Assembly (NCBI RefSeq): GCF_000230675.1
Contig: NZ_AGIK01000002.1
Span: forward strand, 248,001 to 312,000
Length of the DNA: 64,000 bases
Direction: 5' to 3'
DNA from: Synechococcus sp. WH 8016
GTDB taxonomy: Bacteria; Cyanobacteriota; Cyanobacteriia; PCC-6307; Cyanobiaceae
Below are positions 1 to 64,000 of the stretch, piece by piece. The first letter of the stretch is position 1. Each line of letters begins with the position of its first letter. The notes beneath the pieces are model-generated. The model worked only from the letters and a program-made list of their open reading frames with translations. It was not told where the DNA came from and did no database searches. The translations under genes and the position numbers were made by a program.

Positions 1-10
1 TCACTATCTC

Positions 11-1294
11 GTGCATCAACCCGCCATGGACTCCGGCACGCTGATCCGCCGGCTGATGGACGTGCGCCGCACCAGCGAAGTGTTGATTGAGCCGCTTGAA
101 GCCGAAGATCTCTGCCTCCAGGGCATGGCCGATGCGAGCCCCCCTAAATGGCATCTCGCCCACACCACCTGGTTTTTCGAAACCTTTGTTCTGATCCCCC
201 ACTGCCCTGGCTACGAGGGAGCCGATCCCCGCTGGAACTATTTATTCAATTCCTATTACGAAGCGGTTGGCCCTCGGCAACCCAGACCTCAGAGGGGTTT
301 ACTCAGCCGGCCGCCGATGAAAGAGGTGATCGCTTGGCGCCACAAAGTGGACCAGGCCCTGAAGGACCTGCTTCAAAGCAACGGCGACTCCCCTTCCCCC
401 TGGCTGCAACTCGTCGAACTGGGCCTTCAACACGAGCAACAGCACCAGGAATTGATGTTGATGGATCTTCTCGATGCCTTCAGCCGTCAGCCCTTGGAAC
501 CGGCCTACCGAACGGATTGGCCGGAGGCCGAAGAGTCTTCTCCTAAGGGAACAACAAACGACGGGACAGCTCCCGGTTGGCTGCCCTGTGCGGGGGGCCT
601 GGTGGAGATCGGCCAAGACATCGAGCAAAACAGCACCCACAACGCCCACCCCTTTCATTTCGACAATGAGGAACCCCGGCATCGCGTTTGGCTCGAGCCC
701 TATGCCCTAGCGGATCGCTTGGTGAGCAACGGCGAATACAAGGCCTTTATCGCGGACGGCGGCTATGAACGCCCCGAACTCTGGATGAGTGAAGGCTGGG
801 CCATCCGCTCAGAGCGGCAATGGCAAGCACCGCGCTATTGGCGCCAAGAGTGGAATGAACAGAAGGGTGCTCCACAACAGCGAGACCCCTCAGCCTGGGC
901 CTGGGAATTCACCCTGGCAGGCCTCTGCCCATTGGAGGCCCATCGCCCGGTACGCCATCTCAGCTGGTTTGAAGCCGATGCCTATGCACGCTGGGCTGGA
1001 TCTCGCCTACCAACGGAGGCCGAATGGGAGATGGGCGCCAAGGAGCAGGGGCTTCAGCTCAAGCAAAGCCATGCTGAGCTTTGGCAATGGACAGCGAGTC
1101 CCTACAGGCCTTATCCCGGATTTCAGCCGGCCCAAGGAGCTGTTGGCGAGTACAACGGCAAGTTCATGACCTCCCAATTCGTATTGCGGGGCAGCAGTCA
1201 GCTCACCCCGGATGGCCACTCCCGCAACACCTACCGCAACTTTTTTGCTCCCTCTAGCCGCTGGATGGCGGCTGGCCTGCGCTTGGCCCGATGA
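11..1294 (+). CDS. egtB: Ergothioneine biosynthesis protein EgtB (hercynine oxygenase)
   Basis: Non-haem iron sulfoxide synthase that joins hercynine to a thiol donor using oxygen, the central step of ergothioneine synthesis in the cytoplasm. The N-terminal DinB-like domain carries WHLAHTTWF (His near residue 51) and HEQQHQE (His near 141 and 145), the expected three iron ligands. The C-terminal half is a formylglycine-generating-enzyme fold with SRLPTEAEWE and RNTYRNFF. About 427 aa fits the family. The frame opens with GTG at 11, and ATG at 26 is an equally good start. The frame is still open towards the window edge, so a slightly longer N-terminus cannot be excluded. It overlaps egtD by an ATGA junction, indicating translational coupling. 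Confidence 0.93.
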   Translation: MHQPAMDSGTLIRRLMDVRRTSEVLIEPLEAEDLCLQGMADASPPKWHLAHTTWFFETFVLIPHCPGYEGADPRWNYLFNSYYEAVGPRQPRPQRGLLSRPPMKEVIAWRHKVDQALKDLLQSNGDSPSPWLQLVELGLQHEQQHQELMLMDLLDAFSRQPLEPAYRTDWPEAEESSPKGTTNDGTAPGWLPCAGGLVEIGQDIEQNSTHNAHPFHFDNEEPRHRVWLEPYALADRLVSNGEYKAFIADGGYERPELWMSEGWAIRSERQWQAPRYWRQEWNEQKGAPQQRDPSAWAWEFTLAGLCPLEAHRPVRHLSWFEADAYARWAGSRLPTEAEWEMGAKEQGLQLKQSHAELWQWTASPYRPYPGFQPAQGAVGEYNGKFMTSQFVLRGSSQLTPDGHSRNTYRNFFAPSSRWMAAGLRLAR

Positions 1295-2283
1295 CAACCA
1301 CCTCTCAACAGCCCCATTACACAACCGATCAAAAAACAGAACTGATCGACCTCCATCCGCCAGCAGCGGATATGGAACAGCTCGTCAGGGTCGGTCTCAA
1401 TCGTTGTCCCCGCCAGCTGCCGGCCTGGTTTCTCTATGACGAGGAGGGGTCGCGCCTGTTCGATCGCATCTGTGAGCAACCCGAATACAGCCTGACCCGC
1501 ACCGAAATTGCCCTGCTCAAGTCGTCTGCCCCAGAGATTGCGGCCGCCATCGGTGAAGGGGTGATCGTGGAATTCGGTGCTGGCAGCGCCCAAAAAGTAG
1601 GCCCTCTTCTCGAGGCGGCCCATCCCGCCGCCTACGTGGCATTGGACATCAGTGCCGAGCATTTAGGCAAGGCCACCACAGCCCTGCAACAACGCCACCC
1701 AAGGGTGCCCATGCTGGGCATTTGCTGCGATCACAGCACGCTTTCATCCCTGCCTGAGCACCCATTGCTGCGACAGCAACGGCGGATCGGCTTCTTCCCT
1801 GGCAGCTCGCTCGGCAATTTTGAACAGGACGATGCCATCCGCGTGCTGCGCCAGTTCAAGCAGTTGCTGAATGGGGGACCTCTCCTTCTTGGTCTTGACC
1901 AACCCAAGAGCAAGGTTCGCCTCGAAGCGGCCTACAACGATGCCGCTGGGATCTCAGCCGCCTTTGCACGCAATTTGCTGCATCGCCTCAATGCCGATTT
2001 GGGAGCAAATTTTGACCCCCAAGCCTTTTCGTACCAAGCGGATTGGCAAGCCGAGCAACACCGCGTGCAGATGGCCTTGATCAGCCGCTGCGACCAAGTG
2101 GTCAGGATTGCCGGTGAGCGTTGGAGCTTCCAATGCAATGAACCCCTGATCACCGAATACAGCCTCAAGTACAGCCCTAAACGCGCTGTTGCGTTAGCGC
2201 AACGGGCCGGATGGCGCTGGCTGCGTCGCTGGCATGATCCAGAGGATGATCTCTCCTTGCATCTTTTAGAGCCCACAGACTGA
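1291..2283 (+). CDS. egtD: L-histidine N-alpha-methyltransferase EgtD
   Basis: SAM-dependent methyltransferase that trimethylates histidine to hercynine, the substrate of EgtB. The SAM-binding glycine loop is seen as EFGAGSAQK near residue 92, followed by the EgtD-type FFPGSSLGNF segment. At 330 aa it has the usual family length. The start ATG overlaps the egtB stop (ATGA at 1291-1294), so the two enzymes of the pathway are made together. The gene order egtB-egtD, with egtD second, is commonly seen in cyanobacteria. Confidence 0.95.
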   Translation: MTTTSQQPHYTTDQKTELIDLHPPAADMEQLVRVGLNRCPRQLPAWFLYDEEGSRLFDRICEQPEYSLTRTEIALLKSSAPEIAAAIGEGVIVEFGAGSAQKVGPLLEAAHPAAYVALDISAEHLGKATTALQQRHPRVPMLGICCDHSTLSSLPEHPLLRQQRRIGFFPGSSLGNFEQDDAIRVLRQFKQLLNGGPLLLGLDQPKSKVRLEAAYNDAAGISAAFARNLLHRLNADLGANFDPQAFSYQADWQAEQHRVQMALISRCDQVVRIAGERWSFQCNEPLITEYSLKYSPKRAVALAQRAGWRWLRRWHDPEDDLSLHLLEPTD

Positions 2284-2310
2284 GATCCAGACCTTCATCC
2301 CTGCTGAGCC

Positions 2311-2544
2311 ATGAGTCGCGACGAGCAACGGGCCACCGTCCGCCTACAACGTGAAACCCTGATCGAAGAGCTGGAAACGGTCTACCGCAATGCCTTTGAT
2401 CGCCTAGGCGCACTCGAGCTGGGTGAGGGCTCGGTCGCCCGTCTCACCCAGCTGTTGCTGCGTTCAAGGGAAGGGGCGATCAATCCGCTCGAGCAGGAGA
2501 TCGAAGCTCCATTGATCACGCGCGCACCGGATCAAATCCCATGA
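2311..2544 (+). CDS. Small conserved protein of the ergothioneine operon
   Basis: A 77-aa charged, predicted mostly helical protein starting MSRDEQRAT. It begins 27 bases after egtD, and its stop overlaps the next start (ATGA at 2541-2544), so it belongs to the same operon. I recall that marine picocyanobacteria carry a 'hercynine metabolism small protein' family (TIGR04375) at this place, and this gene fits by position and size. Its biochemical role is unknown to me. No catalytic motif, signal peptide or membrane segment is visible. Confidence 0.8.
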   Translation: MSRDEQRATVRLQRETLIEELETVYRNAFDRLGALELGEGSVARLTQLLLRSREGAINPLEQEIEAPLITRAPDQIP

Positions 2545-3026
2545 GTCCCTCCTGGATTGACAACCTCGAACGCAGCTTGGAAGAACGGCTTGAGCAGTTT
2601 TTGCGCAGCAATCCAAGCCAAGATCAACTCCTGCGCGAACAACACCTGCAGGACCGCCAAAGGGATCTTCACAACCGTCGCGGGCAACAGCAACTCCAAG
2701 CGAGGGAATTGCGCCGACAACTGCTCACGCTTGCTGAACAAGTCCAAGCCTGGACTCAGCGTGGAGAGAAAGCACGTAGGGCTGGCGCCCTTGAACTGGC
2801 GCAACGGGCGGATCAGCACGTGGTTGCCCTGATGCAGCAAGGTCGTGAACTCTGGGAAGAGTTCGAGGCGCTTGGCCTTCAGTTCGCCGAACTCGAAGAG
2901 CAGCTCAACAGCCTGAAAACTCAGGAAAAGCAGTCAACATCTCGGCGAAGCCTTGATGAGGACTGGGCCCTCTTCGAGGCACAGCAAGGGCTCGAAGAGC
3001 TGAGGCGCCGTAAAGGGCTCAGCTAA
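2541..3026 (+). CDS. Coiled-coil protein of the ergothioneine operon
   Basis: A 161-aa protein very rich in Gln, Glu, Arg and Leu, with heptad-like spacing through most of residues 20-150, so probably a long coiled coil. It has no membrane segment or signal peptide. It follows the 77-aa gene with an ATGA overlap and is the last gene of the egtB-egtD operon. Position and character fit the picocyanobacterial 'hercynine metabolism protein' family (TIGR04376, named from memory). A scaffolding or assembly role is only an inference. AGGGC/GCCCT arms lie just downstream (about 3029-3052) and may mark transcript ending. Confidence 0.82.
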   Translation: MSPSWIDNLERSLEERLEQFLRSNPSQDQLLREQHLQDRQRDLHNRRGQQQLQARELRRQLLTLAEQVQAWTQRGEKARRAGALELAQRADQHVVALMQQGRELWEEFEALGLQFAELEEQLNSLKTQEKQSTSRRSLDEDWALFEAQQGLEELRRRKGLS

Positions 3027-3093
3027 GAGGGCCTCAGCTGAAAGCGCCCTAGCTAAAAAGGCTTCAGCTCGTCACATGTTTGATCGCTTTCGA

Positions 3094-3357
3094 TCAAGCC
3101 TTCGGCGCGGGTGGCTCGAGGCTCACATTTTCAGGCGGAGGAGTGGGGTCTGGATCAGCAATCAGCATGTGCTGAAGCACGATCTCAGGACGCTCACTGT
3201 CACGCCAGCGGATGCGATAAGCGGGCATCTTGGTGCCTCGGCTCGTGGTCTGCTCCACGGGCTCCATCACCCATCCGCGACGGGACCGCCCCTGCGGATT
3301 GCGCTTGACCACCGCATCGGCGTGTTTGAAGCGGAAACCTACGCGCTCACCACTCAT
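3094..3357 (-). CDS. Conserved hypothetical protein, 87 aa
   Basis: A small basic soluble protein with the start MSGERVGFRFKHADAVVKRN and a proline-rich tail (DPDPTPPPENVSLEPPAP). The body contains a 'VMEPVEQTTSRGTKMPAYRI' segment suggestive of a small beta-rich domain. It lies 45 bases downstream of lysS on the same strand and could be cotranscribed. Its stop codon sits in a small inverted repeat (TTGATCG/CGATCAA around 3080-3098) that could end transcription from either side. I do not recognise a function. Codon use is like the GC-rich neighbours, supporting a genuine gene. Confidence 0.72.
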   Translation of the reverse strand: MSGERVGFRFKHADAVVKRNPQGRSRRGWVMEPVEQTTSRGTKMPAYRIRWRDSERPEIVLQHMLIADPDPTPPPENVSLEPPAPKA

Positions 3358-3402
3358 GGGAATTGGACCCTGCCACTGGGTTTAATTATCCATGCTGACA
3401 GG

Positions 3403-4872
3403 TCACCCCTCCGGTCGCATCAACGGAAAGGCAATCACATCCCGAATGGAGGGGCTATCCGTGAGCAGCATCACCAAGCGATCAATCCCGATTCCAAGTC
3501 CACCCGTGGGGGGCATCCCCACTTCCAGGGCCTGAATGAAATCCTCATCCACGCCGCTGGCTTCCACATCTCCTGCCGCACGGCGTTCCTGCTGGAGCTC
3601 CATGCGGCCTCTTTGATCCAAAGGATCCGTGAGCTCACTGAAGGCATTGGCCGTTTCACGGCCCACGATGAACAACTCAAACCGCTCCACCAGACCTGGC
3701 TTGCTGCGATGTTTACGCGCCAGGGGGGAAATTTCCTGCGGGTAATCGAGCACAAAGGTTGGCTGGATCAAATTGGGTTCCACCGCATGCTCAAACGCTT
3801 CGTTCAAGAGCCGTCCGACCGTGTCGGCCTTATCCGGTGCAGGGAGATTCGCGGCTCGCATCGCCTCCACAGCCGCCTCACGGGTCTGGAAAGAGGCGAA
3901 ATCCAGGCCGGTGGCCTCCTGCACAAGTTCATGCATCGTGGCGCGCCTCCAGGAAGGCGTCAGGTCCACCTCCACGCCCTGGTAGGTGATGCGGGTCGTC
4001 CCACAAACCTGCTCACAAACCGAGGCGATCAGCTCTTCGGTGAGCGTCATCATGTCGTTGTAATCGGCATAGGCCTGATACACCTCCACCGAGGTGAATT
4101 CAGGGTTATGGCGCGTGCTCACCCCTTCGTTGCGAAAGATCCGCCCGAGCTCATACACCCGTTCAAATCCACCCACCACAAGCCTTTTGAGGTGGAGCTC
4201 CGTGGCAATCCGCAGGTAGAGAGGCAGATCAAGGGTGTTGTGATGCGTGATGAACGGTCGCGCTTCAGCTCCACCGGCTTCGGATTGCAAGACCGGTGTT
4301 TCGATCTCTAGGAAGTCGCGTTCATCCAACCAACGGCGGATCGCACTAACGGCCATCGCTCGACGCCGGAAGGTCTCACGAGACTGCGGCGTGACGATCA
4401 AATCCAAATAACGCTGGCGATAGCGCTTCTCCACATCGGCGAGGCCATGCCATTTATCTGGCAGGGGCTGCAGCGACTTGGTGAGCATCTGCCATTCGCT
4501 CACCTTGACGGACAATTCACCGCGATCGGTGCGGCGCAAGATGCCGTGTACCCCGATCAGGTCGCCTGCGTCCACCAAGGAACTGAGCTGAGCAAAGCTG
4601 TCTCCCAGCGTTGCTTTTTCGAGAAACAACTGGATCGTTCCCGTTTCATCCGCCAGCGTGAAGAAGGCAAGCTTGCCCATCACCCGGCGCGTCATCACCC
4701 GACCAGCCACAGAGACCTTCAGGTCGCGCTCGGTGCCGTTCGGGAGATCTGCATGATCGGCTTGCAAGCGAGCCATGCGATCGGTGAGATCAAAACGCAA
4801 CGCATACGGCTCTTGCCCCTGTTCTTTGAGAGCATTCGCCTTCTCCAAGCGGGTCTCACGAAGTTCAGACAA
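3403..4872 (-). CDS. lysS: Lysyl-tRNA synthetase, class II
   Basis: Charges tRNA-Lys with lysine in the cytoplasm. The 489-aa product has the expected N-terminal OB-fold anticodon-binding domain (about residues 50-150, with [16 protein letters not shown]). The class II catalytic core follows, with motif 2 as [15 protein letters not shown] and motif 3 as [14 protein letters not shown] near the C-terminus. Length and domain order are normal. It is followed on the same strand by the 87-aa gene and preceded by the response-regulator gene, with 71 bases between. Confidence 0.97.
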
Positions 4873-4943
4873 GAGAGAAGAAGCAGTCGGGCGCCATCCT
4901 GCCCCGCGACGGGGACGAGAGCGAGCGGATTACGCCAAATTCA

Positions 4944-5711
4944 TCAAACTGCTGCCGGTGCTCCCGCGGGCTCACCCATGCGTTGAGACGCGTAGCCAAT
5001 CCCTCTCACCGTGAGAATCAATTCAGGATTGCGAGGGTCGGGCTCAAGCTTGCCGCGCAGGCGTGCGACATAAACATCAACGACCCGGAGATCGGCCGCA
5101 CGTCTGGGCGGGTATCCCCAGAGCTGCTCCAGGATTTCAGCCCTAGGCACCACGTGACCTGGCTCCCGAAACAGCAACTCAAGAAGGCTGAATTCTGTGT
5201 AGGTAAGAGCGATCCGCTCGGTTCCACGATTCACCTGACGGCGATTGGTATCAACCACGAGGTCGCCAACCCGCATCACCCCTTGGCCACTGGGAATTTC
5301 CCGTGGCTCAACGGTGGCGGAGCCAGAGCCAACCCGTCTCAAAATCGTGGAAATACGGGCTTCCAGCTCTTTTGGACTGAAAGGTTTTGGCAGATAGTCA
5401 TCGGCTCCGAGGTCGAGGCCAGCGACGCGTTCAGAAATCGATTCCAGCGCCGAGAGAAAAATGATGGGCACGCAGGATTCCGCTCTCAGACGCCTGCACA
5501 CGGCAAAGCCGTCCATTTTGGGAAGCATGACGTCGAGCACAACGAGATCTGGAGCTTCGTTATGGAACATCTCCAACGCTTCTTCCCCGTCCTCAGCGGA
5601 AATGACGTTGTAACCAGCTAATTGCAGACGCATCAACAAAACCCGCCTGACTGCGGGCTCGTCGTCAACCACAAGAATGGTTCCTTTTACAGAAGGCCCA
5701 TCTGTGGGCAT
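4944..5711 (-). CDS. OmpR/PhoB-family response regulator, RpaB-like
   Basis: DNA-binding two-component regulator of 255 aa. The receiver domain (residues about 10-125) has the acidic pair in VVDDEP, the phosphorylatable Asp in LVVLDVMLPKMDG, and the conserved Lys in LPKPFSPKELEARI. A winged-helix output domain follows (EFSLLELLF, RVVDVYVARLRGKLE, LILTVRGIGYASQR). The C-terminal half most resembles RpaB (Ycf27), the cyanobacterial high-light regulator. The receiver differs at places where true RpaB is almost invariant, so I treat it as an RpaB-like paralogue and give no symbol. The partner kinase is not in the window. Confidence 0.88.
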   Translation of the reverse strand: MPTDGPSVKGTILVVDDEPAVRRVLLMRLQLAGYNVISAEDGEEALEMFHNEAPDLVVLDVMLPKMDGFAVCRRLRAESCVPIIFLSALESISERVAGLDLGADDYLPKPFSPKELEARISTILRRVGSGSATVEPREIPSGQGVMRVGDLVVDTNRRQVNRGTERIALTYTEFSLLELLFREPGHVVPRAEILEQLWGYPPRRAADLRVVDVYVARLRGKLEPDPRNPELILTVRGIGYASQRMGEPAGAPAAV

Positions 5712-5836
5712 CGCAACACAATGTGAAGAGAAGCGACTCTACCGGTCAGCGCAAACGGTTCGTGAGTGACAAAAAGCTATCGACTCAGGCTTTCGATTGT
5801 CTTTATGTTTTCAATTCAAGGCAGTGAATGGCTCCC

Positions 5837-7159
5837 TTAGGGCCAGCGCGCCTCTGAATAACGGTTCCACTGTTCAGCAGCGGTACGCACCGCCTCCTCA
5901 CTACTGATCTGACCCAACATCGCCCTCTGAAGCTGGGTGTAAACGATGCTTTGCAGTCGCTTCACCCCTGGCGTCGCAGGCACCAGGACCCTCGCTCCCT
6001 CCAGCGTCTTGGCCGACAGCAACCTCGCCTCTCGAATTTGAGCCTGCTCGGGAGTGGCAGGTCGCTCAGCCTCAAGCTCAGCACGCACCTGCCTGAGAGC
6101 CGCCAGGGAGGAGGGCAACACTCTGGCCTCGCGCGCAAAGCGCGCTTGGTTCGGTCCGTTGGTGAGATCCAGGGCGAACGACAACGCCTCTTGCGGTCGC
6201 TGACTCTGGCGAGGAACAGCGAGCGTCATCAAAGCCACGTTGGCAGTGCCGTCGTCTCCTGTGAGAGGCGGTTGAGGGATGGTCACCGCCGCCACTCCAG
6301 GGGCATTGGTCTGAATGCTGCGTAAAAATTCAGCCCCACTGGCCAGCAAGGCAAGCTCACCACTTTGGTAAAGCTCAATCGCGCGGCGCTGCCCCTGACT
6401 GACCACTTCCCGAGGAAGAAGCCCCTCTCGATACAAATCGGTCCAAAACGCAAACGCCTTGCGCCCTTCTGGCGAATCGAATCCAGCGCGCTGTTGCTCA
6501 TCGAGCAACACGACACCCATCTGCACCATCGACTCCAGCAATTCAGCGGAATCGTCGGGCACGGCCGTGACAAACAGCCCGTAGCGTCCCGTTCGCTCTC
6601 GAATGCGGCGGGCGAAGGCCGGGACATCCTCCCAACGACGGGGTGGCTCTTTCACGCCAGCTTGTTGAAGCAGCTGCTGGTTGACCAAGCTGAGGCGGAC
6701 CGTGAGATACCAGGGCACGGCAATCTGACCCGCCTTTGGATCGCGCGCGGCACGCCACACCGAAGGCAAATAGCGCTGAGCGGCATCGGGCGGCAACAGC
6801 GGCGTGAGATCGGTCAACCCACCCTTGCTTGCCAAATTGGCCGCGAAGGGGGGATTGAGATTCACCACATCCGGAGCGGTGCGCGCAAACACGGCTGCCA
6901 GGAGCTTCCGTTCCACCGAACCCCAGGGCAGGTCGGTCCAACGCACCGGCGCATCGGGATGCTCATCATCCCAGCGATCAATCACCTGTTCCATGTAGGT
7001 GTTGAATTTGGGCGCTAGTTGCAGCGTCCAAAGCTGGAGAGCTCCTTCTGGAGCGGCGGCACGCCGGCATCCCCCCATCAGCAACGACGTGCTGACAACG
7101 GCCAAGGCGAGCCACCTAAAGCGATGGGACCTATGGCGATGAGAAGTGTGCTGAATCAT
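5837..7159 (-). CDS. ABC transporter sugar-binding lipoprotein
   Basis: Extracytoplasmic solute-binding protein of the carbohydrate-uptake type (family 1, MalE-like). I start it at ATG 7159, giving 440 aa. This start is followed by a basic n-region, a hydrophobic stretch (WLALAVVSTSLLM) and a lipobox-like GGC, so the mature protein should be a lipoprotein anchored at Cys. The frame is open upstream, but that part only shadows mreD. The body has typical features: PWGSVERKL, VPWYLTVRLSLVN, GRYGLFVTA and a Gln/Arg-rich C-terminus. The start overlaps the mreD stop (ATGA). No permease or ATPase is next to it, and the sugar cannot be told. Confidence 0.88.
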   Translation of the reverse strand: MIQHTSHRHRSHRFRWLALAVVSTSLLMGGCRRAAAPEGALQLWTLQLAPKFNTYMEQVIDRWDDEHPDAPVRWTDLPWGSVERKLLAAVFARTAPDVVNLNPPFAANLASKGGLTDLTPLLPPDAAQRYLPSVWRAARDPKAGQIAVPWYLTVRLSLVNQQLLQQAGVKEPPRRWEDVPAFARRIRERTGRYGLFVTAVPDDSAELLESMVQMGVVLLDEQQRAGFDSPEGRKAFAFWTDLYREGLLPREVVSQGQRRAIELYQSGELALLASGAEFLRSIQTNAPGVAAVTIPQPPLTGDDGTANVALMTLAVPRQSQRPQEALSFALDLTNGPNQARFAREARVLPSSLAALRQVRAELEAERPATPEQAQIREARLLSAKTLEGARVLVPATPGVKRLQSIVYTQLQRAMLGQISSEEAVRTAAEQWNRYSEARWP

Positions 7160-7659
7160 GCGGGAGTGCGCCGTCGCCAGATCAGAAGTTGCCAAGACCC
7201 AATCATCGGGGCCATCAGGCCCGTCATCAGGCCTTGGGCCAAACAGGTGTGCAATGCAAAGGCTTGGGCCAAAGGAGCATCCACACCCTGAACCAACAGC
7301 TGCGCCCAAAGGCTCAACCCAAGCAACATCGTGCCGATCCAAGCCAGCAACCCCAGATTGAGACTGCGTTGAATCGGTCGGCCCCGCCGCCCGAGCCGTC
7401 CCCACCACCAGCCCAACAGCATCAAAGCAGGCACCTGACTGACATCTCCCACACTGAGGCCATCCAGGACCAATCCCATCGCCGCGCCCGCGATCACTCC
7501 CGATACCGGTCCATCCACCAGAGCCCAGGGCAACAGCCACAGCACCGCCCAGCTCGGCAAGACACCTCCCAAGCTCAGCCATGACGGTGCCGCCAAGCTG
7601 ATCAACGGCACCAACAATCCGGAGGCAACACAGATCGGTTGGCTGTGAAGACGAGCCAT
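7156..7659 (-). CDS. mreD: Rod shape-determining protein MreD
   Basis: Small, very hydrophobic inner-membrane protein (167 aa, about five membrane segments) of the elongasome that organises cell-wall synthesis with MreB and MreC. The sequence has the MreD-like pattern of Gly, Leu and Trp-rich helices (VIAGAAMGLVLDGLSVGD, ALMLLGWWWGRLG). Identification leans on the gene order mreB-mreC-mreD, since MreD is poorly conserved. It starts 3 bases after the mreC stop and overlaps the following lipoprotein gene by four bases, so the four genes are probably one transcript. Confidence 0.9.
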   Translation of the reverse strand: MARLHSQPICVASGLLVPLISLAAPSWLSLGGVLPSWAVLWLLPWALVDGPVSGVIAGAAMGLVLDGLSVGDVSQVPALMLLGWWWGRLGRRGRPIQRSLNLGLLAWIGTMLLGLSLWAQLLVQGVDAPLAQAFALHTCLAQGLMTGLMAPMIGSWQLLIWRRRTPA

Positions 7660-7662
7660 CGA

Positions 7663-8406
7663 TCAGCGCCGACTCACCTGCACCCAGTCGATCGCATCCG
7701 GAGGCGCAATCAACTGAACCAGGGCCGTGGGAGCTGGAACCGCTCTGGAGTTCAAGGACTGCACAACGGCCACAGGAAGGTTTGCAGGCAACAGGGTGCT
7801 GGCCGGGGAGGTGCTCACCAAATCACCAGGACGAACCTTTACGTCTTTATCGATGAATTTCAGTTCAGGACGGGCCGTGCCCATTCCCACCAGGAGGGCA
7901 TGTTGACGGGTCCGAGGCACCCAAACGCCGACACGACTTCCCGGGGCGGTGAGCAAACGCACGAGGCTTGTCGCTGGCGTGGCACTTTGCACGCGACCAA
8001 TCAATCCACCCGGACCGCTCACCGCATCCCCTTGTTTGATGCCATCCAGCCCCCCCTTCCCCAGCACGATTTGCTGCCACCAGCCCTCAGGCGTTCGGGA
8101 GATCACAGCAGCAGAAATCGCCCCTTGGGCACCTTGACGATCCAACGAAAGCAACCCCCTCAAACGGGCGTTATCCACCTCGAGCAACTGCAAACGCGTG
8201 GCATCGTCCTGCTGCTGCGCTGACTGAACCCACTCTTTCTGAGCTGAACCTGGCCAAAACGGACGCGTGAGCAAGGCATAGGCGTCGACAAAACCGGCGC
8301 CCTTGCTCCAACGCACCATCCCCAGCACGCCAAGCAGAGCCAGCCAAGGCCAAATTCGTTTCAGGCTCCGGGAACGTGTTCCCTGCGGCCACGGCGAGGA
8401 GCCCAT
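7663..8406 (-). CDS. mreC: Rod shape-determining protein MreC
   Basis: Bitopic cell-shape protein linking cytoplasmic MreB to the periplasmic wall-synthesis enzymes. It has 247 aa: a short basic N-terminus, one membrane segment (IWPWLALLGVLGMV, near residues 18-32), a coiled coil (QQQDDATRLQLLEVDNARLR) and the MreC double beta-barrel domain with VISRTPEGWWQQIVLGKGG and VRPGDLVSTSP. It sits 5 bases after mreB and before mreD on the same strand. Length is somewhat short compared with enteric MreC but normal for cyanobacteria. Confidence 0.95.
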   Translation of the reverse strand: MGSSPWPQGTRSRSLKRIWPWLALLGVLGMVRWSKGAGFVDAYALLTRPFWPGSAQKEWVQSAQQQDDATRLQLLEVDNARLRGLLSLDRQGAQGAISAAVISRTPEGWWQQIVLGKGGLDGIKQGDAVSGPGGLIGRVQSATPATSLVRLLTAPGSRVGVWVPRTRQHALLVGMGTARPELKFIDKDVKVRPGDLVSTSPASTLLPANLPVAVVQSLNSRAVPAPTALVQLIAPPDAIDWVQVSRR

Positions 8407-8411
8407 CGGAA

Positions 8412-9464
8412 TTAGAGGCTCGAGGCAGAGCGAACGAATTCAGGGGTATCCAACACACGCTGCAGGCGCTTGTAATCCTCCAGCACCTGTCCGCAGCCAT
8501 TCACCACACACAGCAGCGGATCTTCCGCCACGTGGGTGAAGATCCCGGTTTCATGGCTGATCAGATCACTAATCCCCCTCACCAGAGCCCCACCGCCCGC
8601 GAGCATGATTCCGCGATCGACGATGTCCGCGGCCAGCTCAGGGGGAGTGCGTTCAAGCGTGCGCTTCACCGCCTCAACAATCACGTTGAGGGGCTCAGCA
8701 ATCGCCTCACGAAGATCACCTGCTTGGAGCTGAATCGTGCGCGGCAAACCAGACAAGAGGTGCAAACCACGCACATCCATCACGGTCTGGTCGAAGTCGT
8801 TGTCTGGGAACGCAGAGCCGATTCGAATCTTGATGTCTTCGGCCGTGCGCTCACCCACCACGAGGTTGTGAACCTTTTTGAGATGGACGCCAATCGAATC
8901 GCTGATTTCATCACCAGCAACGCGAACGGATTCACTCAGCACGGTGCCTCCGAGGCTGAGCACCGCCACTTCGGTGGTTCCACCACCGATGTCCACAATC
9001 ATCGTGCCGACGGGCTCTGTCACCGGCAGCCCAGCACCAATCGCCGCGGCCACGGGCTCATCGATGAGATGCACTTCTCTGGCACCGGCCAGGCCCGCCT
9101 CACGCACGGCGCGGCGCTCCACACCCGTCACACCACTCGGGATGCCCACCACCAAACGCGGCGCAATGATCCCGCGCCCCTCATTGCCTTTTTGAATGAA
9201 GCTTTTGAGCATCTGCTCAGCCGCATCAAAGTCCGCGATCACGCCATCACGTAGGGGCCGAACGGCACGAATGTTCCCGGGCGTCCGGCCCAGCATCAGC
9301 TTCGCTTCATCACCGACAGCCAGGGGCACTCCCCTCTCCAGATCAATCGCCACCACAGAAGGCTCTTGCAACACGATCCCCTTTCCGGAGACGTAAATCA
9401 GGGTGTTGGCAGTGCCGAGGTCGATACCGATGTCACGGGAGAGTTGAAATCGACGAAAAAGCAC
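8412..9464 (-). CDS. mreB: Rod shape-determining protein MreB (bacterial actin)
   Basis: Actin-like ATPase forming membrane-bound filaments that guide cell-wall growth. The phosphate-1 loop (DIGIDLGTANTLIYV) is near the N-terminus. Other actin-fold motifs are MIVDIGGGTTEVAVLS and IMLAGGGALVRG. I take GTG at 9464 as the start (350 aa, the usual length, LFRRFQLSRD next). The frame is open to 9581, but the extra 39 residues are low-complexity and unlike other MreB proteins. It is the first gene of the mreBCD cluster and is divergent from ssb, with about 160 bases between. Confidence 0.95.
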   Translation of the reverse strand: MLFRRFQLSRDIGIDLGTANTLIYVSGKGIVLQEPSVVAIDLERGVPLAVGDEAKLMLGRTPGNIRAVRPLRDGVIADFDAAEQMLKSFIQKGNEGRGIIAPRLVVGIPSGVTGVERRAVREAGLAGAREVHLIDEPVAAAIGAGLPVTEPVGTMIVDIGGGTTEVAVLSLGGTVLSESVRVAGDEISDSIGVHLKKVHNLVVGERTAEDIKIRIGSAFPDNDFDQTVMDVRGLHLLSGLPRTIQLQAGDLREAIAEPLNVIVEAVKRTLERTPPELAADIVDRGIMLAGGGALVRGISDLISHETGIFTHVAEDPLLCVVNGCGQVLEDYKRLQRVLDTPEFVRSASSL

Positions 9465-9624
9465 TGGCTGTGGCACAAGTCGCCGAATCTTAGGAGGGGT
9501 GTCATGCGCTGGCTCATGCATCGCCTGATCCATCGGCTGATACATCCGGCGCTGAGGGTGGAACTCCTTAAAAGCAGCCACGTCAACCGTGGCGCATCAT
9601 TGATCCACACAGAACAAGACCTTT

Positions 9625-10005
9625 ATGGGTGTCAATTCCGTAACCCTGGTCGGCCGCGCCGGCCGAGATCCCGAAGTTCGTTACTTCGAATCGGGAAGCA
9701 TGGTGGCCAACCTGACCATTGCCGTGAATCGCCGCAGCCGCGACGACGAACCAGATTGGTTCAACCTTGAGATCTGGGGCAAACAGGCCCAGGTTGCCGC
9801 CGATTACGTCAAAAAAGGATCACTCCTGGGCATCATCGGCAGCTTCAAATTGGATCGCTGGACCGATCGCAACAGCGGTGAAGAACGCAGCAAGCCTGTT
9901 GTTCGCGTCGATCGCCTCGAACTCCTCGGCTCCAAACGCGACAGCGAAGCGGGCACCGGTGGATTCGGGGGAGGGAGCCCGAGCGACGAAGAAGTTCCCT
10001 TCTGA
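9625..10005 (+). CDS. ssb: Single-stranded DNA-binding protein
   Basis: A 126-aa OB-fold protein that coats single-stranded DNA in replication and repair. The start MGVNSVTLVGRAGRDPEVRY, the core WFNLEIWGKQAQVAADYVKKG and the Gly-rich linker ending in the acidic tip DEEVPF are diagnostic. The tip is the docking peptide for partner enzymes. Length is short but typical of the cyanobacterial form. It is divergent from mreB and convergent with the DedA gene. A long inverted repeat lies between ssb and dedA. Confidence 0.96.
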   Translation: MGVNSVTLVGRAGRDPEVRYFESGSMVANLTIAVNRRSRDDEPDWFNLEIWGKQAQVAADYVKKGSLLGIIGSFKLDRWTDRNSGEERSKPVVRVDRLELLGSKRDSEAGTGGFGGGSPSDEEVPF

Positions 10006-10017
10006 AACAGGGGCCCA

Positions 10018-10068
10018 CGGCGACCGGCGACTTCCTCGAGTGGAGGGGCTCAACACAGCCGGTCGCCG
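10018..10068. terminator. Inverted repeat between convergent ssb and dedA
   Basis: The arms 10018-10028 (CGGCGACCGGC) and 10058-10068 (GCCGGTCGCCG) pair perfectly over 11 bp. The 29-base spacer can itself form a small stem (CCTC/GAGG). It lies in the short gap between two convergent genes, where a two-way transcription terminator is expected. There is no clear T-run after either arm, so intrinsic termination is likely but not certain. Confidence 0.6.
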
Positions 10069-10083
10069 GCGCCTATCCGCTGG

Positions 10084-10746
10084 TTAGTCGGCCGACTGGC
10101 GGCGACGCCAAATCCTGAGGGCCAGCCAGATCCCACCAGCCAAAACGGCAATCACCAAGCCCACCTTGATCACCTTGGAGACAGGGTCGATCCAGACCTC
10201 AACATTGCTGTATCCCTCACCAAGAACCATCCCAGCGATGGTGAGCAACAGCGTCCAAATCAGGCTGCCAGCCGTGGTCCAAATCAAAAATGGCGCCATC
10301 GGCATCAACTCGATTCCTGCAGGAACCGAAATCAAGGTGCGAATGCCTGGCACCAACCGTCCCCAAAACACGAGGGCCGTGCCGTAGCGGCTAAACCAGC
10401 GGCGACTCCGCGCCAACTCCTCGGGGCTAATGCCGATCCAGCGGCCATGGCGCTCGAGCCATTGCTCAATGCGTTGTTCATTGATCAAACGGCCTATGCC
10501 ATGCCAAGGCAACGCCCCCAGCACCGTTCCAATCAAACCCGCCAGCACAACGGGGACAAATTGCAGTTGCCCTTGCTGCACATAGAAGCCTCCCAAAGGC
10601 ATGATCAGCTCAGAGGGAATAGGCGGAAACAAATTTTCGAGAAACATGGCCGCAAAAATGGCGCCATACCCCAACCATTGATTTGCCTCGACGGCCTGTC
10701 CAATCAGCTCTGGAAGCTGGGTAATCAGTTCAGACAGAGACATCAA
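10084..10746 (-). CDS. DedA-family membrane protein
   Basis: A 220-aa polytopic inner-membrane protein of the DedA/SNARE-associated family. Members act in membrane-potential maintenance and lipid-carrier flipping. Family marks are FLENLFPPIPSELIMPLGG near residue 36, and GRLVPGIRTLISVPAGIELM near residue 128, which carries the conserved Gly-Arg and Pro-Gly. About five hydrophobic segments can be seen, with a basic C-terminal tail (RIWRRRQ). The start is ATG 10746, or the next codon. It is the last GC-rich gene before the AT-rich island, so its upstream side is the island's left border. Confidence 0.9.
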   Translation of the reverse strand: MMSLSELITQLPELIGQAVEANQWLGYGAIFAAMFLENLFPPIPSELIMPLGGFYVQQGQLQFVPVVLAGLIGTVLGALPWHGIGRLINEQRIEQWLERHGRWIGISPEELARSRRWFSRYGTALVFWGRLVPGIRTLISVPAGIELMPMAPFLIWTTAGSLIWTLLLTIAGMVLGEGYSNVEVWIDPVSKVIKVGLVIAVLAGGIWLALRIWRRRQSAD

Positions 10747-11344
10747 GCAAGAACAAAAAAAAAGTATATACCAATTAACAAAAAATTAAAGAGGGATTAG
10801 GATTAGCAAATTAAGCCAAGAGCCAATGGCTCATTAAAAAAGGAAGATAAAACCTTCAAAAAAAAAGATGATAATAATTACCATATCAACAGCTGTTGGA
10901 GATTGACCTAAAAAAAAAGGGGGAAACAGAGGAAGATTGATTATCAAAAAATACTTGAGGTTGGATAACACCAAAAGCGAAAGAGAGAACGCGGGGAAAG
11001 CGCAATAAATGACAAATTTGGATTAATCAAACAAAAGATATAGAGCGGCAGAAAATGCATAAAGGCCAATCCATTCACCACCTAGCAAAGCAAAAGATGC
11101 ATAAAGAGAAATGAAGAAAAAATAGACACAGAGAAATTAATCAAAAACTTTAGAATGCAGAAGAATAATGGAAGCGCAGAGAAGCCAAGGCGAAAAGAGA
11201 GTTAAAACGCAGATTCACAAGAAACATGACAATAAACTCAAGAAAGAAATAGCGGCGAGCACTAGAAGATATAAAAGAAAATTGTATAATGACAAAGATT
11301 AAGCAACACCGAACAAATTAGAGAAAAATAAACGGCGTGAACTT
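10747..11344. other. AT-rich gene-free DNA with strong A excess on the + strand
   Basis: No convincing gene. Composition changes abruptly at the DedA start to AT-rich DNA in which A greatly outnumbers T on the + strand. Positions 11221-11280, for example, hold 33 A and 7 T. There is no repeat array or RNA gene that I recognise. It ends at the inverted repeat of the IS3-type remnant. Confidence 0.7.
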
Positions 11345-12332
11345 TGAGGTGGATGCCTTTTATTGGAAAGTTCTGGCCCCTGACATCGTTAACTCCGGGC
11401 GGGAGGAACAGGGTTCGATCTGAGCGTAGGCCTCGTGGGAAATTCTGCCTCCCAGAGTGCTGTGTGGGCTTACATGGCAGTATCTCCAGAGGAATCGCGC
11501 CAGGTTAATCTCAGCGTCCCAACCATCGCTGTAGGCGTGCAGATACACCTCCTCGTATTTGACTGTGTGCCACAGCCGTTCGACCAAGATGTTGTCGTAG
11601 CAGCGTTTCCTTCCTGACCAGCTGATCTTGATCTCCTCTGCCTGCAGCCTTGCCGCGAAGTCGCTAGAGGTGAATTAGCAGCCCTTGTCGGAGCGGAAGA
11701 TCTCTGGTTTGCAATCCCCTGCCAACGCCATCTCCAGGGCATCGAGACAGAACTCCGTGTCAAGGCTGTTCGAGAGCTTCCAGCTGAGGACATTTCTGGA
11801 GAACAGATCAACGATCGCCACCAAGTAGAGAGCGTCAATCCTGGCCATGATCCGTAGTGTCGATGCCCGCACCGGCGTGGGCCTGTAATACAGCATGGAT
11901 CTGGACAGACCCAGCAGCGCACATTGTGGCTGACGCTGAGCTCGGGGTGGCCTGGATCGACCAGCTTGCGCAGTTCACGGGCGTCAGAGCAGCTAAGACT
12001 TTTTTTGAGCCACTCCAGCTCCATCTGCAGCTTGCCGATCTGCTGGAACAGCTCTGCCTCCTTGTCCTTGCTCCTCTTGCCCCTGGCGAACAGCTCGCTG
12101 GCACCGTCCAGCAGCTGCCGCTTTCACTGGCTTACCTGGATCGAGTGGATGGCATGGTCAGCGGTGATCTCCTAGATCGTCTTGCGGCCACTGATCGCCT
12201 CCATGGCGACTCGGGCCTTGAACTCGGGACTGTGGGTGCGGCGCTTACTCATTGGCGGAAGCCCCGATCAGGGGCGGTGCCCCGCATCAGAGGTTAACGA
12301 TGGGGCCTGTCCAGAAAAACCAGTACACCTCA
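11345..12332 (-). mobile_element. IS3-family insertion sequence remnant
   Basis: A 988-bp element whose two ends match as imperfect inverted repeats. The left end begins TGAGGTG (11345) and the right end, read on the minus strand, also begins TGAGGTG (12332). Both continue with TTTT, TGG and a CC-rich stretch. Three bases, CTT, are repeated directly at both sides (11342-11344 and 12333-12335), as expected for the 3-bp target duplication of many IS3-family members. The element is clearly shorter than an intact IS3-type element because its transposase has an internal deletion. Its GC content is higher than that of the surrounding island. Confidence 0.88.
11360..12252 (-). pseudogene. Decayed IS3-type transposase (orfA and orfB)
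   Basis: Reading leftward from ATG 12252, orfA begins MSKRRTHSPEFKARVAMEAI, but TAG and TGA stops interrupt it within the next 45 residues. It goes on through KDKEAELFQQIGKLQMELEW to an A-rich slippery stretch and the start of orfB (ELRKLVDPGHPELSVS). There a one-base loss changes frame before LLGLSRSMLYYRPT. The integrase part then jumps from RIMARIDALYL directly to VAIVDLFSRNVLSWKL, so the middle of orfB is deleted. A further stop (KGC followed by TAA) precedes the C-terminal piece VERLWHTVKYEEVYLHAYSD, which ends at 11360. It cannot make an active transposase. Confidence 0.9.
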
Positions 12333-12850
12333 CTTATGAGGCATTGGAACATACAAATAAGATAAGAATTAGCAGAAAAAACAATAGCAGTCAACAGATA
12401 TAAGACTTAAAAAAGGGCAGAAAAGTGCAATACGATAACGTGTGAAAGCTGTCATCAAAGCAGGCACAAAGAGCAATAAGCAAAGAAAACAAATACTACA
12501 GATAAACAAGAAGAAAAGGGAAGCTAGATGAGAATAAAAGAAACAATTGATTGCAAATACCTATATAGAATATACATAGAGTCATTTCCTAAATTAGGAA
12601 ATGGATACTCATAAAAGACAAAGAATAATATGACTCGACCTAAAGTGAAAAAAAGACCTATGCCAGTTGTACGAAAAATGAGGACAAAGTATTGTCAGAA
12701 AAAGAAAAATCAATAATTGATATAAAAACTTTAAAAAACAATAAAATTGCAAAGCAATTGATACAAAAAGCATAAAGCAAAACCGATATAAATTTAAAAA
12801 AATAATTACACAGATGTATAACAAACTCTAATTAAACATACATAACAGGC
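12333..12850. other. AT-rich gene-free DNA
   Basis: Between the IS remnant and the sulfatase-like gene there is A-rich, T-poor DNA. A short leftward open frame (12609-12824) has a hydrophobic product rich in Phe, Leu and Ile, which is what A-rich noncoding DNA gives on its complement. I do not accept it. A short palindrome, CATTTCCTAAATTAGGAAATG (12583-12603), is present and could be a site or a weak terminator. Confidence 0.6.
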
Positions 12851-13681
12851 CTAAGGACACATACCCTCAACAAGAGGAACCTCAAAACACTTCTTATGCA
12901 TAATAGGTCCGTGACCAAAATAACCATCTTCACCAAAAAGTTCACCATGATCAGCAGAAACAATAAAATAAGTATTGGAAGGACATTTAGAGAATAGTGA
13001 ATCCATTAATGAGTCAACATGATTAACGCACAAAGATTGCTGTTCATGCAAGAATTTCATTTGTTGGTCTTCAAAAAAACTAGAGCCATTATTTGTTTCT
13101 GAGCGATTAGTAAGCATGAAATCATCCATTGCCTTAAAAACTCCATGAACTCCAGAAATATGTGGAAGAGTCTCATCAGTTAACATATAAGGATAATGGG
13201 TTTCACCTAAATTGAAAAAATAGAAAGTAGGTGATTCATTGTCAAAATCAACAATATCAATCATACCCTGAAAGTCATTATGATTAGACATCAACTCATA
13301 ATCATCAAAATGTTGACTTGCAGGTGTAAACTTATTAAGAACAGGCATTGAAACTCGAGCTACTGTGCGATAGCCATTGTCCTTGAGCATTCGTGGCAAG
13401 GAGAGATAAGGCACAAAACTCTTGAAGGATAAATTGGGAATATCAAGACGCTCAACCCACTTAGAAAATTCGTTTTTATAAACCTCAGAAGCAAAAACAT
13501 TGCGAGGGCTTTCATGAGGCAATAAACCCATTAAAATGGTATGGTGAGAAGGTGAGGTCCATGAAGCATAAGTAAATCTTCTAGATAGTTTACCCAAACT
13601 TAAAATATTAGACGCATTAGCACTAAGGAAACTGTCGTAACGACAACTATCGAGAATGATATAGACAAGATTATTAGCCAT
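12851..13681 (-). CDS. Sulfatase-like hydrolase (alkaline phosphatase superfamily)
   Basis: Likely sulfate- or phospho-ester hydrolase. From ATG 13681 (276 aa) it begins MANNLVYIILDSCRYDSF, where ILDSCRYD is the first metal-binding segment. WTSPSHHTILMGLLP is the region that holds the nucleophile in this superfamily. SADHGELFGEDGYFGHG is the second metal site. It ends soon after (VPLVEGMCP), so it lacks the long C-terminal region of many sulfatases. An in-frame ATG at 13756 would add 25 residues and overlap the TPR gene, which I consider less likely. It is the last gene of a leftward pair with the TPR protein. The substrate is unknown. The sulfotransferase in the same island makes a sulfated product plausible, but this is inference. 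Confidence 0.8.
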   Translation of the reverse strand: MANNLVYIILDSCRYDSFLSANASNILSLGKLSRRFTYASWTSPSHHTILMGLLPHESPRNVFASEVYKNEFSKWVERLDIPNLSFKSFVPYLSLPRMLKDNGYRTVARVSMPVLNKFTPASQHFDDYELMSNHNDFQGMIDIVDFDNESPTFYFFNLGETHYPYMLTDETLPHISGVHGVFKAMDDFMLTNRSETNNGSSFFEDQQMKFLHEQQSLCVNHVDSLMDSLFSKCPSNTYFIVSADHGELFGEDGYFGHGPIMHKKCFEVPLVEGMCP

Positions 13682-13748
13682 GATCAAAGCAAAAGGTAAT
13701 TTACTATAGCAAATCAGAGGCGAAATGGAAAGAAACAAATAAGTTTGT

Positions 13749-14486
13749 TCAATCAATAAGATTATTCAAAAGAGAGTCAGCATCCTCAAAATGATTAGTA
13801 CGCAACAAAGTACGTGCAAGACCGAGCTTGGAACGCACAGAGTCAGGACTATCAATAAGAGCAGCCTCGAACATTGATTTTGCTAAATCAACATTATCCA
13901 TAATAAGATAAAGTTCGCCTAACAGCTCAAATGAACGATAAGAGGCTAAATTAACAATCATTAAGTGGTCAAGTTCTTTAAGTGCCGTCTCATACTGATT
14001 AGCCTCCATTAAAGCACGGGCATATAAAATAGAGAGGGATTCATTGGGAGGGGAAAAGTGATAAGCACGTGAAAAGTACTCAACAGAGAGCTCAATTTCA
14101 TTCTTAGCACAATAGATTAATCCTAATCCACAGTTAGCAAGAGAACTTGTAGGATTAATTATAATAGATTTTCGATAAGCAGTCTCAGCGCAACCATGTT
14201 GCTGTAAACAGATATAAATCAAACCTTGCTGAGCATATGTATCAGAACAACTTGAATCTAAGTCCAAAGACTTGTTAATCCATAAAAAAGCATTTTCAAA
14301 ATCATAAATCTGACAAAACAAATAAGATAAACAACGGGAAAGGAATGAGGAGGGTGGGTTTCTATCGATGTAATTCAAAAGAAAATCAATAGAAATATCA
14401 TATTGCTTATCCTTAGCACTCTGCATAGTGTACTGAACTGCAGTTAAAGGGGTAAGAGGAGTACAGATAAGCCTTGGTTTGTGCAT
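13749..14486 (-). CDS. Tetratricopeptide-repeat protein
   Basis: A 245-aa soluble protein built of TPR-like helical pairs. Recognisable repeats include AFLWINKSLDLDSSCSDTYA, AYRKSIIINPTSSLANCGLG, YFSRAYHFSPPNESLSILYA and MFEAALIDSPDSVRSKLG, each about 34 residues apart. TPR arrays usually bind partner proteins. There is no signal peptide or membrane segment. It lies just upstream of the sulfatase-like gene on the same strand with a gap of about 67 bases, so the two probably form an operon. Its role in the island is unknown. Confidence 0.82.
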   Translation of the reverse strand: MHKPRLICTPLTPLTAVQYTMQSAKDKQYDISIDFLLNYIDRNPPSSFLSRCLSYLFCQIYDFENAFLWINKSLDLDSSCSDTYAQQGLIYICLQQHGCAETAYRKSIIINPTSSLANCGLGLIYCAKNEIELSVEYFSRAYHFSPPNESLSILYARALMEANQYETALKELDHLMIVNLASYRSFELLGELYLIMDNVDLAKSMFEAALIDSPDSVRSKLGLARTLLRTNHFEDADSLLNNLID

Positions 14487-15077
14487 AACAAGATAAATAA
14501 TGAAAAAACAAAAAGGATTGAAAGGGACGTGATCAAATCAATAATATCAATTGCAGTCAGTAAGCACTACTAGTTAAAAGCCAAAAGGATCACAATGGGG
14601 AGGCAACATAAAGAATTCCATCAAATCGATAATAGCATATAGACAAGCACAAAGAATGATAAAACCTACAAGGAAAGAAAACAGTGAGCGAGCTCGATAG
14701 TATAAGAATAAAAGAAACACCTGATTCCAAAAAAGAAAGATAAAGCGATTATTAGGCTAAAAAGATAGAAACCTAGAAAGCATAAAAAAACAAGACAAGA
14801 AAACGAATGAAGGCTAAAAAAGAAATATTTAATTAAACTGATAGAAAACATAGCCAGACAAATAGTGAGTCACAAAAAAAGTATGAATTTTATCTTACTA
14901 CTACTCGAGAAGCCTGAATGAAGAACATAGCTGCGCATGAAACCAATCAGAAAACAAGAAATGAGCTAAATAAAACAAGAAAAGAAAAGGGTAGGCGCAG
15001 AAAACAAAAAGTCGTACATTCTAACGTGCAAAAAATTATTAAAAAGAGACTGACGAAAGAAACAATATAAATACTAC
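14487..15077. other. AT-rich gene-free DNA with extreme A excess
   Basis: I see no gene here. Positions 14761-14820 hold 38 A and 5 T on the + strand, the most skewed stretch I counted. The hydrophobic leftward open frame at 14666-14851 is a by-product of that composition. The right end (15001-15077) should contain the 3' untranslated part of the SDR gene. Confidence 0.6.
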
Positions 15078-15854
15078 TCAGTTGTTATTACGACGACGTT
15101 TAGGTCGTTTCATCGGAGCAATAATGGGATTCAACATATAGATATCAGCAGGAAGTTGAAGCATGTAAAGAATAACGCTGGCAACATTCTCAGAAGTCAT
15201 CATTAGTGACGGTTGAATAGAAGTTGATCCATTTTGAAGCCACAAATCAGTATTGACAGCATCAGGAAGAAGACATTGAACACGTATACCGCTAGAAGAA
15301 ACCTCAGCGGCTATGGACTCAGATAACCCAATTATGCCAAATTTAGACGAACAGTATGGACCATCAAAGGCTCGACCTTGCGTACCAGATACTGAAGAAA
15401 TGTTGATTATGTCGCCAAATCGCTGCTTCTGCATAATGGGTATGAAAGCACGATTTAGCAAAAATGTACCTGTAAGGTTAACATTGATAATTGTTTCCCA
15501 TTCAGAGAGGGATGTCTCGGATATAGGCTTGAGAGATTCTCCAGTTCTAAGCAAGCCGACACAATTAACAAGACCATTTATATGCTGAAAATGCGCCGAA
15601 TACCATGTTGTTAAATCCTTTAGTGAAGACTCGGAAGAAATATCTGCTGCAAAGACTTGAGGTTTGGGAGCATTAGGATTGCTTTTCGATAGATCATCAA
15701 CTAAATCAACTAATAATTCAGTGGATAAATCGACCAAGACGACTGTTGCGTTTAAACTGTGTAACAATGTAGAAAGGGATTTTCCAATTCCACCAGAAGC
15801 ACCAGCTACAAGATAAACAGAGCCACGAAGATTCACATTGTCAGGAAAAGTCAT
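15078..15854 (-). CDS. Short-chain dehydrogenase/reductase
   Basis: A 258-aa NAD(P)-dependent oxidoreductase of the classical SDR fold. The cofactor loop VAGASGGIGKS is near residue 16, an acidic residue follows beta-2 (VLVDLS), and VNCVGLL stands in the NNAG place. The catalytic Ser is in INISSVSG, and PYCSSKFG supplies Tyr and Lys. The last 12 residues are unusually basic (KRPKRRRNNN). It begins 5 bases after the esterase stop on the same strand, so the two are cotranscribed. It resembles 3-oxoacyl-ACP reductases, but the substrate is not evident. A second SDR occurs in the rightward operon of the island. Confidence 0.88.
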   Translation of the reverse strand: MTFPDNVNLRGSVYLVAGASGGIGKSLSTLLHSLNATVVLVDLSTELLVDLVDDLSKSNPNAPKPQVFAADISSESSLKDLTTWYSAHFQHINGLVNCVGLLRTGESLKPISETSLSEWETIINVNLTGTFLLNRAFIPIMQKQRFGDIINISSVSGTQGRAFDGPYCSSKFGIIGLSESIAAEVSSSGIRVQCLLPDAVNTDLWLQNGSTSIQPSLMMTSENVASVILYMLQLPADIYMLNPIIAPMKRPKRRRNNN

Positions 15855-15859
15855 GAGCT

Positions 15860-16930
15860 TTACCTCCTATACTGTTTGAAGAAATCCCAGCTTAACATTG
15901 AAGCATCAACTTTATAAGATGTGGTGCCAACAAGCCATCTGGGCTGTGAAGAACCGCTGGGCCATGTATGCCCACCACCAATAATCTTATAAAGAACAAC
16001 GCTTGACGAGTCTTGACATTCAGAAAATAAATATTTGATGACATTTGTAGAATCTTTTGAAACAGATGAGGACGAAACTACGTCTTCTTGACGTGGTTGG
16101 ATACTACAATTGTTATTAGTTGCCCACCATTTTGCAGTTGAAAGTGGAGAAAGAAAAGTACCGACTCGTCCTTTAGAAGAGGTACCACCCTTCCAAGGGA
16201 CAAATCTGTCCAAAGTACCCGAAAACATGATAACTGGCATGGGCCGACTTGGCTTACAGAATAGTTCAAGATCTATTGGCATTGCACCGGCTATGACAGA
16301 AATGGCAGCAATTCTATTGGACAATTCACAACCTAAACGCTGAGACATAAAGCCACCATTAGATATTCCAATGGCATAAATTCGTGAAGAATCAACATTC
16401 TCACTCAAAATGATCGTATCTATAAGAGAATTAATGAAACTAACATCATTGGCATTATGTCCAATAGATGTACGTCCATCATTCCAGTTTTTCTTATGTG
16501 CATTAGGATAAACAACTACAAATTTTTCGCTATCAGCCAAGTCATTCAAACGAGAAGTCTTACGAAGTCTGTCGGCAGTGGTTTTACCGCCATGAAGAGC
16601 AATGACGAGAGGGAGTTGAACATCAGAAGAAACAGCGGGTTTATGGAGAAGGTATGACCTTTTTAGACCATCTTGCTCAAGATAACGAACCGAAGTGGTT
16701 GAAATGGAAGATTGATTTTCACGAGTAGGTGTAGAACCAAAAAGCATATTGCGTCGCTCCTGCCGCTTAAGCTGACGCTCTAAACGTCGCTCCTGCCGCT
16801 TAAGCTGACGCTCTAAGCGTCGTTCATGAAAAGAAGAAGCCATAATATTTGAAAAATTGTCGAAAGACGAAACAGAATTGGCCAGAATATGAAGACCAAA
16901 GACAGTACTGATTAAAAAAGGGGTAAGCAA
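15860..16930 (-). CDS. PHB-depolymerase/LpqC-type esterase, probably exported
   Basis: A 356-aa alpha/beta-hydrolase of the polyhydroxybutyrate depolymerase/feruloyl-esterase group. It has a hydrophobic N-terminus (LISTVFGLHILANSVSSF) that could be a signal peptide or anchor. A highly basic Arg/Gln/Leu linker made of a tandem repeat follows. The catalytic domain starts near residue 80 with LPLVIALHGGKTTADRL and NDLADSEKFVVVYPNA. The nucleophile elbow is GISNGGFMS, the catalytic Asp is probably in FSGTLDRFVPW, and the His is in GGGHTWP. The last is typical of this group. It is divergent from the sulfotransferase gene and forms an operon with the SDR. Hydrolysis of an ester bond in the island's product is an attractive but untested idea. 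Confidence 0.85.
   Translation of the reverse strand: MLTPFLISTVFGLHILANSVSSFDNFSNIMASSFHERRLERQLKRQERRLERQLKRQERRNMLFGSTPTRENQSSISTTSVRYLEQDGLKRSYLLHKPAVSSDVQLPLVIALHGGKTTADRLRKTSRLNDLADSEKFVVVYPNAHKKNWNDGRTSIGHNANDVSFINSLIDTIILSENVDSSRIYAIGISNGGFMSQRLGCELSNRIAAISVIAGAMPIDLELFCKPSRPMPVIMFSGTLDRFVPWKGGTSSKGRVGTFLSPLSTAKWWATNNNCSIQPRQEDVVSSSSVSKDSTNVIKYLFSECQDSSSVVLYKIIGGGHTWPSGSSQPRWLVGTTSYKVDASMLSWDFFKQYRR
16752..16817. repeat. 33-bp tandem repeat, two copies, inside the esterase gene
   Basis: Two adjacent 33-base units (16752-16784 and 16785-16817) are identical except at the last base, and a third partial unit begins at 16818. They encode the 11-residue motif RRLERQLKRQE twice in the linker between the export signal and the esterase domain. 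The unit is an exact number of codons, so copy-number change would keep the frame. Confidence 0.9.
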
Positions 16931-17054
16931 ATTAAAGATAAGTTAAAGAATAATAATACAGGGTAACACAGGCAAACACAATACAAAAAACCAAAAAAGT
17001 TATGACAGTGTAAAACAAAGAGGGGGTTTTAGGGTAAAATAAGACATATGCAGA

Positions 17055-17969
17055 TTGGTCTTGAAAAGAAAACCACCAATATTTGTATTATCAGCGCCTA
17101 GATCATTCTCATCAATATCAGCTTCTATACTGGGAGGACATCCCGAAGCATACTCTGTACCGGAATTGAACATACTGATCAAAGAAAACATGAAAAAGTT
17201 CATGGAAGAGTATAGGGATATTTTTATTCCACAAACACACGGATTGCTAAGAACGGTATCGGAACTATATGCAGGCGAACAAACAATGGAAACTATATCA
17301 ATGTCACACAGATGGATAATTAGAAGAGCAGATAGAAAAACAAGTGATATATATGAGGAAATTTGTGAGAAAATTTACCCGTTAACATTAATAGACAAGA
17401 GCCCAGCATATGCACTACTTCCTCAGAGGTTAGCGAGAATAAAAAAGTATTTTCCTGATGCCTACTACCTACACATAACAAGACACCCAATAGATATGAA
17501 CAAATCAATGTATAAGCTTGAGAAGGGAAAACTGTTGGCAATATTATCAAATTCGATAGATTTCTCAAAAGAAAATGAACTTATAGACCCACAACTTATG
17601 TGGTATACCTGTAACGCTAATATATTAGAGTTTCTGAAAAATATTAGTGAAGAAAAAAAGTTAACAATAAAAGGGGAGGAAATAATAAACAATAGAAAGG
17701 AGTCTCTAAGAAAAATATGCTCATGGATGAGTTGGAGTTGGTCTACAGATGCGTACGAACAAATGATCCATCCCGAAAACTCTCCCTATGCACAATTTGG
17801 GCCAATTGGAGCTGAGTTAGGTAGTGATCCTAATTTTTTACGATCACCAGAATTAAGACAAAATAATATCATAAGCGGTGGCCTAGAGGATAATCTTGAT
17901 TGGGTAGAGAAAGGCAGAAAACTTTATCCTCATGTAAAGAAGATGGGACTAAAGTTGGGATACACTTAA
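17055..17969 (+). CDS. Sulfotransferase-family protein
   Basis: Probable PAPS-dependent sulfotransferase of about 304 aa. The 5'-phosphosulfate loop is FVLSAPRSFSS near residue 10. The 3'-phosphate-binding segment is HITRHPIDMNKSMY near residue 140, where Arg and the later Ser are the usual ligands. The start is uncertain: TTG at 17055 or the next in-frame TTG at 17061, with no ATG in frame before the P-loop. The gene is the first of the rightward series in the island and has a 65-base gap before the ACP gene. Related proteins in PKS loci sulfate a hydroxyl of the acyl chain, sometimes to set up decarboxylative alkene formation. The acceptor here is unknown. Confidence 0.82.
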   Translation: MVLKRKPPIFVLSAPRSFSSISASILGGHPEAYSVPELNILIKENMKKFMEEYRDIFIPQTHGLLRTVSELYAGEQTMETISMSHRWIIRRADRKTSDIYEEICEKIYPLTLIDKSPAYALLPQRLARIKKYFPDAYYLHITRHPIDMNKSMYKLEKGKLLAILSNSIDFSKENELIDPQLMWYTCNANILEFLKNISEEKKLTIKGEEIINNRKESLRKICSWMSWSWSTDAYEQMIHPENSPYAQFGPIGAELGSDPNFLRSPELRQNNIISGGLEDNLDWVEKGRKLYPHVKKMGLKLGYT

Positions 17970-18034
17970 GAAAAAACAAAAAATGAGAACAAAATCGATG
18001 TATATGCTAGAATGAGCTCATCCTCAGAGTTCAA

Positions 18035-18343
18035 ATGTCCAAGCTGAAAACTTTGTCAGAACAGAGCCTCCAAAACGAAGTGATTGAAGTGGTGGCGGAA
18101 ATCATAAAAGATTGGGATCTTGAATCTGAGCAAAAAATAAGTAACGAAACAGGGCTAATTGGAGAGTTGGAGTTTGAATCAATCGATATTGTAAGATTAG
18201 TCGTAGCATTAGAGCAACATTTTGAATGTAGAGGAATTCCATTTGAAAAACTATTCATGAAAGATGGTGAATACATATCAGAGTTAAGAATAAATGAAAT
18301 TGCAACATTTTTAAACGAAAACGCAACAACAGGAGACAACTGA
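18035..18343 (+). CDS. Stand-alone acyl carrier protein
   Basis: A 102-aa acidic four-helix protein with the phosphopantetheine attachment region GELEFESIDIVRLVVALE. The Ser of ESID stands where most ACPs have DSL. It should be loaded by a phosphopantetheinyl transferase, and one is encoded at the end of the PKS region. Its stop overlaps the ATG of the phosphatase-superfamily gene (TGATG), so the two are coupled. A carrier role for the sulfotransferase or hydrolases next to it is an inference. Confidence 0.88.
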   Translation: MSKLKTLSEQSLQNEVIEVVAEIIKDWDLESEQKISNETGLIGELEFESIDIVRLVVALEQHFECRGIPFEKLFMKDGEYISELRINEIATFLNENATTGDN

Positions 18344-19941
18344 TGAAAAAAGTACTAATGATAGGGCTTGACGGGGCAACTTTCTCACTACTGAAACCCC
18401 TGATTAATCAAGGATATATGCCATTTTTAGGGGAAATCCTAAAAGAGGGTTATCATGCTGAATTGATATCGACTCCAGTACCACTTACACCACCTGGCTG
18501 GATCTCTACAGTCACTGGTGTAAAACCAGAGACACATGGAATATACGACTTTTTAAGACCAGAAGTTACAAATAATGGTGTATATCTTAAGGTGAATGAT
18601 TCGAGAGATATCAAAAACAATACAGTTTGGACAATAGCAAGCCGTCAGGGCAAAAAAATAACAAGCATGAACTTTTATGGAATGTCTCCACCTGTTGAGC
18701 TTGACGGTTATCTAATATCTGGCTTCATACCTTGGAAACATCTAAGGAGTGCTACGACACCTGAATCATTATTTGATGAAATAAAAGTAAGTAAAGATAT
18801 AGATATTAAGAAGCTTGGTATGGATATAAGTGAAGAAAAAAAATGCATCCAAGGATTGCCAGAATCAGAATATGAAGAATGGATAGAGATGCAAGCAGTA
18901 CGAGATGAGAACTGGACAAAACTAATGAAATATCTTATGAGAAAAGATCCAACAGATCTTACAGCAATAGTTTACGATGGTACTGATAAAATACAACATT
19001 TATTCTGGAGATATTTAGATCCAGAACTTGAGCAAAAAACGGTAACAAATGAATGGGCAAAGAGTATAAGAGAAAAGTGCCTTAATTACTATAAGCAAAT
19101 CGATATTTCAATTAGAGATTTGGTAAAAGAATCTGGTGGTGAAACGAATTTGGTAATCACATCAGATCATGGCTTTGGACCAACAGATGAAGTAGTATAC
19201 ATAAATGAGTGGCTACACAGACAGGGATATTTAAAATGGGCCAACGACACAGAAGAAGAAGATAACACAAAACTAACTGCGGATAGGATAAAAGACCATT
19301 CATCAATGATTGATTGGAAAAATACTATGGCATATGTACTCACACCAAGCAGTAACGCTATTTATATAAATAGAAAATCAGAAGTCAATGAGAATGGCAT
19401 AAGTGTGGAGGATTACCCTGGATTTTGCAAAAAAATACAAGAAGAACTATTAGCCTATAGTTGCGAGATTGATGGAGGCAAAATTTTCGTCAAAGCCGAT
19501 CTTAACGAAAAAAGAATGAATAAAGAGGAAGATTTAAACTGTGCACCCGATATAACTCTTGGTCTAAGAGACAGCGGTTTCGTTTCTATCTTAAGATCAG
19601 CAGAAGTAGTACGAAAACGTGAAGTAATAGATGGAACACATAGGCCGAATGGCATATTTATAGGCTACGGGCCAATGTTTAATAAGGGAACCGGAAAAGA
19701 ATTGTCGATTTATGATATTACTCCAATCTTATTATACGGCTTAGGAGCTTCGATACCAACTGGTCTGGACGGCGAGGTGCCAAAACATATAATTAATTCG
19801 GAATACTTGAAGGAAAATCCAGTAACTGTATCAGATAAATTGAATACAGAAAGGAAAGAATCTGAAAACAAAAAAGAAATATCAGAAGAGGAAAAAGAAG
19901 CTCTTATGGCTCAATTGAAAATGTTAGGATATATGGACTAG
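18343..19941 (+). CDS. Alkaline-phosphatase-superfamily hydrolase (type I phosphodiesterase-like)
   Basis: A 532-aa soluble protein of the type I phosphodiesterase/nucleotide pyrophosphatase group. It starts with the first metal site (MIGLDGATF). The probable nucleophile region is PPGWISTVTGVKPETHG. YDGTDKIQHLFW and TSDHGFGPTDE carry the further Asp and His ligands expected for a two-metal centre, and GTHRPNGIF supplies the late His. Such enzymes cut phosphate diesters or monoesters. The C-terminus is a Glu/Lys-rich helix. It is coupled to the ACP gene upstream and ends 72 bases before the alpha/beta-hydrolase gene. The substrate is unknown, and removal or transfer of a lipid head group is one possibility. 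Confidence 0.85.
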   Translation: MKKVLMIGLDGATFSLLKPLINQGYMPFLGEILKEGYHAELISTPVPLTPPGWISTVTGVKPETHGIYDFLRPEVTNNGVYLKVNDSRDIKNNTVWTIASRQGKKITSMNFYGMSPPVELDGYLISGFIPWKHLRSATTPESLFDEIKVSKDIDIKKLGMDISEEKKCIQGLPESEYEEWIEMQAVRDENWTKLMKYLMRKDPTDLTAIVYDGTDKIQHLFWRYLDPELEQKTVTNEWAKSIREKCLNYYKQIDISIRDLVKESGGETNLVITSDHGFGPTDEVVYINEWLHRQGYLKWANDTEEEDNTKLTADRIKDHSSMIDWKNTMAYVLTPSSNAIYINRKSEVNENGISVEDYPGFCKKIQEELLAYSCEIDGGKIFVKADLNEKRMNKEEDLNCAPDITLGLRDSGFVSILRSAEVVRKREVIDGTHRPNGIFIGYGPMFNKGTGKELSIYDITPILLYGLGASIPTGLDGEVPKHIINSEYLKENPVTVSDKLNTERKESENKKEISEEEKEALMAQLKMLGYMD

Positions 19942-20013
19942 CACTCAATAAAAGCATTTGTTGTGAACTCAGTTCATGCAATTGATTAACCAAATAGACA
20001 CATCGGAGTCAAA

Positions 20014-20883
20014 ATGAAAAAAGCAAATTGTCTAGGAGCAAAAATAAATTATATGATATTAGGTACGAGACAGGACAAGTCACCAATAGTACTTGTTCAT
20101 GGTCTAGGTGCGAATATATCATTCTGGTATATGAAAATAGCTAAAAAATTAACAGAAGATAGGCAAGTGATTATATACGACTTACGGGGTCATGGTTATA
20201 GTGATACAACTCCATCAGGTTACGATACTAGTACGATGGAAAAGGATTTAGCAGAGCTGTTAAGAATCAATGATGTAAAAAGTTACCATTTAGTCGGCCA
20301 TAGTTATGGTGCTGGAATATGCATATTGCATGCAGCAAAAAACCAAAAAAGTGTAAAAACATTAACAATTGCAGATATGCAGATAACAAGTTTACAACCA
20401 ATACTACAATTAAAAGAATGGCCACACTGGCAGAGGTGGAAAAAAGAACTGCTAGATAATGGTATAAAAAAATTACCAGAGGATACAAGCAACATAGACT
20501 TTACATTGCTTCAATACTTAAATACATTAACAGGAATACGGGGAGAAGCAGAAGGAAAAAGGTCGTTAAAGAAATTATCATTAAAAAACAAGGCTTCTAC
20601 GAGTTGGCATCAATTAATTAAAAATACTACTGCCAAAAAGGATTTTGAAGATCAATCATCATTGAAAAGAGAAATTATTACTTCATTGAGATTACCAATA
20701 TTATGTTTATATGGTGAGTTGTCACATTGCCTTCCAACGAGCAAGAAGATAAAAGAGCTAACAAAAGATTGTAAAAATATAGAGGTAGAGAATTTAGGTC
20801 ACTTTCATCCAGCGTTAAACCCTGATAGATTTATAATAGAAGTAACAAGATTCATAAAAGATATAGAAGCAAGAGGTCAGTGA
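20014..20883 (+). CDS. Alpha/beta-hydrolase
   Basis: A 289-aa hydrolase of the classical alpha/beta fold. The oxyanion-hole segment is IVLVHGLGANIS near residue 25, DLRGHGYSDT follows, and the nucleophile elbow is LVGHSYGAG near residue 95. The catalytic Asp/Glu is likely around CLYGELSHC, and the His is in LGHFHPALNP. It lacks a signal peptide. It could be a thioesterase or ester hydrolase releasing the acyl product, but sequence alone does not decide. It starts a run of six genes joined by 0-4 base gaps or overlaps up to 26029. Confidence 0.87.
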   Translation: MKKANCLGAKINYMILGTRQDKSPIVLVHGLGANISFWYMKIAKKLTEDRQVIIYDLRGHGYSDTTPSGYDTSTMEKDLAELLRINDVKSYHLVGHSYGAGICILHAAKNQKSVKTLTIADMQITSLQPILQLKEWPHWQRWKKELLDNGIKKLPEDTSNIDFTLLQYLNTLTGIRGEAEGKRSLKKLSLKNKASTSWHQLIKNTTAKKDFEDQSSLKREIITSLRLPILCLYGELSHCLPTSKKIKELTKDCKNIEVENLGHFHPALNPDRFIIEVTRFIKDIEARGQ

Positions 20884-20884
20884 A

Positions 20885-21634
20885 ATGTGTGAACAAAGCA
20901 AAGAACTAGTCTTAATCACAGGAGGAAGTAGTGGGATAGGAAAAGAGCTAGGTAGAGAATTCATAAAAAGGGGTTATATAGTGATTATTACTAGCAGTAA
21001 CAAGAAAAAACTATATAATACATACGAAGAAATTCAAAAAAATAAAAATGGTGAAAATCTCAAAGCGATAGTATGTGATGTAACCAAAGAAGAAGATGTA
21101 AAAGAGATGATAACAAAAGTAGAAGAATTGAAAGTAACAGTTTCTATATTAATCACATGTGCAGGAGTTAGTAAAAGTAAAGAATCCGAAAGAGTAATGC
21201 CTTATTCTATACAAGAACTACCCAAAGATGAATGGGATTCTATTCTCAATGTAAATCTAAAAGGAGTGTTCTTGACAAATAAAGCCATTTCAAACATTAT
21301 GAAAAAACAGCGGTATGGGCAAATAATAAATATAGGTTCATCAACAACAAAATATGGGCTACGAGGCCAGCCATATGCTCCAGCATATTGTGCTTCAAAA
21401 TTTGCAGTAATGGGCTTAGGTAAATCCTTGTCACACGAATTAGAAGAATACGGGATAACGGTACAAACAATATGCCCTGGTTTAGTAGAGACACCATTAA
21501 CGGAAAACACAGCACTAAAAACACTTTTTGACGGAAAAGCAATGAAACCAAAAAACCTGGCAAAATCAATAGCAGATATGATCGAATCGAACAAAATGAT
21601 CAAAACATTAAATCCATTTTATCTTCCAAATTAA
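20885..21634 (+). CDS. Short-chain dehydrogenase/reductase
   Basis: A 249-aa NAD(P)-dependent oxidoreductase. The cofactor loop is ITGGSSGIGKEL, TCAGVSK stands at the NNAG position, the catalytic Ser is in INIGSSTTKYG, and AYCASKFA gives Tyr and Lys. The PG motif after the active site is ICPGLVETPL. It begins one base after the hydrolase stop and ends on the first base of the next start (TAATG). It is a likely 3-oxoacyl or alcohol dehydrogenase for tailoring the product. It has no membrane segment. Confidence 0.9.
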   Translation: MCEQSKELVLITGGSSGIGKELGREFIKRGYIVIITSSNKKKLYNTYEEIQKNKNGENLKAIVCDVTKEEDVKEMITKVEELKVTVSILITCAGVSKSKESERVMPYSIQELPKDEWDSILNVNLKGVFLTNKAISNIMKKQRYGQIINIGSSTTKYGLRGQPYAPAYCASKFAVMGLGKSLSHELEEYGITVQTICPGLVETPLTENTALKTLFDGKAMKPKNLAKSIADMIESNKMIKTLNPFYLPN

Positions 21635-23184
21635 TGAAAGTTAATAACAAAAAAATATATAACCCATGCCCACAAAAGGGATGTCAAAGAAAGCAATTTG
21701 AAAAGATAAGTAAAAATGGATTTGGCGATGGAAACAATAGTTATGCACACTCATCGGCTTGGTTTAATGGAGCGCTCTATGTGGGGACTACGCGATGTAA
21801 CATGTGTATGCTCAAGTTTAGTGTGTCCCATAATTCTCAGACAGCACTTGAAGAAATGAAAATTTGGCCAGTAGAATGCCCAGATACAATAGAAGGAATA
21901 TATGAATTAGATAGAAGAGCACAGATCTGGAGGTATAGGCCTGAACTCAATGAATGGAAAATGGTGTATAGGTCGCCACTTGTTAGTCCCGTCGAGAAAT
22001 ATATGGAAACATTAAAAGGAAATGATGGAAAGGAGCGAAAGGTAAGTACGAAAAAAGACCTTGTACCGCGCGATATTGGCTATAGAGGAATGTGTGTTTT
22101 TAAGGGAAAATCAGATAAAGTGGAAGCGCTATATATAGCTTCGTGGGCTCCAAGTCTAGCACCAGGACCATTGATACTTAGGACTGAAGATGGAGAAAAC
22201 TTTGATATTGTCTCAGAATACGGCGTAATAGGGTTACCAGTTACAAGCATAAGATCGCTTATAAAATTTAAAGGGAAATTATATATGTCACCTACGGGTA
22301 GCAGGGGGGGTAATGCAAATACCTCTGATATTCAAGTGGTCTATGCGAGTGATGATCCAGCAAAAGGAAATTGGAAACAAACTATGATATCGGGATTTGG
22401 CGACATAAAAAATGAAAGTATATTTTCACTGGGAGTATCAAAAGATTGGCTATATGCAGGTACATTTAATTGCAATGGATACCAGATATGGAGAACAAAA
22501 GGAGGAAAGTATGCAGAGCACGACTGGGAATGCGTAGTAAAAGATGGGGCAGGTAGAGGGTCCACTAATCAAATAGCATTAAGTATATGTTACTTCAAAA
22601 ACAATCTATATGTAGGGAGTGGAATTCAAAATGGAGGATACGACAGGGTAAACATGATTGGTCCAGCAGCATCAACATTAATCAGAATAAACGAAGAAAC
22701 AGGAAAAAATGAATTAGTTGTAGGGACACCATATAAGAGAAATGGAGATGTAGTTATGCCGATATCAGGATTATCGGATGGTTTTGGAAATAAATTCAAT
22801 GGATATTTCTGGAGGATGACAAGTCATGAGGGATGGCTGTATCTAGGGACATACGATGCTAGTTGCCTTGTAGATTGGATAGAAGTAGATAAATTATCTA
22901 AATTAAACGCAGAATTGTTTAATCATATAGGCTTAGATATGATCAAGAAGAATAGAGGATTTGAACTATGGAGAAGCTACGATGGTGAAAATTGGATACC
23001 GGTTGATCGAAAGGGTTTTGGTTGCATTTTTAATAATGGGATAAGAAACTTAGTTTCAACACCAAAGGGCCTATTTGTAGGTACAGCAAATCCGTTCGGG
23101 CCAAAAATAGCGAAAGAAATAAATGGAAATTGGGAATATATAGATAACCCAGAAGGTGGACTTGAAGTATGGATGAGTCAATGA
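21634..23184 (+). CDS. Beta-propeller-like protein of unknown function
   Basis: A 516-aa protein I do not recognise by name. At least five blade-like repeats share a short pattern: ALYVGTTR, LYMSPTG, LYAGTFNCNGYQIWR, LYVGSGIQNGGYD and LYLGTYDA, each followed 30-60 residues later by a polar turn. This is the signature of a beta-propeller. The N-terminus is rich in Cys (NPCPQKGCQ, TTRCNMC, VECPD), a possible metal or disulfide cluster. There is no obvious signal peptide or membrane segment. It is translationally coupled to both neighbours. Its stop overlaps the start of the PqqD-like membrane protein, which suggests the two act together, perhaps in binding or maturing the exported product. Confidence 0.8.
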   Translation: MKVNNKKIYNPCPQKGCQRKQFEKISKNGFGDGNNSYAHSSAWFNGALYVGTTRCNMCMLKFSVSHNSQTALEEMKIWPVECPDTIEGIYELDRRAQIWRYRPELNEWKMVYRSPLVSPVEKYMETLKGNDGKERKVSTKKDLVPRDIGYRGMCVFKGKSDKVEALYIASWAPSLAPGPLILRTEDGENFDIVSEYGVIGLPVTSIRSLIKFKGKLYMSPTGSRGGNANTSDIQVVYASDDPAKGNWKQTMISGFGDIKNESIFSLGVSKDWLYAGTFNCNGYQIWRTKGGKYAEHDWECVVKDGAGRGSTNQIALSICYFKNNLYVGSGIQNGGYDRVNMIGPAASTLIRINEETGKNELVVGTPYKRNGDVVMPISGLSDGFGNKFNGYFWRMTSHEGWLYLGTYDASCLVDWIEVDKLSKLNAELFNHIGLDMIKKNRGFELWRSYDGENWIPVDRKGFGCIFNNGIRNLVSTPKGLFVGTANPFGPKIAKEINGNWEYIDNPEGGLEVWMSQ

Positions 23185-24527
23185 CATCAAGTAATACAAT
23201 GAAAACAGATGTATACAGATTCAACAATGTGAACAAAGTAATCTGTGCCAACTGCGCTGGAAAAAAGAGCAAAGTATACAAATTAATAAACAAAGATAAA
23301 AACACAGTGTACGAATTAGACATAAAAGACTACTATCTGTGTAAACTTTGTAATGGAAAAAATACAATAAATACAATTATAGAAACTTTCTCAACAGTAA
23401 CTGGTGATGATGTAGACAGAGAATCACTCATAGAATTTCTTCAAGAACTAGAAAAAGAGGGTATAATAGATAAGATAATTCAAATAGAATCGTCAAAAAC
23501 TATAAACATAGAAGACGAAGCGAGGATATATGCTGATATACTTAAAGAGTCAAAAAGAGAGACTGAATTAAAAATAGACGATGAAAATAATATCGAAGAA
23601 CCAAGCTTAATGATATGGATATGGGAGTCTAGAAATCCGCAGAATATATTAAAGGGGGCAAGCGAATTCAGTAAATCGATCAGGGGGTTTATAAACCTAG
23701 CTCAATATTCATTAGTCATACTATTCCCATTAGCAATTGGAACCATACTAAACAATATAGACCAACTCAAAGCCGATTATACAACTTACCTCATTGAAAA
23801 CATTCCGAATATTTTCGGCTTGCTAACAGTGGCTGGAGTTCAAGCATCACTGGCGGGATTGGCATCAGGAATCGTGACACAGTCGTTTAATAACCCTCCT
23901 ACAAGTATTAGCTTTGGCCTACTAATGGGATTTATTCCACAAGTTGCAATAAGATTTAAGTCTGAGTATTTAACAAGCAGGCAGAGAAGAATAGCTTTCT
24001 CATCAATTATTAAAGTTAGAATGTTTGTGTTATCGGTAGCGGTATATATATGGCAAACAAGTCACACCTATGGAACCACATTACCGTTTTATACGATTAT
24101 TTTCATAATTACAGGTTTTATAGGCTTGATAATTGATTCATTCCCTTTATGGCCATCACCAGGATATTATAGCCTTATATCTGCAATAGACAAACAAGAT
24201 GTAATCCGAAGCACAATAAGCATTTGGCTGATGCTTATTAAAGGAGTAAGCTTGCCTAAGGAGCTATCAGCTAGAAGGATAAATATTTCTAAAGTTATCG
24301 GAATAATAGGACTGATAGAAGGGCTTATAATAATATATATCTTAATATCGTTCTTGTCGAGAGGGATATCGGATGTTTTTGTTAAGGAAGTCTTCGGTGA
24401 AGGGGCACGGTGGCTAATATCACTAGGGCTAACGTTGTACGTTGCTAATGTGGTTTACAAATTTTGGAAAGCAATGAGCAATGCGAGAGAAGCTAAATTG
24501 GGAAGCATTCCCACAACAAAAAAATGA
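23181..24527 (+). CDS. PqqD-like domain fused to a degenerate M50-type membrane domain
   Basis: I start this at ATG 23181 (ATGA overlap with the propeller gene), giving 448 aa. ATG 23169 is also in frame. Residues about 10-105 resemble a PqqD-type winged helix: the segment YYLCKLCNGKNTINTIIETF corresponds to the usual leucine-x-D-G-x-T motif, with a CxxC (CANC) before it. Six or more membrane segments follow. The layout matches the YydH-like 'peptide zinc metalloprotease' group. However, no HExxH is present, and the second metal motif reads FPLWPSPGYYSL where DGYY is expected, so it should be catalytically inactive. It ends on the ATGA start of the HlyD-like gene, as M50-HlyD pairs in peptide-handling systems do. 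Confidence 0.75.
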   Translation: MTSSNTMKTDVYRFNNVNKVICANCAGKKSKVYKLINKDKNTVYELDIKDYYLCKLCNGKNTINTIIETFSTVTGDDVDRESLIEFLQELEKEGIIDKIIQIESSKTINIEDEARIYADILKESKRETELKIDDENNIEEPSLMIWIWESRNPQNILKGASEFSKSIRGFINLAQYSLVILFPLAIGTILNNIDQLKADYTTYLIENIPNIFGLLTVAGVQASLAGLASGIVTQSFNNPPTSISFGLLMGFIPQVAIRFKSEYLTSRQRRIAFSSIIKVRMFVLSVAVYIWQTSHTYGTTLPFYTIIFIITGFIGLIIDSFPLWPSPGYYSLISAIDKQDVIRSTISIWLMLIKGVSLPKELSARRINISKVIGIIGLIEGLIIIYILISFLSRGISDVFVKEVFGEGARWLISLGLTLYVANVVYKFWKAMSNAREAKLGSIPTTKK

Positions 24528-25639
24528 GTATAAAAAAAATCATGTCAAACTTTTTAACTAAATACTTAAAATTTCCTCCCAAAACTAAAAGACAGCAATC
24601 GACATATATATTTCTGCTTTTGATAGGATTGTCAATCCCATACAAGAGCTCACCAGGTGGGTTGTTTACAGTAACAGCTGAAGGTAAACAAAATTTACAA
24701 GCGCCATTTAATGGAGAAATAGTAAAAACGATAAACGAAAAAGAGTTTAATGATAAAATCAAAAAAGGTACATTAATCGCAACAGTATCGTCAGACCAGA
24801 TAGAAACAAAGCTGTATGAAATTGAGGAGCAAATACAAGCACAAGAATCTAAAATACTAACACTTCAAGCACAAATACAGGTCGACACTAAGCAACTATT
24901 GCAATACCAAGATTTGTATAGTAACAGTTCTGAAAAGTACAAAAGAGAGTATAGCTTATACAAATCAGGGAGTGTGTCTTTAAATAAGATAGGGGATACT
25001 GAAAGGCAGATGAATATAGATAAAAATAATATTAATACTCAGAAAAGTGTTATCGCAAAGAGTGAACAACAAGTAAAGACAGCTGAGTACGAATTTGCTC
25101 AGCTTAAGGAAAAGCAAAGATATTATTCGAACTTGCTATCTAAATCAGACATACTTATGCCATTTGATGGTTATATATATTCCCAAAATCTAAGCTCAAG
25201 AATAGGAAGCCAAGTAAATGCTGGAGACAATATTGCAAATGCAAGTAAAATACGGCAATACTTTGGATTAATGCAAATTTCAGAAAATACCGCAGGTGTA
25301 ATAAAAATCAACAAAGAAGTAGATATTAGATTGTCATCAGATCCATTAAAAACCTTGAGCGGTAGAGTGGTACAAATAAATCAAGCAGCAGTAGCGAATG
25401 AATCAAAAGGACAAACAAGTAAAAATATAGATAGTGGCAATAATGTAAAGATTGTCAAAGATACAACTGGAAAGATTTTAGAAGTTAAGGTTAAAATTAT
25501 CGACTCACAAGGTGTTAGACTTGTTCCTGGGTTGACAGGCTGGGGGAAGGTATCAGGAGGATATGTTCCATTATTCTGGGCGTTTGCTAAATCACTATTT
25601 AGATTCGTACAGATCGAAGTATGGTCCTGGTTCCCATAA
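24524..25639 (+). CDS. HlyD-family periplasmic adaptor (membrane-fusion-like) protein
   Basis: A 371-aa protein with one N-terminal membrane segment (STYIFLLLIGLSIPY near residues 26-40). A lipoyl-like half motif (GKQNLQAPFNGEIVK) comes next, then a long coiled-coil hairpin (about residues 85-210, rich in Gln, Glu and Lys). The second lipoyl half is SDILMPFDGYIYSQ, and a beta-barrel region (RLVPGLTGWGKV) follows. This is the order of HlyD/RND adaptor proteins. There is no ABC transporter or outer-membrane channel gene nearby, so it probably works with the membrane protein encoded just before it (4-base overlap). Confidence 0.87.
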   Translation: MSIKKIMSNFLTKYLKFPPKTKRQQSTYIFLLLIGLSIPYKSSPGGLFTVTAEGKQNLQAPFNGEIVKTINEKEFNDKIKKGTLIATVSSDQIETKLYEIEEQIQAQESKILTLQAQIQVDTKQLLQYQDLYSNSSEKYKREYSLYKSGSVSLNKIGDTERQMNIDKNNINTQKSVIAKSEQQVKTAEYEFAQLKEKQRYYSNLLSKSDILMPFDGYIYSQNLSSRIGSQVNAGDNIANASKIRQYFGLMQISENTAGVIKINKEVDIRLSSDPLKTLSGRVVQINQAAVANESKGQTSKNIDSGNNVKIVKDTTGKILEVKVKIIDSQGVRLVPGLTGWGKVSGGYVPLFWAFAKSLFRFVQIEVWSWFP

Positions 25640-26029
25640 ATGACTGAAAGAGAACATTCAAGCAATCTTGAAGATATCAAAGAACGCAGAGATCTGGTAG
25701 AATATAACTTGTCACTAACAAACTATATACTAGAAAATATTAATAAAGTCAATATTCGGCAATCAGACGGAGAAACAGGCGGAAACTTAACAGGCGATAC
25801 AAAAGATGAAGATAAGAAAAAAGAAATGGTATTATTTGAAAAGCGGATAAAAATGATACTAGCTTTAGAAAAAAACGATGACCTTGACATAGATATGGTA
25901 ATCAAAAAGTACTTGCCAATACTGAACAGGATAAAACTCGCACAAGAAGGCGAAATAAAATTACTTAGTAAGCAGATAAGACAATATTATGGGAGTGATG
26001 ATACGGACAAGGAAGAATCTATAACGTAA
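25640..26029 (+). CDS. Small charged hypothetical protein
   Basis: A 129-aa, Glu/Asp/Lys-rich, mostly helical soluble protein with no motif I recognise. It has a low-complexity central part (DGETGGNLTGDTKDEDKKKE) and a helical C-terminal half. It starts on the base after the HlyD-like stop, so it is the last gene of the 20-26 kb operon. Acceptance rests on this perfect junction and on codon use like its neighbours. Confidence 0.65.
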   Translation: MTEREHSSNLEDIKERRDLVEYNLSLTNYILENINKVNIRQSDGETGGNLTGDTKDEDKKKEMVLFEKRIKMILALEKNDDLDIDMVIKKYLPILNRIKLAQEGEIKLLSKQIRQYYGSDDTDKEESIT

Positions 26030-26671
26030 CATAAGAAAGCTAGAATTGATTCATAGAATGAAAAGTGATTTAAGTCAATAATAGCCTATAAGTGTTGCAA
26101 GCTGGAAATATTAGAAAAACAACTGATTATAAGTTCTAAGCTATGAAAAATATTCCAATATGCATAGTGTAGAACAGTTTGCTTAACATATCATGAAAAA
26201 CACAGCCATAAGAGATTAGTCCCCATAAAATACATTGTAAGAAATATAAGCCACAGTCATTAGATTTTCATTATAGAAATTTATAAAAAAATATATAATT
26301 ACGTAAGAGCAAGGTTATTAACAGTATTTATAGCATATCCTGAGATACTTGTTAAATATATTTAGGGCAAAAAGACAAAGAGATAAGAGTATTGATCCAA
26401 GAGTTATGATTTAAGACCTACGCGGAATCTCGTTAAGGGCGACCAGGAATTACCAAACAAGGAAAATAAAATGGATATTAAATTAAAAACATAGACTTCA
26501 GATGTGCTGGAGACAGAATTGATTTAACAATATAGAAACAGTAAGTATTGATACGGATCAATCCTAGATGCAAAGAATGGGATTATTAAAAGATTTTAAT
26601 ATTAACAAGTTGACAACACTGCAAATGATCTGCAGGCAATAATTGCAACTCTTTGCTAGAATGAAAGTAAG
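26030..26671. other. Gene-free leader of the polyketide synthase genes
   Basis: About 640 bases of AT-rich DNA without a convincing open frame. A and T are more nearly balanced here than to the left of 25 kb. It must contain the promoter for the PKS genes unless they are read through from the upstream operon. I find no clear hairpin with a T-run or repeated operator. Confidence 0.55.
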
Positions 26672-29600
26672 TTGATTTTGCTAAAAGTGGATCAAAGCTT
26701 CGCGTGCCTGTGTCTAATTCCAACCTCTATGGAGATGAGGAAGCTTGGAGACGCTGTGAGAGCGGCTGGTGGCACTCCTGTATTCGATATTGAATACGAG
26801 AGTTCTCCAAACTGGAGGAAGATAATTGATGAAGCGCAATACCATACACAACATAAACAATTAAACAAAAAAATAACTGTTAAAGCTAACATAAGGCAAT
26901 TAGAGGATGTTAAAATAAACATACTTAATCATACAGATTCGATAGAAGAAGTAATAATTAGCATCGATGTTGACAACGTGAAGAATATAAGCAAGGCAAT
27001 AGAAGGGTTGAGAGTAAAAGTGATTCTGGAGATAGACAGAGTAAGCACATTGGAAAGTATAGAAAAAGAGCTCGAAAGATTTAGCGGAATTATTGTAAAA
27101 GGAAACGAATGTGGAGGAATGGTTGGTGAAGATAGTACATTTATTTTATTTCAGAAAAGTTATAAGATTGTAAAAAATAGAGTAAATCTGTTTGTAAGGG
27201 GAGGTATTGGTATTAATACCGCGGGTGCATTTAGAGCAACAGGGGCAAGTGGAGTTGTATTAGACGACCAACTCTGGCTAATGCCGGAGTCGCCCTTTTT
27301 AGAAAATTTCAAAAAATATTTTCGAAATGTCTCTGGCCAAGAAGCAATTCCACTAGGTGAAAATATTGGTATTACCTGCAGAGTGTTTTCGAAGCCAGGA
27401 CTAGAAGCAGTAGAGACGTTAAAAAGCCTATTGAAGTCAATAGAAGAGAAAAATCAAAGCTCAAATGAAGAAATGAATGAATGGGAAAAGGGTTTAATGA
27501 ATAGAATTGGATGGGGTGATCCAAAAGTTGTCGCCTGGCCGATAGGACAAACTATAGGATTAACGGAAGTATTAACGAACAAATACAAGACAACATATAA
27601 TTTAGTGAGAGCTTATTTGTACGAGACTTGCTCTTATTTAACTGACGCAATACTGGAAAATCCCTTAAGAAAAGATTCAAAACTAGCAAAATCGCATGGG
27701 ACAAAATTTCCTATCGTACAGGGGCCCATGACAAGGGTAAGCGATACTGCCGAATTTGCTGATTCCGTAAGTTGTGGAGGTGCTCCGCCAATGCTCGCAC
27801 TAGCAATGATGAAAGGTGAACAGGCAAGGGAATTGCTTCTAAAAACTAAAGACCTACTTGAATCAAGACCGTGGGGCGTTGGTATTTTAGGTTTTGCACC
27901 AAAAGAAATACGGGATAAGCAACTAGAAGCAGTACTAGAAGTAAAGCCTCAGTTTGCATTAATAGCTGGTGGGAGACCTGATCAAGCAAGAGATCTTGAA
28001 GAAAAAGGAATAGCAAGCTACCTTCATGTTCCAGCTCCAGCCCTATTGAAAATATTCATTGATCAAGGAGCGAGACGGTTTATTTTTGAAGGTCGAGAAT
28101 GCGGGGGTCATGTAGGTCCAATTAGCAGTCTAGTTCTATGGGAAAGAATGATAGAAACAGTAATTAGTGATATTGATAAGAAGTATCATCCAGAAATATC
28201 GATGCTATTTGCAGGTGGTATTCATGACAGAATATCAGCAGCATTCATTGCGGCCCTAACCACAAAGATTAGTTCTAAGGGTTGTAAAATAGGAATCCTA
28301 ATGGGAACAGCATATTTATTCACCAAAGAATCAGTTTCATGCGGAGCAATATTAGACGGATATCAGAAAGAAGCAATCAAATGTGTAAATACAGTGAATC
28401 TTGAAACTGGGATCGGTCATGCGAGTAGGTGTGCGGTGACACCGTTCGCGAATGAATTCAAAAAAGTCAGAAAAGATATGCTTGTTGATAAATATAGTTC
28501 CGACGAGATAAAAGATAAACTAGAAGGGCTTAGCCTAGGAAGACTTCGAATTGCCTCGAAAGGAAAAATTCGCAACGAATCAGGCAAATTCGAAGAGCTT
28601 AAAGAAGAGAAAATATATAATGATGGAATGTTTATGATTGGACAAGCTGCAACTTTGAGAAGTGAAATAACAACAATTGATGAATTGCACGAAGAAATTA
28701 TTCAGGGAGGCGAAGAAATGTTAATAGCTGAGCAGGATAAGAGTACTATTTGCAGAGATTATGGCCCCTCATCACCATCTAACATTGCTGTAATAGGCAT
28801 AGGAAGTCTTTTACCAGGATCTCATAGGCCTGAAGATTTCTGGTTAAACATACAAAACAAAATTGATGCAATTACAGAAATACCTAGAGAACGATGGGAT
28901 TGGAGAATATATTACGATTCGGATAAAACAGCAAGAGATAAAATATATTCAAAATGGGGCGGATTCATTTCCCCAATAAGCTTCGATCCAATAAAATTTG
29001 GGATTCCGCCTAAATCACTCGATTCCATAGAACCATTGCAGCTACTAACTTTAGAAGTAGTCCAACAAGCTTTGGAGGATTCAGGGTACGCTGACAGAAA
29101 TTTCGACAGAGAAAACACATCTGTAGTACTTGGAGCCGGTGGTGGTCTAGCTGACCTCGGCCAACAATACGCAACCAGATCAGAAATACCTAGATTCGTT
29201 GAAAATCCAGATATTCATACCTGGTCAAGACTTCCAGAATGGACAGAGGAGTCATTTCCTGGAATATTGTTAAATGTAATAGCAGGAAGAACAGCAAACA
29301 GATTCAATCTTGGTGGAACTAATATTACAATTGATGCTGCATGTGCATCTTCACTCGCTGCCATTGATGTAGCGGTGAAAGACTTGGAAAGTGGACATTC
29401 AAATCTCGCAATCGCAGGTGGAATAGATACAATTCAGAGCCCATATGCGTATTACTGTTTTAGCAAGTCACAAGCATTATCTCCCAGAGGAAAATGCTTT
29501 ACATTTGATCAAAATGCTGACGGTATTTGCATAAGTGAAGGATTAGCTGTTGTAGTCCTAAAAAGACTTGAAGATGCAGAAAGGGACGGTGACAAAATCT

Positions 29601-32600
29601 ATGGAGTCATCAAATCAGTGGCTGGATCAAGTGATGGGAAAGGGCTTGGGATGACAGCACCTAAATCCGCAGGACAAGTAAGAGCAATAAATAGAGCTTA
29701 TAAAAAAGCAGGGTTTTCGCCGGCAACGTTAGGAATGTACGAAGCACATGGCACGGGAACAGCTGTAGGTGATCGAACAGAAATTCAAACATTATCAAGT
29801 GTAATGAGAGATGCCAACGCACAGCCAAAAACATGTTCAGTAGGATCAGCGAAAACATTTGTCGGACATACAAAAGCATCTGCTGGAGTAGTTGGAATGG
29901 TCAAAGCACTGCAGTCTATTTATTACAAAACAATTCCACCACATATTAACGTGGAGGAGCCAATTGATGAAATTGCACACGCCAATTCACCAATTTACAT
30001 AAACAAAAACATTAAGCCATGGTTCAAAACCTCTGAGATACCTCGAAGAGCTGGAATTAGCGCTTTTGGGTTTGGAGGAACAAACTTTCATGCGGTCATT
30101 GAAGAATATAATGATTCCCATAATGACGCATCAGGTGGAGATATTTGGCCGTTTGAAATAATAACTATTACAGGAAAAAGTAAAACAGACTTAATAAAAT
30201 CCGTAAAGGTTCTACAGGGATATATCGATAACAATTATTTCAAAGACCTCTCGCAAGCCTCATATTGGAGCATAAACAAGTATCAAGACATTAGCGTAAA
30301 AGAATGTATTATAGCGTTTACAGCAAGTAGCCTGGGTGAACTCTCCAATGACCTTACAAATATAATCGAATACCTGCAAACACCAGACAAAACAATACTA
30401 TCGAACAAAATTTGCCTCAATCTTGAATTAAGAAATCAAAAAGAATCATTAGCATTCGTATTTCCAGGTCAAGGGTCACAGTATTTGGAAATGATGCAAG
30501 AATTAGCGACCTATATGCCCGAAATACGTCAAGCAATCGAAAAGTCGGAAAAGGTATTATCTAATAAAGACACCGGCTTGTCAATCAAGGATGCTATATA
30601 TCCACCAAGCAGCTATTCAGAAGTATATAGAAACAAACAAAAAGAACATTTATCTCAAACAAAAATAGCTCAACCATCGTTAGCGGTTATTGAAACTGGT
30701 CTATATGATCTCTTGAAACGATTAGATTTGAATCCTAACTTTGTAGCTGGACATAGTTTCGGTGAATATACAGCATTGTATGCATCTGAATGCATTGATA
30801 GTGATGATGTGGTAAAGATTGCTTCGTGTCGAGGGCAGTTAATGCAAGATTCGTGCGATAAATTTAACGGCTCAATGCTAGCAGTATTTTTAGAACATGA
30901 GCAAGTAATTGAAAGGATAAAACACGAAAAAAATATATTTGTAGCGAATATAAACTCAAACAGTCAGACAATACTATCTGGACCCAGTGTAGATCTCACG
31001 CAATTATCCAAAAAATTAACAGAAGAGCAAGTGACAAATCAGATGCTAAATGTATCCGGAGCATTTCACTCAGAATATGTAAGGGATGCTGAAGAGGCAT
31101 TATCAACTCACCTTGAGGATTTAAACATAAAAAGCCCTAAAGTACCCATTTATTGCAATTCTACGGGAGGAATATATCCAAACGATAAAACAAGTATCAG
31201 AAACCTTCTGCAAAAACAGATAACCTCATCCATTAATTTTAAAGGAATGATTGAGGAAATGCATAAAGATGGTGCTCGTATTTTTGTCGAGGTAGGTCCA
31301 AAAAATATACTTTCAAGTTTCATTAAGGAAACACTAGGCGATAAAGATAGCTTTACGATTTCAGTAAACGAAAAACATGATTCAAGCTTAGCTGCATTTC
31401 TCAACGCAATATGCAATCTCCTGTCGAGAGGTGTAGAGATAAATCTTTCTGCTTTGTTTAATGGTAGAAACTCGACAAGGCTTGATCCATTAAATAACAT
31501 CATCAAAAGGGATTCGGGCATAACACTCAGTGGGGGCTCGTGCACAAGTAATAATATTAGTAAGGGTACTAACGGAAGAATTAGCCCATTAACGCTAGAA
31601 GATATAAACGAAAACCGAAATAAAATTAAATCTAAGAAGCAGGCGCAGCAAATATCCTCAGAAAGCCCACCAGATGGTAAAATACTGAAGAAGCCACTCA
31701 ATCAACCCATAGCAAAGGAGACGAGATACTTGAACCAAAATCTAAGAAACACATCAGAGTTGCTTATTGCGTTCCAATCTCACCAAGAGACAATGAGGAA
31801 GTTTCTTGCCGTACAAGAAAGTGTGATTGGTAAATTCCTTAATCCGAGCTCAGAAACAAATGTTAGTCATTACCATGACGCGATAATTACCGAAGAAGAT
31901 AATGAGATTCTACCCCTGTCATATCAAATAAATACAGATGTACCTATAGAAAAAACATTGCAAGTCAATTCTTTAGATAGTGAACAAACAATTACCCCAA
32001 AACCAATACCAATTAGTAGCCCACCAACGAAAACCGCATCTAATATAGAAAATTCAGAGGGAGTTAATACTGGAAGAGCAGAATCATTATCAACACTAGT
32101 ACTAACTCATGTCTCTGACAGGACAGGTTATCCCATAGAAATGCTCGATCTTGATCAAGATATAGAGGCAGATCTAGGAATTGACTCTATCAAAAGGGTT
32201 GAAATACTCGGTGGATTGCAAAAAGAAATGGATACAAGAAGCGTTCAGTTAATTACAGAAAACATGGAAATTATGACAGGAATAAAGACATTAAGAGGAC
32301 TAATAGACTATCTACAACCAGATAAAGATAGTATTACTAATTCACCGTCATCAGAGTCGAAGTTATTCTCTCAGAGTGAGCAGGCAAGTAGTACATCTAT
32401 CGATACTGAATCGATAGAAAGAATTGTAATTAACATTATAAGCGACCGCACTGGATATCCTCAGGAAATGTTGGATGTTAATCAAGACATTGAAGCAGAT
32501 CTTGGAATAGATTCTATTAAAAGAGTTGAAATATTAAGCAACATACAGAGTGCACTATTCGAAGAAAATACGTCGTTGCTTCAAGAAAATATGGAGAACA

Positions 32601-32689
32601 TGACTAAATTAAAAACAATAAGTGCATTAGTATCTAATATTCAATCTTTATTAAGCAGTGCTGGGGGTACCGGCCTGGGAAAGTCCTAA
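26672..32689 (+). CDS. PUFA-synthase-like polyketide synthase: ER-like x2, KS, AT, ACP, ACP
   Basis: A 2005-aa multidomain enzyme. Residues about 1-340 and 345-640 are two nitropropane-dioxygenase-like TIM-barrel modules. The second carries the PfaD-type enoyl-reductase motifs QGPMTRVSD, RPWGVGILGF, IAGGRPDQA and EGRECGGHVGP. The first has the shorter echo ECGGMVGE and GGIGINTAGA. The ketosynthase (about 675-1150) has Cys891 in DAACASS and the two His at 1026 and 1066. The acyltransferase (about 1265-1560) has Ser1362 in GHSFG and CRGQLM with the malonate-binding Arg. Two ACPs follow, with DLGIDSIKRVEIL twice (Ser1839 and Ser1948). This is the start of a PfaA-like iterative lipid synthase. 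TTG 26672 is the longest start, and the true start is uncertain. The stop is followed at once by an ATG. Confidence 0.93.
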   Translation: MILLKVDQSFACLCLIPTSMEMRKLGDAVRAAGGTPVFDIEYESSPNWRKIIDEAQYHTQHKQLNKKITVKANIRQLEDVKINILNHTDSIEEVIISIDVDNVKNISKAIEGLRVKVILEIDRVSTLESIEKELERFSGIIVKGNECGGMVGEDSTFILFQKSYKIVKNRVNLFVRGGIGINTAGAFRATGASGVVLDDQLWLMPESPFLENFKKYFRNVSGQEAIPLGENIGITCRVFSKPGLEAVETLKSLLKSIEEKNQSSNEEMNEWEKGLMNRIGWGDPKVVAWPIGQTIGLTEVLTNKYKTTYNLVRAYLYETCSYLTDAILENPLRKDSKLAKSHGTKFPIVQGPMTRVSDTAEFADSVSCGGAPPMLALAMMKGEQARELLLKTKDLLESRPWGVGILGFAPKEIRDKQLEAVLEVKPQFALIAGGRPDQARDLEEKGIASYLHVPAPALLKIFIDQGARRFIFEGRECGGHVGPISSLVLWERMIETVISDIDKKYHPEISMLFAGGIHDRISAAFIAALTTKISSKGCKIGILMGTAYLFTKESVSCGAILDGYQKEAIKCVNTVNLETGIGHASRCAVTPFANEFKKVRKDMLVDKYSSDEIKDKLEGLSLGRLRIASKGKIRNESGKFEELKEEKIYNDGMFMIGQAATLRSEITTIDELHEEIIQGGEEMLIAEQDKSTICRDYGPSSPSNIAVIGIGSLLPGSHRPEDFWLNIQNKIDAITEIPRERWDWRIYYDSDKTARDKIYSKWGGFISPISFDPIKFGIPPKSLDSIEPLQLLTLEVVQQALEDSGYADRNFDRENTSVVLGAGGGLADLGQQYATRSEIPRFVENPDIHTWSRLPEWTEESFPGILLNVIAGRTANRFNLGGTNITIDAACASSLAAIDVAVKDLESGHSNLAIAGGIDTIQSPYAYYCFSKSQALSPRGKCFTFDQNADGICISEGLAVVVLKRLEDAERDGDKIYGVIKSVAGSSDGKGLGMTAPKSAGQVRAINRAYKKAGFSPATLGMYEAHGTGTAVGDRTEIQTLSSVMRDANAQPKTCSVGSAKTFVGHTKASAGVVGMVKALQSIYYKTIPPHINVEEPIDEIAHANSPIYINKNIKPWFKTSEIPRRAGISAFGFGGTNFHAVIEEYNDSHNDASGGDIWPFEIITITGKSKTDLIKSVKVLQGYIDNNYFKDLSQASYWSINKYQDISVKECIIAFTASSLGELSNDLTNIIEYLQTPDKTILSNKICLNLELRNQKESLAFVFPGQGSQYLEMMQELATYMPEIRQAIEKSEKVLSNKDTGLSIKDAIYPPSSYSEVYRNKQKEHLSQTKIAQPSLAVIETGLYDLLKRLDLNPNFVAGHSFGEYTALYASECIDSDDVVKIASCRGQLMQDSCDKFNGSMLAVFLEHEQVIERIKHEKNIFVANINSNSQTILSGPSVDLTQLSKKLTEEQVTNQMLNVSGAFHSEYVRDAEEALSTHLEDLNIKSPKVPIYCNSTGGIYPNDKTSIRNLLQKQITSSINFKGMIEEMHKDGARIFVEVGPKNILSSFIKETLGDKDSFTISVNEKHDSSLAAFLNAICNLLSRGVEINLSALFNGRNSTRLDPLNNIIKRDSGITLSGGSCTSNNISKGTNGRISPLTLEDINENRNKIKSKKQAQQISSESPPDGKILKKPLNQPIAKETRYLNQNLRNTSELLIAFQSHQETMRKFLAVQESVIGKFLNPSSETNVSHYHDAIITEEDNEILPLSYQINTDVPIEKTLQVNSLDSEQTITPKPIPISSPPTKTASNIENSEGVNTGRAESLSTLVLTHVSDRTGYPIEMLDLDQDIEADLGIDSIKRVEILGGLQKEMDTRSVQLITENMEIMTGIKTLRGLIDYLQPDKDSITNSPSSESKLFSQSEQASSTSIDTESIERIVINIISDRTGYPQEMLDVNQDIEADLGIDSIKRVEILSNIQSALFEENTSLLQENMENMTKLKTISALVSNIQSLLSSAGGTGLGKS

Positions 32690-35133
32690 ATGACGAAAAT
32701 CAAATTCATAATTACTTAATCGACAGCGTAGCCTCACCTCTTCAACAAATTAGTCATAACAACTATAAGGGTAGTCATTTAATAGTAGGCAAATTCCATA
32801 CATTAGGAGATGAATTACAGAGTTGCCTTGAAGCCGATGATTGTGATGTTTATTATGTAGATGAAGATAGGAGTATAGGTGACTATGACTGGGACAACTA
32901 TTTTCTACGCAACAAGATCGAGTTAAATGATTTACAGGGAATAACTTTTATTTTTTTAGAAGACGAAAACGATTCAATCAGTACGGAATCAATATTTAAA
33001 GAATTAGTATATTTCAGAAGCCTTATACATTATGCTTTAAGCAGATCGCATTCAATAAAGAAGACAATTCTTTTTACTGCTGTAACATTAATGGGTGGAG
33101 ACTTTGCTAGAACCAAAGTCTCTTCATTGCATTCTATTTATGGAGCTTATTTTTTAGGACTATTTAAATGTCTATCAATTGAACACCGCCATTGTAAGTT
33201 CAAAGCAGTTGATTTAGACGCATCAATTGATAGTCACTTTAATGCAAAGAATATAATGGAAGAAATAAAATATGAAGGAAGGTTAGAGGTTGGATACATC
33301 AATAATAAAAGAATTGTTTTCAATGTTAAAGAAGTTCCTTTTCATCTAACTTATGAGAAGCGGACAACAGAGAATTTAATTATCTTAGTATTTGGTGGTG
33401 CAAGGGGAATTACTGCTGAATGCCTGAAGCATATTCAAGACACAGAATGTACCCTAATAATTATCGGCAGGTCGTTTGAAATAGATTCTCGTAAAGAGTT
33501 TGCAAATTACAATAACTTTGAGGAGCTTAGAAAAGCACTTATAGATCACTATAAGGGAGAAAAAATTCCATCTCCTGCAGAAATCAATAGGGAATGTAGC
33601 AATATACTTCGGCAAAAAGAAATCAATGATAATATAAATATATTGACAAATAGCCGGGTCACTATTGAATACAAGACAGCTGATGTCACGAAGCTCGATG
33701 ATTTAGAATCAATAGTTAAGGACACTTATTCCCAATACGGAAGGATCGACGGAATCATCCATGCAGCTGGTATATTAAAGGATAAATTGTTTCTTGATCA
33801 GAACATTGATGCATTTAGACAAGTTTATAAGACTAAAGTAACAGTATTGGAGGCAATATATAGATACATTGATATCAAGAATCTGTCATTATTGATTTTT
33901 TTCAGTTCAGTTGCTGGACGCTTTGGTAATGTTGGTCAATCAGACTACGCATCAGCCAATGAAACAATCTCACGATTCGCATGTTATGCAAAACATTTAA
34001 ATACTAATCTCTGTGTAAATAGCATCTGTTGGGGACCGTGGGACACTACAGGTATGGCTAATGAAAGCGTAAAAGAAAGATTCAGGCAGCAAAAAATTAT
34101 ACCAATACCGTTACATTCTGGTGTATTAATGTTTGAAAAAGCATTCCTAGGTGGGTATATAAATACTGTTGAAGTGATTGCCGGTAAAGGACCCTGGGTT
34201 GGGTATGAAACTCATGATACAGAGAAATGCTTAACATCTACTATTGATCAGAGTTCACGACTGCCTTTTATAGAATCTGAAATAGACTATGAACCAACAG
34301 GGTCAGTCAGTTATTATTTTAAAATTGACAAATCCAATCATATCTTCCTTAATGATCACAAAATCGATGCAAATCCTGTCATTCCTGCTACTGGAGCCAT
34401 GGAATTGATGGCTGAATTAGTTCAAAAAGCATGGCCAGACTGGATAGTCACAGAAGTAAGAAGTCTTCGAGTATTAAAAGGAATTGTTATCGAAAGTGAA
34501 TTAATGTCCAAATCGATAAAAGTAAGGGCAAAGCCTTCGACTCACGCCTATGCAAATGAATTTTCTGTATCTGCATCAATCGTAGATAATACAACAAATC
34601 AAGTTTATTATTCAGCCACTGTAATACTCGGAAACAGCTTTCCAGACTCAAGTAATGAAAACTTTAACAGCGAAAAGTTATTGTTTAATGTGAACGCCAG
34701 TGATTTATATAAGAATAGTTTATTCCATGGTCCTTTATTTCAACTAATTGAAAAAACTACTGAAGCAACTACAAGTGGTATTTCAAGTATAGTGAAAGGG
34801 AGCACAATACAAGACTGGTTTAGTGTTATTAAGCAAGATCAATCCTGGATATTTGATCCTGGTCTGTTGGATACTGGGCCTCAATTAGCTATTGTCTGGG
34901 CTCGTAAAATGCATAATACTACACCTTTGCCAAGTCAGTTCGATTCTGTAATTAGATACCGAAAGACAAGCTCTTCAGAAACTTTTATAAGTATACTTAA
35001 AATCAAAGATTTTGATGGCATTAATATGACTTATGACGTTTTTTACTACGCCGAGAATGGAGAACTAGTAATCAAAATGAATGGATTAAAAGGTACATGC
35101 ATTGCCTCGTTAAATCGTCTATCCTCACAATGA
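32690..35133 (+). CDS. Ketoreductase-dehydratase subunit of the polyketide synthase, frame broken near its start
   Basis: The uninterrupted frame with an ATG runs 33091-35133 (680 aa), but the same frame is open and protein-like back to 32638. A natural ATG stands at 32690, directly after the TAA of the previous PKS gene. One extra A in the AAAA run at 32696-32699 would join that ATG to the long frame. Counting from 33091, the ketoreductase has FGGARGI near residue 103, with Ser273 and Tyr286 in FFSSVAGRFGNVGQSDYASA. The dehydratase double hot-dog has His423 (FLNDHKI...VIPA) and Asp594 (LLDTGPQL). It would reduce and dehydrate chains on the upstream ACPs. In relatives this part is often fused to the ACPs. 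Confidence 0.85.
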
Positions 35134-38100
35134 CAAATTCTCAACCTAATGACATAGCCATTATTGGCGTCTCAGCATTATTTCCAGGCTCTAAAAATAA
35201 AGATGAGTATTGGTCAAATATAATCAACAAAGTCAACAGCATTACAGAAGCTGGGGACGATTGGTGTCAAAACTATTATGACAAAGGATCAGAGCTAAGT
35301 AACAGAATCAATAACAATAAAGGTGGTTTTATTGGAAATATATCTCATTTTGATCCGATTAAATATGGGATAATGCCAAATTCAGTAGATGGTGGAGAAC
35401 CAGATCATTTTTTAGCTCTCAAACTTGCTTATGATGCTCTTAATGATGCAGGGTATATTCAAAAAGATTTCGACAGGAGAAATACTGGGATTATACTAGG
35501 GAGGGGAACATATATCAACAGAGGGTATAATACACTTCTTCAACATGGTCAAATTATAGATCAAACAATTGAGATATTGAGAAAAGTCTCTCCTAGCCTA
35601 GATTCAACACTAGAGAATAGAATTAGAAAAGAGCTTGAAGATTCATTGCCACCTTTCAATGCAGAGATGGCACCAGGATTAGTCCCTAACATTATCACCG
35701 GTAGGATTGCTAATAGATTGGATTTAATGGGCCCAAACTATATTATTGATGCTGCTTGCGCATCTTCTCTTGTCGCTGTAGATCAAGCAATTTATGAGTT
35801 AAATAGTAGAAGGTGCAATATGATGATAGCAGGGGGTGTTCACGCATCAACACCACCACAAATCAATATGATATTTTGTCAACTAGGAGCTTTATCAGAT
35901 ACTACTATCACACCCTTTAGTGATCATGCTGATGGGACATTATTATCCGAAGGGTTAGGTATGGTAGTTCTTAAGCGATTGCAAGATGCCAAGAGAGATA
36001 ATGATCGTATATATGCAATCATAAAAGGTATAGGTACTGCTAGCGATGGTAGAGGTCTTGGTTTATTAGCACCAAAAGAGGAAGGAGAAATCTTAGCTTT
36101 AGAAAGAGCTTATAAGAATGCAAATATTGATGCAGGAACTATAGGCCTGATAGAAGCACATGGAACAGGAATTCCCCTAGGTGATCAAACTGAAATTCGA
36201 TCTCTATCAAAAGTCTTAGGGAACATAAAAAAAATTCATCCTACATGTGCTGTAGGAAGTATTAAGTCCATGATTGGACATACTATTCCAGCAGCAGGTG
36301 TAGCTAGTCTTATTAAAACATCTTTATCACTGTATTATAAAGTACTACCTCCTACGCTATGTGAAAGCATTAATCCCGAATTAGAAATTCACAAAACTCG
36401 TCTTTATATTAATACTGAAACAAAGCCTTGGGTTCATTCTTCTTCTTTACCATATCCACGTAGAGCTGGTGTTAATGCTTTTGGCTTTGGGGGGATTAAT
36501 TCTCATGCTGTTCTTGAAGAATACATACCGTCTGATAATAGTAAAAATTCAAAAGCATCAAGCAATATATGGCCTTTTGAATTATTTTTAATCCAAGGCA
36601 ATTCATGGGATGAAGTAAATACAAAACTAATAGTTCTAAAGAAATTTATAGACAATAATCCAGATTGTCAAGTACGAAATCTTGCATTTTATTTATCAAA
36701 AGAACCCAATTGCTCACATAGAATTAGTTTTGTCACCAGTAGCTATACTGACCTATCTCAAAAAATAGAAAAAGCAAGAATGTGGCTAATTTCTTCACCT
36801 ATTAATTTAAAAAAACCTCCTAAATCTATTTTTGCCAACAAAATTGATGAGATTGATAGTAATGCAAATTGCTTCCTGTTCCCCGGTGAGGGCTCTCAAT
36901 ATTCAGGCATAATTAAAGATCTAGCAATCTACTTTCCAAGTATCAGGCACTGGCTAGATATCTTAGATTCAATGTCAATTAATGAAAGAGATCTACTTGC
37001 TAGCCAAGTCCTGTACCCTGCTATGGGCTCTATTAGCGGTGAAACAGAGGACGAAGTTAAAAAGAAATTATTTGAAATGGATTACTCGTCAGAAATAGTA
37101 TTTATTACAAGCCTTGCATTATATTCACTGCTAGAAGAACTTGGTGTTCCATGTAAGGCAATGATAGGTCATAGCTCAGGTGAAAATACAGCACTAGTTG
37201 CATCCGGTTTAATTCCAATTAATAATGAAAACCAAATAGTTGAAGTCATGTCCTCATTAAATAAAATCTATAAGAACTGCCTGAAAGATGAACCAATTGC
37301 CACCGGTGATTTACTTGCATGTGGTGGTATACAAGATGAGACACTTGATTTTCTTTTATCAGAATATCCGAATGATGTCTTTCTTGCAATGGATAACTGT
37401 CCGAATCAAAAAATCCTATATTGTACAAATTCTGTCTCTAGTAGGGTTCAAGAATATCTAGGTATTAATGGTGCTTTTATACAATTATTACCTTTTAATA
37501 GAGCATATCATACGCCTCTCTTTAATAAAGTGGCAACTGCTTTTCAAGAGTTTTATGAGTCTTTTGAATACTCTCGAAGCGATAAAAAAGTATTTAGTTG
37601 TTATTCGATTTGTGAATTCCCAGACAACAAAGAATCAATCGTAAACTTAGCGGTTAATCAATGGACTAACACTGTTAATTTTGCAAAAACAATTGAATTA
37701 GCAAGGGAGTCTGGCATTGATACTTTTATTGAAGTAGGGCCAAGCTCAAATCTTACAAATTTTATAAAGGATATTTTTCCGGATAATGCTATAGCTGCAT
37801 TTGCAACGAATCATCGCAGTAAAAATTCTCTTTCTTTCTTTTTGGAACTCCTTGCAAAACTTGCAGTAAGACATAATCTTAATTTAAGTCTTCTCTTTGA
37901 TGGCAGAGAGGTGATCGATATTAATATTGAGGATATTAATCCACCATCGAATAACAATGGTCAGCTTTTAAAGCTTAATATGCCTATTATGAGGCTTAGT
38001 ACCGATACAGCAGCCGAATTTTCTTCAACTCTCAAGCATCTATCCAAAGAAGTTATTACTAATTCAACTGAAAATAAGACTGAGTCAGTTCAAGCCAGTA

Positions 38101-39209
38101 TAGATAATAAAGTCAAGACAAAAAGTTTAAGTAGTACAAATCCGGAGCAATCAAAATCAATATCAAGTAATTCATTACAGCATAATCAAGAATATCTTTC
38201 AATCATTAACGAACACAGCAAATTAATGAACAGCTTTCTAATTAGCGAGCAAAATACAATGAATTTAGTTGCCAATAGTCTCAATAAAAATATTCAAAAT
38301 TCTAATTTAAAACATGATCCCAATGAGCTTAACCATCATACTTACCCCTTATTGGGATCGATTGTCGAGGCTAATTCTTCAGAGATAGTGTTTGAAAGAA
38401 CCTTTTCCATTGACAAAGACCTTTTCCTTATTGACCACACACTTGGTGCTAATCTTTCAATTAATAATAAACTATTAGTTGGTTTACCTGTTATTCCATT
38501 TACAATAAGCATGGAGATAATCTCCGAGGCAGCAGACTTTGCTTGTGGTGGTAATAACAAAGTTCTCGAAATTAAAGGGATAAGGGGCTATCGATGGCTG
38601 GCAATTGATGAAGATTCACTCACCTTAACCGTAAAGGCAAAATTCGTTTCCAATACAAATGGGGAAACAAGTATTGATGCCAAGATCTACCAATATAATC
38701 CAGATTCTAAAATTGGCCTTCAATTAGTTTTTGAAGGTATAGTTGTTTGTTCAAATTCTTTTAGAAATTATATTCCCTCTCATGCTATTAGTTTTCTAGA
38801 GTCTGACTTGAAGAGCTCTAGATGGAGTGATGACGAATTATATAAAACCGGTATGTTCCATGGGCCCAGATTTCAGGGAGTAAAAAAGATTAATGGCTGG
38901 TCTAATAAAGGGATCGATGCAACTTTACAGGTCATATCAACAAGTAATTTCTTTGAATTCACAGAACAACCGCAATTTAGATTAGATAGTGGTCTTATTG
39001 ATGCTGCAGGTCAACTTGTTGGTTACTGGGTCTCAGAGCAGTTTGGTACAGATTTTAATGTTTTTCCTTTTAGTGTCAAAAGTTTTTCTCAGTTTACAGA
39101 TATTTTGCCTGATGAAAGCAAATACGGTGTAAAGGCGAAATTAAATTTATTTCAGATCGTCAAACTACCGCTTATTTTGAGTTTGTGGACGAATCAGGTG
39201 ATGTCATAG
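35130..39209 (+). CDS. Polyketide synthase subunit: KS, AT, dehydratase, C-terminus shifted out of frame
   Basis: Starts at ATG 35130, overlapping the previous stop (ATGA), and gives 1359 aa. The ketosynthase has Cys210 in DAACASS and His344 and His384. The acyltransferase has Ser682 in GHSSGENTAL, an altered GEGSQ instead of GQGSQ, and Leu where the malonate-binding Arg should be (SSLNKIYKN against SCRGQLMQD in the first subunit). A long linker rich in Ser, Asn and Lys leads to a hot-dog dehydratase with His1103 (LIDHTLG) and Asp1291 (LIDAAGQL). After residue 1340 the reading frame leaves the dehydratase sequence. The correct continuation lies in the -1 frame and runs into the phosphopantetheinyl transferase. 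Without the shift the protein would be about 1617 aa. Confidence 0.9.
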   Translation: MTNSQPNDIAIIGVSALFPGSKNKDEYWSNIINKVNSITEAGDDWCQNYYDKGSELSNRINNNKGGFIGNISHFDPIKYGIMPNSVDGGEPDHFLALKLAYDALNDAGYIQKDFDRRNTGIILGRGTYINRGYNTLLQHGQIIDQTIEILRKVSPSLDSTLENRIRKELEDSLPPFNAEMAPGLVPNIITGRIANRLDLMGPNYIIDAACASSLVAVDQAIYELNSRRCNMMIAGGVHASTPPQINMIFCQLGALSDTTITPFSDHADGTLLSEGLGMVVLKRLQDAKRDNDRIYAIIKGIGTASDGRGLGLLAPKEEGEILALERAYKNANIDAGTIGLIEAHGTGIPLGDQTEIRSLSKVLGNIKKIHPTCAVGSIKSMIGHTIPAAGVASLIKTSLSLYYKVLPPTLCESINPELEIHKTRLYINTETKPWVHSSSLPYPRRAGVNAFGFGGINSHAVLEEYIPSDNSKNSKASSNIWPFELFLIQGNSWDEVNTKLIVLKKFIDNNPDCQVRNLAFYLSKEPNCSHRISFVTSSYTDLSQKIEKARMWLISSPINLKKPPKSIFANKIDEIDSNANCFLFPGEGSQYSGIIKDLAIYFPSIRHWLDILDSMSINERDLLASQVLYPAMGSISGETEDEVKKKLFEMDYSSEIVFITSLALYSLLEELGVPCKAMIGHSSGENTALVASGLIPINNENQIVEVMSSLNKIYKNCLKDEPIATGDLLACGGIQDETLDFLLSEYPNDVFLAMDNCPNQKILYCTNSVSSRVQEYLGINGAFIQLLPFNRAYHTPLFNKVATAFQEFYESFEYSRSDKKVFSCYSICEFPDNKESIVNLAVNQWTNTVNFAKTIELARESGIDTFIEVGPSSNLTNFIKDIFPDNAIAAFATNHRSKNSLSFFLELLAKLAVRHNLNLSLLFDGREVIDINIEDINPPSNNNGQLLKLNMPIMRLSTDTAAEFSSTLKHLSKEVITNSTENKTESVQASIDNKVKTKSLSSTNPEQSKSISSNSLQHNQEYLSIINEHSKLMNSFLISEQNTMNLVANSLNKNIQNSNLKHDPNELNHHTYPLLGSIVEANSSEIVFERTFSIDKDLFLIDHTLGANLSINNKLLVGLPVIPFTISMEIISEAADFACGGNNKVLEIKGIRGYRWLAIDEDSLTLTVKAKFVSNTNGETSIDAKIYQYNPDSKIGLQLVFEGIVVCSNSFRNYIPSHAISFLESDLKSSRWSDDELYKTGMFHGPRFQGVKKINGWSNKGIDATLQVISTSNFFEFTEQPQFRLDSGLIDAAGQLVGYWVSEQFGTDFNVFPFSVKSFSQFTDILPDESKYGVKAKLNLFQIVKLPLILSLWTNQVMS

Positions 39210-39982
39210 CCTGCCTCGAAGGTTGGGAAGATAGATATTTTGATATCCCAAATGAGTACTACAAATGTCGTCTAAATCCAAGTTCATCATTTATTACAAA
39301 AGACATCAAGCCTAATCATCTATATTGTCAATATTTAAGAGCATTTCCTGACGGATTTTTGGAAGACTCATGGAAAATATGGATGAGAGTCCTAGCACAT
39401 CTTGTTCTCTCCAAAAAGGAGAAAAAACATTGGTATGCTCTCCGTTCAACGCAACATCAAAAAGATTGGCTCATGGGACGTATTGCCGCAAAAAATTCAG
39501 TTCGTAAACTAGTTAAAGATAAGTTCTCCATCCTTTTATCTCCTGTTGATATATCAATATTGAATAATGATAATGGACTACCATTTGTAGAAAGTCCATA
39601 TCTTGCAAGCAATCAAGTGCCTAGTATTTCTATTTCACATCACCTTGGCTCAGCAGTTGCCATTTCTTCGCTGACACATAAGCTAGGCATTGATATATTA
39701 AATCATGCATCAATATCACACCTTGATGATTTAAAAATTGCCTTTTCAGAAATAGAATTTAATTCTCTGAAAAGATATGATCAATTTATTTTGCTTTGTG
39801 CTTTTTCTGCCAAAGAAAGTGTTTACAAAGCTAATTCCCTCTCAACATGGAATCCCCTTGACTTCATGGTCAAGGATGTTGACACTGCTCAAATGATTAT
39901 AACAATCTCCCATGCAGGGGTTGCTTATCCTGTTCAATGCTTACATGAAGAAGACAATCTCGTTACTTTTGTCTTATCCTAG
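39185..39982 (+). CDS. 4'-phosphopantetheinyl transferase domain (with dehydratase tail), probably part of the previous protein
   Basis: This frame begins in the dehydratase tail (FEFVDESGDVIACLEGWEDR is open from before the first start codon) and continues as a Sfp-type transferase. Seen are WLMGRIAAKNSVRKLV, SISISHHLG, LGIDILNH and FSAKESVYKA. The last two correspond to the Mg-binding Asp and the W/FxxKE(A/S)xxKA motif. The enzyme attaches phosphopantetheine to the ACPs of this synthase. The GRIAAK segment is characteristic of transferases integrated at the end of polyketide synthases. GTG 39185 is only a formal start. Restoring one T in the TTT at 39150-39152 fuses it to the KS-AT-DH protein. 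Confidence 0.85.
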   Translation: MDESGDVIACLEGWEDRYFDIPNEYYKCRLNPSSSFITKDIKPNHLYCQYLRAFPDGFLEDSWKIWMRVLAHLVLSKKEKKHWYALRSTQHQKDWLMGRIAAKNSVRKLVKDKFSILLSPVDISILNNDNGLPFVESPYLASNQVPSISISHHLGSAVAISSLTHKLGIDILNHASISHLDDLKIAFSEIEFNSLKRYDQFILLCAFSAKESVYKANSLSTWNPLDFMVKDVDTAQMIITISHAGVAYPVQCLHEEDNLVTFVLS

Positions 39983-40507
39983 ACATTTATGCATACCTAG
40001 CTACAAAGTTATTCGGCAAATTAGTCTATTAGAGGATCTGGGCGACCACGCTCAAAATCATGCCACAAACGCGTAAGTCAAGAGCGTTTCAGGCTATATG
40101 TATATTTTAGTTAGAAAAATTAAAAAAGTTATTAATTTTAATGCAATTTTTAGGGCCTCTGCAAGAATCTTTATGCATATAGCGTACTAGAAAAAACTTT
40201 AGTTGGAGACTCTTAATCTACTGATTAATAAGTAAATGTATACGACTTTATCGCGCAGGGTACAACCCGCTACTAATAAAAGCCGTCCACTCAGACAGAT
40301 GATACTGAGCCCACTTAAGCTTAAAAGAATGCATGAGAATGATGTTTTTAGCAAATACTACTTATGAAATGACTCCATAGACAACCTAAAACTTCACAGC
40401 CTAATTGCATCATCTCATCGAGCAACTCTCTGATCAATTTTTATACTCACACAAAATAGGATAGAAGCACTACATATTATTCAGGGCATCAAACTTAAAA
40501 TGTAAAA
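39983..40507. other. AT-rich gene-free right border of the island
   Basis: About 520 bases between the last PKS gene and the ahcY terminator. It is AT-rich with no convincing open frame. Composition returns to the GC-rich core type at about 40.5 kb, so the island's right border lies here. I looked for an attachment-site repeat shared with 10.7-11.3 kb and saw none. Confidence 0.55.
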
Positions 40508-40538
40508 ATCCACCAGGCATATTTGCGGCCTGGTGGAT
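40508..40538 (-). terminator. Intrinsic terminator of ahcY
   Basis: The arms 40508-40518 and 40528-40538 (GCCTGGTGGAT) pair perfectly over 11 bp around a 9-base loop. Read on the minus strand, the stem begins 18 bases after the ahcY stop and ends in GGATTTTTAC, a T-run, as expected for a factor-independent terminator. Confidence 0.85.
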
Positions 40539-40556
40539 AGGTCATGAGCGAACTGA

Positions 40557-41987
40557 TCAATAGCGATAGTGATCTGGTTTGTAAGGGCCTTCCACGGGAA
40601 CATTGATGTAATCAGCTTGATCTTTGCTCAGCTCAGTGAGTTTGGCGCCGATCTTCTCAAGGTGGAGGCGAGCCACCATCTCATCAAGGTGCTTAGGCAG
40701 CACATACACCTCTTTGCCATATTCATTGCCCTTGGTGAACAACTCAATCTGAGCCAACACCTGGTTCGTGAAGGAGTTGCTCATCACAAAACTAGGGTGG
40801 CCAGTGGCGCAGCCCAGATTGACGAGACGACCTTCGGCAAGAAGAATGATCTTGTTGCCGCTTGGCAAGGTGATGTGATCCACCTGAGGCTTGATGTTGT
40901 CCCACTCATAGGCCTTGAGCGAGGCCACATCAATCTCGTTGTCGAAGTGACCGATATTGCAAACGATCGCTTCGTCCTTCATCTTCACCAGGTGCTCATT
41001 GCGGATCACCTGGTAGTTGCCAGTGGCGGTCACAAAGATGTCCATCTGGTCCACCACATCTTCAAGGCGGACAACCCGGTAACCCTCCATCGCAGCCTGC
41101 AAGGCGCAAATGGGATCCACTTCAGCAATGCAAACGGTGGCGCCAAGACCACGCAATGACTGGGCTGAACCCTTGCCCACATCGCCGTAGCCAACCACGA
41201 GGGCCTGTTTACCAGCCACCATCACGTCGGTCGCACGCTTGATGCTGTCAACCAGCGATTCACGACATCCGTAAAGATTGTCGAACTTGCTCTTCGTAAC
41301 CGAATCGTTGACGTTGATCGCAGGGAAGGGAAGCTCTCCACTCTTCTGCATCTTGTAGAGACGAGCCACGCCCGTGGTGGTCTCCTCGGTCACGCCCTGA
41401 ATTTCAGCCTTGATGCGACTGTAGAAACTGGAATCCTTCGCCAGCTTCTTCTTGATCGAAGCGAACAGGAAGGTCTCCTCTTCGTTGGAAGGATTGTCGA
41501 GCACGGTGATGTCCTGCTCAGCCTTGCTTCCCAACATCACCAGACCGGTGGCATCGCCACCATCGTCGAGGATCATGTTGGGCGTTCCACCATCACCCCA
41601 CTCGAGGATGCTGTGGGTGTAATCCCAGTACTCCTCAAGGGTCTCACCCTTGACGGCAAAGACGGGAATTCCACCAGCAGCCATCGCAGCCGCAGCATGA
41701 TCCTGGGTGGAAAAGATATTGCAGGAGGCCCAGCGCACATCAGCACCGAGCTCGACCAAGGTTTCGATCAGAACAGCTGTCTGAATCGTCATGTGCAAGG
41801 AGCCGGCGATCCGGGCTCCCTTCAAGGGCTTCTCCTTGCCGTACTTGGTACGCAATGCCATCAAACCGGGCATTTCGGTCTCAGCAATATCAAGCTCTTT
41901 GCGCCCGAAATCGGCTAAACCGATATCCGCAATCACGTAATCCTTTGCGACCTGAAGTTCGGCCGTTGCCGCGGCTGTTGCCACCAT
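40557..41987 (-). CDS. ahcY: Adenosylhomocysteinase
   Basis: NAD-dependent enzyme that splits S-adenosylhomocysteine into adenosine and homocysteine and so keeps methylation going. I start it at ATG 41987 (476 aa), preceded by a good ribosome site (GGGAG about 9 bases upstream). The frame is open further but is unlike the family there. Seen are the substrate region [15 protein letters not shown], the NAD loop [17 protein letters not shown] and the C-terminal KPDHYRY, all typical. It is divergent from tsaE with only 24 bases between, so the 5' untranslated region must overlap tsaE antisense. No SAH riboswitch could fit between them. Confidence 0.96.
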
Positions 41988-42011
41988 ATTGAAAAGCTCC
42001 CTGGGGAGGAT

Positions 42012-42533
42012 GTGAACGATAAATACTTCGGAGACGCCGAGGCTTCGGGCTCCCTTGTCAGCCAATCTACAGATGAGACAAGGATCCTTGACGATCTCGA
42101 GGCCACAAAAGACCTTGGCCGGAGGTTGGCAGCGCGCCTTCAACCAAATGACATCGTGCTGCTAGAGGGACCCCTCGGTGCAGGCAAAACCTCTCTGGTG
42201 CAAGGCCTTGCCGAGGCTCTAGGAATCCAAGAACCAATCACCAGCCCCACCTTCGCGCTTGCTCAGCACTACCCCGAAGGAACCCCCCCTCTCATCCATC
42301 TCGACCTTTACCGGCTCGAGCAAGCTGCCGCAGCAGACGATCTTTTCCTTCAAGAGGAAGAAGAGGCAAACGCAATAGGAGCCTTGCTTGTAGTGGAGTG
42401 GCCGGAGCGGCTCAGCCTTTCCCTTCCAGACGCCTGGATCTTGGATCTCAGCTATGCCGCGAGCGGCGGACGAATCGCCACTCTTCAGATGCCAAGCAAG
42501 CCGGCCGATGACGAATCACCGTACAAGACTTAG
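42012..42533 (+). CDS. tsaE: tRNA threonylcarbamoyladenosine biosynthesis ATPase TsaE
   Basis: P-loop ATPase that helps TsaB/TsaD make the t6A base of tRNAs reading ANN codons. The Walker A is [15 protein letters not shown] near residue 52. Further family marks are [17 protein letters not shown] and VVEWPERL. The start is GTG 42012 (173 aa), and the first 30 residues are non-conserved, so the real start may be a little later. It is followed 26 bases later by the iron-sulfur membrane protein on the same strand. Confidence 0.92.
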
Positions 42534-42559
42534 TTATGTCATGAGGCTCGGCTGAGACG

Positions 42560-45208
42560 ATGCACCCTGAAGCTCAAGGCGAACAGCGGATCAACGTTCT
42601 GCGTTGGTTTCTGCTTGGAGGATGGTTGATTCTGCTTGTGATGATGGTGGTGCCCACGGGATCCGTGGCTCGCCCTGACATCTGCAGCGACTTCAAGATC
42701 TGCAGCGACAGCTTCGCGAACGACATCTTCTGGAATATCGGCCTGCCTGCTGTGTTGCTCTGCATAGTGTTCAGCCATGCACTTTGGCGCCGCATTTGCC
42801 CACTCTCCTTCGTCTCCCAACTTGCCAAAGCCCTTGGAGCGCAGCGCACCATTACCGATACGCGCGGCAAACAAAAACTGGTTTTCGTTGATGAATCCTC
42901 TTGGCTTGGCCGTCATCACATCCAGCTGCAGTGGGGCCTGCTGATCACCGGTCTAAGCATGAGAATCCTCATCGCAAACAGCAATGGCATCGTGCTTGCC
43001 GTGATGTGTGGGGCTGCTCTTCTCGGGGCGCTCATCACAGGATGGGCTTACGCTGGCAAGTCGTGGTGTCAGTACGTCTGCCCCTTTGGGGTGGCACAGC
43101 AAGTGATTACCGGTCCGCGGAGCCTTCCTGGTCGGGATGCCCATCTCAACCCAACATCACGAACCACTCAGTCGATGTGCCGCACAAAGGCGGGAGACGC
43201 GGGGCAGGCCGATGTCAGTGCCTGTGTGGCCTGCATCAAACCATGCATGGACATTGATGCGGAGCGCCATTACTGGGCCAATCTCCAGAAGAAGCGAGGA
43301 CTCAACTGGGCCTGGTATTCCTATCCAGGCTTAGTAATCAGCTTCTTTTTACTCATCGAAAGTTACGCCCCTACAGACACAGAATTTGCGAACCTCGACT
43401 ATCTCAAAAGCCACCTCTATACCTACGACAACCGCTTGGCCTCTATGGCCTGGGATTCCATTTTTCCGTATGGCTGGCCCACGTTTCCAAGGCTGATCGC
43501 CGTTCCCATCATCATCTCGGCCGCCGCCGTGATCTCCCAGCTCCTATTTCGGCAGCTAGAGCACTGGCAGGAAGACCTCTTCCGGCAAAACGAACATCCA
43601 GATGCCAAGGCAATCGCAATCCATAGAACCCGCTTGCTGAGCACCGTCATCGCGGTGAATAGCTATTTCATCTTCAAGGGAAGCCCGTTGCCGTGGATGG
43701 GACCACATGGGCATGCCGTATTCAGGCTGGTGGTGATGGCAATCATGGCCATGTGGCTCTATCGGGGTTGGAACCGCAATCAACAGCTCTATGAACGTGA
43801 AAGCACAAGCACAAGCTTGCGCAAGCAATTGATCAAACTTGGGGATCAGCTCTCCGATCTGCTCGGAGGGCGTCGTCTGAAGGATCTAAGCCCAACTGAG
43901 GTCTTCACCTTGGCAAAAGCACTTCCCGCCAAGGCCAAGAGCGAAAGACGATCCATCTACAGCAACGTCTTGAAAGAACAATTGGAGCAGGGACGCCTTG
44001 ATCGACGCACGGCCTTAGTGCAACTCGAGGAGCTCCGCCTCAGTCTTGGCCTGACCCAAGACGAGCACCGCGCTGCCATTGAAGTACTGGTGGCAGAAAA
44101 TCCAAAACTGCAAGAACTCAGCGCGATGGATCTTGCTGGCCTGGAGCTCCGCTGCAGTGCCGCCATGGAAGAAATTGAAAATCTGCTTCGTATCAGCCAC
44201 TGCACAACGATCACACCGGAACGCATCCCAGACGCTTTAAATCAAGAACTCGAGCGTATCCGGATCGAAAGTGGCCTTGACAACGAGAGCTGGCAAGAAA
44301 CGGTCCTTGAATTCTCCCCCAACTCAAATCGCAGTGAACGAGAGCTCAAACACCTTTACAAGGCAATTGAAATCCATCTCAGCGAACGCTGGGTCCTTCG
44401 TCAAAGAAGTCAGGACAACCCGCTTCTTCTCCCTCTACTTCTGAGCATCGACAAACACATTGCGAGGCTGATGCCGTCCTTAGTCGAGCTTCAGCAGCGC
44501 ATCCTGGTTGCACGTTCTACTGAATGTCTCAAATCTGATCAGCTGAGCCTGCTTGCTTCAGTCCCTGAAAGCGTGCTCACCTTCCTAAGCAGTGAAGACA
44601 ACACAACGCTTGCGCTTCGGCATTGGTTGACTGACCAACCCAAAGCCACACTGGATTTTCAAAACCTGCCAACAGCGCAAGAAGTTCTGGAAAGCCTTGC
44701 CAAGACATCCTTCGATCCCTCCACACGTCATTGGGCCAACGCGGTACTACTCCGTCAAACCCCAAACGGGAGCGAAGACCTAGCAGAACTATTGAAAGTA
44801 CCAGCTGGACAAAAGCTGCTGAGCCTGCTGGAGCCAAGAACATTGAGCAGACTTCCCAAAATCAGCACCCTTAAGACCTGGATTCCAGGAGAAGAAATCA
44901 AGCTTCCAGAAGACGGCGTTGCCATTTTGCTGAAAGGTGGCTGTGAGCTCAACAGCCAAACTCTGGTGTTGGCACCAGCAACCAGCAATACACCTCTGAG
45001 CTTTCTCGGGTTACTGGATTACCTGGGTGGTGCAGGCACGAGTGGAAGCCGTCACGATCATCGAGCCACTCACTTGGGCCTTATGGCCCTGACCTTCGAT
45101 GGGCCAGCCTTTCGAGAGCTACTGGATGTAGCCCCTGTGCTTGAAGTGGAACTAACCCGTCAATTGGCCTGGGCCTGCAGTCCAAAAACAAAACTGCAGC
45201 TTCACTGA
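42560..45208 (+). CDS. NapH-like 4Fe-4S membrane protein with long C-terminal domain
   Basis: An 882-aa protein. The N-terminal third has about six membrane helices with polyferredoxin motifs: WRRICPLSF near residue 76, WCQYVCPFG near 173, and CVACIKPCMDID near 222. These motifs are of the NapH/CcoG (RdxA) type and should bind iron-sulfur clusters for electron transfer. Later membrane segments end near residue 400. The remaining 480 residues are soluble and helical, ending in a region that resembles a cyclic-nucleotide-binding/Crp-like beta domain (about residues 775-860). The function is unknown. A redox partner of a membrane enzyme is the usual idea. It ends 7 bases from the convergent symporter gene. 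Confidence 0.82.
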   Translation: MHPEAQGEQRINVLRWFLLGGWLILLVMMVVPTGSVARPDICSDFKICSDSFANDIFWNIGLPAVLLCIVFSHALWRRICPLSFVSQLAKALGAQRTITDTRGKQKLVFVDESSWLGRHHIQLQWGLLITGLSMRILIANSNGIVLAVMCGAALLGALITGWAYAGKSWCQYVCPFGVAQQVITGPRSLPGRDAHLNPTSRTTQSMCRTKAGDAGQADVSACVACIKPCMDIDAERHYWANLQKKRGLNWAWYSYPGLVISFFLLIESYAPTDTEFANLDYLKSHLYTYDNRLASMAWDSIFPYGWPTFPRLIAVPIIISAAAVISQLLFRQLEHWQEDLFRQNEHPDAKAIAIHRTRLLSTVIAVNSYFIFKGSPLPWMGPHGHAVFRLVVMAIMAMWLYRGWNRNQQLYERESTSTSLRKQLIKLGDQLSDLLGGRRLKDLSPTEVFTLAKALPAKAKSERRSIYSNVLKEQLEQGRLDRRTALVQLEELRLSLGLTQDEHRAAIEVLVAENPKLQELSAMDLAGLELRCSAAMEEIENLLRISHCTTITPERIPDALNQELERIRIESGLDNESWQETVLEFSPNSNRSERELKHLYKAIEIHLSERWVLRQRSQDNPLLLPLLLSIDKHIARLMPSLVELQQRILVARSTECLKSDQLSLLASVPESVLTFLSSEDNTTLALRHWLTDQPKATLDFQNLPTAQEVLESLAKTSFDPSTRHWANAVLLRQTPNGSEDLAELLKVPAGQKLLSLLEPRTLSRLPKISTLKTWIPGEEIKLPEDGVAILLKGGCELNSQTLVLAPATSNTPLSFLGLLDYLGGAGTSGSRHDHRATHLGLMALTFDGPAFRELLDVAPVLEVELTRQLAWACSPKTKLQLH

Positions 45209-45215
45209 AATCAGA

Positions 45216-46670
45216 TCAGGCTTCCGCCGGCCTTGAGCATTGTGCGATCACGTAATCCACTCCCAAAACCGTGCAGGACACAACGAGTGCAGGAATCAAA
45301 GGCAGACAGCCCCCCTGAAACACCTCCGGAATTACGCCCATTGCAAAACCCAGCAAAACGGCTTCCCCCCCAATCACCGACAACATCGCCCCAACAACGG
45401 ACCAGCGCAGGCCATAGACCGCCCCCACCAACATCGGGAACAGCAGGGCGAGCCCCGAAAAGGCATGGGTTGCCAGCGAAAGAATCGCCTCCGGCGGACG
45501 AAGGGCGATCACCAGACCCGCAACCGCAAGGGCGATCACCACAAGCTGCCCAACACGCACTTGCTCCGACAAAGACGCTTGCGGGCGCCAATACCTTTTA
45601 TATAAGTCGCGAGTCAGCATCGACGACAGGGCCAACAATTGCGAATCCAAAGTGGACATAAACGCAGCCAAGGCCCCCACCATCACGATTCCCGTTAACC
45701 ACTCCGGGCTGTAATGCCCAAGCATCAAGGGCATGATCTGATCGGATGCGCGACCTACCAGATCGGGGAAGGCCAGATGCCCCCACATCCCAATCATCAC
45801 GGGACAGACAAACAGCACTCCCGCCACGACGGGGTAAATCACCATCGACTGTTTCAGCGAGCGATCATCCCCAGCAGCGAAAAAACGCATCAACATCTGC
45901 GGAAACATCGGAAGACATAACGGCCAAAGGAGCAAGTAACTCGCCATCATTCGAGGCGTAAAAAAATCATTGCGTCCAGCCCCACTAAAGAGATCAGGAA
46001 GCTGTTGCAAAAGCGTGCGATTTGCGGTTTGAACCCCACCAACACCTTTGGCCACAGCGACAAAAGCCATCAGCATCAGCAAAAACATCAGCACTCCTTG
46101 AAGCACATCGGTACGCGCAACAGCACGCATACCGCCACCAACGACATAAAGCACAATCACAACCGTGAGCAGCACTGCTCCCACTGCAAAAGGCACGGCG
46201 CCTCCCGTGAGACTCTCAAGCAAATACCCTGCGCCCAAAGGCTGCAGAGCCAAATAGGGAAGGGTGAACAACACCATGACCACAAGCACCAACAGACGCA
46301 GCCCTTCCCCAGGGAGGAGATGGCCGATCAATTCGGACGGAGTGATCAGGCCATGTTGAGCACTGAGCCTGCGTACCCGGCAGCCCAGGCTGCCAAAACT
46401 TAGGGCAGCCAATCCTGTTCCAAAGGCCATCATCGGGTAATAAGCAATGCCGATGCGATACCCCGCGCCCGCAAAGCCAAGAAAAAAGAAGGCGCTGAAA
46501 TTCGTGGCGATCAGCGTGAAAAACAGCACGCCGGCTCGCAGCCGGCGATCAGCCAGAAAATAGGAGTCGGCGCTGTTGGTTTGTCCCCCAAGACTCTGAG
46601 CACCTAGCCAGAGCAAAGCCAGCAGGTAGACAACAAGAGAGATCAGCGCAGAAATCAGGGTGGTGGTCAT
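45216..46670 (-). CDS. Sodium:solute symporter (SSS family)
   Basis: A polytopic transporter of 484 aa from ATG 46670 (MTTTLISALISLVVYLLALL), with about 13 hydrophobic helices. SSS marks are SADSYFLADRRL, ATNFSAFFFLGFAGAGYRIG, VVGGGMRAVARTDVLQG and LAAFMSTLDSQLLALSS, the last holding the Na2-site Ser. It would take up a solute with sodium in seawater. The substrate is unknown. The start overlaps by ATGA the end of a small two-helix open frame that looks like its small partner. The glutamine-synthetase-like gene lies on the other side in divergent orientation, so an amine or amino-acid substrate is possible. Confidence 0.93.
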   Translation of the reverse strand: MTTTLISALISLVVYLLALLWLGAQSLGGQTNSADSYFLADRRLRAGVLFFTLIATNFSAFFFLGFAGAGYRIGIAYYPMMAFGTGLAALSFGSLGCRVRRLSAQHGLITPSELIGHLLPGEGLRLLVLVVMVLFTLPYLALQPLGAGYLLESLTGGAVPFAVGAVLLTVVIVLYVVGGGMRAVARTDVLQGVLMFLLMLMAFVAVAKGVGGVQTANRTLLQQLPDLFSGAGRNDFFTPRMMASYLLLWPLCLPMFPQMLMRFFAAGDDRSLKQSMVIYPVVAGVLFVCPVMIGMWGHLAFPDLVGRASDQIMPLMLGHYSPEWLTGIVMVGALAAFMSTLDSQLLALSSMLTRDLYKRYWRPQASLSEQVRVGQLVVIALAVAGLVIALRPPEAILSLATHAFSGLALLFPMLVGAVYGLRWSVVGAMLSVIGGEAVLLGFAMGVIPEVFQGGCLPLIPALVVSCTVLGVDYVIAQCSRPAEA

Positions 46671-46852
46671 GGGCGGGCGATCCAAGCAGCGATCAGGGTG
46701 AGTGCCGCCTGCAGGACGATGAACATCAACACCCAAGCGGGCATGCCAGCTCAAAAGGGCAGGGCTGAATCAGCCTGAAGATGCACCACTAACGCCAAAA
46801 CAACGGCAGCGAGCAAAGCCAACCAAGGCAAGCGGCTAGGCATGACAACCAT
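46667..46852 (-). pseudogene. Small membrane partner of the symporter (DUF3311-like), split by one TGA
   Basis: From ATG 46852, which has a strong ribosome site (AAGGAG, 8 bases before), the frame reads one membrane helix (RLPWLALLAAVVLALVVHLQ) and stops at TGA 46753-46751 after SALPF. The same frame then continues without any further stop as AGMPAWVLMFIVLQAALTLI to a TGA that overlaps the symporter ATG. Together they would make a 60-aa protein with two helices, the size and layout of the small proteins (DUF3311 and similar) often encoded just before SSS symporters. A single TGG-to-TGA change would explain the break. Restart at ATG 46744 could still make the second half. Confidence 0.6.
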
Positions 46853-46873
46853 CAAACGGACTCCTTCTGAGCG

Positions 46874-48115
46874 TTGATTCTGATCAATCACTGTTTCATC
46901 CAGGCCCACCACACCAAGGCCACAGGAGCGCAGCATCAGAACCCAGCAGGCGTCATCCTTAAAACAGTGCACGCCAAACATGGAGATCTGCGCCTCAAGG
47001 CTGATCCATCTTCCCTGGCGATGCTGGACCCTAAACAGGGCTTTGGCTGGGCCGCCGGCGAACGATGGAACCGCAACAGCGGTGATGCCTACGAGGCAGA
47101 TCAGCGCCACTTCTGCCGCCGCATGGGAGAAACGTTGCATCGAGAAGGGCTGTCCCTCACAGCCGGATTTGAACTGGAATGGGTCGTCATCACCCCAGAC
47201 AACGACGGCTCTCCAAAGGCGGTAATCGCTGGTGGGCCCTATGGCGCGGACCGCTTGATCGAAGGCCTCGATTACGCCTCGGCACTGCTCGAGGCGCTGG
47301 ATGCAGCCGATGTGGACTGGCTCCAGTTTCATCCCGAATATGGCCCTTCCCAGTTCGAACTCTCCTTCGCAGCCCAAGACCCCCTTCAAGCGGCGGACCA
47401 ACTGATTCGTGCCCGATTGGTGATTCAGCGTGTGACCCGCCGCTTCGGCTGGTACAGCAGCTTTAGCGCCAAGCCCCGTCTGGACTGGGTCGGCAATGGA
47501 GGACACTTACACTTCAGCGTCCGAGATTCTCAAGGCCCCTTGCTACAGGACGGTTCCGGGCCCTATGGGCTACGTCCTGAAGGCGAAGCTCTGATCGCAG
47601 GGGTTCTCGAACAGCTCCCTGGACTGGTAGCGCTGGCCAGCCCTTCGCCCGTGTCCTATCTACGCCTCGTGCCCAGCAGCTGGTCTGCGCCCTTCCAGGT
47701 CTGGGGGATGGAGAACCGTGAGGCAGCTGTTCGCTTCATCCCTACCGCGACAGATCAAAGTGCGGCCCACCTGGAGATCAAGGCAGTCGATCCCACTGCA
47801 AATCCCTACCTTTTACTCGGTGCACTACAGGCCCAGGTTCTGGATGCCATGAGAAATCAACGCATCCTTCCACCAGAGCAGATCGGCGATCCTGCATTGG
47901 TAAAACATCACTCCATCCCAAGGCTTCCAGCCAGTCTTGTTGAGGCACGAATGGCACTGGAGAGCGACGCTGTCCTTCTTGAAGCCATGGGTCCGCTGTT
48001 GCACGGTTCGCTCTTAGACAGCCTTGCTGCTGAAATCGGCCGTGTAGAAACCAAATCGGAAGAGCAACAAGTGAGTGACGGTTGCTGGTGGCCAATCGTG
48101 GGAGGACTCATCTAA
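46874..48115 (+). CDS. Glutamine-synthetase-like protein lacking the N-terminal domain
   Basis: About 413 aa from TTG 46874. A stop lies directly upstream in frame, so it cannot be longer. The catalytic barrel is well kept: GFELEWVVI and FHPEYGPSQFELSF (metal-binding Glu), GNGGHLHFSV (ammonium and metal His), SSWSAPFQVWGMENREAAVR (substrate Arg), and HLEIKAVDPTANPYLLLGAL. The N-terminal beta-grasp domain that completes the active site of the neighbouring subunit is missing, and the first 40 residues are unlike glutamine synthetases. It resembles the gamma-glutamyl-polyamine branch more than GlnA. It is either a decayed gene or one of altered function. It is divergent from the symporter pair. 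Confidence 0.78.
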   Translation: MILINHCFIQAHHTKATGAQHQNPAGVILKTVHAKHGDLRLKADPSSLAMLDPKQGFGWAAGERWNRNSGDAYEADQRHFCRRMGETLHREGLSLTAGFELEWVVITPDNDGSPKAVIAGGPYGADRLIEGLDYASALLEALDAADVDWLQFHPEYGPSQFELSFAAQDPLQAADQLIRARLVIQRVTRRFGWYSSFSAKPRLDWVGNGGHLHFSVRDSQGPLLQDGSGPYGLRPEGEALIAGVLEQLPGLVALASPSPVSYLRLVPSSWSAPFQVWGMENREAAVRFIPTATDQSAAHLEIKAVDPTANPYLLLGALQAQVLDAMRNQRILPPEQIGDPALVKHHSIPRLPASLVEARMALESDAVLLEAMGPLLHGSLLDSLAAEIGRVETKSEEQQVSDGCWWPIVGGLI

Positions 48116-48169
48116 GAGCTAAACCGCAGCTCGCCGGCTGCTCCAAGAACAAGCAGCGATGGAACTCTG

Positions 48170-49141
48170 ATGCAATCAGCAGCGCAACAACTGGAACGCC
48201 TGAGCAACGCCTGGAATGAACCGGAGATCAATCTCACAGCCATCAAGCGCTGGCTGGGGCAATTTCCTGTGGATGATCAACCAATCGCCATCCGCCTTCT
48301 GGAGTGCATGGAACTCCACAGCTGGGCGCGCATGCTTCGTGAATGTCGGTTACTCCATCAGCGCCTCTGCATGGATCTTCGTGACGACGGCTTTGATGTG
48401 GAAGGGTTCAGCGACATCGACTTCACAAGAGCATTCGTCTGCAAGAGCGGAGACATGGCTTCATACGTCTACCGAAAAGCGAATAGGCTCTCTGTCAACC
48501 ACTTCAAAACTATCGAGGCCCTGCATCAGAGTCACCTCGATCGCAGCAAGAGAGCGATCGTCATCTTGGATGACTACATCGGCACAGGGTCTCAATTCAT
48601 TTTTCAGTTCCTGGGGCGTAGCGAGGCGAATACAGCTCTGATCAGTGCCTACAAACGCGCGCGTCTTTGTTCTTTAGTCGTCCACGACGATGCCCGAACC
48701 AAGTGGCGCTTGCTTCAGCGCCACTGCATCGAAGACGTGATGGCGATGGAAGAACGGCAGCTGGAGTGCGTTGACTTCCGCCTCGAACGCAAGGCTCTGA
48801 TTCAAACCCTCTCCAGGGTGGACTGGCGCAAAGCTGGATTAATTGCAGCCCAACGGGACTTTCCAGTGATGGCTCACCCAGCCCTTACAGCGGAAGAGCG
48901 CATCACGATGCGCCAGTTCCTCAATGATTGCTCTTGCGAGGAAGAGGCGGGGACCACGGAATTCCTCCTCGGGCATCATTCTTTCTTTTACGGAGCACCG
49001 AATGCCTTAGCGAGGGTGCTCCTTCCACTGTTCAAACGAGTCGAAGATTTCACGATCTACCCCAAGGAATCCCTGAGAGGCTTACCTGCCGAGATCATCG
49101 ACTACGACATCGAAAATCCAAAGCCGATCACACCGCTTTAG
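48170..49141 (+). CDS. Phosphoribosyltransferase-like protein of unknown role
   Basis: A 323-aa soluble protein. The segment AIVILDDYIGTGSQFIFQFL near residue 125 looks like the PRPP-binding loop of phosphoribosyltransferases (hydrophobic strand, two acids, then TG). FYGAPNALARVLLPLFKR near residue 275 resembles the C-terminal motif I remember from the PRTase-CE group found in conflict systems. Strong acidic and His/Arg content fits a nucleotide-handling enzyme. It begins 55 bases after the glutamine-synthetase-like gene. I cannot name its substrate. A role in defence or nucleotide signalling is only a guess from the motif. Confidence 0.7.
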   Translation: MQSAAQQLERLSNAWNEPEINLTAIKRWLGQFPVDDQPIAIRLLECMELHSWARMLRECRLLHQRLCMDLRDDGFDVEGFSDIDFTRAFVCKSGDMASYVYRKANRLSVNHFKTIEALHQSHLDRSKRAIVILDDYIGTGSQFIFQFLGRSEANTALISAYKRARLCSLVVHDDARTKWRLLQRHCIEDVMAMEERQLECVDFRLERKALIQTLSRVDWRKAGLIAAQRDFPVMAHPALTAEERITMRQFLNDCSCEEEAGTTEFLLGHHSFFYGAPNALARVLLPLFKRVEDFTIYPKESLRGLPAEIIDYDIENPKPITPL

Positions 49142-49172
49142 GCAACGATCCGAGGCCGATGAGCCCGCTCAA

Positions 49173-50165
49173 TCATGGGGCCAGAAAAGCGAGGACGTCC
49201 TGCTCGCGCGGTTGTGGATCAATGGCACCGGCACCGCCACAAACGAGTGCACCGCACGCTGCTGCAAAGCGCAACCGGTCGTTCACCGGTCGATCCCAAT
49301 AGTGCAACAGTCCAGCAGTGAAGGCATCCCCTGCACCCGTGGTGTCGACCACCTGAGATGGATGAAACACCGGCATGTTGCCCATCTGCTTCTCGATCCA
49401 CCAGCGAACGGGTTCAGCTCCGTCGGTCACCACAACATCGGGCTCTTGGGGAAGAGATGCAGCAATCGCAACAGGATCATCATGACCGAAAAACCACAAC
49501 GCCTCCTCTCGGGCCAACTTGATCAGGGAGGCCTGCTCCAACAACGGCTTGATCACCGCCAATGCATCAGCGGTAGGACCAGCCGCTGGATCCGCCTCGG
49601 GATCCCAGAATGTGGGACGCCAGTTCACATCCAAAGCGAGCGCAAGACCCGCCGCCTTTGCCTGAGCCAACACCCACAGCAAAGCTTCGGCGGACGCCGT
49701 AGTCGCCAATGGAATCGTGCCCACTAACAACCAACGGGCCTGCTTCGACACACCAGTCCAGACCGTTTCCAAGCCGGAACAATCCAGCATCTGGTCAGCA
49801 AACCCCAGGCTCTGATCTCCTGCAAAACCCTGAAAAACCCTTTCACCATTGGCATGACGTCGCACCAAGACCACCCGACTTGGTCGGCTTGGATCGGATT
49901 GAAGGGCTTGCACATCAACACCACGCCGCTGGAACAACGCCCGAAAGTCCGCGCCGATCGCGTCCTCACCGAGTCGACCAATCAGGCCCACGGCGGTGCC
50001 GAGCCGAGCGAGTGCACAGGCCACGTTGGCGGGTGCACCACCTAAGCGATCATCACAAGCTTCCGGTGCAGCCGTAGCGTGATCCCCCCCCAGGGGACCA
50101 AGCCGATCCACCAACGCCTCACCCAGACACAACACTCGCGGAGCCAAAGCAGAACCTTCAGCCAT
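49173..50165 (-). CDS. PfkB-family sugar kinase (fructokinase-like)
   Basis: A 330-aa ribokinase-fold enzyme. The first PfkB signature is DRLGGAPANVACALARLGTAV near residue 38, and the second is VVDTTGAGDAFTAGLLHYWD near residue 282, with the catalytic Asp in GAGD. VVTDGAEP precedes it, as usual. It should phosphorylate a furanose sugar or nucleoside, and fructose is the commonest substrate for this cyanobacterial type. It begins upstream in an unrelated leader and ends 31 bases from the convergent PRTase-like gene. Confidence 0.9.
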   Translation of the reverse strand: MAEGSALAPRVLCLGEALVDRLGPLGGDHATAAPEACDDRLGGAPANVACALARLGTAVGLIGRLGEDAIGADFRALFQRRGVDVQALQSDPSRPSRVVLVRRHANGERVFQGFAGDQSLGFADQMLDCSGLETVWTGVSKQARWLLVGTIPLATTASAEALLWVLAQAKAAGLALALDVNWRPTFWDPEADPAAGPTADALAVIKPLLEQASLIKLAREEALWFFGHDDPVAIAASLPQEPDVVVTDGAEPVRWWIEKQMGNMPVFHPSQVVDTTGAGDAFTAGLLHYWDRPVNDRLRFAAACGALVCGGAGAIDPQPREQDVLAFLAP

Positions 50166-50229
50166 TGGGACAGGGCGGCTGACTTCAGGCTGGCCAAAGA
50201 CAACAGCAACGACAACCGTTTTTACACAA

Positions 50230-51417
50230 TCAACTCATCCGTGGCAAATCCTTCAACAACGCCGCAATTATTTTGGCGTTCGCTGCAGGGAAGGGATAGT
50301 CAGCCAAACACTGCGGGCTCACCCAACGCACCTGCTGACTCGCCAATGGCTGCGGTTCACCGCTGATCCATTGGCAAAGGTGCACCACAAACCGCAGCTT
50401 TTTATGGCTGTAAGCGTGCTCAACGCTGATCAGCTCCTCCCCCACAGCCACCTCAATCGCCAATTCCTCCCGCAATTCACGAGAGATGGTCTCCACGATC
50501 AGCTCTCCCTGCTCCTGTTTCCCGCCGGGAAACTCCCAGAGGCCACCGAGCAGTCCCTCATTGAGACGTTGATCAATCAGCACCTCACCGGCTTCGTTCA
50601 GCACAACACCGACACCAATCACTTGAAAGGGAACAGCTCGAGGGGTGTCTTTCACGGGATAGCGACCAACATCGCCAGCAGCGTAAGCAGCGCAATGTTT
50701 CTGCCAAGGACAGACCCCGCAGTTTGGTGAATGGGGAGTGCAAACGGTGGCCCCCAGATCCATCAGCGCCTGATTGAGATCACGAGCACGGCTGGGTACG
50801 GCTGCAACAAGAGCCTCACTCCATTGCCAACACAAAGCCTGATCACGTGCTGGAGGTCTGGGATGGGCTTGAAGCCGTGCCAAGACCCGGCGCACATTGC
50901 CATCAAGAATCGCCAACGGGCTGTTGAAAGCAGAAGAAAGAATCCCAGCTGCAGTGGTGCGGCCAATCCCAGGGAGGCCCATCCAGCAGTCAAGATCCTT
51001 TGGCCAAGCCAAGAGCCTCGTGCTTGACGCAGGAGCGATCTGATCAAGCAATGGCTTTGCTCCAGACAAAAGACGGCGGGCTCGCGAGTAGTAACCAAGC
51101 CCCTGCCACAACAGCAAAACATCGTGTTCACGCGCCTCCGCCAGTCGTTCAATCGAGGGGAAAGCCTCCATCCAGCGCTCCCAGTAAGGCAACGCCACCT
51201 GCAACTGGGTCTGTTGCAGCATCACCTCGGCAATCCAGCACTCCAGGACATTGAGATGTTCATGGGGCTCGGGCCACCTTCCGTCCTTGGTGAACATCCA
51301 CGGCTTCAGCGCAGGATCCTTCCGGCCGTGGACTTCCCACCAGGCCAGCAGGGAGTGACTGAGCTCAGCCGCTAGAGGACTGAAGTCGCGATGCTCAGCG
51401 CTGCGTCGTTGACCCAT
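50230..51417 (-). CDS. mutY: A/G-specific adenine glycosylase MutY with hybrid 5' end
   Basis: Base-excision repair enzyme removing adenine opposite 8-oxoguanine. From ATG 51417 it has 395 aa: the HhH-GPD core with MLQQTQ, LPGIGRTTAAGIL and the catalytic Asp in LDGNVRR, then the four-Cys iron-sulfur loop CTPHSPNCGVCPWQKHC. A NUDIX-like domain that recognises 8-oxoguanine follows (GLWEFPGGKQEQGE). The start overlaps the stop of the small recombinase gene (TGATG). A second, different mutY 5' end lies at 60745-60957. The two align up to the same decanucleotide, so the part before about 51228 appears to come from the integrated element. Confidence 0.95.
   Translation of the reverse strand: MGQRRSAEHRDFSPLAAELSHSLLAWWEVHGRKDPALKPWMFTKDGRWPEPHEHLNVLECWIAEVMLQQTQLQVALPYWERWMEAFPSIERLAEAREHDVLLLWQGLGYYSRARRLLSGAKPLLDQIAPASSTRLLAWPKDLDCWMGLPGIGRTTAAGILSSAFNSPLAILDGNVRRVLARLQAHPRPPARDQALCWQWSEALVAAVPSRARDLNQALMDLGATVCTPHSPNCGVCPWQKHCAAYAAGDVGRYPVKDTPRAVPFQVIGVGVVLNEAGEVLIDQRLNEGLLGGLWEFPGGKQEQGELIVETISRELREELAIEVAVGEELISVEHAYSHKKLRFVVHLCQWISGEPQPLASQQVRWVSPQCLADYPFPAANAKIIAALLKDLPRMS
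51219..51228. other. Putative attachment core, left, inside intact mutY
   Basis: GCATCACCTC, identical to 60762-60771. The protein alignment of the two mutY 5' parts ends exactly here (WIAEVM then LQQTQ on this side). Serine integrases need only a short shared core, so ten identical bases suffice. Confidence 0.6.
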
Positions 51418-52190
51418 CAGGCAGCGACCCAAGCCTGGTCACTGCCCAGCAGCTTTCCCGACAAACCCAAGCGCTGCAGGATCCGACCGATCTGCGCCGG
51501 AGCCAGTGGCTTTCCCGTGCTGCTGAGCTTGCCAACCCCTGCAAGCGCATCAGCCATGGCCCTGTAGCTCAAGCCTGCACGAACCATTGGCTCAAGAACC
51601 CCGCGCAGTCCCTCCGCCTCAGCAATGGCCTTCTGCTTGCGCTCCGACGCCTTCTGAGCAGCACCTTCCCGGTACCCCCCAAGACACACGCCTCGGGCCT
51701 TGGCCGCGGCCAACGCTTCTTTAGTTCGCTCGCTGATCCGACGTGCCTCGAACTCAGCAACGCTGGCCATCATCGTGAGAACCATCCGACCAGCACTGGT
51801 GGTGGCATCAATGTCTGGCAAGTCGCAGAAGATGAAGCCACCCATCCCGTTCTTTTCTGCCTCGTTGGCGAGCTTCAAGACGAAGCCAGCATCACGAGCC
51901 AGACGATCGATCTTGGCAACAGCAATGACAGCCTTCTCCGCGCGAGCCTGAGCCAGAGCCGCGGCCAACTGAGGACGATCGTTCTTCCGACCGCTCTCAA
52001 CCTCCACGAATTCAGCCGCAATCACAGCCCCCCGCTCGGAAGCCATTACTTCAACCTTGGCCCGCTGCGCTTCGAGGCCCAGGCCGGAGTTTCCCTGGCG
52101 ATCTGTACTGACCCGGTAGTAGGCCAGCCAACGACTCGGACTCAGAGGACGATCAGGCAAAGACAACGGGAATCCAGTCGGTTGTTCCAC
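51417..52190 (-). CDS. Resolvase/invertase-type serine recombinase
   Basis: A 257-aa site-specific recombinase. The catalytic Ser is in LAYYRVSTDRQG near residue 28, and KIDRLARDAGF and the EFEARRISERTKEAL helix are typical of the resolvase catalytic domain. A C-terminal helix-turn-helix follows (LSYRAMADAL, LAPAQIGRILQRLGL). It is the short type, unlike the large integrase at 58.9-60.7 kb. It starts with GTG 52190, and its stop overlaps the mutY start, so mutY translation probably depends on this gene's transcript. It may have been part of the piece that supplied the new mutY 5' end. Confidence 0.92.
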   Translation of the reverse strand: MEQPTGFPLSLPDRPLSPSRWLAYYRVSTDRQGNSGLGLEAQRAKVEVMASERGAVIAAEFVEVESGRKNDRPQLAAALAQARAEKAVIAVAKIDRLARDAGFVLKLANEAEKNGMGGFIFCDLPDIDATTSAGRMVLTMMASVAEFEARRISERTKEALAAAKARGVCLGGYREGAAQKASERKQKAIAEAEGLRGVLEPMVRAGLSYRAMADALAGVGKLSSTGKPLAPAQIGRILQRLGLSGKLLGSDQAWVAA

Positions 52191-52429
52191 AAGTCTACGT
52201 CGGTTGAACCTGTAACAGCGAACTTTATCGATGGGTAGTCAGCGCATGCCATGAAGGCCGACGCTGAACTCAATAAAGCCCCGAGTTATCCACCTTCAGA
52301 GCTACCGAGTTCTCCAGCACGATTCGTGCTGTCTGCGCATCGATGCCAGCAAGAGCCTGGAACTGGTCTGGACAAAGCTCAACTCGCGATAATGCGGAGC
52401 TTGATCTCATTTGTCTCCTAAAGGAATCC

Positions 52430-52963
52430 ATGAAGGCTTCGCGTTTTGCGCACCTGTGTTCAACTGCCTTGCGACAGAGCTTGGTCGGAGCCTTCGTGGT
52501 CGTCTCACTGTTCTGGGTGATTCAACCGGTTGAGGCGCATGGTGATGCGAAAGGGGATGGTGAGATGCCCGTCACTAGTGGTGCGACCGGGCCACAGATA
52601 ACGGTGTATCGATCGGCGAGTTGCGGTTGCTGTACGTCATGGGGATCCCACATCGCTTCAGCGGGATACCGCATTGAGGACCATGTCACCGAGGACATGG
52701 ATGCCGTGAAGAAGGCGCGTGGTGTCAGTCCGCAACAGGCTTCTTGTCACACCGCTGTGGTGGAGGGATACGTGATCGAAGGGCATGTGCCTGCTTCTGC
52801 GATCCACCGTCTTTTGTCGGAACGGCCCAATATCCGTGGCCTGGCAGTTCCAGGGATGCCAATGGGTTCCCCTGGGATGGAGGTGGCAGGCGTTGAGGCT
52901 GAACGTTTCGAGGTGCTCGCTATTGCCCATGACGGAACAACCTCCGTCTTTGCGCGCTACTGA
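52430..52963 (+). CDS. DUF411 metal-binding protein, exported
   Basis: A 177-aa protein from ATG 52430, preceded by a ribosome site (AAGGAA). The N-terminus is a signal peptide (LVGAFVVVSLFWVIQ then VEAHG). The mature part is the DUF411 domain, with YRSASCGCCTSWGSH (Cys cluster), a second Cys in QASCHTAVV and GYVIEGHVPA. DUF411 proteins occur in copper and other metal-resistance clusters and probably bind metal in the periplasm. Neighbours DUF305, DUF3721 and a MerR regulator support this. Confidence 0.9.
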   Translation: MKASRFAHLCSTALRQSLVGAFVVVSLFWVIQPVEAHGDAKGDGEMPVTSGATGPQITVYRSASCGCCTSWGSHIASAGYRIEDHVTEDMDAVKKARGVSPQQASCHTAVVEGYVIEGHVPASAIHRLLSERPNIRGLAVPGMPMGSPGMEVAGVEAERFEVLAIAHDGTTSVFARY

Positions 52964-52998
52964 GCGGTTTCAGGGAGACCGCTACAGAGAATGAGGTG

Positions 52999-53268
52999 TC
53001 ATCGCGATGGCTTCAAGAGCATTGCCGCACCTGAGATGGTCACGATGACGGTGAGCCCACCCAAGAGCATTGGATAGACGGGCTGAAGGTTCAGAACACC
53101 GAAATTTCCGGTGTGGATCTTGAGCAGCCAAAAGGCATCAATGCCTTGCTCTAAGAGCAAGCTGTAGAGAGATCCCGTACCGGCGGTGATCAGCAACGGA
53201 ACAGCGGCGATTGGAACCAGCCAACGGTGAATCTTGCGTGCTCGCCGTGAAAGCGGACGTTGGTTCAT
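52999..53268 (-). CDS. Small PepSY-like membrane protein
   Basis: An 89-aa protein with two or three membrane helices and the segment RKIHRWLVPIAAVPLLITAGTGSLY, given here only in part as RKIHRWLVP, resembling the first helix of PepSY-type proteins. His residues in RKIHRW and LKIHTGNFG could bind haem or metal, which is inference. It overlaps the DUF3721 gene by ATGA and is the last gene of the leftward metal cassette. Confidence 0.75.
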   Translation of the reverse strand: MNQRPLSRRARKIHRWLVPIAAVPLLITAGTGSLYSLLLEQGIDAFWLLKIHTGNFGVLNLQPVYPMLLGGLTVIVTISGAAMLLKPSR

Positions 53269-53516
53269 AGCTTGCGAAGTTGGCGGTGGAGTTCACGCTC
53301 ATCTGCGCAGGGCATCCACTTTCCGTTGTTCTGATGCAGCGTATTGCAACCAATCTCACTGGCACGTTGTTGCGCGTCAGCTTTGGATTGGTAGATGCCT
53401 TTGCTGTGAGCATGGCTGGCCATGGGATGGACAACGAAAGCAGCGACGAGGGCGAATGAGATGGAGATCCATCCCATCATCGTTGTGGTGAAGGCATTAA
53501 AAGTGATTGCTTTCAC
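53265..53516 (-). CDS. DUF3721 protein
   Basis: An 83-aa exported small protein. A hydrophobic leader (GWISISFALVAAFVV) ends at SHAHS, followed by the DUF3721 motif: YQSKADAQQRASEIGC, then NNGKWMPC. Two Cys flank a Trp-Met. The family is common in marine picocyanobacteria, and its function is not known to me. Overlaps of four bases with both neighbours place it in the DUF305-DUF3721-PepSY operon. Confidence 0.88.
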   Translation of the reverse strand: MKAITFNAFTTTMMGWISISFALVAAFVVHPMASHAHSKGIYQSKADAQQRASEIGCNTLHQNNGKWMPCADERELHRQLRKL

Positions 53517-54211
53517 AGCGCGAAAAGGCCATCAAATTTGTAGTAGTCCGGCTTATTCAGTCCTCCGCTTTGCAGCATCTTGCGGAGTTCGATGATCTCT
53601 TTGCGCTGGGCGACGATGATCTCGCGCGCCAGGCGAAGGACGGTGGGGTTGGTGGAGTTTTGCCGAGCCTCATGTGCCATCTGAAGTGCGCCTCCATGGT
53701 GCTCAATCATTCCCTCTAAGAACCACTGCACCCTGTTGTCGCGCGTTGGCTTCGTTCCCGACATGCGCATCGCGGCAATCACATCAGGACTCATGCGCAC
53801 CAGATCTGCCATGGAGTTGGGGTCCCCGTTAGGGCGCAATGCCACGGGATAAACCGGTGCATCCGGATACCAGGCCTTGCGCCATTGGCGCATCGCCTTG
53901 ATCTCACGGGCCTGTTCGTCCCAGATGCTGTTCGCAAGGGCTCCCACCCCAGGGGCGCCGATATTGAAGACGTACTCACTCATCCGCAACGCCCCGGTGT
54001 GATGCTCGACCATGCCATCGATAAAGCGCAGGTCGTAGGTGCTGCCTGCTGGTCCCATGCCATGGGCATGGTGCTGATGGTTGCCGGAATGGGGGGGTGC
54101 AGCCTCTTTCGTTTTTTCAGGTGCTGGGTGATGCATTTGGTCCATTTGGGCCAATGCGACTTGAGGGGGCAGTGCCGAGATGGCGGCCAGAGCAAAAGCG
54201 ATTCGACGCAT
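53513..54211 (-). CDS. DUF305 copper-cassette protein, exported
   Basis: From ATG 54211 (232 aa), with a signal peptide (IAFALAAISALPPQVALAQ) and a His-rich mature N-terminus (NHQHHAHGM). Two DUF305 repeats follow, each with the ferritin-like metal motif: FIDGMVEHHTGALRMSE and FLEGMIEHHGGALQMAHE. Such proteins accompany copper-resistance genes. GTG 54226 is an alternative start. The gene is first in the leftward operon and is read from a promoter with a MerR-type dyad just upstream. Confidence 0.92.
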   Translation of the reverse strand: MRRIAFALAAISALPPQVALAQMDQMHHPAPEKTKEAAPPHSGNHQHHAHGMGPAGSTYDLRFIDGMVEHHTGALRMSEYVFNIGAPGVGALANSIWDEQAREIKAMRQWRKAWYPDAPVYPVALRPNGDPNSMADLVRMSPDVIAAMRMSGTKPTRDNRVQWFLEGMIEHHGGALQMAHEARQNSTNPTVLRLAREIIVAQRKEIIELRKMLQSGGLNKPDYYKFDGLFAL

Positions 54212-54232
54212 GGAAAGAACAATCACGTCGCT

Positions 54233-54263
54233 ATCGTGGAGTCTCCAGTAAGTGGAGAGTCAA
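54233..54263 (-). promoter_or_regulatory. MerR-type promoter of the DUF305 operon
   Basis: Read leftward: a -35-like TTGACT (54263-54258), then a 19-base spacer containing the dyad TCTCCA-5 bases-TGGAGA (54242-54258, perfect 6-bp arms), then a weak -10-like CACGAT (54238-54233). A dyad centred in an over-long 19-20 base spacer is the hallmark of MerR-activated promoters. The MerR gene is divergent and adjacent. Confidence 0.68.
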
Positions 54264-54650
54264 CCCTTCGTGCCTAAAGCGCCTGGCGATCTACTCAAGA
54301 TTGGAGTTGTCTCTGCAAGAAGCAACATTTCGGTGAAAACGATTCGTTTTTATTGTGATGAAGGTTTATTGCTGCCAGTATCACGTACCGATTCCAGATA
54401 TCGATTGTTTGATGAGTCTGTTTTTGACGATCTTAGTCTAATCCTTCGTCTGCGGGCCATGGACTTGCCTCTTGATTTGGTGAAACAAGTAATTCAGGCA
54501 CAGCGATCTGGAATCTGTACTTGCAGTGATCTCAAGACCACGATGCGCGAAAAATTAAGCGAGATTCATGAGCGCCTGGATGAATTGAAGGTGCTGGAGA
54601 CTGAGATCAAAACGATGTTGAAGAGCTGGGAGCCTTGTGGCGGGGCTTGA
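54252..54650 (+). CDS. MerR-family metal-responsive regulator
   Basis: A dimeric DNA-distorting activator of about 132 aa. The winged helix reads LKIGVVSARSNISVKTIRFY and CDEGLLLPVSRTDSRYRLFD. A long dimer helix and a C-terminal metal-binding loop with Cys pairs follow (GICTCSDL and EPCGGA). The Cys pattern suggests a soft metal, and copper fits the neighbours. GTG 54252 lies inside the operator, so GTG 54270 (126 aa) may be the real start. It is divergent from the DUF305 operon, which it probably controls. Confidence 0.9.
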   Translation: MESQPFVPKAPGDLLKIGVVSARSNISVKTIRFYCDEGLLLPVSRTDSRYRLFDESVFDDLSLILRLRAMDLPLDLVKQVIQAQRSGICTCSDLKTTMREKLSEIHERLDELKVLETEIKTMLKSWEPCGGA

Positions 54651-54674
54651 TCAGTCGTACGAGTATCGCAGTGT

Positions 54675-54842
54675 TCAGGCTTCAATCAAAATATTTCCCA
54701 TCATGCCGAGATCCTCGTGATCAAAAACGTGGCAATGATAAACGCTTTTTCCTCCAAAGTCGTTGAAGCGGGTGCGCGCTTGGACGGTTTCTACATGCTG
54801 CACAAAAGGCCGCATCGAGGCCAGCCTCATCAATCCATCGCA
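54675..54842 (-). pseudogene. C-terminal remnant of a multicopper oxidase
   Basis: Translation of the minus strand ending at TGA 54677-54675 gives a piece of about 55 residues with TRFNDFGGKSVYHCHVFDHE followed by DLGMMGNILIEA. HCH-x3-H-x4-M is the type 1/type 3 copper site that closes multicopper oxidases. Upstream of about 54842 the sequence no longer reads as this family, and the TerS-like gene begins its 3' end at 54959. The gene has therefore lost everything but its end. It matches the copper theme of the cassette. Confidence 0.8.
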
Positions 54843-54958
54843 TGGAAGACCTTAGAGCTGAACGCCGGAGGTTTTCTGGAGCCAGATGGCGCTGACGGGG
54901 ACCAGCTTCAAGAAGCTCTCATGCTGTGTTCACTCCATCTTTCCGTCAAAAGTCTTCG

Positions 54959-55444
54959 TTAGTTCGAAAAATCTTCAAGCAGCCCTGCGACCCCAAGAGC
55001 CGTCGCCTCGATGTTCATGGCACCCTCCAAGGCCTTGCAGGCCGCGGCCATTACGGAAGGAAGCTCACGCCCTTGGAGAACGGTGCCAGCTTCCAGGTGA
55101 TGCCTGACGCTGCGCTCGACCATCGCCAGTAGCTCTTCAGCTCGATCTCCAACGGTGCGAGCTCGTGCGAGCTGCTCTTGTCGGAACGTCTCAAGCTGGT
55201 ATTTGCAGCGCTCAAGGTCCTCCTTCGTTCGTGCCTCTGATGCCTGCTGAAGCATCCCGGAGTCGTAGTCAGCCAGACGCTCGTTCCAGCGCCACTGTTC
55301 TGCTCGTCGGCGCAGGGTTGATTCAGAGCAGCCCACAACATCCGCTGTCTGACTGAACTGACGACTGGGGCCAAAGTCTCGATGCAGCAGGAGCTGCTCG
55401 AAGGCATCTGCGGGCTCACCAGGGAGTTGTGGGAAGGAGTTCAT
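54959..55444 (-). CDS. Phage terminase small-subunit-like DNA-binding protein
   Basis: About 161 aa from ATG 55444 (TTG 55474 is also open). The N-terminus PGEPADAFEQLLLHRDFGPS followed by an HTH (DVVGCSESTLRRRAEQWRWN) and ERLADYD is the pattern of phage small terminase-like proteins ('E-x-A-Y-x-x-F-x-x-Y-R-D...'). The rest is a Gln/Glu/Arg-rich helical region ending in an alanine-rich part. TerS recognises the packaging site on phage DNA. No large terminase or structural gene is in the window, which fits a satellite more than a prophage. Confidence 0.65.
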   Translation of the reverse strand: MNSFPQLPGEPADAFEQLLLHRDFGPSRQFSQTADVVGCSESTLRRRAEQWRWNERLADYDSGMLQQASEARTKEDLERCKYQLETFRQEQLARARTVGDRAEELLAMVERSVRHHLEAGTVLQGRELPSVMAAACKALEGAMNIEATALGVAGLLEDFSN

Positions 55445-55983
55445 CGACTTGTGCGCTTTCCAACAGGCTTCCAACGGGCTTCAAGCAGCGTCATCGAGCT
55501 TCATCCGGAAGAGCCAAACCATTCGGATTGGTGGTGATTTTGTAGCTGCTCAGAGTGATCTAGCGGGCAGCATTCCCAGCGAAGTGGACGTCCTCCAGTC
55601 GCCTCCCACTGCTTCTCGATGAAGGCTCTACGCCTTCTCTCCATCCATCCTGAGGATCTATTGGGTTGGCCCTTGTAAAAGGAATCAAGATCGGTTCTAA
55701 AGGAAGCCAAGAGAGAGAGGTAACTACTCCAGGCTTCCGGTTGTTATCGACATTCCGAACGAACCTGAACAAGCCCAGGTAACTTGAAGGGTTGGCATTT
55801 CGAGGTAGTTGCCACCGCTTCGGAACACTTGCAACGAGAACAACAACTGCTCTCTTGCCACTTCTGTGGCGAACTTAAACAACCTCAGGAGTAGCTCCCT
55901 GAGCCGGATAGCCACCTCGTTTGGGTTCATTGGCCCTGTGTGTGCGAGGTGGTCGGTCCGGACCTTCCTCACACACAAACCCA
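55445..55983. other. Element region without a confident gene
   Basis: About 540 bases between the divergent TerS-like and replication genes. A leftward frame at 55501-55710 would give 69 residues rich in Arg and Trp, but it starts with TTG, has no ribosome site and resembles nothing I know, so I leave it out. The region probably holds divergent promoters and perhaps a replication origin. Confidence 0.5.
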
Positions 55984-58695
55984 ATGCGCAAGAACTTTCA
56001 GGGCCTCAGGCCCCACACAACTGAGCAACTCAGAGCCGAGTTAGTTGTCGACCATCTGATTAATCTTGACGATTACATCCGCGGAGCGATCACGCTTGGC
56101 GCTGATGAAGGCTGGCGTGAGGCGTTAAATCGCAAGGCACAGGAGCAGATCAAGGAGGTCAAAGAAAATCTCAACCTGCGCCCTAACGAGGTCGCCTGGG
56201 AAGAGCGCTCCATCACTCGCAAGACGGACTACAGGTTCCGAGAAACTCCGCCCGAGAACTGGAACATCTACAGCGTCGGGATGACCAACAAAGGCGTGCT
56301 TCTGACCGGACTGCACTTTGCAGGCCAACGCAAGCACCCCAGCATCCGCACCCGAGAGAAGGGTGAAGTTCGCTTCGACTGCACCGGCACCCAGGTGAAG
56401 GTCTACCTCCCGCCGTTGACGTGGGAGTACGCCTTGCATCTGCTGGATCATCACGGGTTCATCTGCACTCGGGAGGAGTACACCCCGGAGATGGCATGGC
56501 AGTTCATCTTCAGTAACCCGGCGGTCCCCATCTGGGTCGAGGAATCAGCCCTTAAGGCGTTGTCTGCGACCTCCCATGGTCAGCTCGCCGTCGGCATTAA
56601 CGGCATCAACTCAGCAGGGCAAAAGACCCGATCAGATCGCCTCCGTGTGCCCCTGCAGAAGCTCGCGAAGGGTGGCCGTCGGATGATTGTCAGGTTTGAC
56701 AACGGCAGCAACTCTGAGCGCGCTGCGCAGCGAGTAGCAGGGCAGCTGAATCGAGCTGGAGCTGATGCCAACTGGTTCACCTGGACAGATCCAGGCAAGG
56801 CCAAGACGGACGACTACTTCGCGGCGAAGGGCAAGGCACTGGTCGCCGGCACGTTTGACCGCTCAGCCGATCAAACCGACAGCTTCAACCTGAACGAGGG
56901 TCAAAAGGGCCATTACTCCCGACTGAAGGGCAACTGGCGGACGACCACGATCGATCGCGAGTTCGAGCCGGAGGACCTGGTCAAGGCGCGGATGCAGGGG
57001 CGAATTATCGCCCTGGAGGGCCCCACGGGTACTGGCAAGACCAAGGCCTCAGTCGGTGCCATTGACCTGATGGAGCAGGCCCTGGGCCACAAGGTCATCG
57101 TGCTGGGTCTGTATCACCGTGCCTCGCTGGTCCACAAAGGCGCTGCTGAGTTCGGTGTCAGGGACCTCAGCTCATCCAGAGGCACGTTTGAGCGTGAACG
57201 TGGAGAGCGCAGGGACGGTCTGTTCTGCTGCTGCGAATCGATCAAGAAGGACAGCGGCGAGTTGGACATGTGGAGATGGAGCCACGACCTGGAGGAGAAC
57301 CCCAGGCCAGCTGTGCTGTTCCTTGACGAGCTCACCCAAGCAACCCTGCATCTGCTCCTGGACGGGACTGACGGGATGAGAGACAGCAGGCGTGAGGCGA
57401 TCCGGTCAGTTGAACGGTTGATACGAAACCCAGAGCTCATCATCATCGCTGCTGAAGCGGGCATAGGCGACATCGAGCTGGAATGGCTACAGGCGCTGTC
57501 TGGTGTTCAACCTCAGGTCATCAACACCACGTTTCGCCGGCAGTCCGACCTGTTCTATGGCGCCGCTACTGCTGACAACATCGACAAGCTCCAGCAGCTG
57601 TGCGGACAGACCATCGATCAAGGCCAGCAGGTCTGGCTCTCGATGGGCGAAGCAGAGTCACTGAAGAAATTCAGCGCACCTTTTTCTCGCAGCTTTCTGA
57701 TCCACAGCGACAACTCCTCATCCTTGGAGGTCGCTGAACTGATGTCCAACACCAATGCGGTCGCAGGTCAGTACACCTTGGTCGGATACAGCCCATCTGT
57801 GGTCTCTGGCATCTCGTATGAGGCCTCAACCGTTGGCATCGCTGCTTGTGTGCAGCAATTCGCGATGGCCCCCCAAGACGCCATGCAAGCCGTCGCCAGG
57901 GCACGAAGCGCAGATCGGCGGATCATGCTGTCGCCTGTCTCAGCACCGATGGCAAAGATCGGAACTGGGCGGACATCACAAGAAGAGGTCAGCCGTGCCA
58001 GGTTCACTGCGATCGACCCGAAGATGCAGGAGCTCTACCGAGACCACCTGAAAGGCGTTGACCCGGCAACCGTGCGCTACTCAGTCGCCCTCGAAGCTCG
58101 GGTCAACTATGAGGCCGTCAATAACGAGCACGTGTTGGCATGCCGCCTCAAGGATCAGGGCTACACGCTCCGGCCGTTTGACGAGCTGATCAGCGACAAC
58201 GCTGTTGTTATCCCGAAGGCTCAGCGGGATAAACAGAAAAAGCAGGCTGAACTGAGCCGCCGGACCCAGCTGATCCATGAGGTCATGACTGGTCAGAAGA
58301 CCATTGACCAGGCCAACTCAGAGGCCAGTAGGGAGACCAAGAACGGCATTTGGGTGGACCTGGCAGCGGTAGACCCCAGCCATGCCTATGTGTGGATGCT
58401 GCGCGTCAGGGTGCATGACCTGATCGCTGCAAGGTCATTCACTGTCGATAGCGCTGAGTTCCGCGCGATGGCAGCAGAGGTGCAGAGCCTGAATAAGCAC
58501 GAGGCACGGGAACTGCGAGACATCCTCGGTGGCCGCGTCACCATTCCTGGACCAGACGACGACGTCCCCGCAACGTTCGCCAAGGCGCTGCTCAAGGTGG
58601 CGGGGTTCACCACCCAGAGGCAGAGGCTCCAGGTTGATGGCGTCCGTACCTACCGCTTTGAGGTGATCGCGTTGGAGCTGTCCCCATTCTTGTAG
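55984..58695 (+). CDS. CyRepA1-like plasmid/element replication protein (toprim-helicase)
   Basis: A 903-aa protein from ATG 55984 (MRKNFQGLRPHT). An N-terminal DUF3854/toprim-like part has VPIWVEESALKAL, AVGINGING-type and MIVRFDNGSN segments near residues 190-250. A helicase-type ATPase follows, with Walker A LEGPTGTGKTKAS near residue 342 and Walker B AVLFLDELTQ near 440. QAVARARSADRRIML resembles a helicase motif VI with Arg fingers. This order matches the CyRepA1 family of cyanobacterial plasmid replication proteins. In this element it would drive replication after excision. The stop lies in the left arm of a strong hairpin. Confidence 0.85.
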   Translation: MRKNFQGLRPHTTEQLRAELVVDHLINLDDYIRGAITLGADEGWREALNRKAQEQIKEVKENLNLRPNEVAWEERSITRKTDYRFRETPPENWNIYSVGMTNKGVLLTGLHFAGQRKHPSIRTREKGEVRFDCTGTQVKVYLPPLTWEYALHLLDHHGFICTREEYTPEMAWQFIFSNPAVPIWVEESALKALSATSHGQLAVGINGINSAGQKTRSDRLRVPLQKLAKGGRRMIVRFDNGSNSERAAQRVAGQLNRAGADANWFTWTDPGKAKTDDYFAAKGKALVAGTFDRSADQTDSFNLNEGQKGHYSRLKGNWRTTTIDREFEPEDLVKARMQGRIIALEGPTGTGKTKASVGAIDLMEQALGHKVIVLGLYHRASLVHKGAAEFGVRDLSSSRGTFERERGERRDGLFCCCESIKKDSGELDMWRWSHDLEENPRPAVLFLDELTQATLHLLLDGTDGMRDSRREAIRSVERLIRNPELIIIAAEAGIGDIELEWLQALSGVQPQVINTTFRRQSDLFYGAATADNIDKLQQLCGQTIDQGQQVWLSMGEAESLKKFSAPFSRSFLIHSDNSSSLEVAELMSNTNAVAGQYTLVGYSPSVVSGISYEASTVGIAACVQQFAMAPQDAMQAVARARSADRRIMLSPVSAPMAKIGTGRTSQEEVSRARFTAIDPKMQELYRDHLKGVDPATVRYSVALEARVNYEAVNNEHVLACRLKDQGYTLRPFDELISDNAVVIPKAQRDKQKKQAELSRRTQLIHEVMTGQKTIDQANSEASRETKNGIWVDLAAVDPSHAYVWMLRVRVHDLIAARSFTVDSAEFRAMAAEVQSLNKHEARELRDILGGRVTIPGPDDDVPATFAKALLKVAGFTTQRQRLQVDGVRTYRFEVIALELSPFL

Positions 58696-58727
58696 TGGGG
58701 TCTATAGATCTACACACCCCACTACAA
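58690..58727. repeat. Perfect 12-bp inverted repeat at the end of the replication gene
   Basis: The arms 58690-58701 (TTGTAGTGGGGT) and 58716-58727 (ACCCCACTACAA) pair perfectly around a 14-base loop that contains the palindrome TAGATCTA. It overlaps the stop codon. A run of A, not T, follows on the + strand, so it is not a standard terminator in that direction. It may be a terminator-like barrier between convergent genes or a replication signal. Confidence 0.75.
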
Positions 58728-58850
58728 AAACAGGGCAACGTCCAACATCTTTCCAGTCCATAGAGTCGCCACACTCAGCTCGAAGCAAAGAAGACTGTTG
58801 ATAACTCGAACAGAGCGCCTTCAGGGAACTGCTGAAGCTCACGCTTGTTT

Positions 58851-60710
58851 TCATTGTCGTCCCTCGCTTCTATCGCCTCCAAGATCAACTTCGTAACCAA
58901 GCTCTGATGCACGGAAGCGAGCAATCTCTTGGAGACCAGCCACAACCTCTGGGGGGAAGACAGGCCGCGGAAACTTGCCAGGCTCCTTGATCACCCCTCC
59001 TCGTCCTGTCACCAGTTGATTGAACCAAGTCTTGCCAGCGAACAAGAAGGCAAAGCCGCGCTCGTAACCCATCGCTCGCAGGGCATGCAGCTCTCCAAGC
59101 GCAGTCCCCCAGGAATCCGTCGGAAACCCATTGGGACCAAGCCGGTTGTAGTGAAGCTGAATCGAGTCTCCACTCATGACCCAAGAAATACCGAGCTGCT
59201 GAAGCCAAGAGTTGAACTGCATCCGTTTGGGAATCTCTTGAAGCCCATGCTGAAGAAACTGGGACACGATCTCGACTGTGTCCTGCGCCTTCAGCACAGG
59301 GTCCTGAGGGCGTAACTCGCTGAGCCTGTAGTTCAACTCAGAAATCTCTCGCTCGAGCTCTAGAACTTGCTCACGCGCCTGAGAGATGGCACCGGTCAGA
59401 ACAGAGACCTGAATCTCGTTGGGCAGCTCCTTCGTCAGCTCTTCAGCAAGACGATGTTCACCGCGCTGAATCCTTCCACTGAGCTCCTGAAGCTGATCGT
59501 TTGCAGTACGGATCTGCCTGCTCAAATCCTCCACTTCCGGCCCCATCTGGATGGGGAAGAGGTTCTGCCAGTCGGCCAACGACAAGGTCGCCATCAGCAT
59601 CGCCTCGGCCTCATCCAAAGGAAGATTGATGGTCGGCGACTTCCGCCAAGCACCAAGCTGCTCACGACATCGCGTCGCACCCTGCTTTGCGACCGCACCA
59701 GCACTGTCAGAACAGGTGACATAACCGGGATGCCCGGGTCTGGCGTATCGACCGGCCGCCCTGTAAGTCAACAGAGACCCACAACCCGCGCAACGGACCA
59801 AACCACTGAACAGGAAGTGAACTTTCCGCGCCTTGGTGGTTGAACGCTTCCGATCACGCGTTGCCTTCGCCCGTTGGGCTCTTGTGAAGGTCTCCTGATC
59901 AACAACAGAGGGGTAATAACCCGGTATCTCATGGCTGTTTTTGCGCTGCAACAAGCCGGTGACAGCGGGGTCCCTTAACCGTTGACTCACTTGACCACGG
60001 TTCCAACGACCGTCCTTAGATGCAGGAGGGGCTGCATAGCCCTCCGTATTCAGCTCATCGGCAATCTGCGTCTGGCCCATCCCCGCCAGGCACATCTTGA
60101 ACATGGCCTCGATCGACTTGGCGTAGCCGTTTAAGCGAAATGGGTTGTCAGGCAACGACTCATCCCGGTCAATCCAGTAGGGATTGCGATGCCGCGGCCT
60201 CTCACCACGATCCTGCGCCTCGTAAATCTTGCGCCACCCACCACGAGACCATTTCGACTTCTCGTCGCTCTCGGCATGAGCCTGTGCGAAGAGGAACGAC
60301 AGCATGGCGAGGTCTTGGGCCCCAGTCGTCTCTCTGAACAAAGGAGAGCCACCCTGATAGCTGCAGACCGCAAACCCAAGCCCCTGCCCCCAGACATCCC
60401 GGATCAGAGACTCCAGTGCATCCAGAGGCTCTTGCCTGGAGAAGCGCCTGTGATCCTCAACGACCAGCACGGACCCCTTCGGGATAGAACCGGAGCGAGC
60501 TGCCTCTAGAAACCGCCCCAGCGCCCCTTGGGTGCGGTTCCGGCCGGTGTAAGCGCTGACGCCTGGATCGAGAAGTTCCTCAGCAAGACGAAAGTCGGGA
60601 TGCCTGCGCATCCAATCCTTTAGAGCCTCCTCCTGGCGCTGCAGACCTGACTTATCGCCTTGTGCCTGGCCACCACTGGAAACGCGGCGATAGGAATAAG
60701 CCAGCGCCAT
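58851..60710 (-). CDS. Large serine recombinase (integrase)
   Basis: A 619-aa integrase of the large serine type. The catalytic Ser lies in YSYRRVSSGGQ near residue 11, and VVEDHRRFSRQEP gives the Arg region. The recombinase domain follows (GMGQTQIADELN, WNRGQVSQRLRDPAVTG). The zinc ribbon is CAGCGSLLTYRA with a later VTC, and a long coiled coil (residues about 400-480) is typical of these enzymes. It begins about 50 bases from the right attachment core, facing away, as integrases usually do. It very probably catalysed insertion into mutY. Confidence 0.95.
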   Translation of the reverse strand: MALAYSYRRVSSGGQAQGDKSGLQRQEEALKDWMRRHPDFRLAEELLDPGVSAYTGRNRTQGALGRFLEAARSGSIPKGSVLVVEDHRRFSRQEPLDALESLIRDVWGQGLGFAVCSYQGGSPLFRETTGAQDLAMLSFLFAQAHAESDEKSKWSRGGWRKIYEAQDRGERPRHRNPYWIDRDESLPDNPFRLNGYAKSIEAMFKMCLAGMGQTQIADELNTEGYAAPPASKDGRWNRGQVSQRLRDPAVTGLLQRKNSHEIPGYYPSVVDQETFTRAQRAKATRDRKRSTTKARKVHFLFSGLVRCAGCGSLLTYRAAGRYARPGHPGYVTCSDSAGAVAKQGATRCREQLGAWRKSPTINLPLDEAEAMLMATLSLADWQNLFPIQMGPEVEDLSRQIRTANDQLQELSGRIQRGEHRLAEELTKELPNEIQVSVLTGAISQAREQVLELEREISELNYRLSELRPQDPVLKAQDTVEIVSQFLQHGLQEIPKRMQFNSWLQQLGISWVMSGDSIQLHYNRLGPNGFPTDSWGTALGELHALRAMGYERGFAFLFAGKTWFNQLVTGRGGVIKEPGKFPRPVFPPEVVAGLQEIARFRASELGYEVDLGGDRSEGRQ

Positions 60711-60744
60711 GGAGAGGCTTGCCCGACACAGACAAGCTAGTCAC

Positions 60745-60957
60745 CTATGCCGCAGAGCACCGCATCACCTCCGCGATCCAAATGCCATAGGGAGACAACA
60801 TCTGATTTGGCAGCGGCCAGGCTTGATCAGCGGTGAACATCCATGGTTTCTGCAGCGGATCTCTTCGGCCATCCACCTGCCACCACTCCAGCAAGAGCAA
60901 ACTCCTCTCCTGGGTGACAAGAGACAAGTTCCCTGGGTCCGTAGCAGCGGGGGGCAC
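60745..60957 (-). pseudogene. Displaced native 5' end of mutY
   Basis: Reads LLLLEWWQVDGRRDPLQKPW, then MFTADQAWPLPNQMLSPYGI and WIAEVM. This aligns with the N-terminus of the intact MutY (AWWEVHGRKDPALKPW, MFTKDGRWPEPHEHL, WIAEVM). After WIAEVM it runs into RCSAA and a stop, where the intact gene has LQQTQ. The break falls on the shared decanucleotide. The fragment must be what remains of the host gene's own start after insertion. Confidence 0.88.
60762..60771. other. Putative attachment core, right
   Basis: GCATCACCTC, the same as 51219-51228, at the point where the mutY fragment loses homology. It lies about 50 bases from the large serine integrase gene. Confidence 0.6.
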
Positions 60958-60980
60958 GATGGTGGTGATGCGAGAAAACC

Positions 60981-61880
60981 ATGGTGCACTGGCTAGCGGT
61001 TCTGGCGCCTTTCGCTCTCTGGCTTGGTGCGGGCTTTGTCGAACCAGCCAGAAGCAAGCCAGAAGCTCAGGAGCTGAAGCAGCTGAACCGCTCAGCGACG
61101 CATGCCGACCGCAACTGGCGCGCCTTTTGGAGGCATCACCTGGGAGATTGGAGAGGAAGCTGGACGCGCTATACCCCCTCCGGCAAGGTCAAGGAGACCT
61201 TCGCGAGCTCACGACTCTTCAGGGCAGACCCAGCCAAGAGTGAGATTGTCCAGGTGAATCGCTACCGCTATGCAGACGGGCGTTCGATCGAGAAAACGTG
61301 GGCATTCAACATCAAGGATCACAGTCAAGCGGATGGATTTGCCCATCCCGCCAGCGACGCCATGCGTGGTTTAGCCCTCGACAACGGCGCTGCGGCCTGG
61401 CTGATTCCCACCCTCAAACCCAACAAGTTCGCGCCCTTTGAACTCTTTCTCAAGCGTGGAGACATTCGCCACAGCGTCGGAGTGCTCTACGGGAAGAATG
61501 GTGAATTGCTGCGAACAGCCAGCATTAGAGAAAAGCGCGGAAGCCAATCAGACATCGACTGGACAGACACCGTTGTCCAAGTAGAGCCTTGGAATCCCGT
61601 TGGCCGCTGGAAAGGTGAGCAGCGACAGATCCAAGCCAATCTCTCCCGCGTTCCCGTGCAGAGCTCCGATTGGCAGTGGATAGACAACCACCAGACCAAC
61701 CACTTCTTACCGGATCGAATCATCCTGCGCTGTCCTGAGCGAATCACCCCGGGGCAAGCCTTCTTCATTCGCGTGATCTGGCTAGTGGATGACGGTGAGC
61801 TCCAGACGATCACAGCTCACTACAACAGCGAGTTTCAATTAATGGCTGTGACGCACCACGCGCTCACACCCGAAAGCTGA
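60981..61880 (+). CDS. DUF3598 family protein
   Basis: A 299-aa protein. A hydrophobic N-terminus (VLAPFALWLGAGF) may be a signal or anchor. The rest fits the cyanobacterial DUF3598 family: NWRAFWRHHLGDWRGSWTRY near residue 45, FASSRLFRADPAK, and a beta-rich lipocalin-like body to the end (IILRCPERITPG). The function is unknown; relatives are calycin-like and may bind a small hydrophobic molecule. It starts just outside the right border of the mutY element. Confidence 0.85.
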   Translation: MVHWLAVLAPFALWLGAGFVEPARSKPEAQELKQLNRSATHADRNWRAFWRHHLGDWRGSWTRYTPSGKVKETFASSRLFRADPAKSEIVQVNRYRYADGRSIEKTWAFNIKDHSQADGFAHPASDAMRGLALDNGAAAWLIPTLKPNKFAPFELFLKRGDIRHSVGVLYGKNGELLRTASIREKRGSQSDIDWTDTVVQVEPWNPVGRWKGEQRQIQANLSRVPVQSSDWQWIDNHQTNHFLPDRIILRCPERITPGQAFFIRVIWLVDDGELQTITAHYNSEFQLMAVTHHALTPES

Positions 61881-61985
61881 TCATGGGCCACACCTTAAGA
61901 TTTGCGGTCAAACCACGGATTGGACTGCGTCTTACCGGGAAAGCGCTGCCGGTGATGACACTCACCTGGGACGCACTTCAAGGAA

Positions 61986-63176
61986 TTAAAACGTTGTGCG
62001 ATTGGTCGTGGCCCCAGGCCCTGCGAGTGCTTCCTTGCGAAGCTGTTGGACCAAACCGTTGCGTTTGAGCTGGCTAATCGAAAGATTGATTCGCTTCACC
62101 GTTTCAGGATTGAGCTCAGGGGACAAAGCAAATCCTTGAAGCTCAGGGCGGATCCCAGACATCGCCAAAACAGGGATGATTCCTGCAGAAGCCGCATGAG
62201 ACTGGAGATAACGAAGCTGCAACTCGTCTGCCAGCACCGCATTCACGCGACCATCCTTGACCGCCACCAAGGAATCGCGAATCGACTCGATAGGTACACG
62301 ACCAGGCTGAGATTGACGCGAAGAAGCCGTCAACCGAATTCCAATCTCCTTCAATAACTCTTCACTCACAGTTCCCGATTTATAGCCAATACGCATACCT
62401 GATAATTCATCAAAAGAACTCAAACGACGACTGGCTAAACCCTGTGCCTCTTGAACTAATTCCACAGTGAGAAACCCCACCAAAACTGCACTGGAAATAT
62501 TGCGAACGACATAGCCCGCTATTAACACAGCGCGGCCTCTGGACGTATTAATAATCTCCGCATCTCCCTCCCCAGTCAGAATAATCGTAAATATTTTGAC
62601 AAATCGATGCAAGCGACCCTTCCCCCCATATTTGACCAATCTCGAATAATCTTCAACCCACCAAACAAGTGCACTCATCACAAACAACGACAATGTCAAA
62701 AGGGCGACCATCCGCAACAACGAAGGGCTGAGCATCGCTGCAAGAAAAGCTCGACTCAAGCTGAACGGATCATTGGCAACCATGACCGCCTGGCCATCTT
62801 CCTGAAAAGGCAAGCTAAATCTATAATTGCGAAGTCGGTTAGGGCTTAAATTAATACATTCAACAGCCACATCAAGGTCATTAGTACGAGTCGCATCCAA
62901 CATCGATGCAATGGAAGGCATCCGAATCAGCCTGTAATGAAGATTCTCGCGCTGTGCAACTTGCGTCCAAAGTTCGACAGCCAGACCCTTCCAGATACCA
63001 GATTCGCGATAACTGCAGGGCTGACTTCCATCAACGACACCGACCCGTAAAACTCGCGGTTCTGCCAAACCAGCCACAGGAACGCATACACTCCAGCCAA
63101 GCAGCAGAGAAGCAGCAATTAAGAAGCGACGCCTAAAGAGTTGATTCATTCTCAACCCACGAACAACTTTCCCCAT
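61986..63176 (-). CDS. GluR0-like ligand-gated ion channel with altered pore filter
   Basis: A 396-aa protein with the layout of Synechocystis GluR0. A signal peptide (FLIAASLLLGWSVCVPVAGLA) precedes the first ligand-binding lobe (LRVGVVDGSQPCSY). A membrane helix (LLRMVALLTLSLFVMSALVWW), a pore loop, a second helix, and the second lobe (SGMRIGYKSGTVSEELL) follow. ATG 63149 is an alternative start with a more compact signal peptide. The pore loop reads FTIILTGEGDAE, so the TVGYGD potassium filter of GluR0 is TGEGD-like here. It would open upon binding an amino acid or other ligand in the periplasm. Selectivity is unclear because Tyr is replaced by Glu. Confidence 0.88.
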   Translation of the reverse strand: MGKVVRGLRMNQLFRRRFLIAASLLLGWSVCVPVAGLAEPRVLRVGVVDGSQPCSYRESGIWKGLAVELWTQVAQRENLHYRLIRMPSIASMLDATRTNDLDVAVECINLSPNRLRNYRFSLPFQEDGQAVMVANDPFSLSRAFLAAMLSPSLLRMVALLTLSLFVMSALVWWVEDYSRLVKYGGKGRLHRFVKIFTIILTGEGDAEIINTSRGRAVLIAGYVVRNISSAVLVGFLTVELVQEAQGLASRRLSSFDELSGMRIGYKSGTVSEELLKEIGIRLTASSRQSQPGRVPIESIRDSLVAVKDGRVNAVLADELQLRYLQSHAASAGIIPVLAMSGIRPELQGFALSPELNPETVKRINLSISQLKRNGLVQQLRKEALAGPGATTNRTTF

Positions 63177-63667
63177 AAATCATTCCGACACGAAAGCACT
63201 GATCTTCAAAACGTTAATTCCCACAAGCCGCTAGTAAAATAATACAATCACAGACGCAATGCAAGCTGGCAAGCAACTAGATACCGGCGCAAATACATTG
63301 CAAATTACTTGATCACCAATATCCGAGAACCTTTATTGATGCCTACAAAAATATTTAACTTGCAAGAGTGAGGCATAAAAAATAAGACACTCAGCTCAAT
63401 TCACCTGAGCCTCCTTCTCATTCCGAATCTGAATGCGAATCGACAAACGCAGGAAGGGAAAGAACGTCACACCTCAAAGAACCGCTTTGGCCAAGCTGAT
63501 CACCTAGGTTTCATCCGTCTGATTCATTTCGGATTGAGCAGCAACGTGCAACGCCCTGCCCGCAAACTGCGGGGTTACTTCCGCACATTGCGGCAATGCC
63601 GGCCGATTCAGCAAGCAAAATGACAAACGTGGGAAAGTGAAGAAACGCCAGATCTCACATCACCGCT
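63177..63667. other. Intergenic region with a decayed copy of the next gene's start
   Basis: From about 63442 to 63560 the sequence repeats 63622-63742 at about 180 bases distance. Shared words are GACAAACG, CCGCTTTGGCCA-GCTGATCA, TTTCAT and ACGTGCAACGCC. In the frame of the glycosyltransferase the first copy has several stops. The left part (63177-63440) is AT-rich, with no gene, and should carry the promoter of the channel gene. Confidence 0.7.
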
Positions 63668-64000
63668 TTGGCCAGGCTGATCAACTTACTTTCATGGCGT
63701 CCAGGCCATTCCGGATTTGGCAGCTACGTGCAACGCCTCGTCCCGGAACTGGATGGATGGCGGCTTCAGCTTGACGAAAACGGGAAAGGCATTCTCCTTC
63801 CACGTGAACAGTGGAGTTCGATCGCACCTCCACAAGCACCAAACTTTTTCATGCGCTTGCTGCAGAGCAATGCCATGGCACAACACGGTCTCAACCTGAA
63901 GGATGTCCTGCAAAGCAAGGTCGACATTGAGGATTTGGAGGTGATTTATTCACCTTTTTTCGAGGCTTTGCTCGGCTTCCCAGAGATTCCTCAGCTGATC
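63668..64000 (+). CDS. Glycosyltransferase N-terminus, cut by the window edge
   Basis: The open frame reads LARLINLLSWRPGHSGFGSY, VQRLVPELDGWRLQLDENGK and DLEVIYSPFFEALLGFPEIP, and is open to the last base. A 'N-x-x-xxRPG-x-SGxG' start with alternating strands is typical of the GT4-type glycosyltransferase N-terminal domain. The start is uncertain: TTG 63668 is the first common start after an in-frame TGA. The other two frames in this interval are shadows. Sugar and acceptor are unknown. Confidence 0.65.
   Translation, partial: MARLINLLSWRPGHSGFGSYVQRLVPELDGWRLQLDENGKGILLPREQWSSIAPPQAPNFFMRLLQSNAMAQHGLNLKDVLQSKVDIEDLEVIYSPFFEALLGFPEIPQLI

Follow-up and report, generated by a model that had tools for sequence, protein, structure and literature searches.

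An apparently undescribed gene island of Synechococcus sp. WH 8016 resembling a pathway for long-chain lipid synthesis, sulfate modification and export

Introduction

Several described systems come close to the locus reported here. The Type P synthases are described as making the C22-C26 chains of phenolic lipids, and that of Azotobacter makes cyst lipids (PMC3098273). The hgl (Type F) loci encode iterative enzymes of cyanobacteria that resemble polyunsaturated fatty acid (PUFA) synthases. In the CurM and olefin synthase (OLS) enzymes, sulfate serves as a leaving group, and an Arg of their thioesterase binds sulfate. To our knowledge, PUFA-type iterative synthesis and sulfation of chains bound to an acyl carrier protein (ACP) are known only apart.

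We analysed a stretch of 64,000 nucleotides of the WH 8016 genome (hereafter the window), in which a gene block has the appearance of an almost complete pathway, as yet without a name, for long-chain lipid synthesis, sulfate modification and export. The original prediction, made from the letters of the window, knew of no described system with this gene set. In agreement, our literature search, with most subscription journals outside it, found no description of the set. The cluster is real, has spread horizontally and is apparently undescribed.

Results

The block lies in an AT-rich island of about 30,000 bases (GC 36% versus 56-59% in the flanks) that is absent from siblings (Table 1). The sibling G123 aligns to positions 6988-10746 and 40555-42495 at 90-91% identity with 505 bp between them, and the flank genes, 31 kb apart here, are spaced by 1.2-2.9 kb in all nine siblings (out of 12 drawn) that have both on a single contig. 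An AT-rich island had been predicted correctly, but it is wider than the predicted span of 17055-39982. The element near its left end has five copies at 78-85% identity in the G023 locus and an 87% match over 486 bp at one G075 site; its IS-like label rests on this repetition, a Pfam match being absent. An Rfam scan of positions 9,000-41,500 and a tRNA search found none, and scans for promoters and terminators gave no clear excess over shuffled sequences (44 versus 41.6 and 6 versus 4.1, respectively). In other picocyanobacteria, the GC content of the cluster also deviates from that of the flanks, one G075 flank excepted.

Table 1 Features of the island. Positions are those of the window.
Feature	Position	Strand	Basis or remark
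Whole island	10747..40554	.	Inserted between upstream gene (10084-10746) and ahcY
Decayed IS-like element	11341..12334	.	Near left island end; repetition
Alkaline-phosphatase/sulfatase-superfamily protein, STM4013-like	12851..13756	-	Pfam Sulfatase 3e-7
TPR protein	13749..14486	-	Pfam TPR_19
Short-chain dehydrogenase (SDR)	15078..15854	-	Pfam adh_short
PHB-depolymerase-type esterase	15860..16930	-	Pfam Esterase_PHB
Sulfotransferase (ST), CurM/olefin-synthase kin	17055..17969	+	Sulfotransfer_3 2e-19
Stand-alone ACP	18035..18343	+	PP-binding 1e-4
Alkaline-phosphatase-superfamily phosphodiesterase (PDE)	18343..19941	+	Phosphodiest 2e-40
Alpha/beta hydrolase, candidate thioesterase	20014..20883	+	Abhydrolase_1 3e-25
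SDR	20885..21634	+	adh_short 4e-51
Signature beta-propeller protein, no family	21634..23184	+	AlphaFold2 fold
Degenerate M50-like membrane protein	23169..24527	+	M50-like label by eye
HlyD-type adaptor	24524..25639	+	HlyD_D23/HlyD_3
Small protein	25640..26029	+	Position shared with Tobar12-5m-g gene
PKS1: ER-like, ER, KS, AT, ACP, ACP	26672..32689	+	Pfam NMO-KS-AT-2xACP
PKS2: KR-DH	32690..35133	+	Pfam KR-PS_DH (33091)
PKS3: KS-AT-DH	35097..39209	+	Pfam KS-AT-PS_DH
Phosphopantetheinyl transferase (PPTase)	39185..39982	+	ACPS 1e-9

The genes named in the original prediction are where it placed them, according to Pfam and NCBIfam matches and, for the propeller, to the AlphaFold2 fold. The long run of coupled genes that it described upstream of the PKS genes is likewise present, with gaps of 65, -1, 72, 1, -1, -16, -4 and 0 bp across 17055-26029, followed by 642 bp to PKS1.

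Occurrence was tabulated for the signature propeller in 33 genomes of Cyanobacteria, Gammaproteobacteria and Tectomicrobia, the window included, with counts made within the retrieved DNA. Synthase genes were also found in 29 of them, on the same contig in 22, and the retrieved DNA of the other four held none. PKS1 was counted in 22 genomes, PKS2 in 24, PKS3 in 27, HlyD in 24, the hydrolase in 15, the PDE in 12 and the ACP in 10. The sulfotransferase was present in 22 and its ACP-fused type in 14 (either type in 26, neither in seven). The ACP-PDE pair, the SDRs, the esterase and the sulfatase-like genes occur in a minority of loci; the PDE adjoins the ACP in most loci having both. In Synechococcus Tobar12-5m-g, synthase and operon form one run on a single strand (PKS1-PKS2-PKS3(PPT)-ACP-PDE-dioxygenase-esterase-condensation-like-hydrolase-SDR-propeller-M50::HlyD), with the order of the two blocks swapped relative to the window and the sulfotransferase on a different contig. 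Identities to this cluster are 45% over 2060 aa for PKS1, 47% over 1361 aa for PKS3, 56% for the ACP and 64% for the PDE. The small protein at 25640 has a 27-residue match (1e-4, pairwise) to a 129-aa gene at the equivalent place and is perhaps conserved in position. The order PKS1-PKS2-PKS3-ACP-PDE, or one near it, is found in three Fischerella genomes, Westiellopsis, a Chroococcus MAG, Haliea and a proteobacterial MAG. The outcome that would have spoken against the original prediction, namely that PKS genes and the 17-26 kb operon never co-occur elsewhere, is not what we found: the set recurs, in several genomes with the same core order. Among 201 family genomes, the seven with a match to the PKS3 query at E <1e-100, a line chosen after the list was seen, include all six propeller carriers (Fisher p = 8e-11, kinship ignored).

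The minus-strand genes at the left side of the island have relatives in these loci too. The sulfatase-like protein at 12851 is 66-67% identical to a propeller-near gene product in three Fischerella genomes and Westiellopsis, and 60% identical to a Haliea protein encoded some 30 kb away from the propeller. The SDR at 15078 has relatives at 41-61% identity in a few related loci, and the esterase at 15860 has a 42% match within the Tobar12-5m-g cluster. Since these three genes recur in other loci sets (five, two and five of the 32 others, respectively), they are probably part of the cluster. Membership of the TPR protein is doubtful; related loci give weak TPR matches and nothing stronger.

The doubled ER-like region of the predicted PUFA-synthase-like set was confirmed by an internal repeat of PKS1, in which residues 1-332 align with 333-690 (hhalign, 154 columns, probability 92.4%, E 5e-7). 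Both KS domains retain the active-site Cys by eye, and no chain-length factor was recognised in the synthase. A KS tree places the KS1 clade next to the Type P-like KS, as their sister (97% SH-aLRT) and not within them, this part of the tree being two rows with Azotobacter itself left out. The Hgl-like rows of Fischerella and Westiellopsis, putatively hgl, form a separate clade with Persicobacter (100%). By this tree, the synthase is nearest to the Type P phenolic-lipid synthase, not to Hgl. Because Type P makes C22-C26 phenolic-lipid chains, a reduced chain is likelier as the product than a polyunsaturated one. Of the "reduced or unsaturated" chains originally named, the reduced form is therefore preferred, while a PUFA product is not favoured, given the Type P kinship of the KS.

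This copy of the synthase has two reading-frame problems. The N-terminal part of PKS2 (32690-33091, about 400 bp) is coding and in frame but has no usable start; this upstream frame retains coding composition and homology. A frame change near 39,116-39,122 separates PKS3 from the PPTase, whereas the nearest relatives encode the two in a single ORF. Both may be either sequence errors or early decay. Slippery heptamers stand in frame at the PKS junctions (GGGAAAG at 32677 and AAATTTA at 39143), but 24 such heptamers lie in the 4055 codons that make up the three PKS genes. Programmed -1 frameshifting was ruled out at the PKS3/PPTase junction, since the frame homologous to the relatives changes near 39,119, before the heptamer is reached; at the first junction it may occur but is not needed. 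The other island genes are open, and domains keep their catalytic motifs by eye. Decay in relatives had been named as a possible objection; the set recurs elsewhere, but with these two problems decay may apply to this strain.

In the PDB, the sulfotransferase significantly matches only those of CurM (4gbm, 6.7e-24) and OLS (4gox, 8.6e-21), with the next match at 0.26, and it therefore probably acts on an ACP-bound chain. It sits in a stand-alone subfamily (clade support 87), outside the ACP-fused subfamily that groups with CurM/OLS (98% SH-aLRT). Pfam applied to two ACP-fused candidates detected an ACP domain in that of G062 and none in that of G037, which has a blastp match to the window ACP (1e-6). 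Several related clusters have two or more stand-alone sulfotransferases. Fourteen members of the hydrolase family compared with one OLS thioesterase sequence keep the Ser and His, have Asp where OLS has Glu and lack the Arg pair; in both, a Ser stands at the usual acid site.

The propeller had no Pfam or NCBIfam match at E 0.001 and no PDB sequence match at E 1. An AlphaFold2 model from an alignment of 30 family members (pLDDT 90.3, pTM 0.92) has a beta-propeller fold. Foldseek matches listed reach query-normalised TM-scores of at most 0.45 at 8-16% identity, and the best VIA-align result has Z 27.6, rmsd 3.1 and 294 aligned residues at 9% identity. These are generic kelch/WD40-like propellers, which rules out reading a function from the fold; the modelled protein may be a scaffold or a tailoring enzyme. 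The adjacent "PqqD/M50-like" protein is a membrane protein as predicted, but the rest of that label is weak. It has no PqqD match (none at 0.001) or other Pfam match over the cut-off, and PqqD is sub-threshold in two of five relatives (E 0.061 and 0.0085; best 16.8 bits versus a gathering score of 23.4). The HExxH metal site is absent from all three M50-like proteins checked, and by sequence the protein is no recognisable protease. A relative is fused to HlyD in Tobar12-5m-g. A plasmid search with the propeller and the M50-like protein returned zero matches, and none of 48 pattern matches was confirmed when genome contigs were searched with the M50-like query.

Discussion

From the domains, gene order, conservation, island structure and KS and sulfotransferase kinship, we infer a pathway whose substrate, order of steps, export and product are proposed as follows. 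The linked PPTase would activate the tandem ACPs, on which PKS1-3, working iteratively, would assemble an acyl chain and reduce most of it. The chain would then move to the dedicated ACP, where the CurM/OLS-type sulfotransferase would sulfate a hydroxyl, and the thioesterase-like hydrolase would release it. Dehydrogenases, phosphodiesterase and esterase may tailor the released chain, and the M50-like/HlyD pair may carry the lipid into or across the envelope. Taken jointly with this pathway, the reading of the island block as a horizontally acquired cluster for a long-chain acyl lipid is, in our estimate, evenly poised between right and wrong. The predicted single genetic unit for a long-chain acyl product, with genes for sulfation and membrane transfer, is supported; the "sulfate decoration" of that prediction is one of two readings, because the sulfotransferase is related to CurM/olefin-synthase enzymes, in which sulfate is a leaving group. 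We think it likelier that the sulfate is kept, giving an anionic lipid that is secreted or part of the envelope, than that it is lost. The wider proposal, that relatives of the phenolic-lipid synthase with two KS domains make widespread, undescribed, sulfated and exported long-chain lipids, sulfated on the carrier-bound chain, in propeller-marked clusters moved between phyla as a unit, is tentative and falls a little short of even confidence.

The points against this pathway are that the window sulfotransferase lies outside the ACP-fused subfamily, that one of the two ACP-fused candidates given to Pfam shows the ACP domain and the other does not, that the Tobar12-5m-g sulfotransferase is on a different contig, that several of the genes occur in a minority of loci and four of the 33 show no PKS in the retrieved DNA, that the hydrolase is without the OLS Arg pair and that two frames are disturbed. 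The PDB matches of the sulfotransferase, the grouping of the ACP-fused types of sister clusters with CurM/OLS, the closeness of ACP, sulfotransferase and Ser-His hydrolase genes, and the acidic residue and Ser shared with the OLS thioesterase would also suit a termination like that of curacin or OLS. There, the sulfotransferase would activate a beta-hydroxyacyl-ACP and the hydrolase would cleave it, and CO2 and sulfate would be lost, leaving a long-chain terminal alkene without sulfate. We consider this outcome rather unlikely: sulfotransferase and hydrolase are encoded separately, the latter was seen in at least 15 of the 33 loci sets and not in the other 18, its family does not keep the Arg pair, several clusters have two or more stand-alone sulfotransferases, and no FAAL loading domain was found among the island proteins scanned. 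A structural lipid of Type P or Hgl kind, with sulfotransferases as mere neighbours acting on another partner (sugar or protein), would fit the sister position of KS1, the cyst lipids of Azotobacter Type P (PMC3098273), the separate contig in Tobar12-5m-g and the seven loci sets with neither sulfotransferase type. It is improbable in view of a sulfotransferase of either type in the 26 others and of the ACP fusion, which points to a carrier-bound substrate. Quite improbable, finally, is a decaying import that makes no product in this strain. The split PKS3/PPTase, the PKS2 part without a start, the strain-specific occurrence, the IS-like remnant near one end and a Chlorogloea PKS3 fragment with four stops would agree with it, but the remaining genes are open with catalytic motifs kept by eye, the upstream frame of PKS2 keeps coding composition and homology, and both frame problems could be small sequence errors.

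If the sulfated-lipid pathway is correct, it would represent a new lipid class for picocyanobacteria and for unrelated purple sulfur, marine gamma and uncultured bacteria, with the propeller as a sequence marker for finding such clusters. It would couple PUFA-type iterative synthesis to ACP-bound sulfation in cultured strains, in which mass spectrometry is feasible and knockouts perhaps so.

With PfaA (TIGR02813), the best NCBIfam match of the synthase, the island shares the KS-AT-ACP-KR-DH logic; the cut-off of 1010 bits was not reached by PKS1 (870.3 bits), PKS2 (236.5) or PKS3 (514.6). It resembles the hgl loci in having PUFA-synthase-like enzymes in cyanobacteria, but its KS fall in a clade apart from that of the further PUFA-like loci which these Fischerella and Westiellopsis genomes contain, and the Pfam matches of the scanned island proteins include neither an hglT glycosyltransferase nor an HgdBC-type ABC exporter, the HlyD being without an ABC protein. 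With CurM/OLS it has in common the sulfotransferase kinship and the ACP-ST-hydrolase combination; the proteins are separate, however, and the chain would come from a PUFA-like synthase instead of a FAAL-loaded modular one. As for Type P (ars; Azotobacter, Beijerinckia), PKS1 aligns at 35-38% over most of its length, including the N-terminal ER pair, to Beijerinckia and Methylosinus proteins, the Beijerinckia plasmid cluster being taken as Type P from the strain name and layout. PKS2 is matched at 29% by the KR of these organisms; their DH-PPTase protein corresponds to the PPTase at 29-34% and to the end of PKS3 at 24%. Unlike the Beijerinckia synthase, which has two KS-III-type genes beside it, the island showed no type III PKS among the proteins scanned; it has an extra KS-AT in PKS3, and its genes include instead those for the sulfotransferase, the propeller, ACP-PDE and M50/HlyD.

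Gene content and extent of the cluster

In the synthase of the candidate lipid cluster, PKS1 carries two tandem ER-like domains, a ketosynthase (KS1), an AT and two ACPs, PKS2 is KR-DH, and PKS3 is KS-AT-DH (with the ketosynthase KS3), followed by a PPTase. Neither KS looks like a chain-length factor, because both retain the Cys motif (identified by eye). The intergenic gaps in the upstream operon are 65, -1, 72, 1, -1, -16, -4 and 0 bp. The gene list of the original prediction was recovered by Pfam and NCBIfam except for the propeller, which was identified from a structural model, and the M50-like protein, which was assigned by eye. Its left boundary, at the operon start, did not hold. Propeller loci of Fischerella, Westiellopsis and Haliea contain genes with 60-67% identity to the sulfatase-like gene on the minus strand, and therefore the unit extends further left. 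In Fischerella thermalis (locus L051), cytochrome bd oxidase genes adjoin the sulfatase-like gene and the propeller.

Features of the window and of related loci
Feature	Sequence	Position	Strand
Decayed IS-like element	window	11,341-12,334	
Sulfatase-like gene	window	12851-13756	-
Operon (sulfotransferase to small protein)	window	17,055-26,029	+
PKS1	window	26672-32689	+
PKS2	window	32690-35133	+
PKS3	window	35097-39209	+
PPTase	window	39185-39982	+
Second insertion	window	42,495-45,244	
Cytochrome bd oxidase genes	L051	6317-8781	
Diverged propeller-like protein	L054	4019-5380	
Diverged propeller-like protein	L054	7341-8573	
Diverged propeller-like protein	L062	18632-19828	
Diverged propeller-like protein	L072	2215-3288	

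Co-occurrence of the propeller and the synthase

Among 201 family genomes drawn, the propeller was found in six and the M50-like protein in three. The KS-bearing PKS3 query matched 197 of the 201, mainly through ordinary KS enzymes. At E < 1e-100, a line set after inspection of the list, it matched seven, namely all six propeller genomes and G102, which has a lone KS. The propeller/PKS3 association was significant (Fisher's exact test: p = 8e-11; 201 genomes, kinship ignored). In the phylum, 8 of 386 genomes drawn, the window's genome counted, carry the propeller. A pattern scan based on the propeller alignment returned 133 stretches in an 84,980-species collection, and 28 loci were confirmed, in Cyanobacteria, Gammaproteobacteria, unplaced Proteobacteria MAGs, Tectomicrobia and Binatia.

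We tabulated 33 genomes: the 28 scan loci (including Synechococcus Tobar12-5m-g, G048), the window, G062, G023, G037 and G075. Five genomes of the phylum draw, with loci of only ~4.5 kb, were omitted. All counts, the window included, are lower bounds from 3.9-90 kb of fetched DNA each: PKS1 22, PKS2 24, PKS3 27, HlyD 24, sulfotransferase 22, hydrolase 15, ACP-fused-type sulfotransferase 14, M50-like protein 13, PDE 12, ACP 10, esterase 6, sulfatase-like gene 6, dioxygenase 5 and each SDR 3. By our own reading of the table and contigs, 29 of the 33 propeller genomes have some PKS, on the propeller's contig in 22 and on a different contig in 7. No PKS was detected in the fetched DNA of Chlorogloea, Symplocastrum, the gammaproteobacterial MAG MASabin.4 and Binatia (4/33). 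Whole-genome searches with PKS3 gave matches, ordinary KS enzymes included, in 19 of 19 genomes, Symplocastrum not being among them. These searches found PKS3-type pieces at 40-51% in MASabin.4 and, in Chlorogloea, a PKS3 fragment with four stops, the remaining PKS matches being at most 32%. Binatia has a PKS1-type protein placed inside the KS1 clade. The cluster of Chlorogloea sp. CCALA 695 (L057), in which the propeller and HlyD frames appear broken, is probably a decaying copy.

Two layouts were found, one with a stand-alone ACP and the PDE, the other with a longer sulfotransferase having an ACP-like N-terminus; Cyanaurora combines the PDE with the longer sulfotransferase. Diverged, shorter propeller-like proteins (357-453 aa) adjoin extra sulfotransferases in several loci. 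The locus and KS of a MAG named Tatlockia (L049, L091) are very similar to those of a Chroococcus MAG, so this may be a contig of cyanobacterial origin in a bin given a proteobacterial name.

Reading frames of the window copy

The open frame of PKS2 reaches back beyond its first usable start. This stretch is homologous to the N-termini of relatives and coding-like in composition, and 0 of 5000 shuffles remained open. PKS3 and the PPTase occupy two frames in the window, with the switch near 39,119, and a single frame in all 10 relatives whose alignment spans the junction. From the ORFs compared, the fusion is not universal, because the ten relatives were preselected for ORFs >1,500 aa, and shorter PKS3 ORFs (~1,060-1,140 aa) occur at several further loci. 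The frame problems of the window copy may reflect either sequencing error or early decay.

Insertion site

The window (G000:C2:248001-312000) belongs to a 2.69-Mb genome in 16 contigs. Judged by alignment, 10,747-40,554 arose by insertion or replacement, because the island-free sibling G123 aligns only up to 10,746 and from 40,555, with 505 bp between. The GC content is 0.363 in the island and 0.594 and 0.560 in the flanks. The flank genes lie 31 kb apart in the window and 1.2-2.9 kb apart in 9 of 9 siblings with both on one contig (12 drawn; one had them on different contigs and two had no match to the right flank gene, ahcY). The related cluster was not seen next to ahcY in five other picocyanobacteria, being on a different contig in G048 and G037 and separated from it by >500 kb in G062, G023 and G075, which points to separate insertions. 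In G023 the related locus (L036, L037, L047, L038, L039) extends over ~60 kb and holds five or more copies of a single IS-like element related to the decayed one in the window. Compared with G123, the window has a second insertion (~2.7 kb against ~35 bp), which encodes a protein of 882 aa that matches Fer4_5 weakly.

Sulfotransferase and proposed pathway

Significant PDB matches of the window sulfotransferase were limited to CurM and OLS enzymes. A tree of 72 rows grouped the ACP-fused-type subfamily with CurM and OLS (support 98), the OLS row being part of a 2834-aa FAAL-ACP-KS-AT-KR-ACP-ST-hydrolase protein. The stand-alone subfamily, including the window's enzyme, formed a separate clade (87). 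Unlinked sulfotransferases fell on long branches with unsure placement. Of two ACP-fused-type proteins searched with Pfam, an ACP domain was recognised in that of G062 but not in that of G037. Haliea (G553) has 23 Sulfotransfer_3 matches, some possibly pieces of one gene, in a 4.8-Mb genome, and no sulfotransferase was detected in its fetched PKS locus.

Read from the synthase, carrier, sulfotransferase, hydrolase and adaptor, the cluster would make, sulfate, release and export a product. The proposed roles of the AP-superfamily and HlyD proteins are those usual in their families. In CurM/OLS chemistry the sulfate is a leaving group, and the sulfate on the present product may be either retained or lost.

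Relation to known synthases

Our literature searches did not find a description of this gene set. A paper describing hgl islands in organisms that do not form heterocysts, together with their C24 1,3-diol analogues, contains neither "Synechococcus" nor a word starting with "sulf" in its main text (PMC11804610). The main text of a 2026 survey of PUFA-synthase-like hybrid clusters does not contain "sulfotransferase" (PMC13291983), and a survey covering Fischerella includes the sulfotransferase domain a single time, as an olefin synthase marker (PMC4558948).

In a 61-row KS tree (quick method, SH-aLRT support only, four rows with long-branch warnings), the KS3 rows formed a clade of 28 (99). The KS1 rows formed a clade of 22 (97), separate from Hgl-like and Persicobacter KS (100) and sister to the Type P-like KS of Beijerinckia and Methylosinus (97). 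The Type P listing of PMC3098273 includes Beijerinckia indica ATCC 9039. PKS1 can be aligned with Type P-like proteins over most of its length, and the Type P-like DH-PPTase protein with the end of PKS3 and the PPTase of the window.
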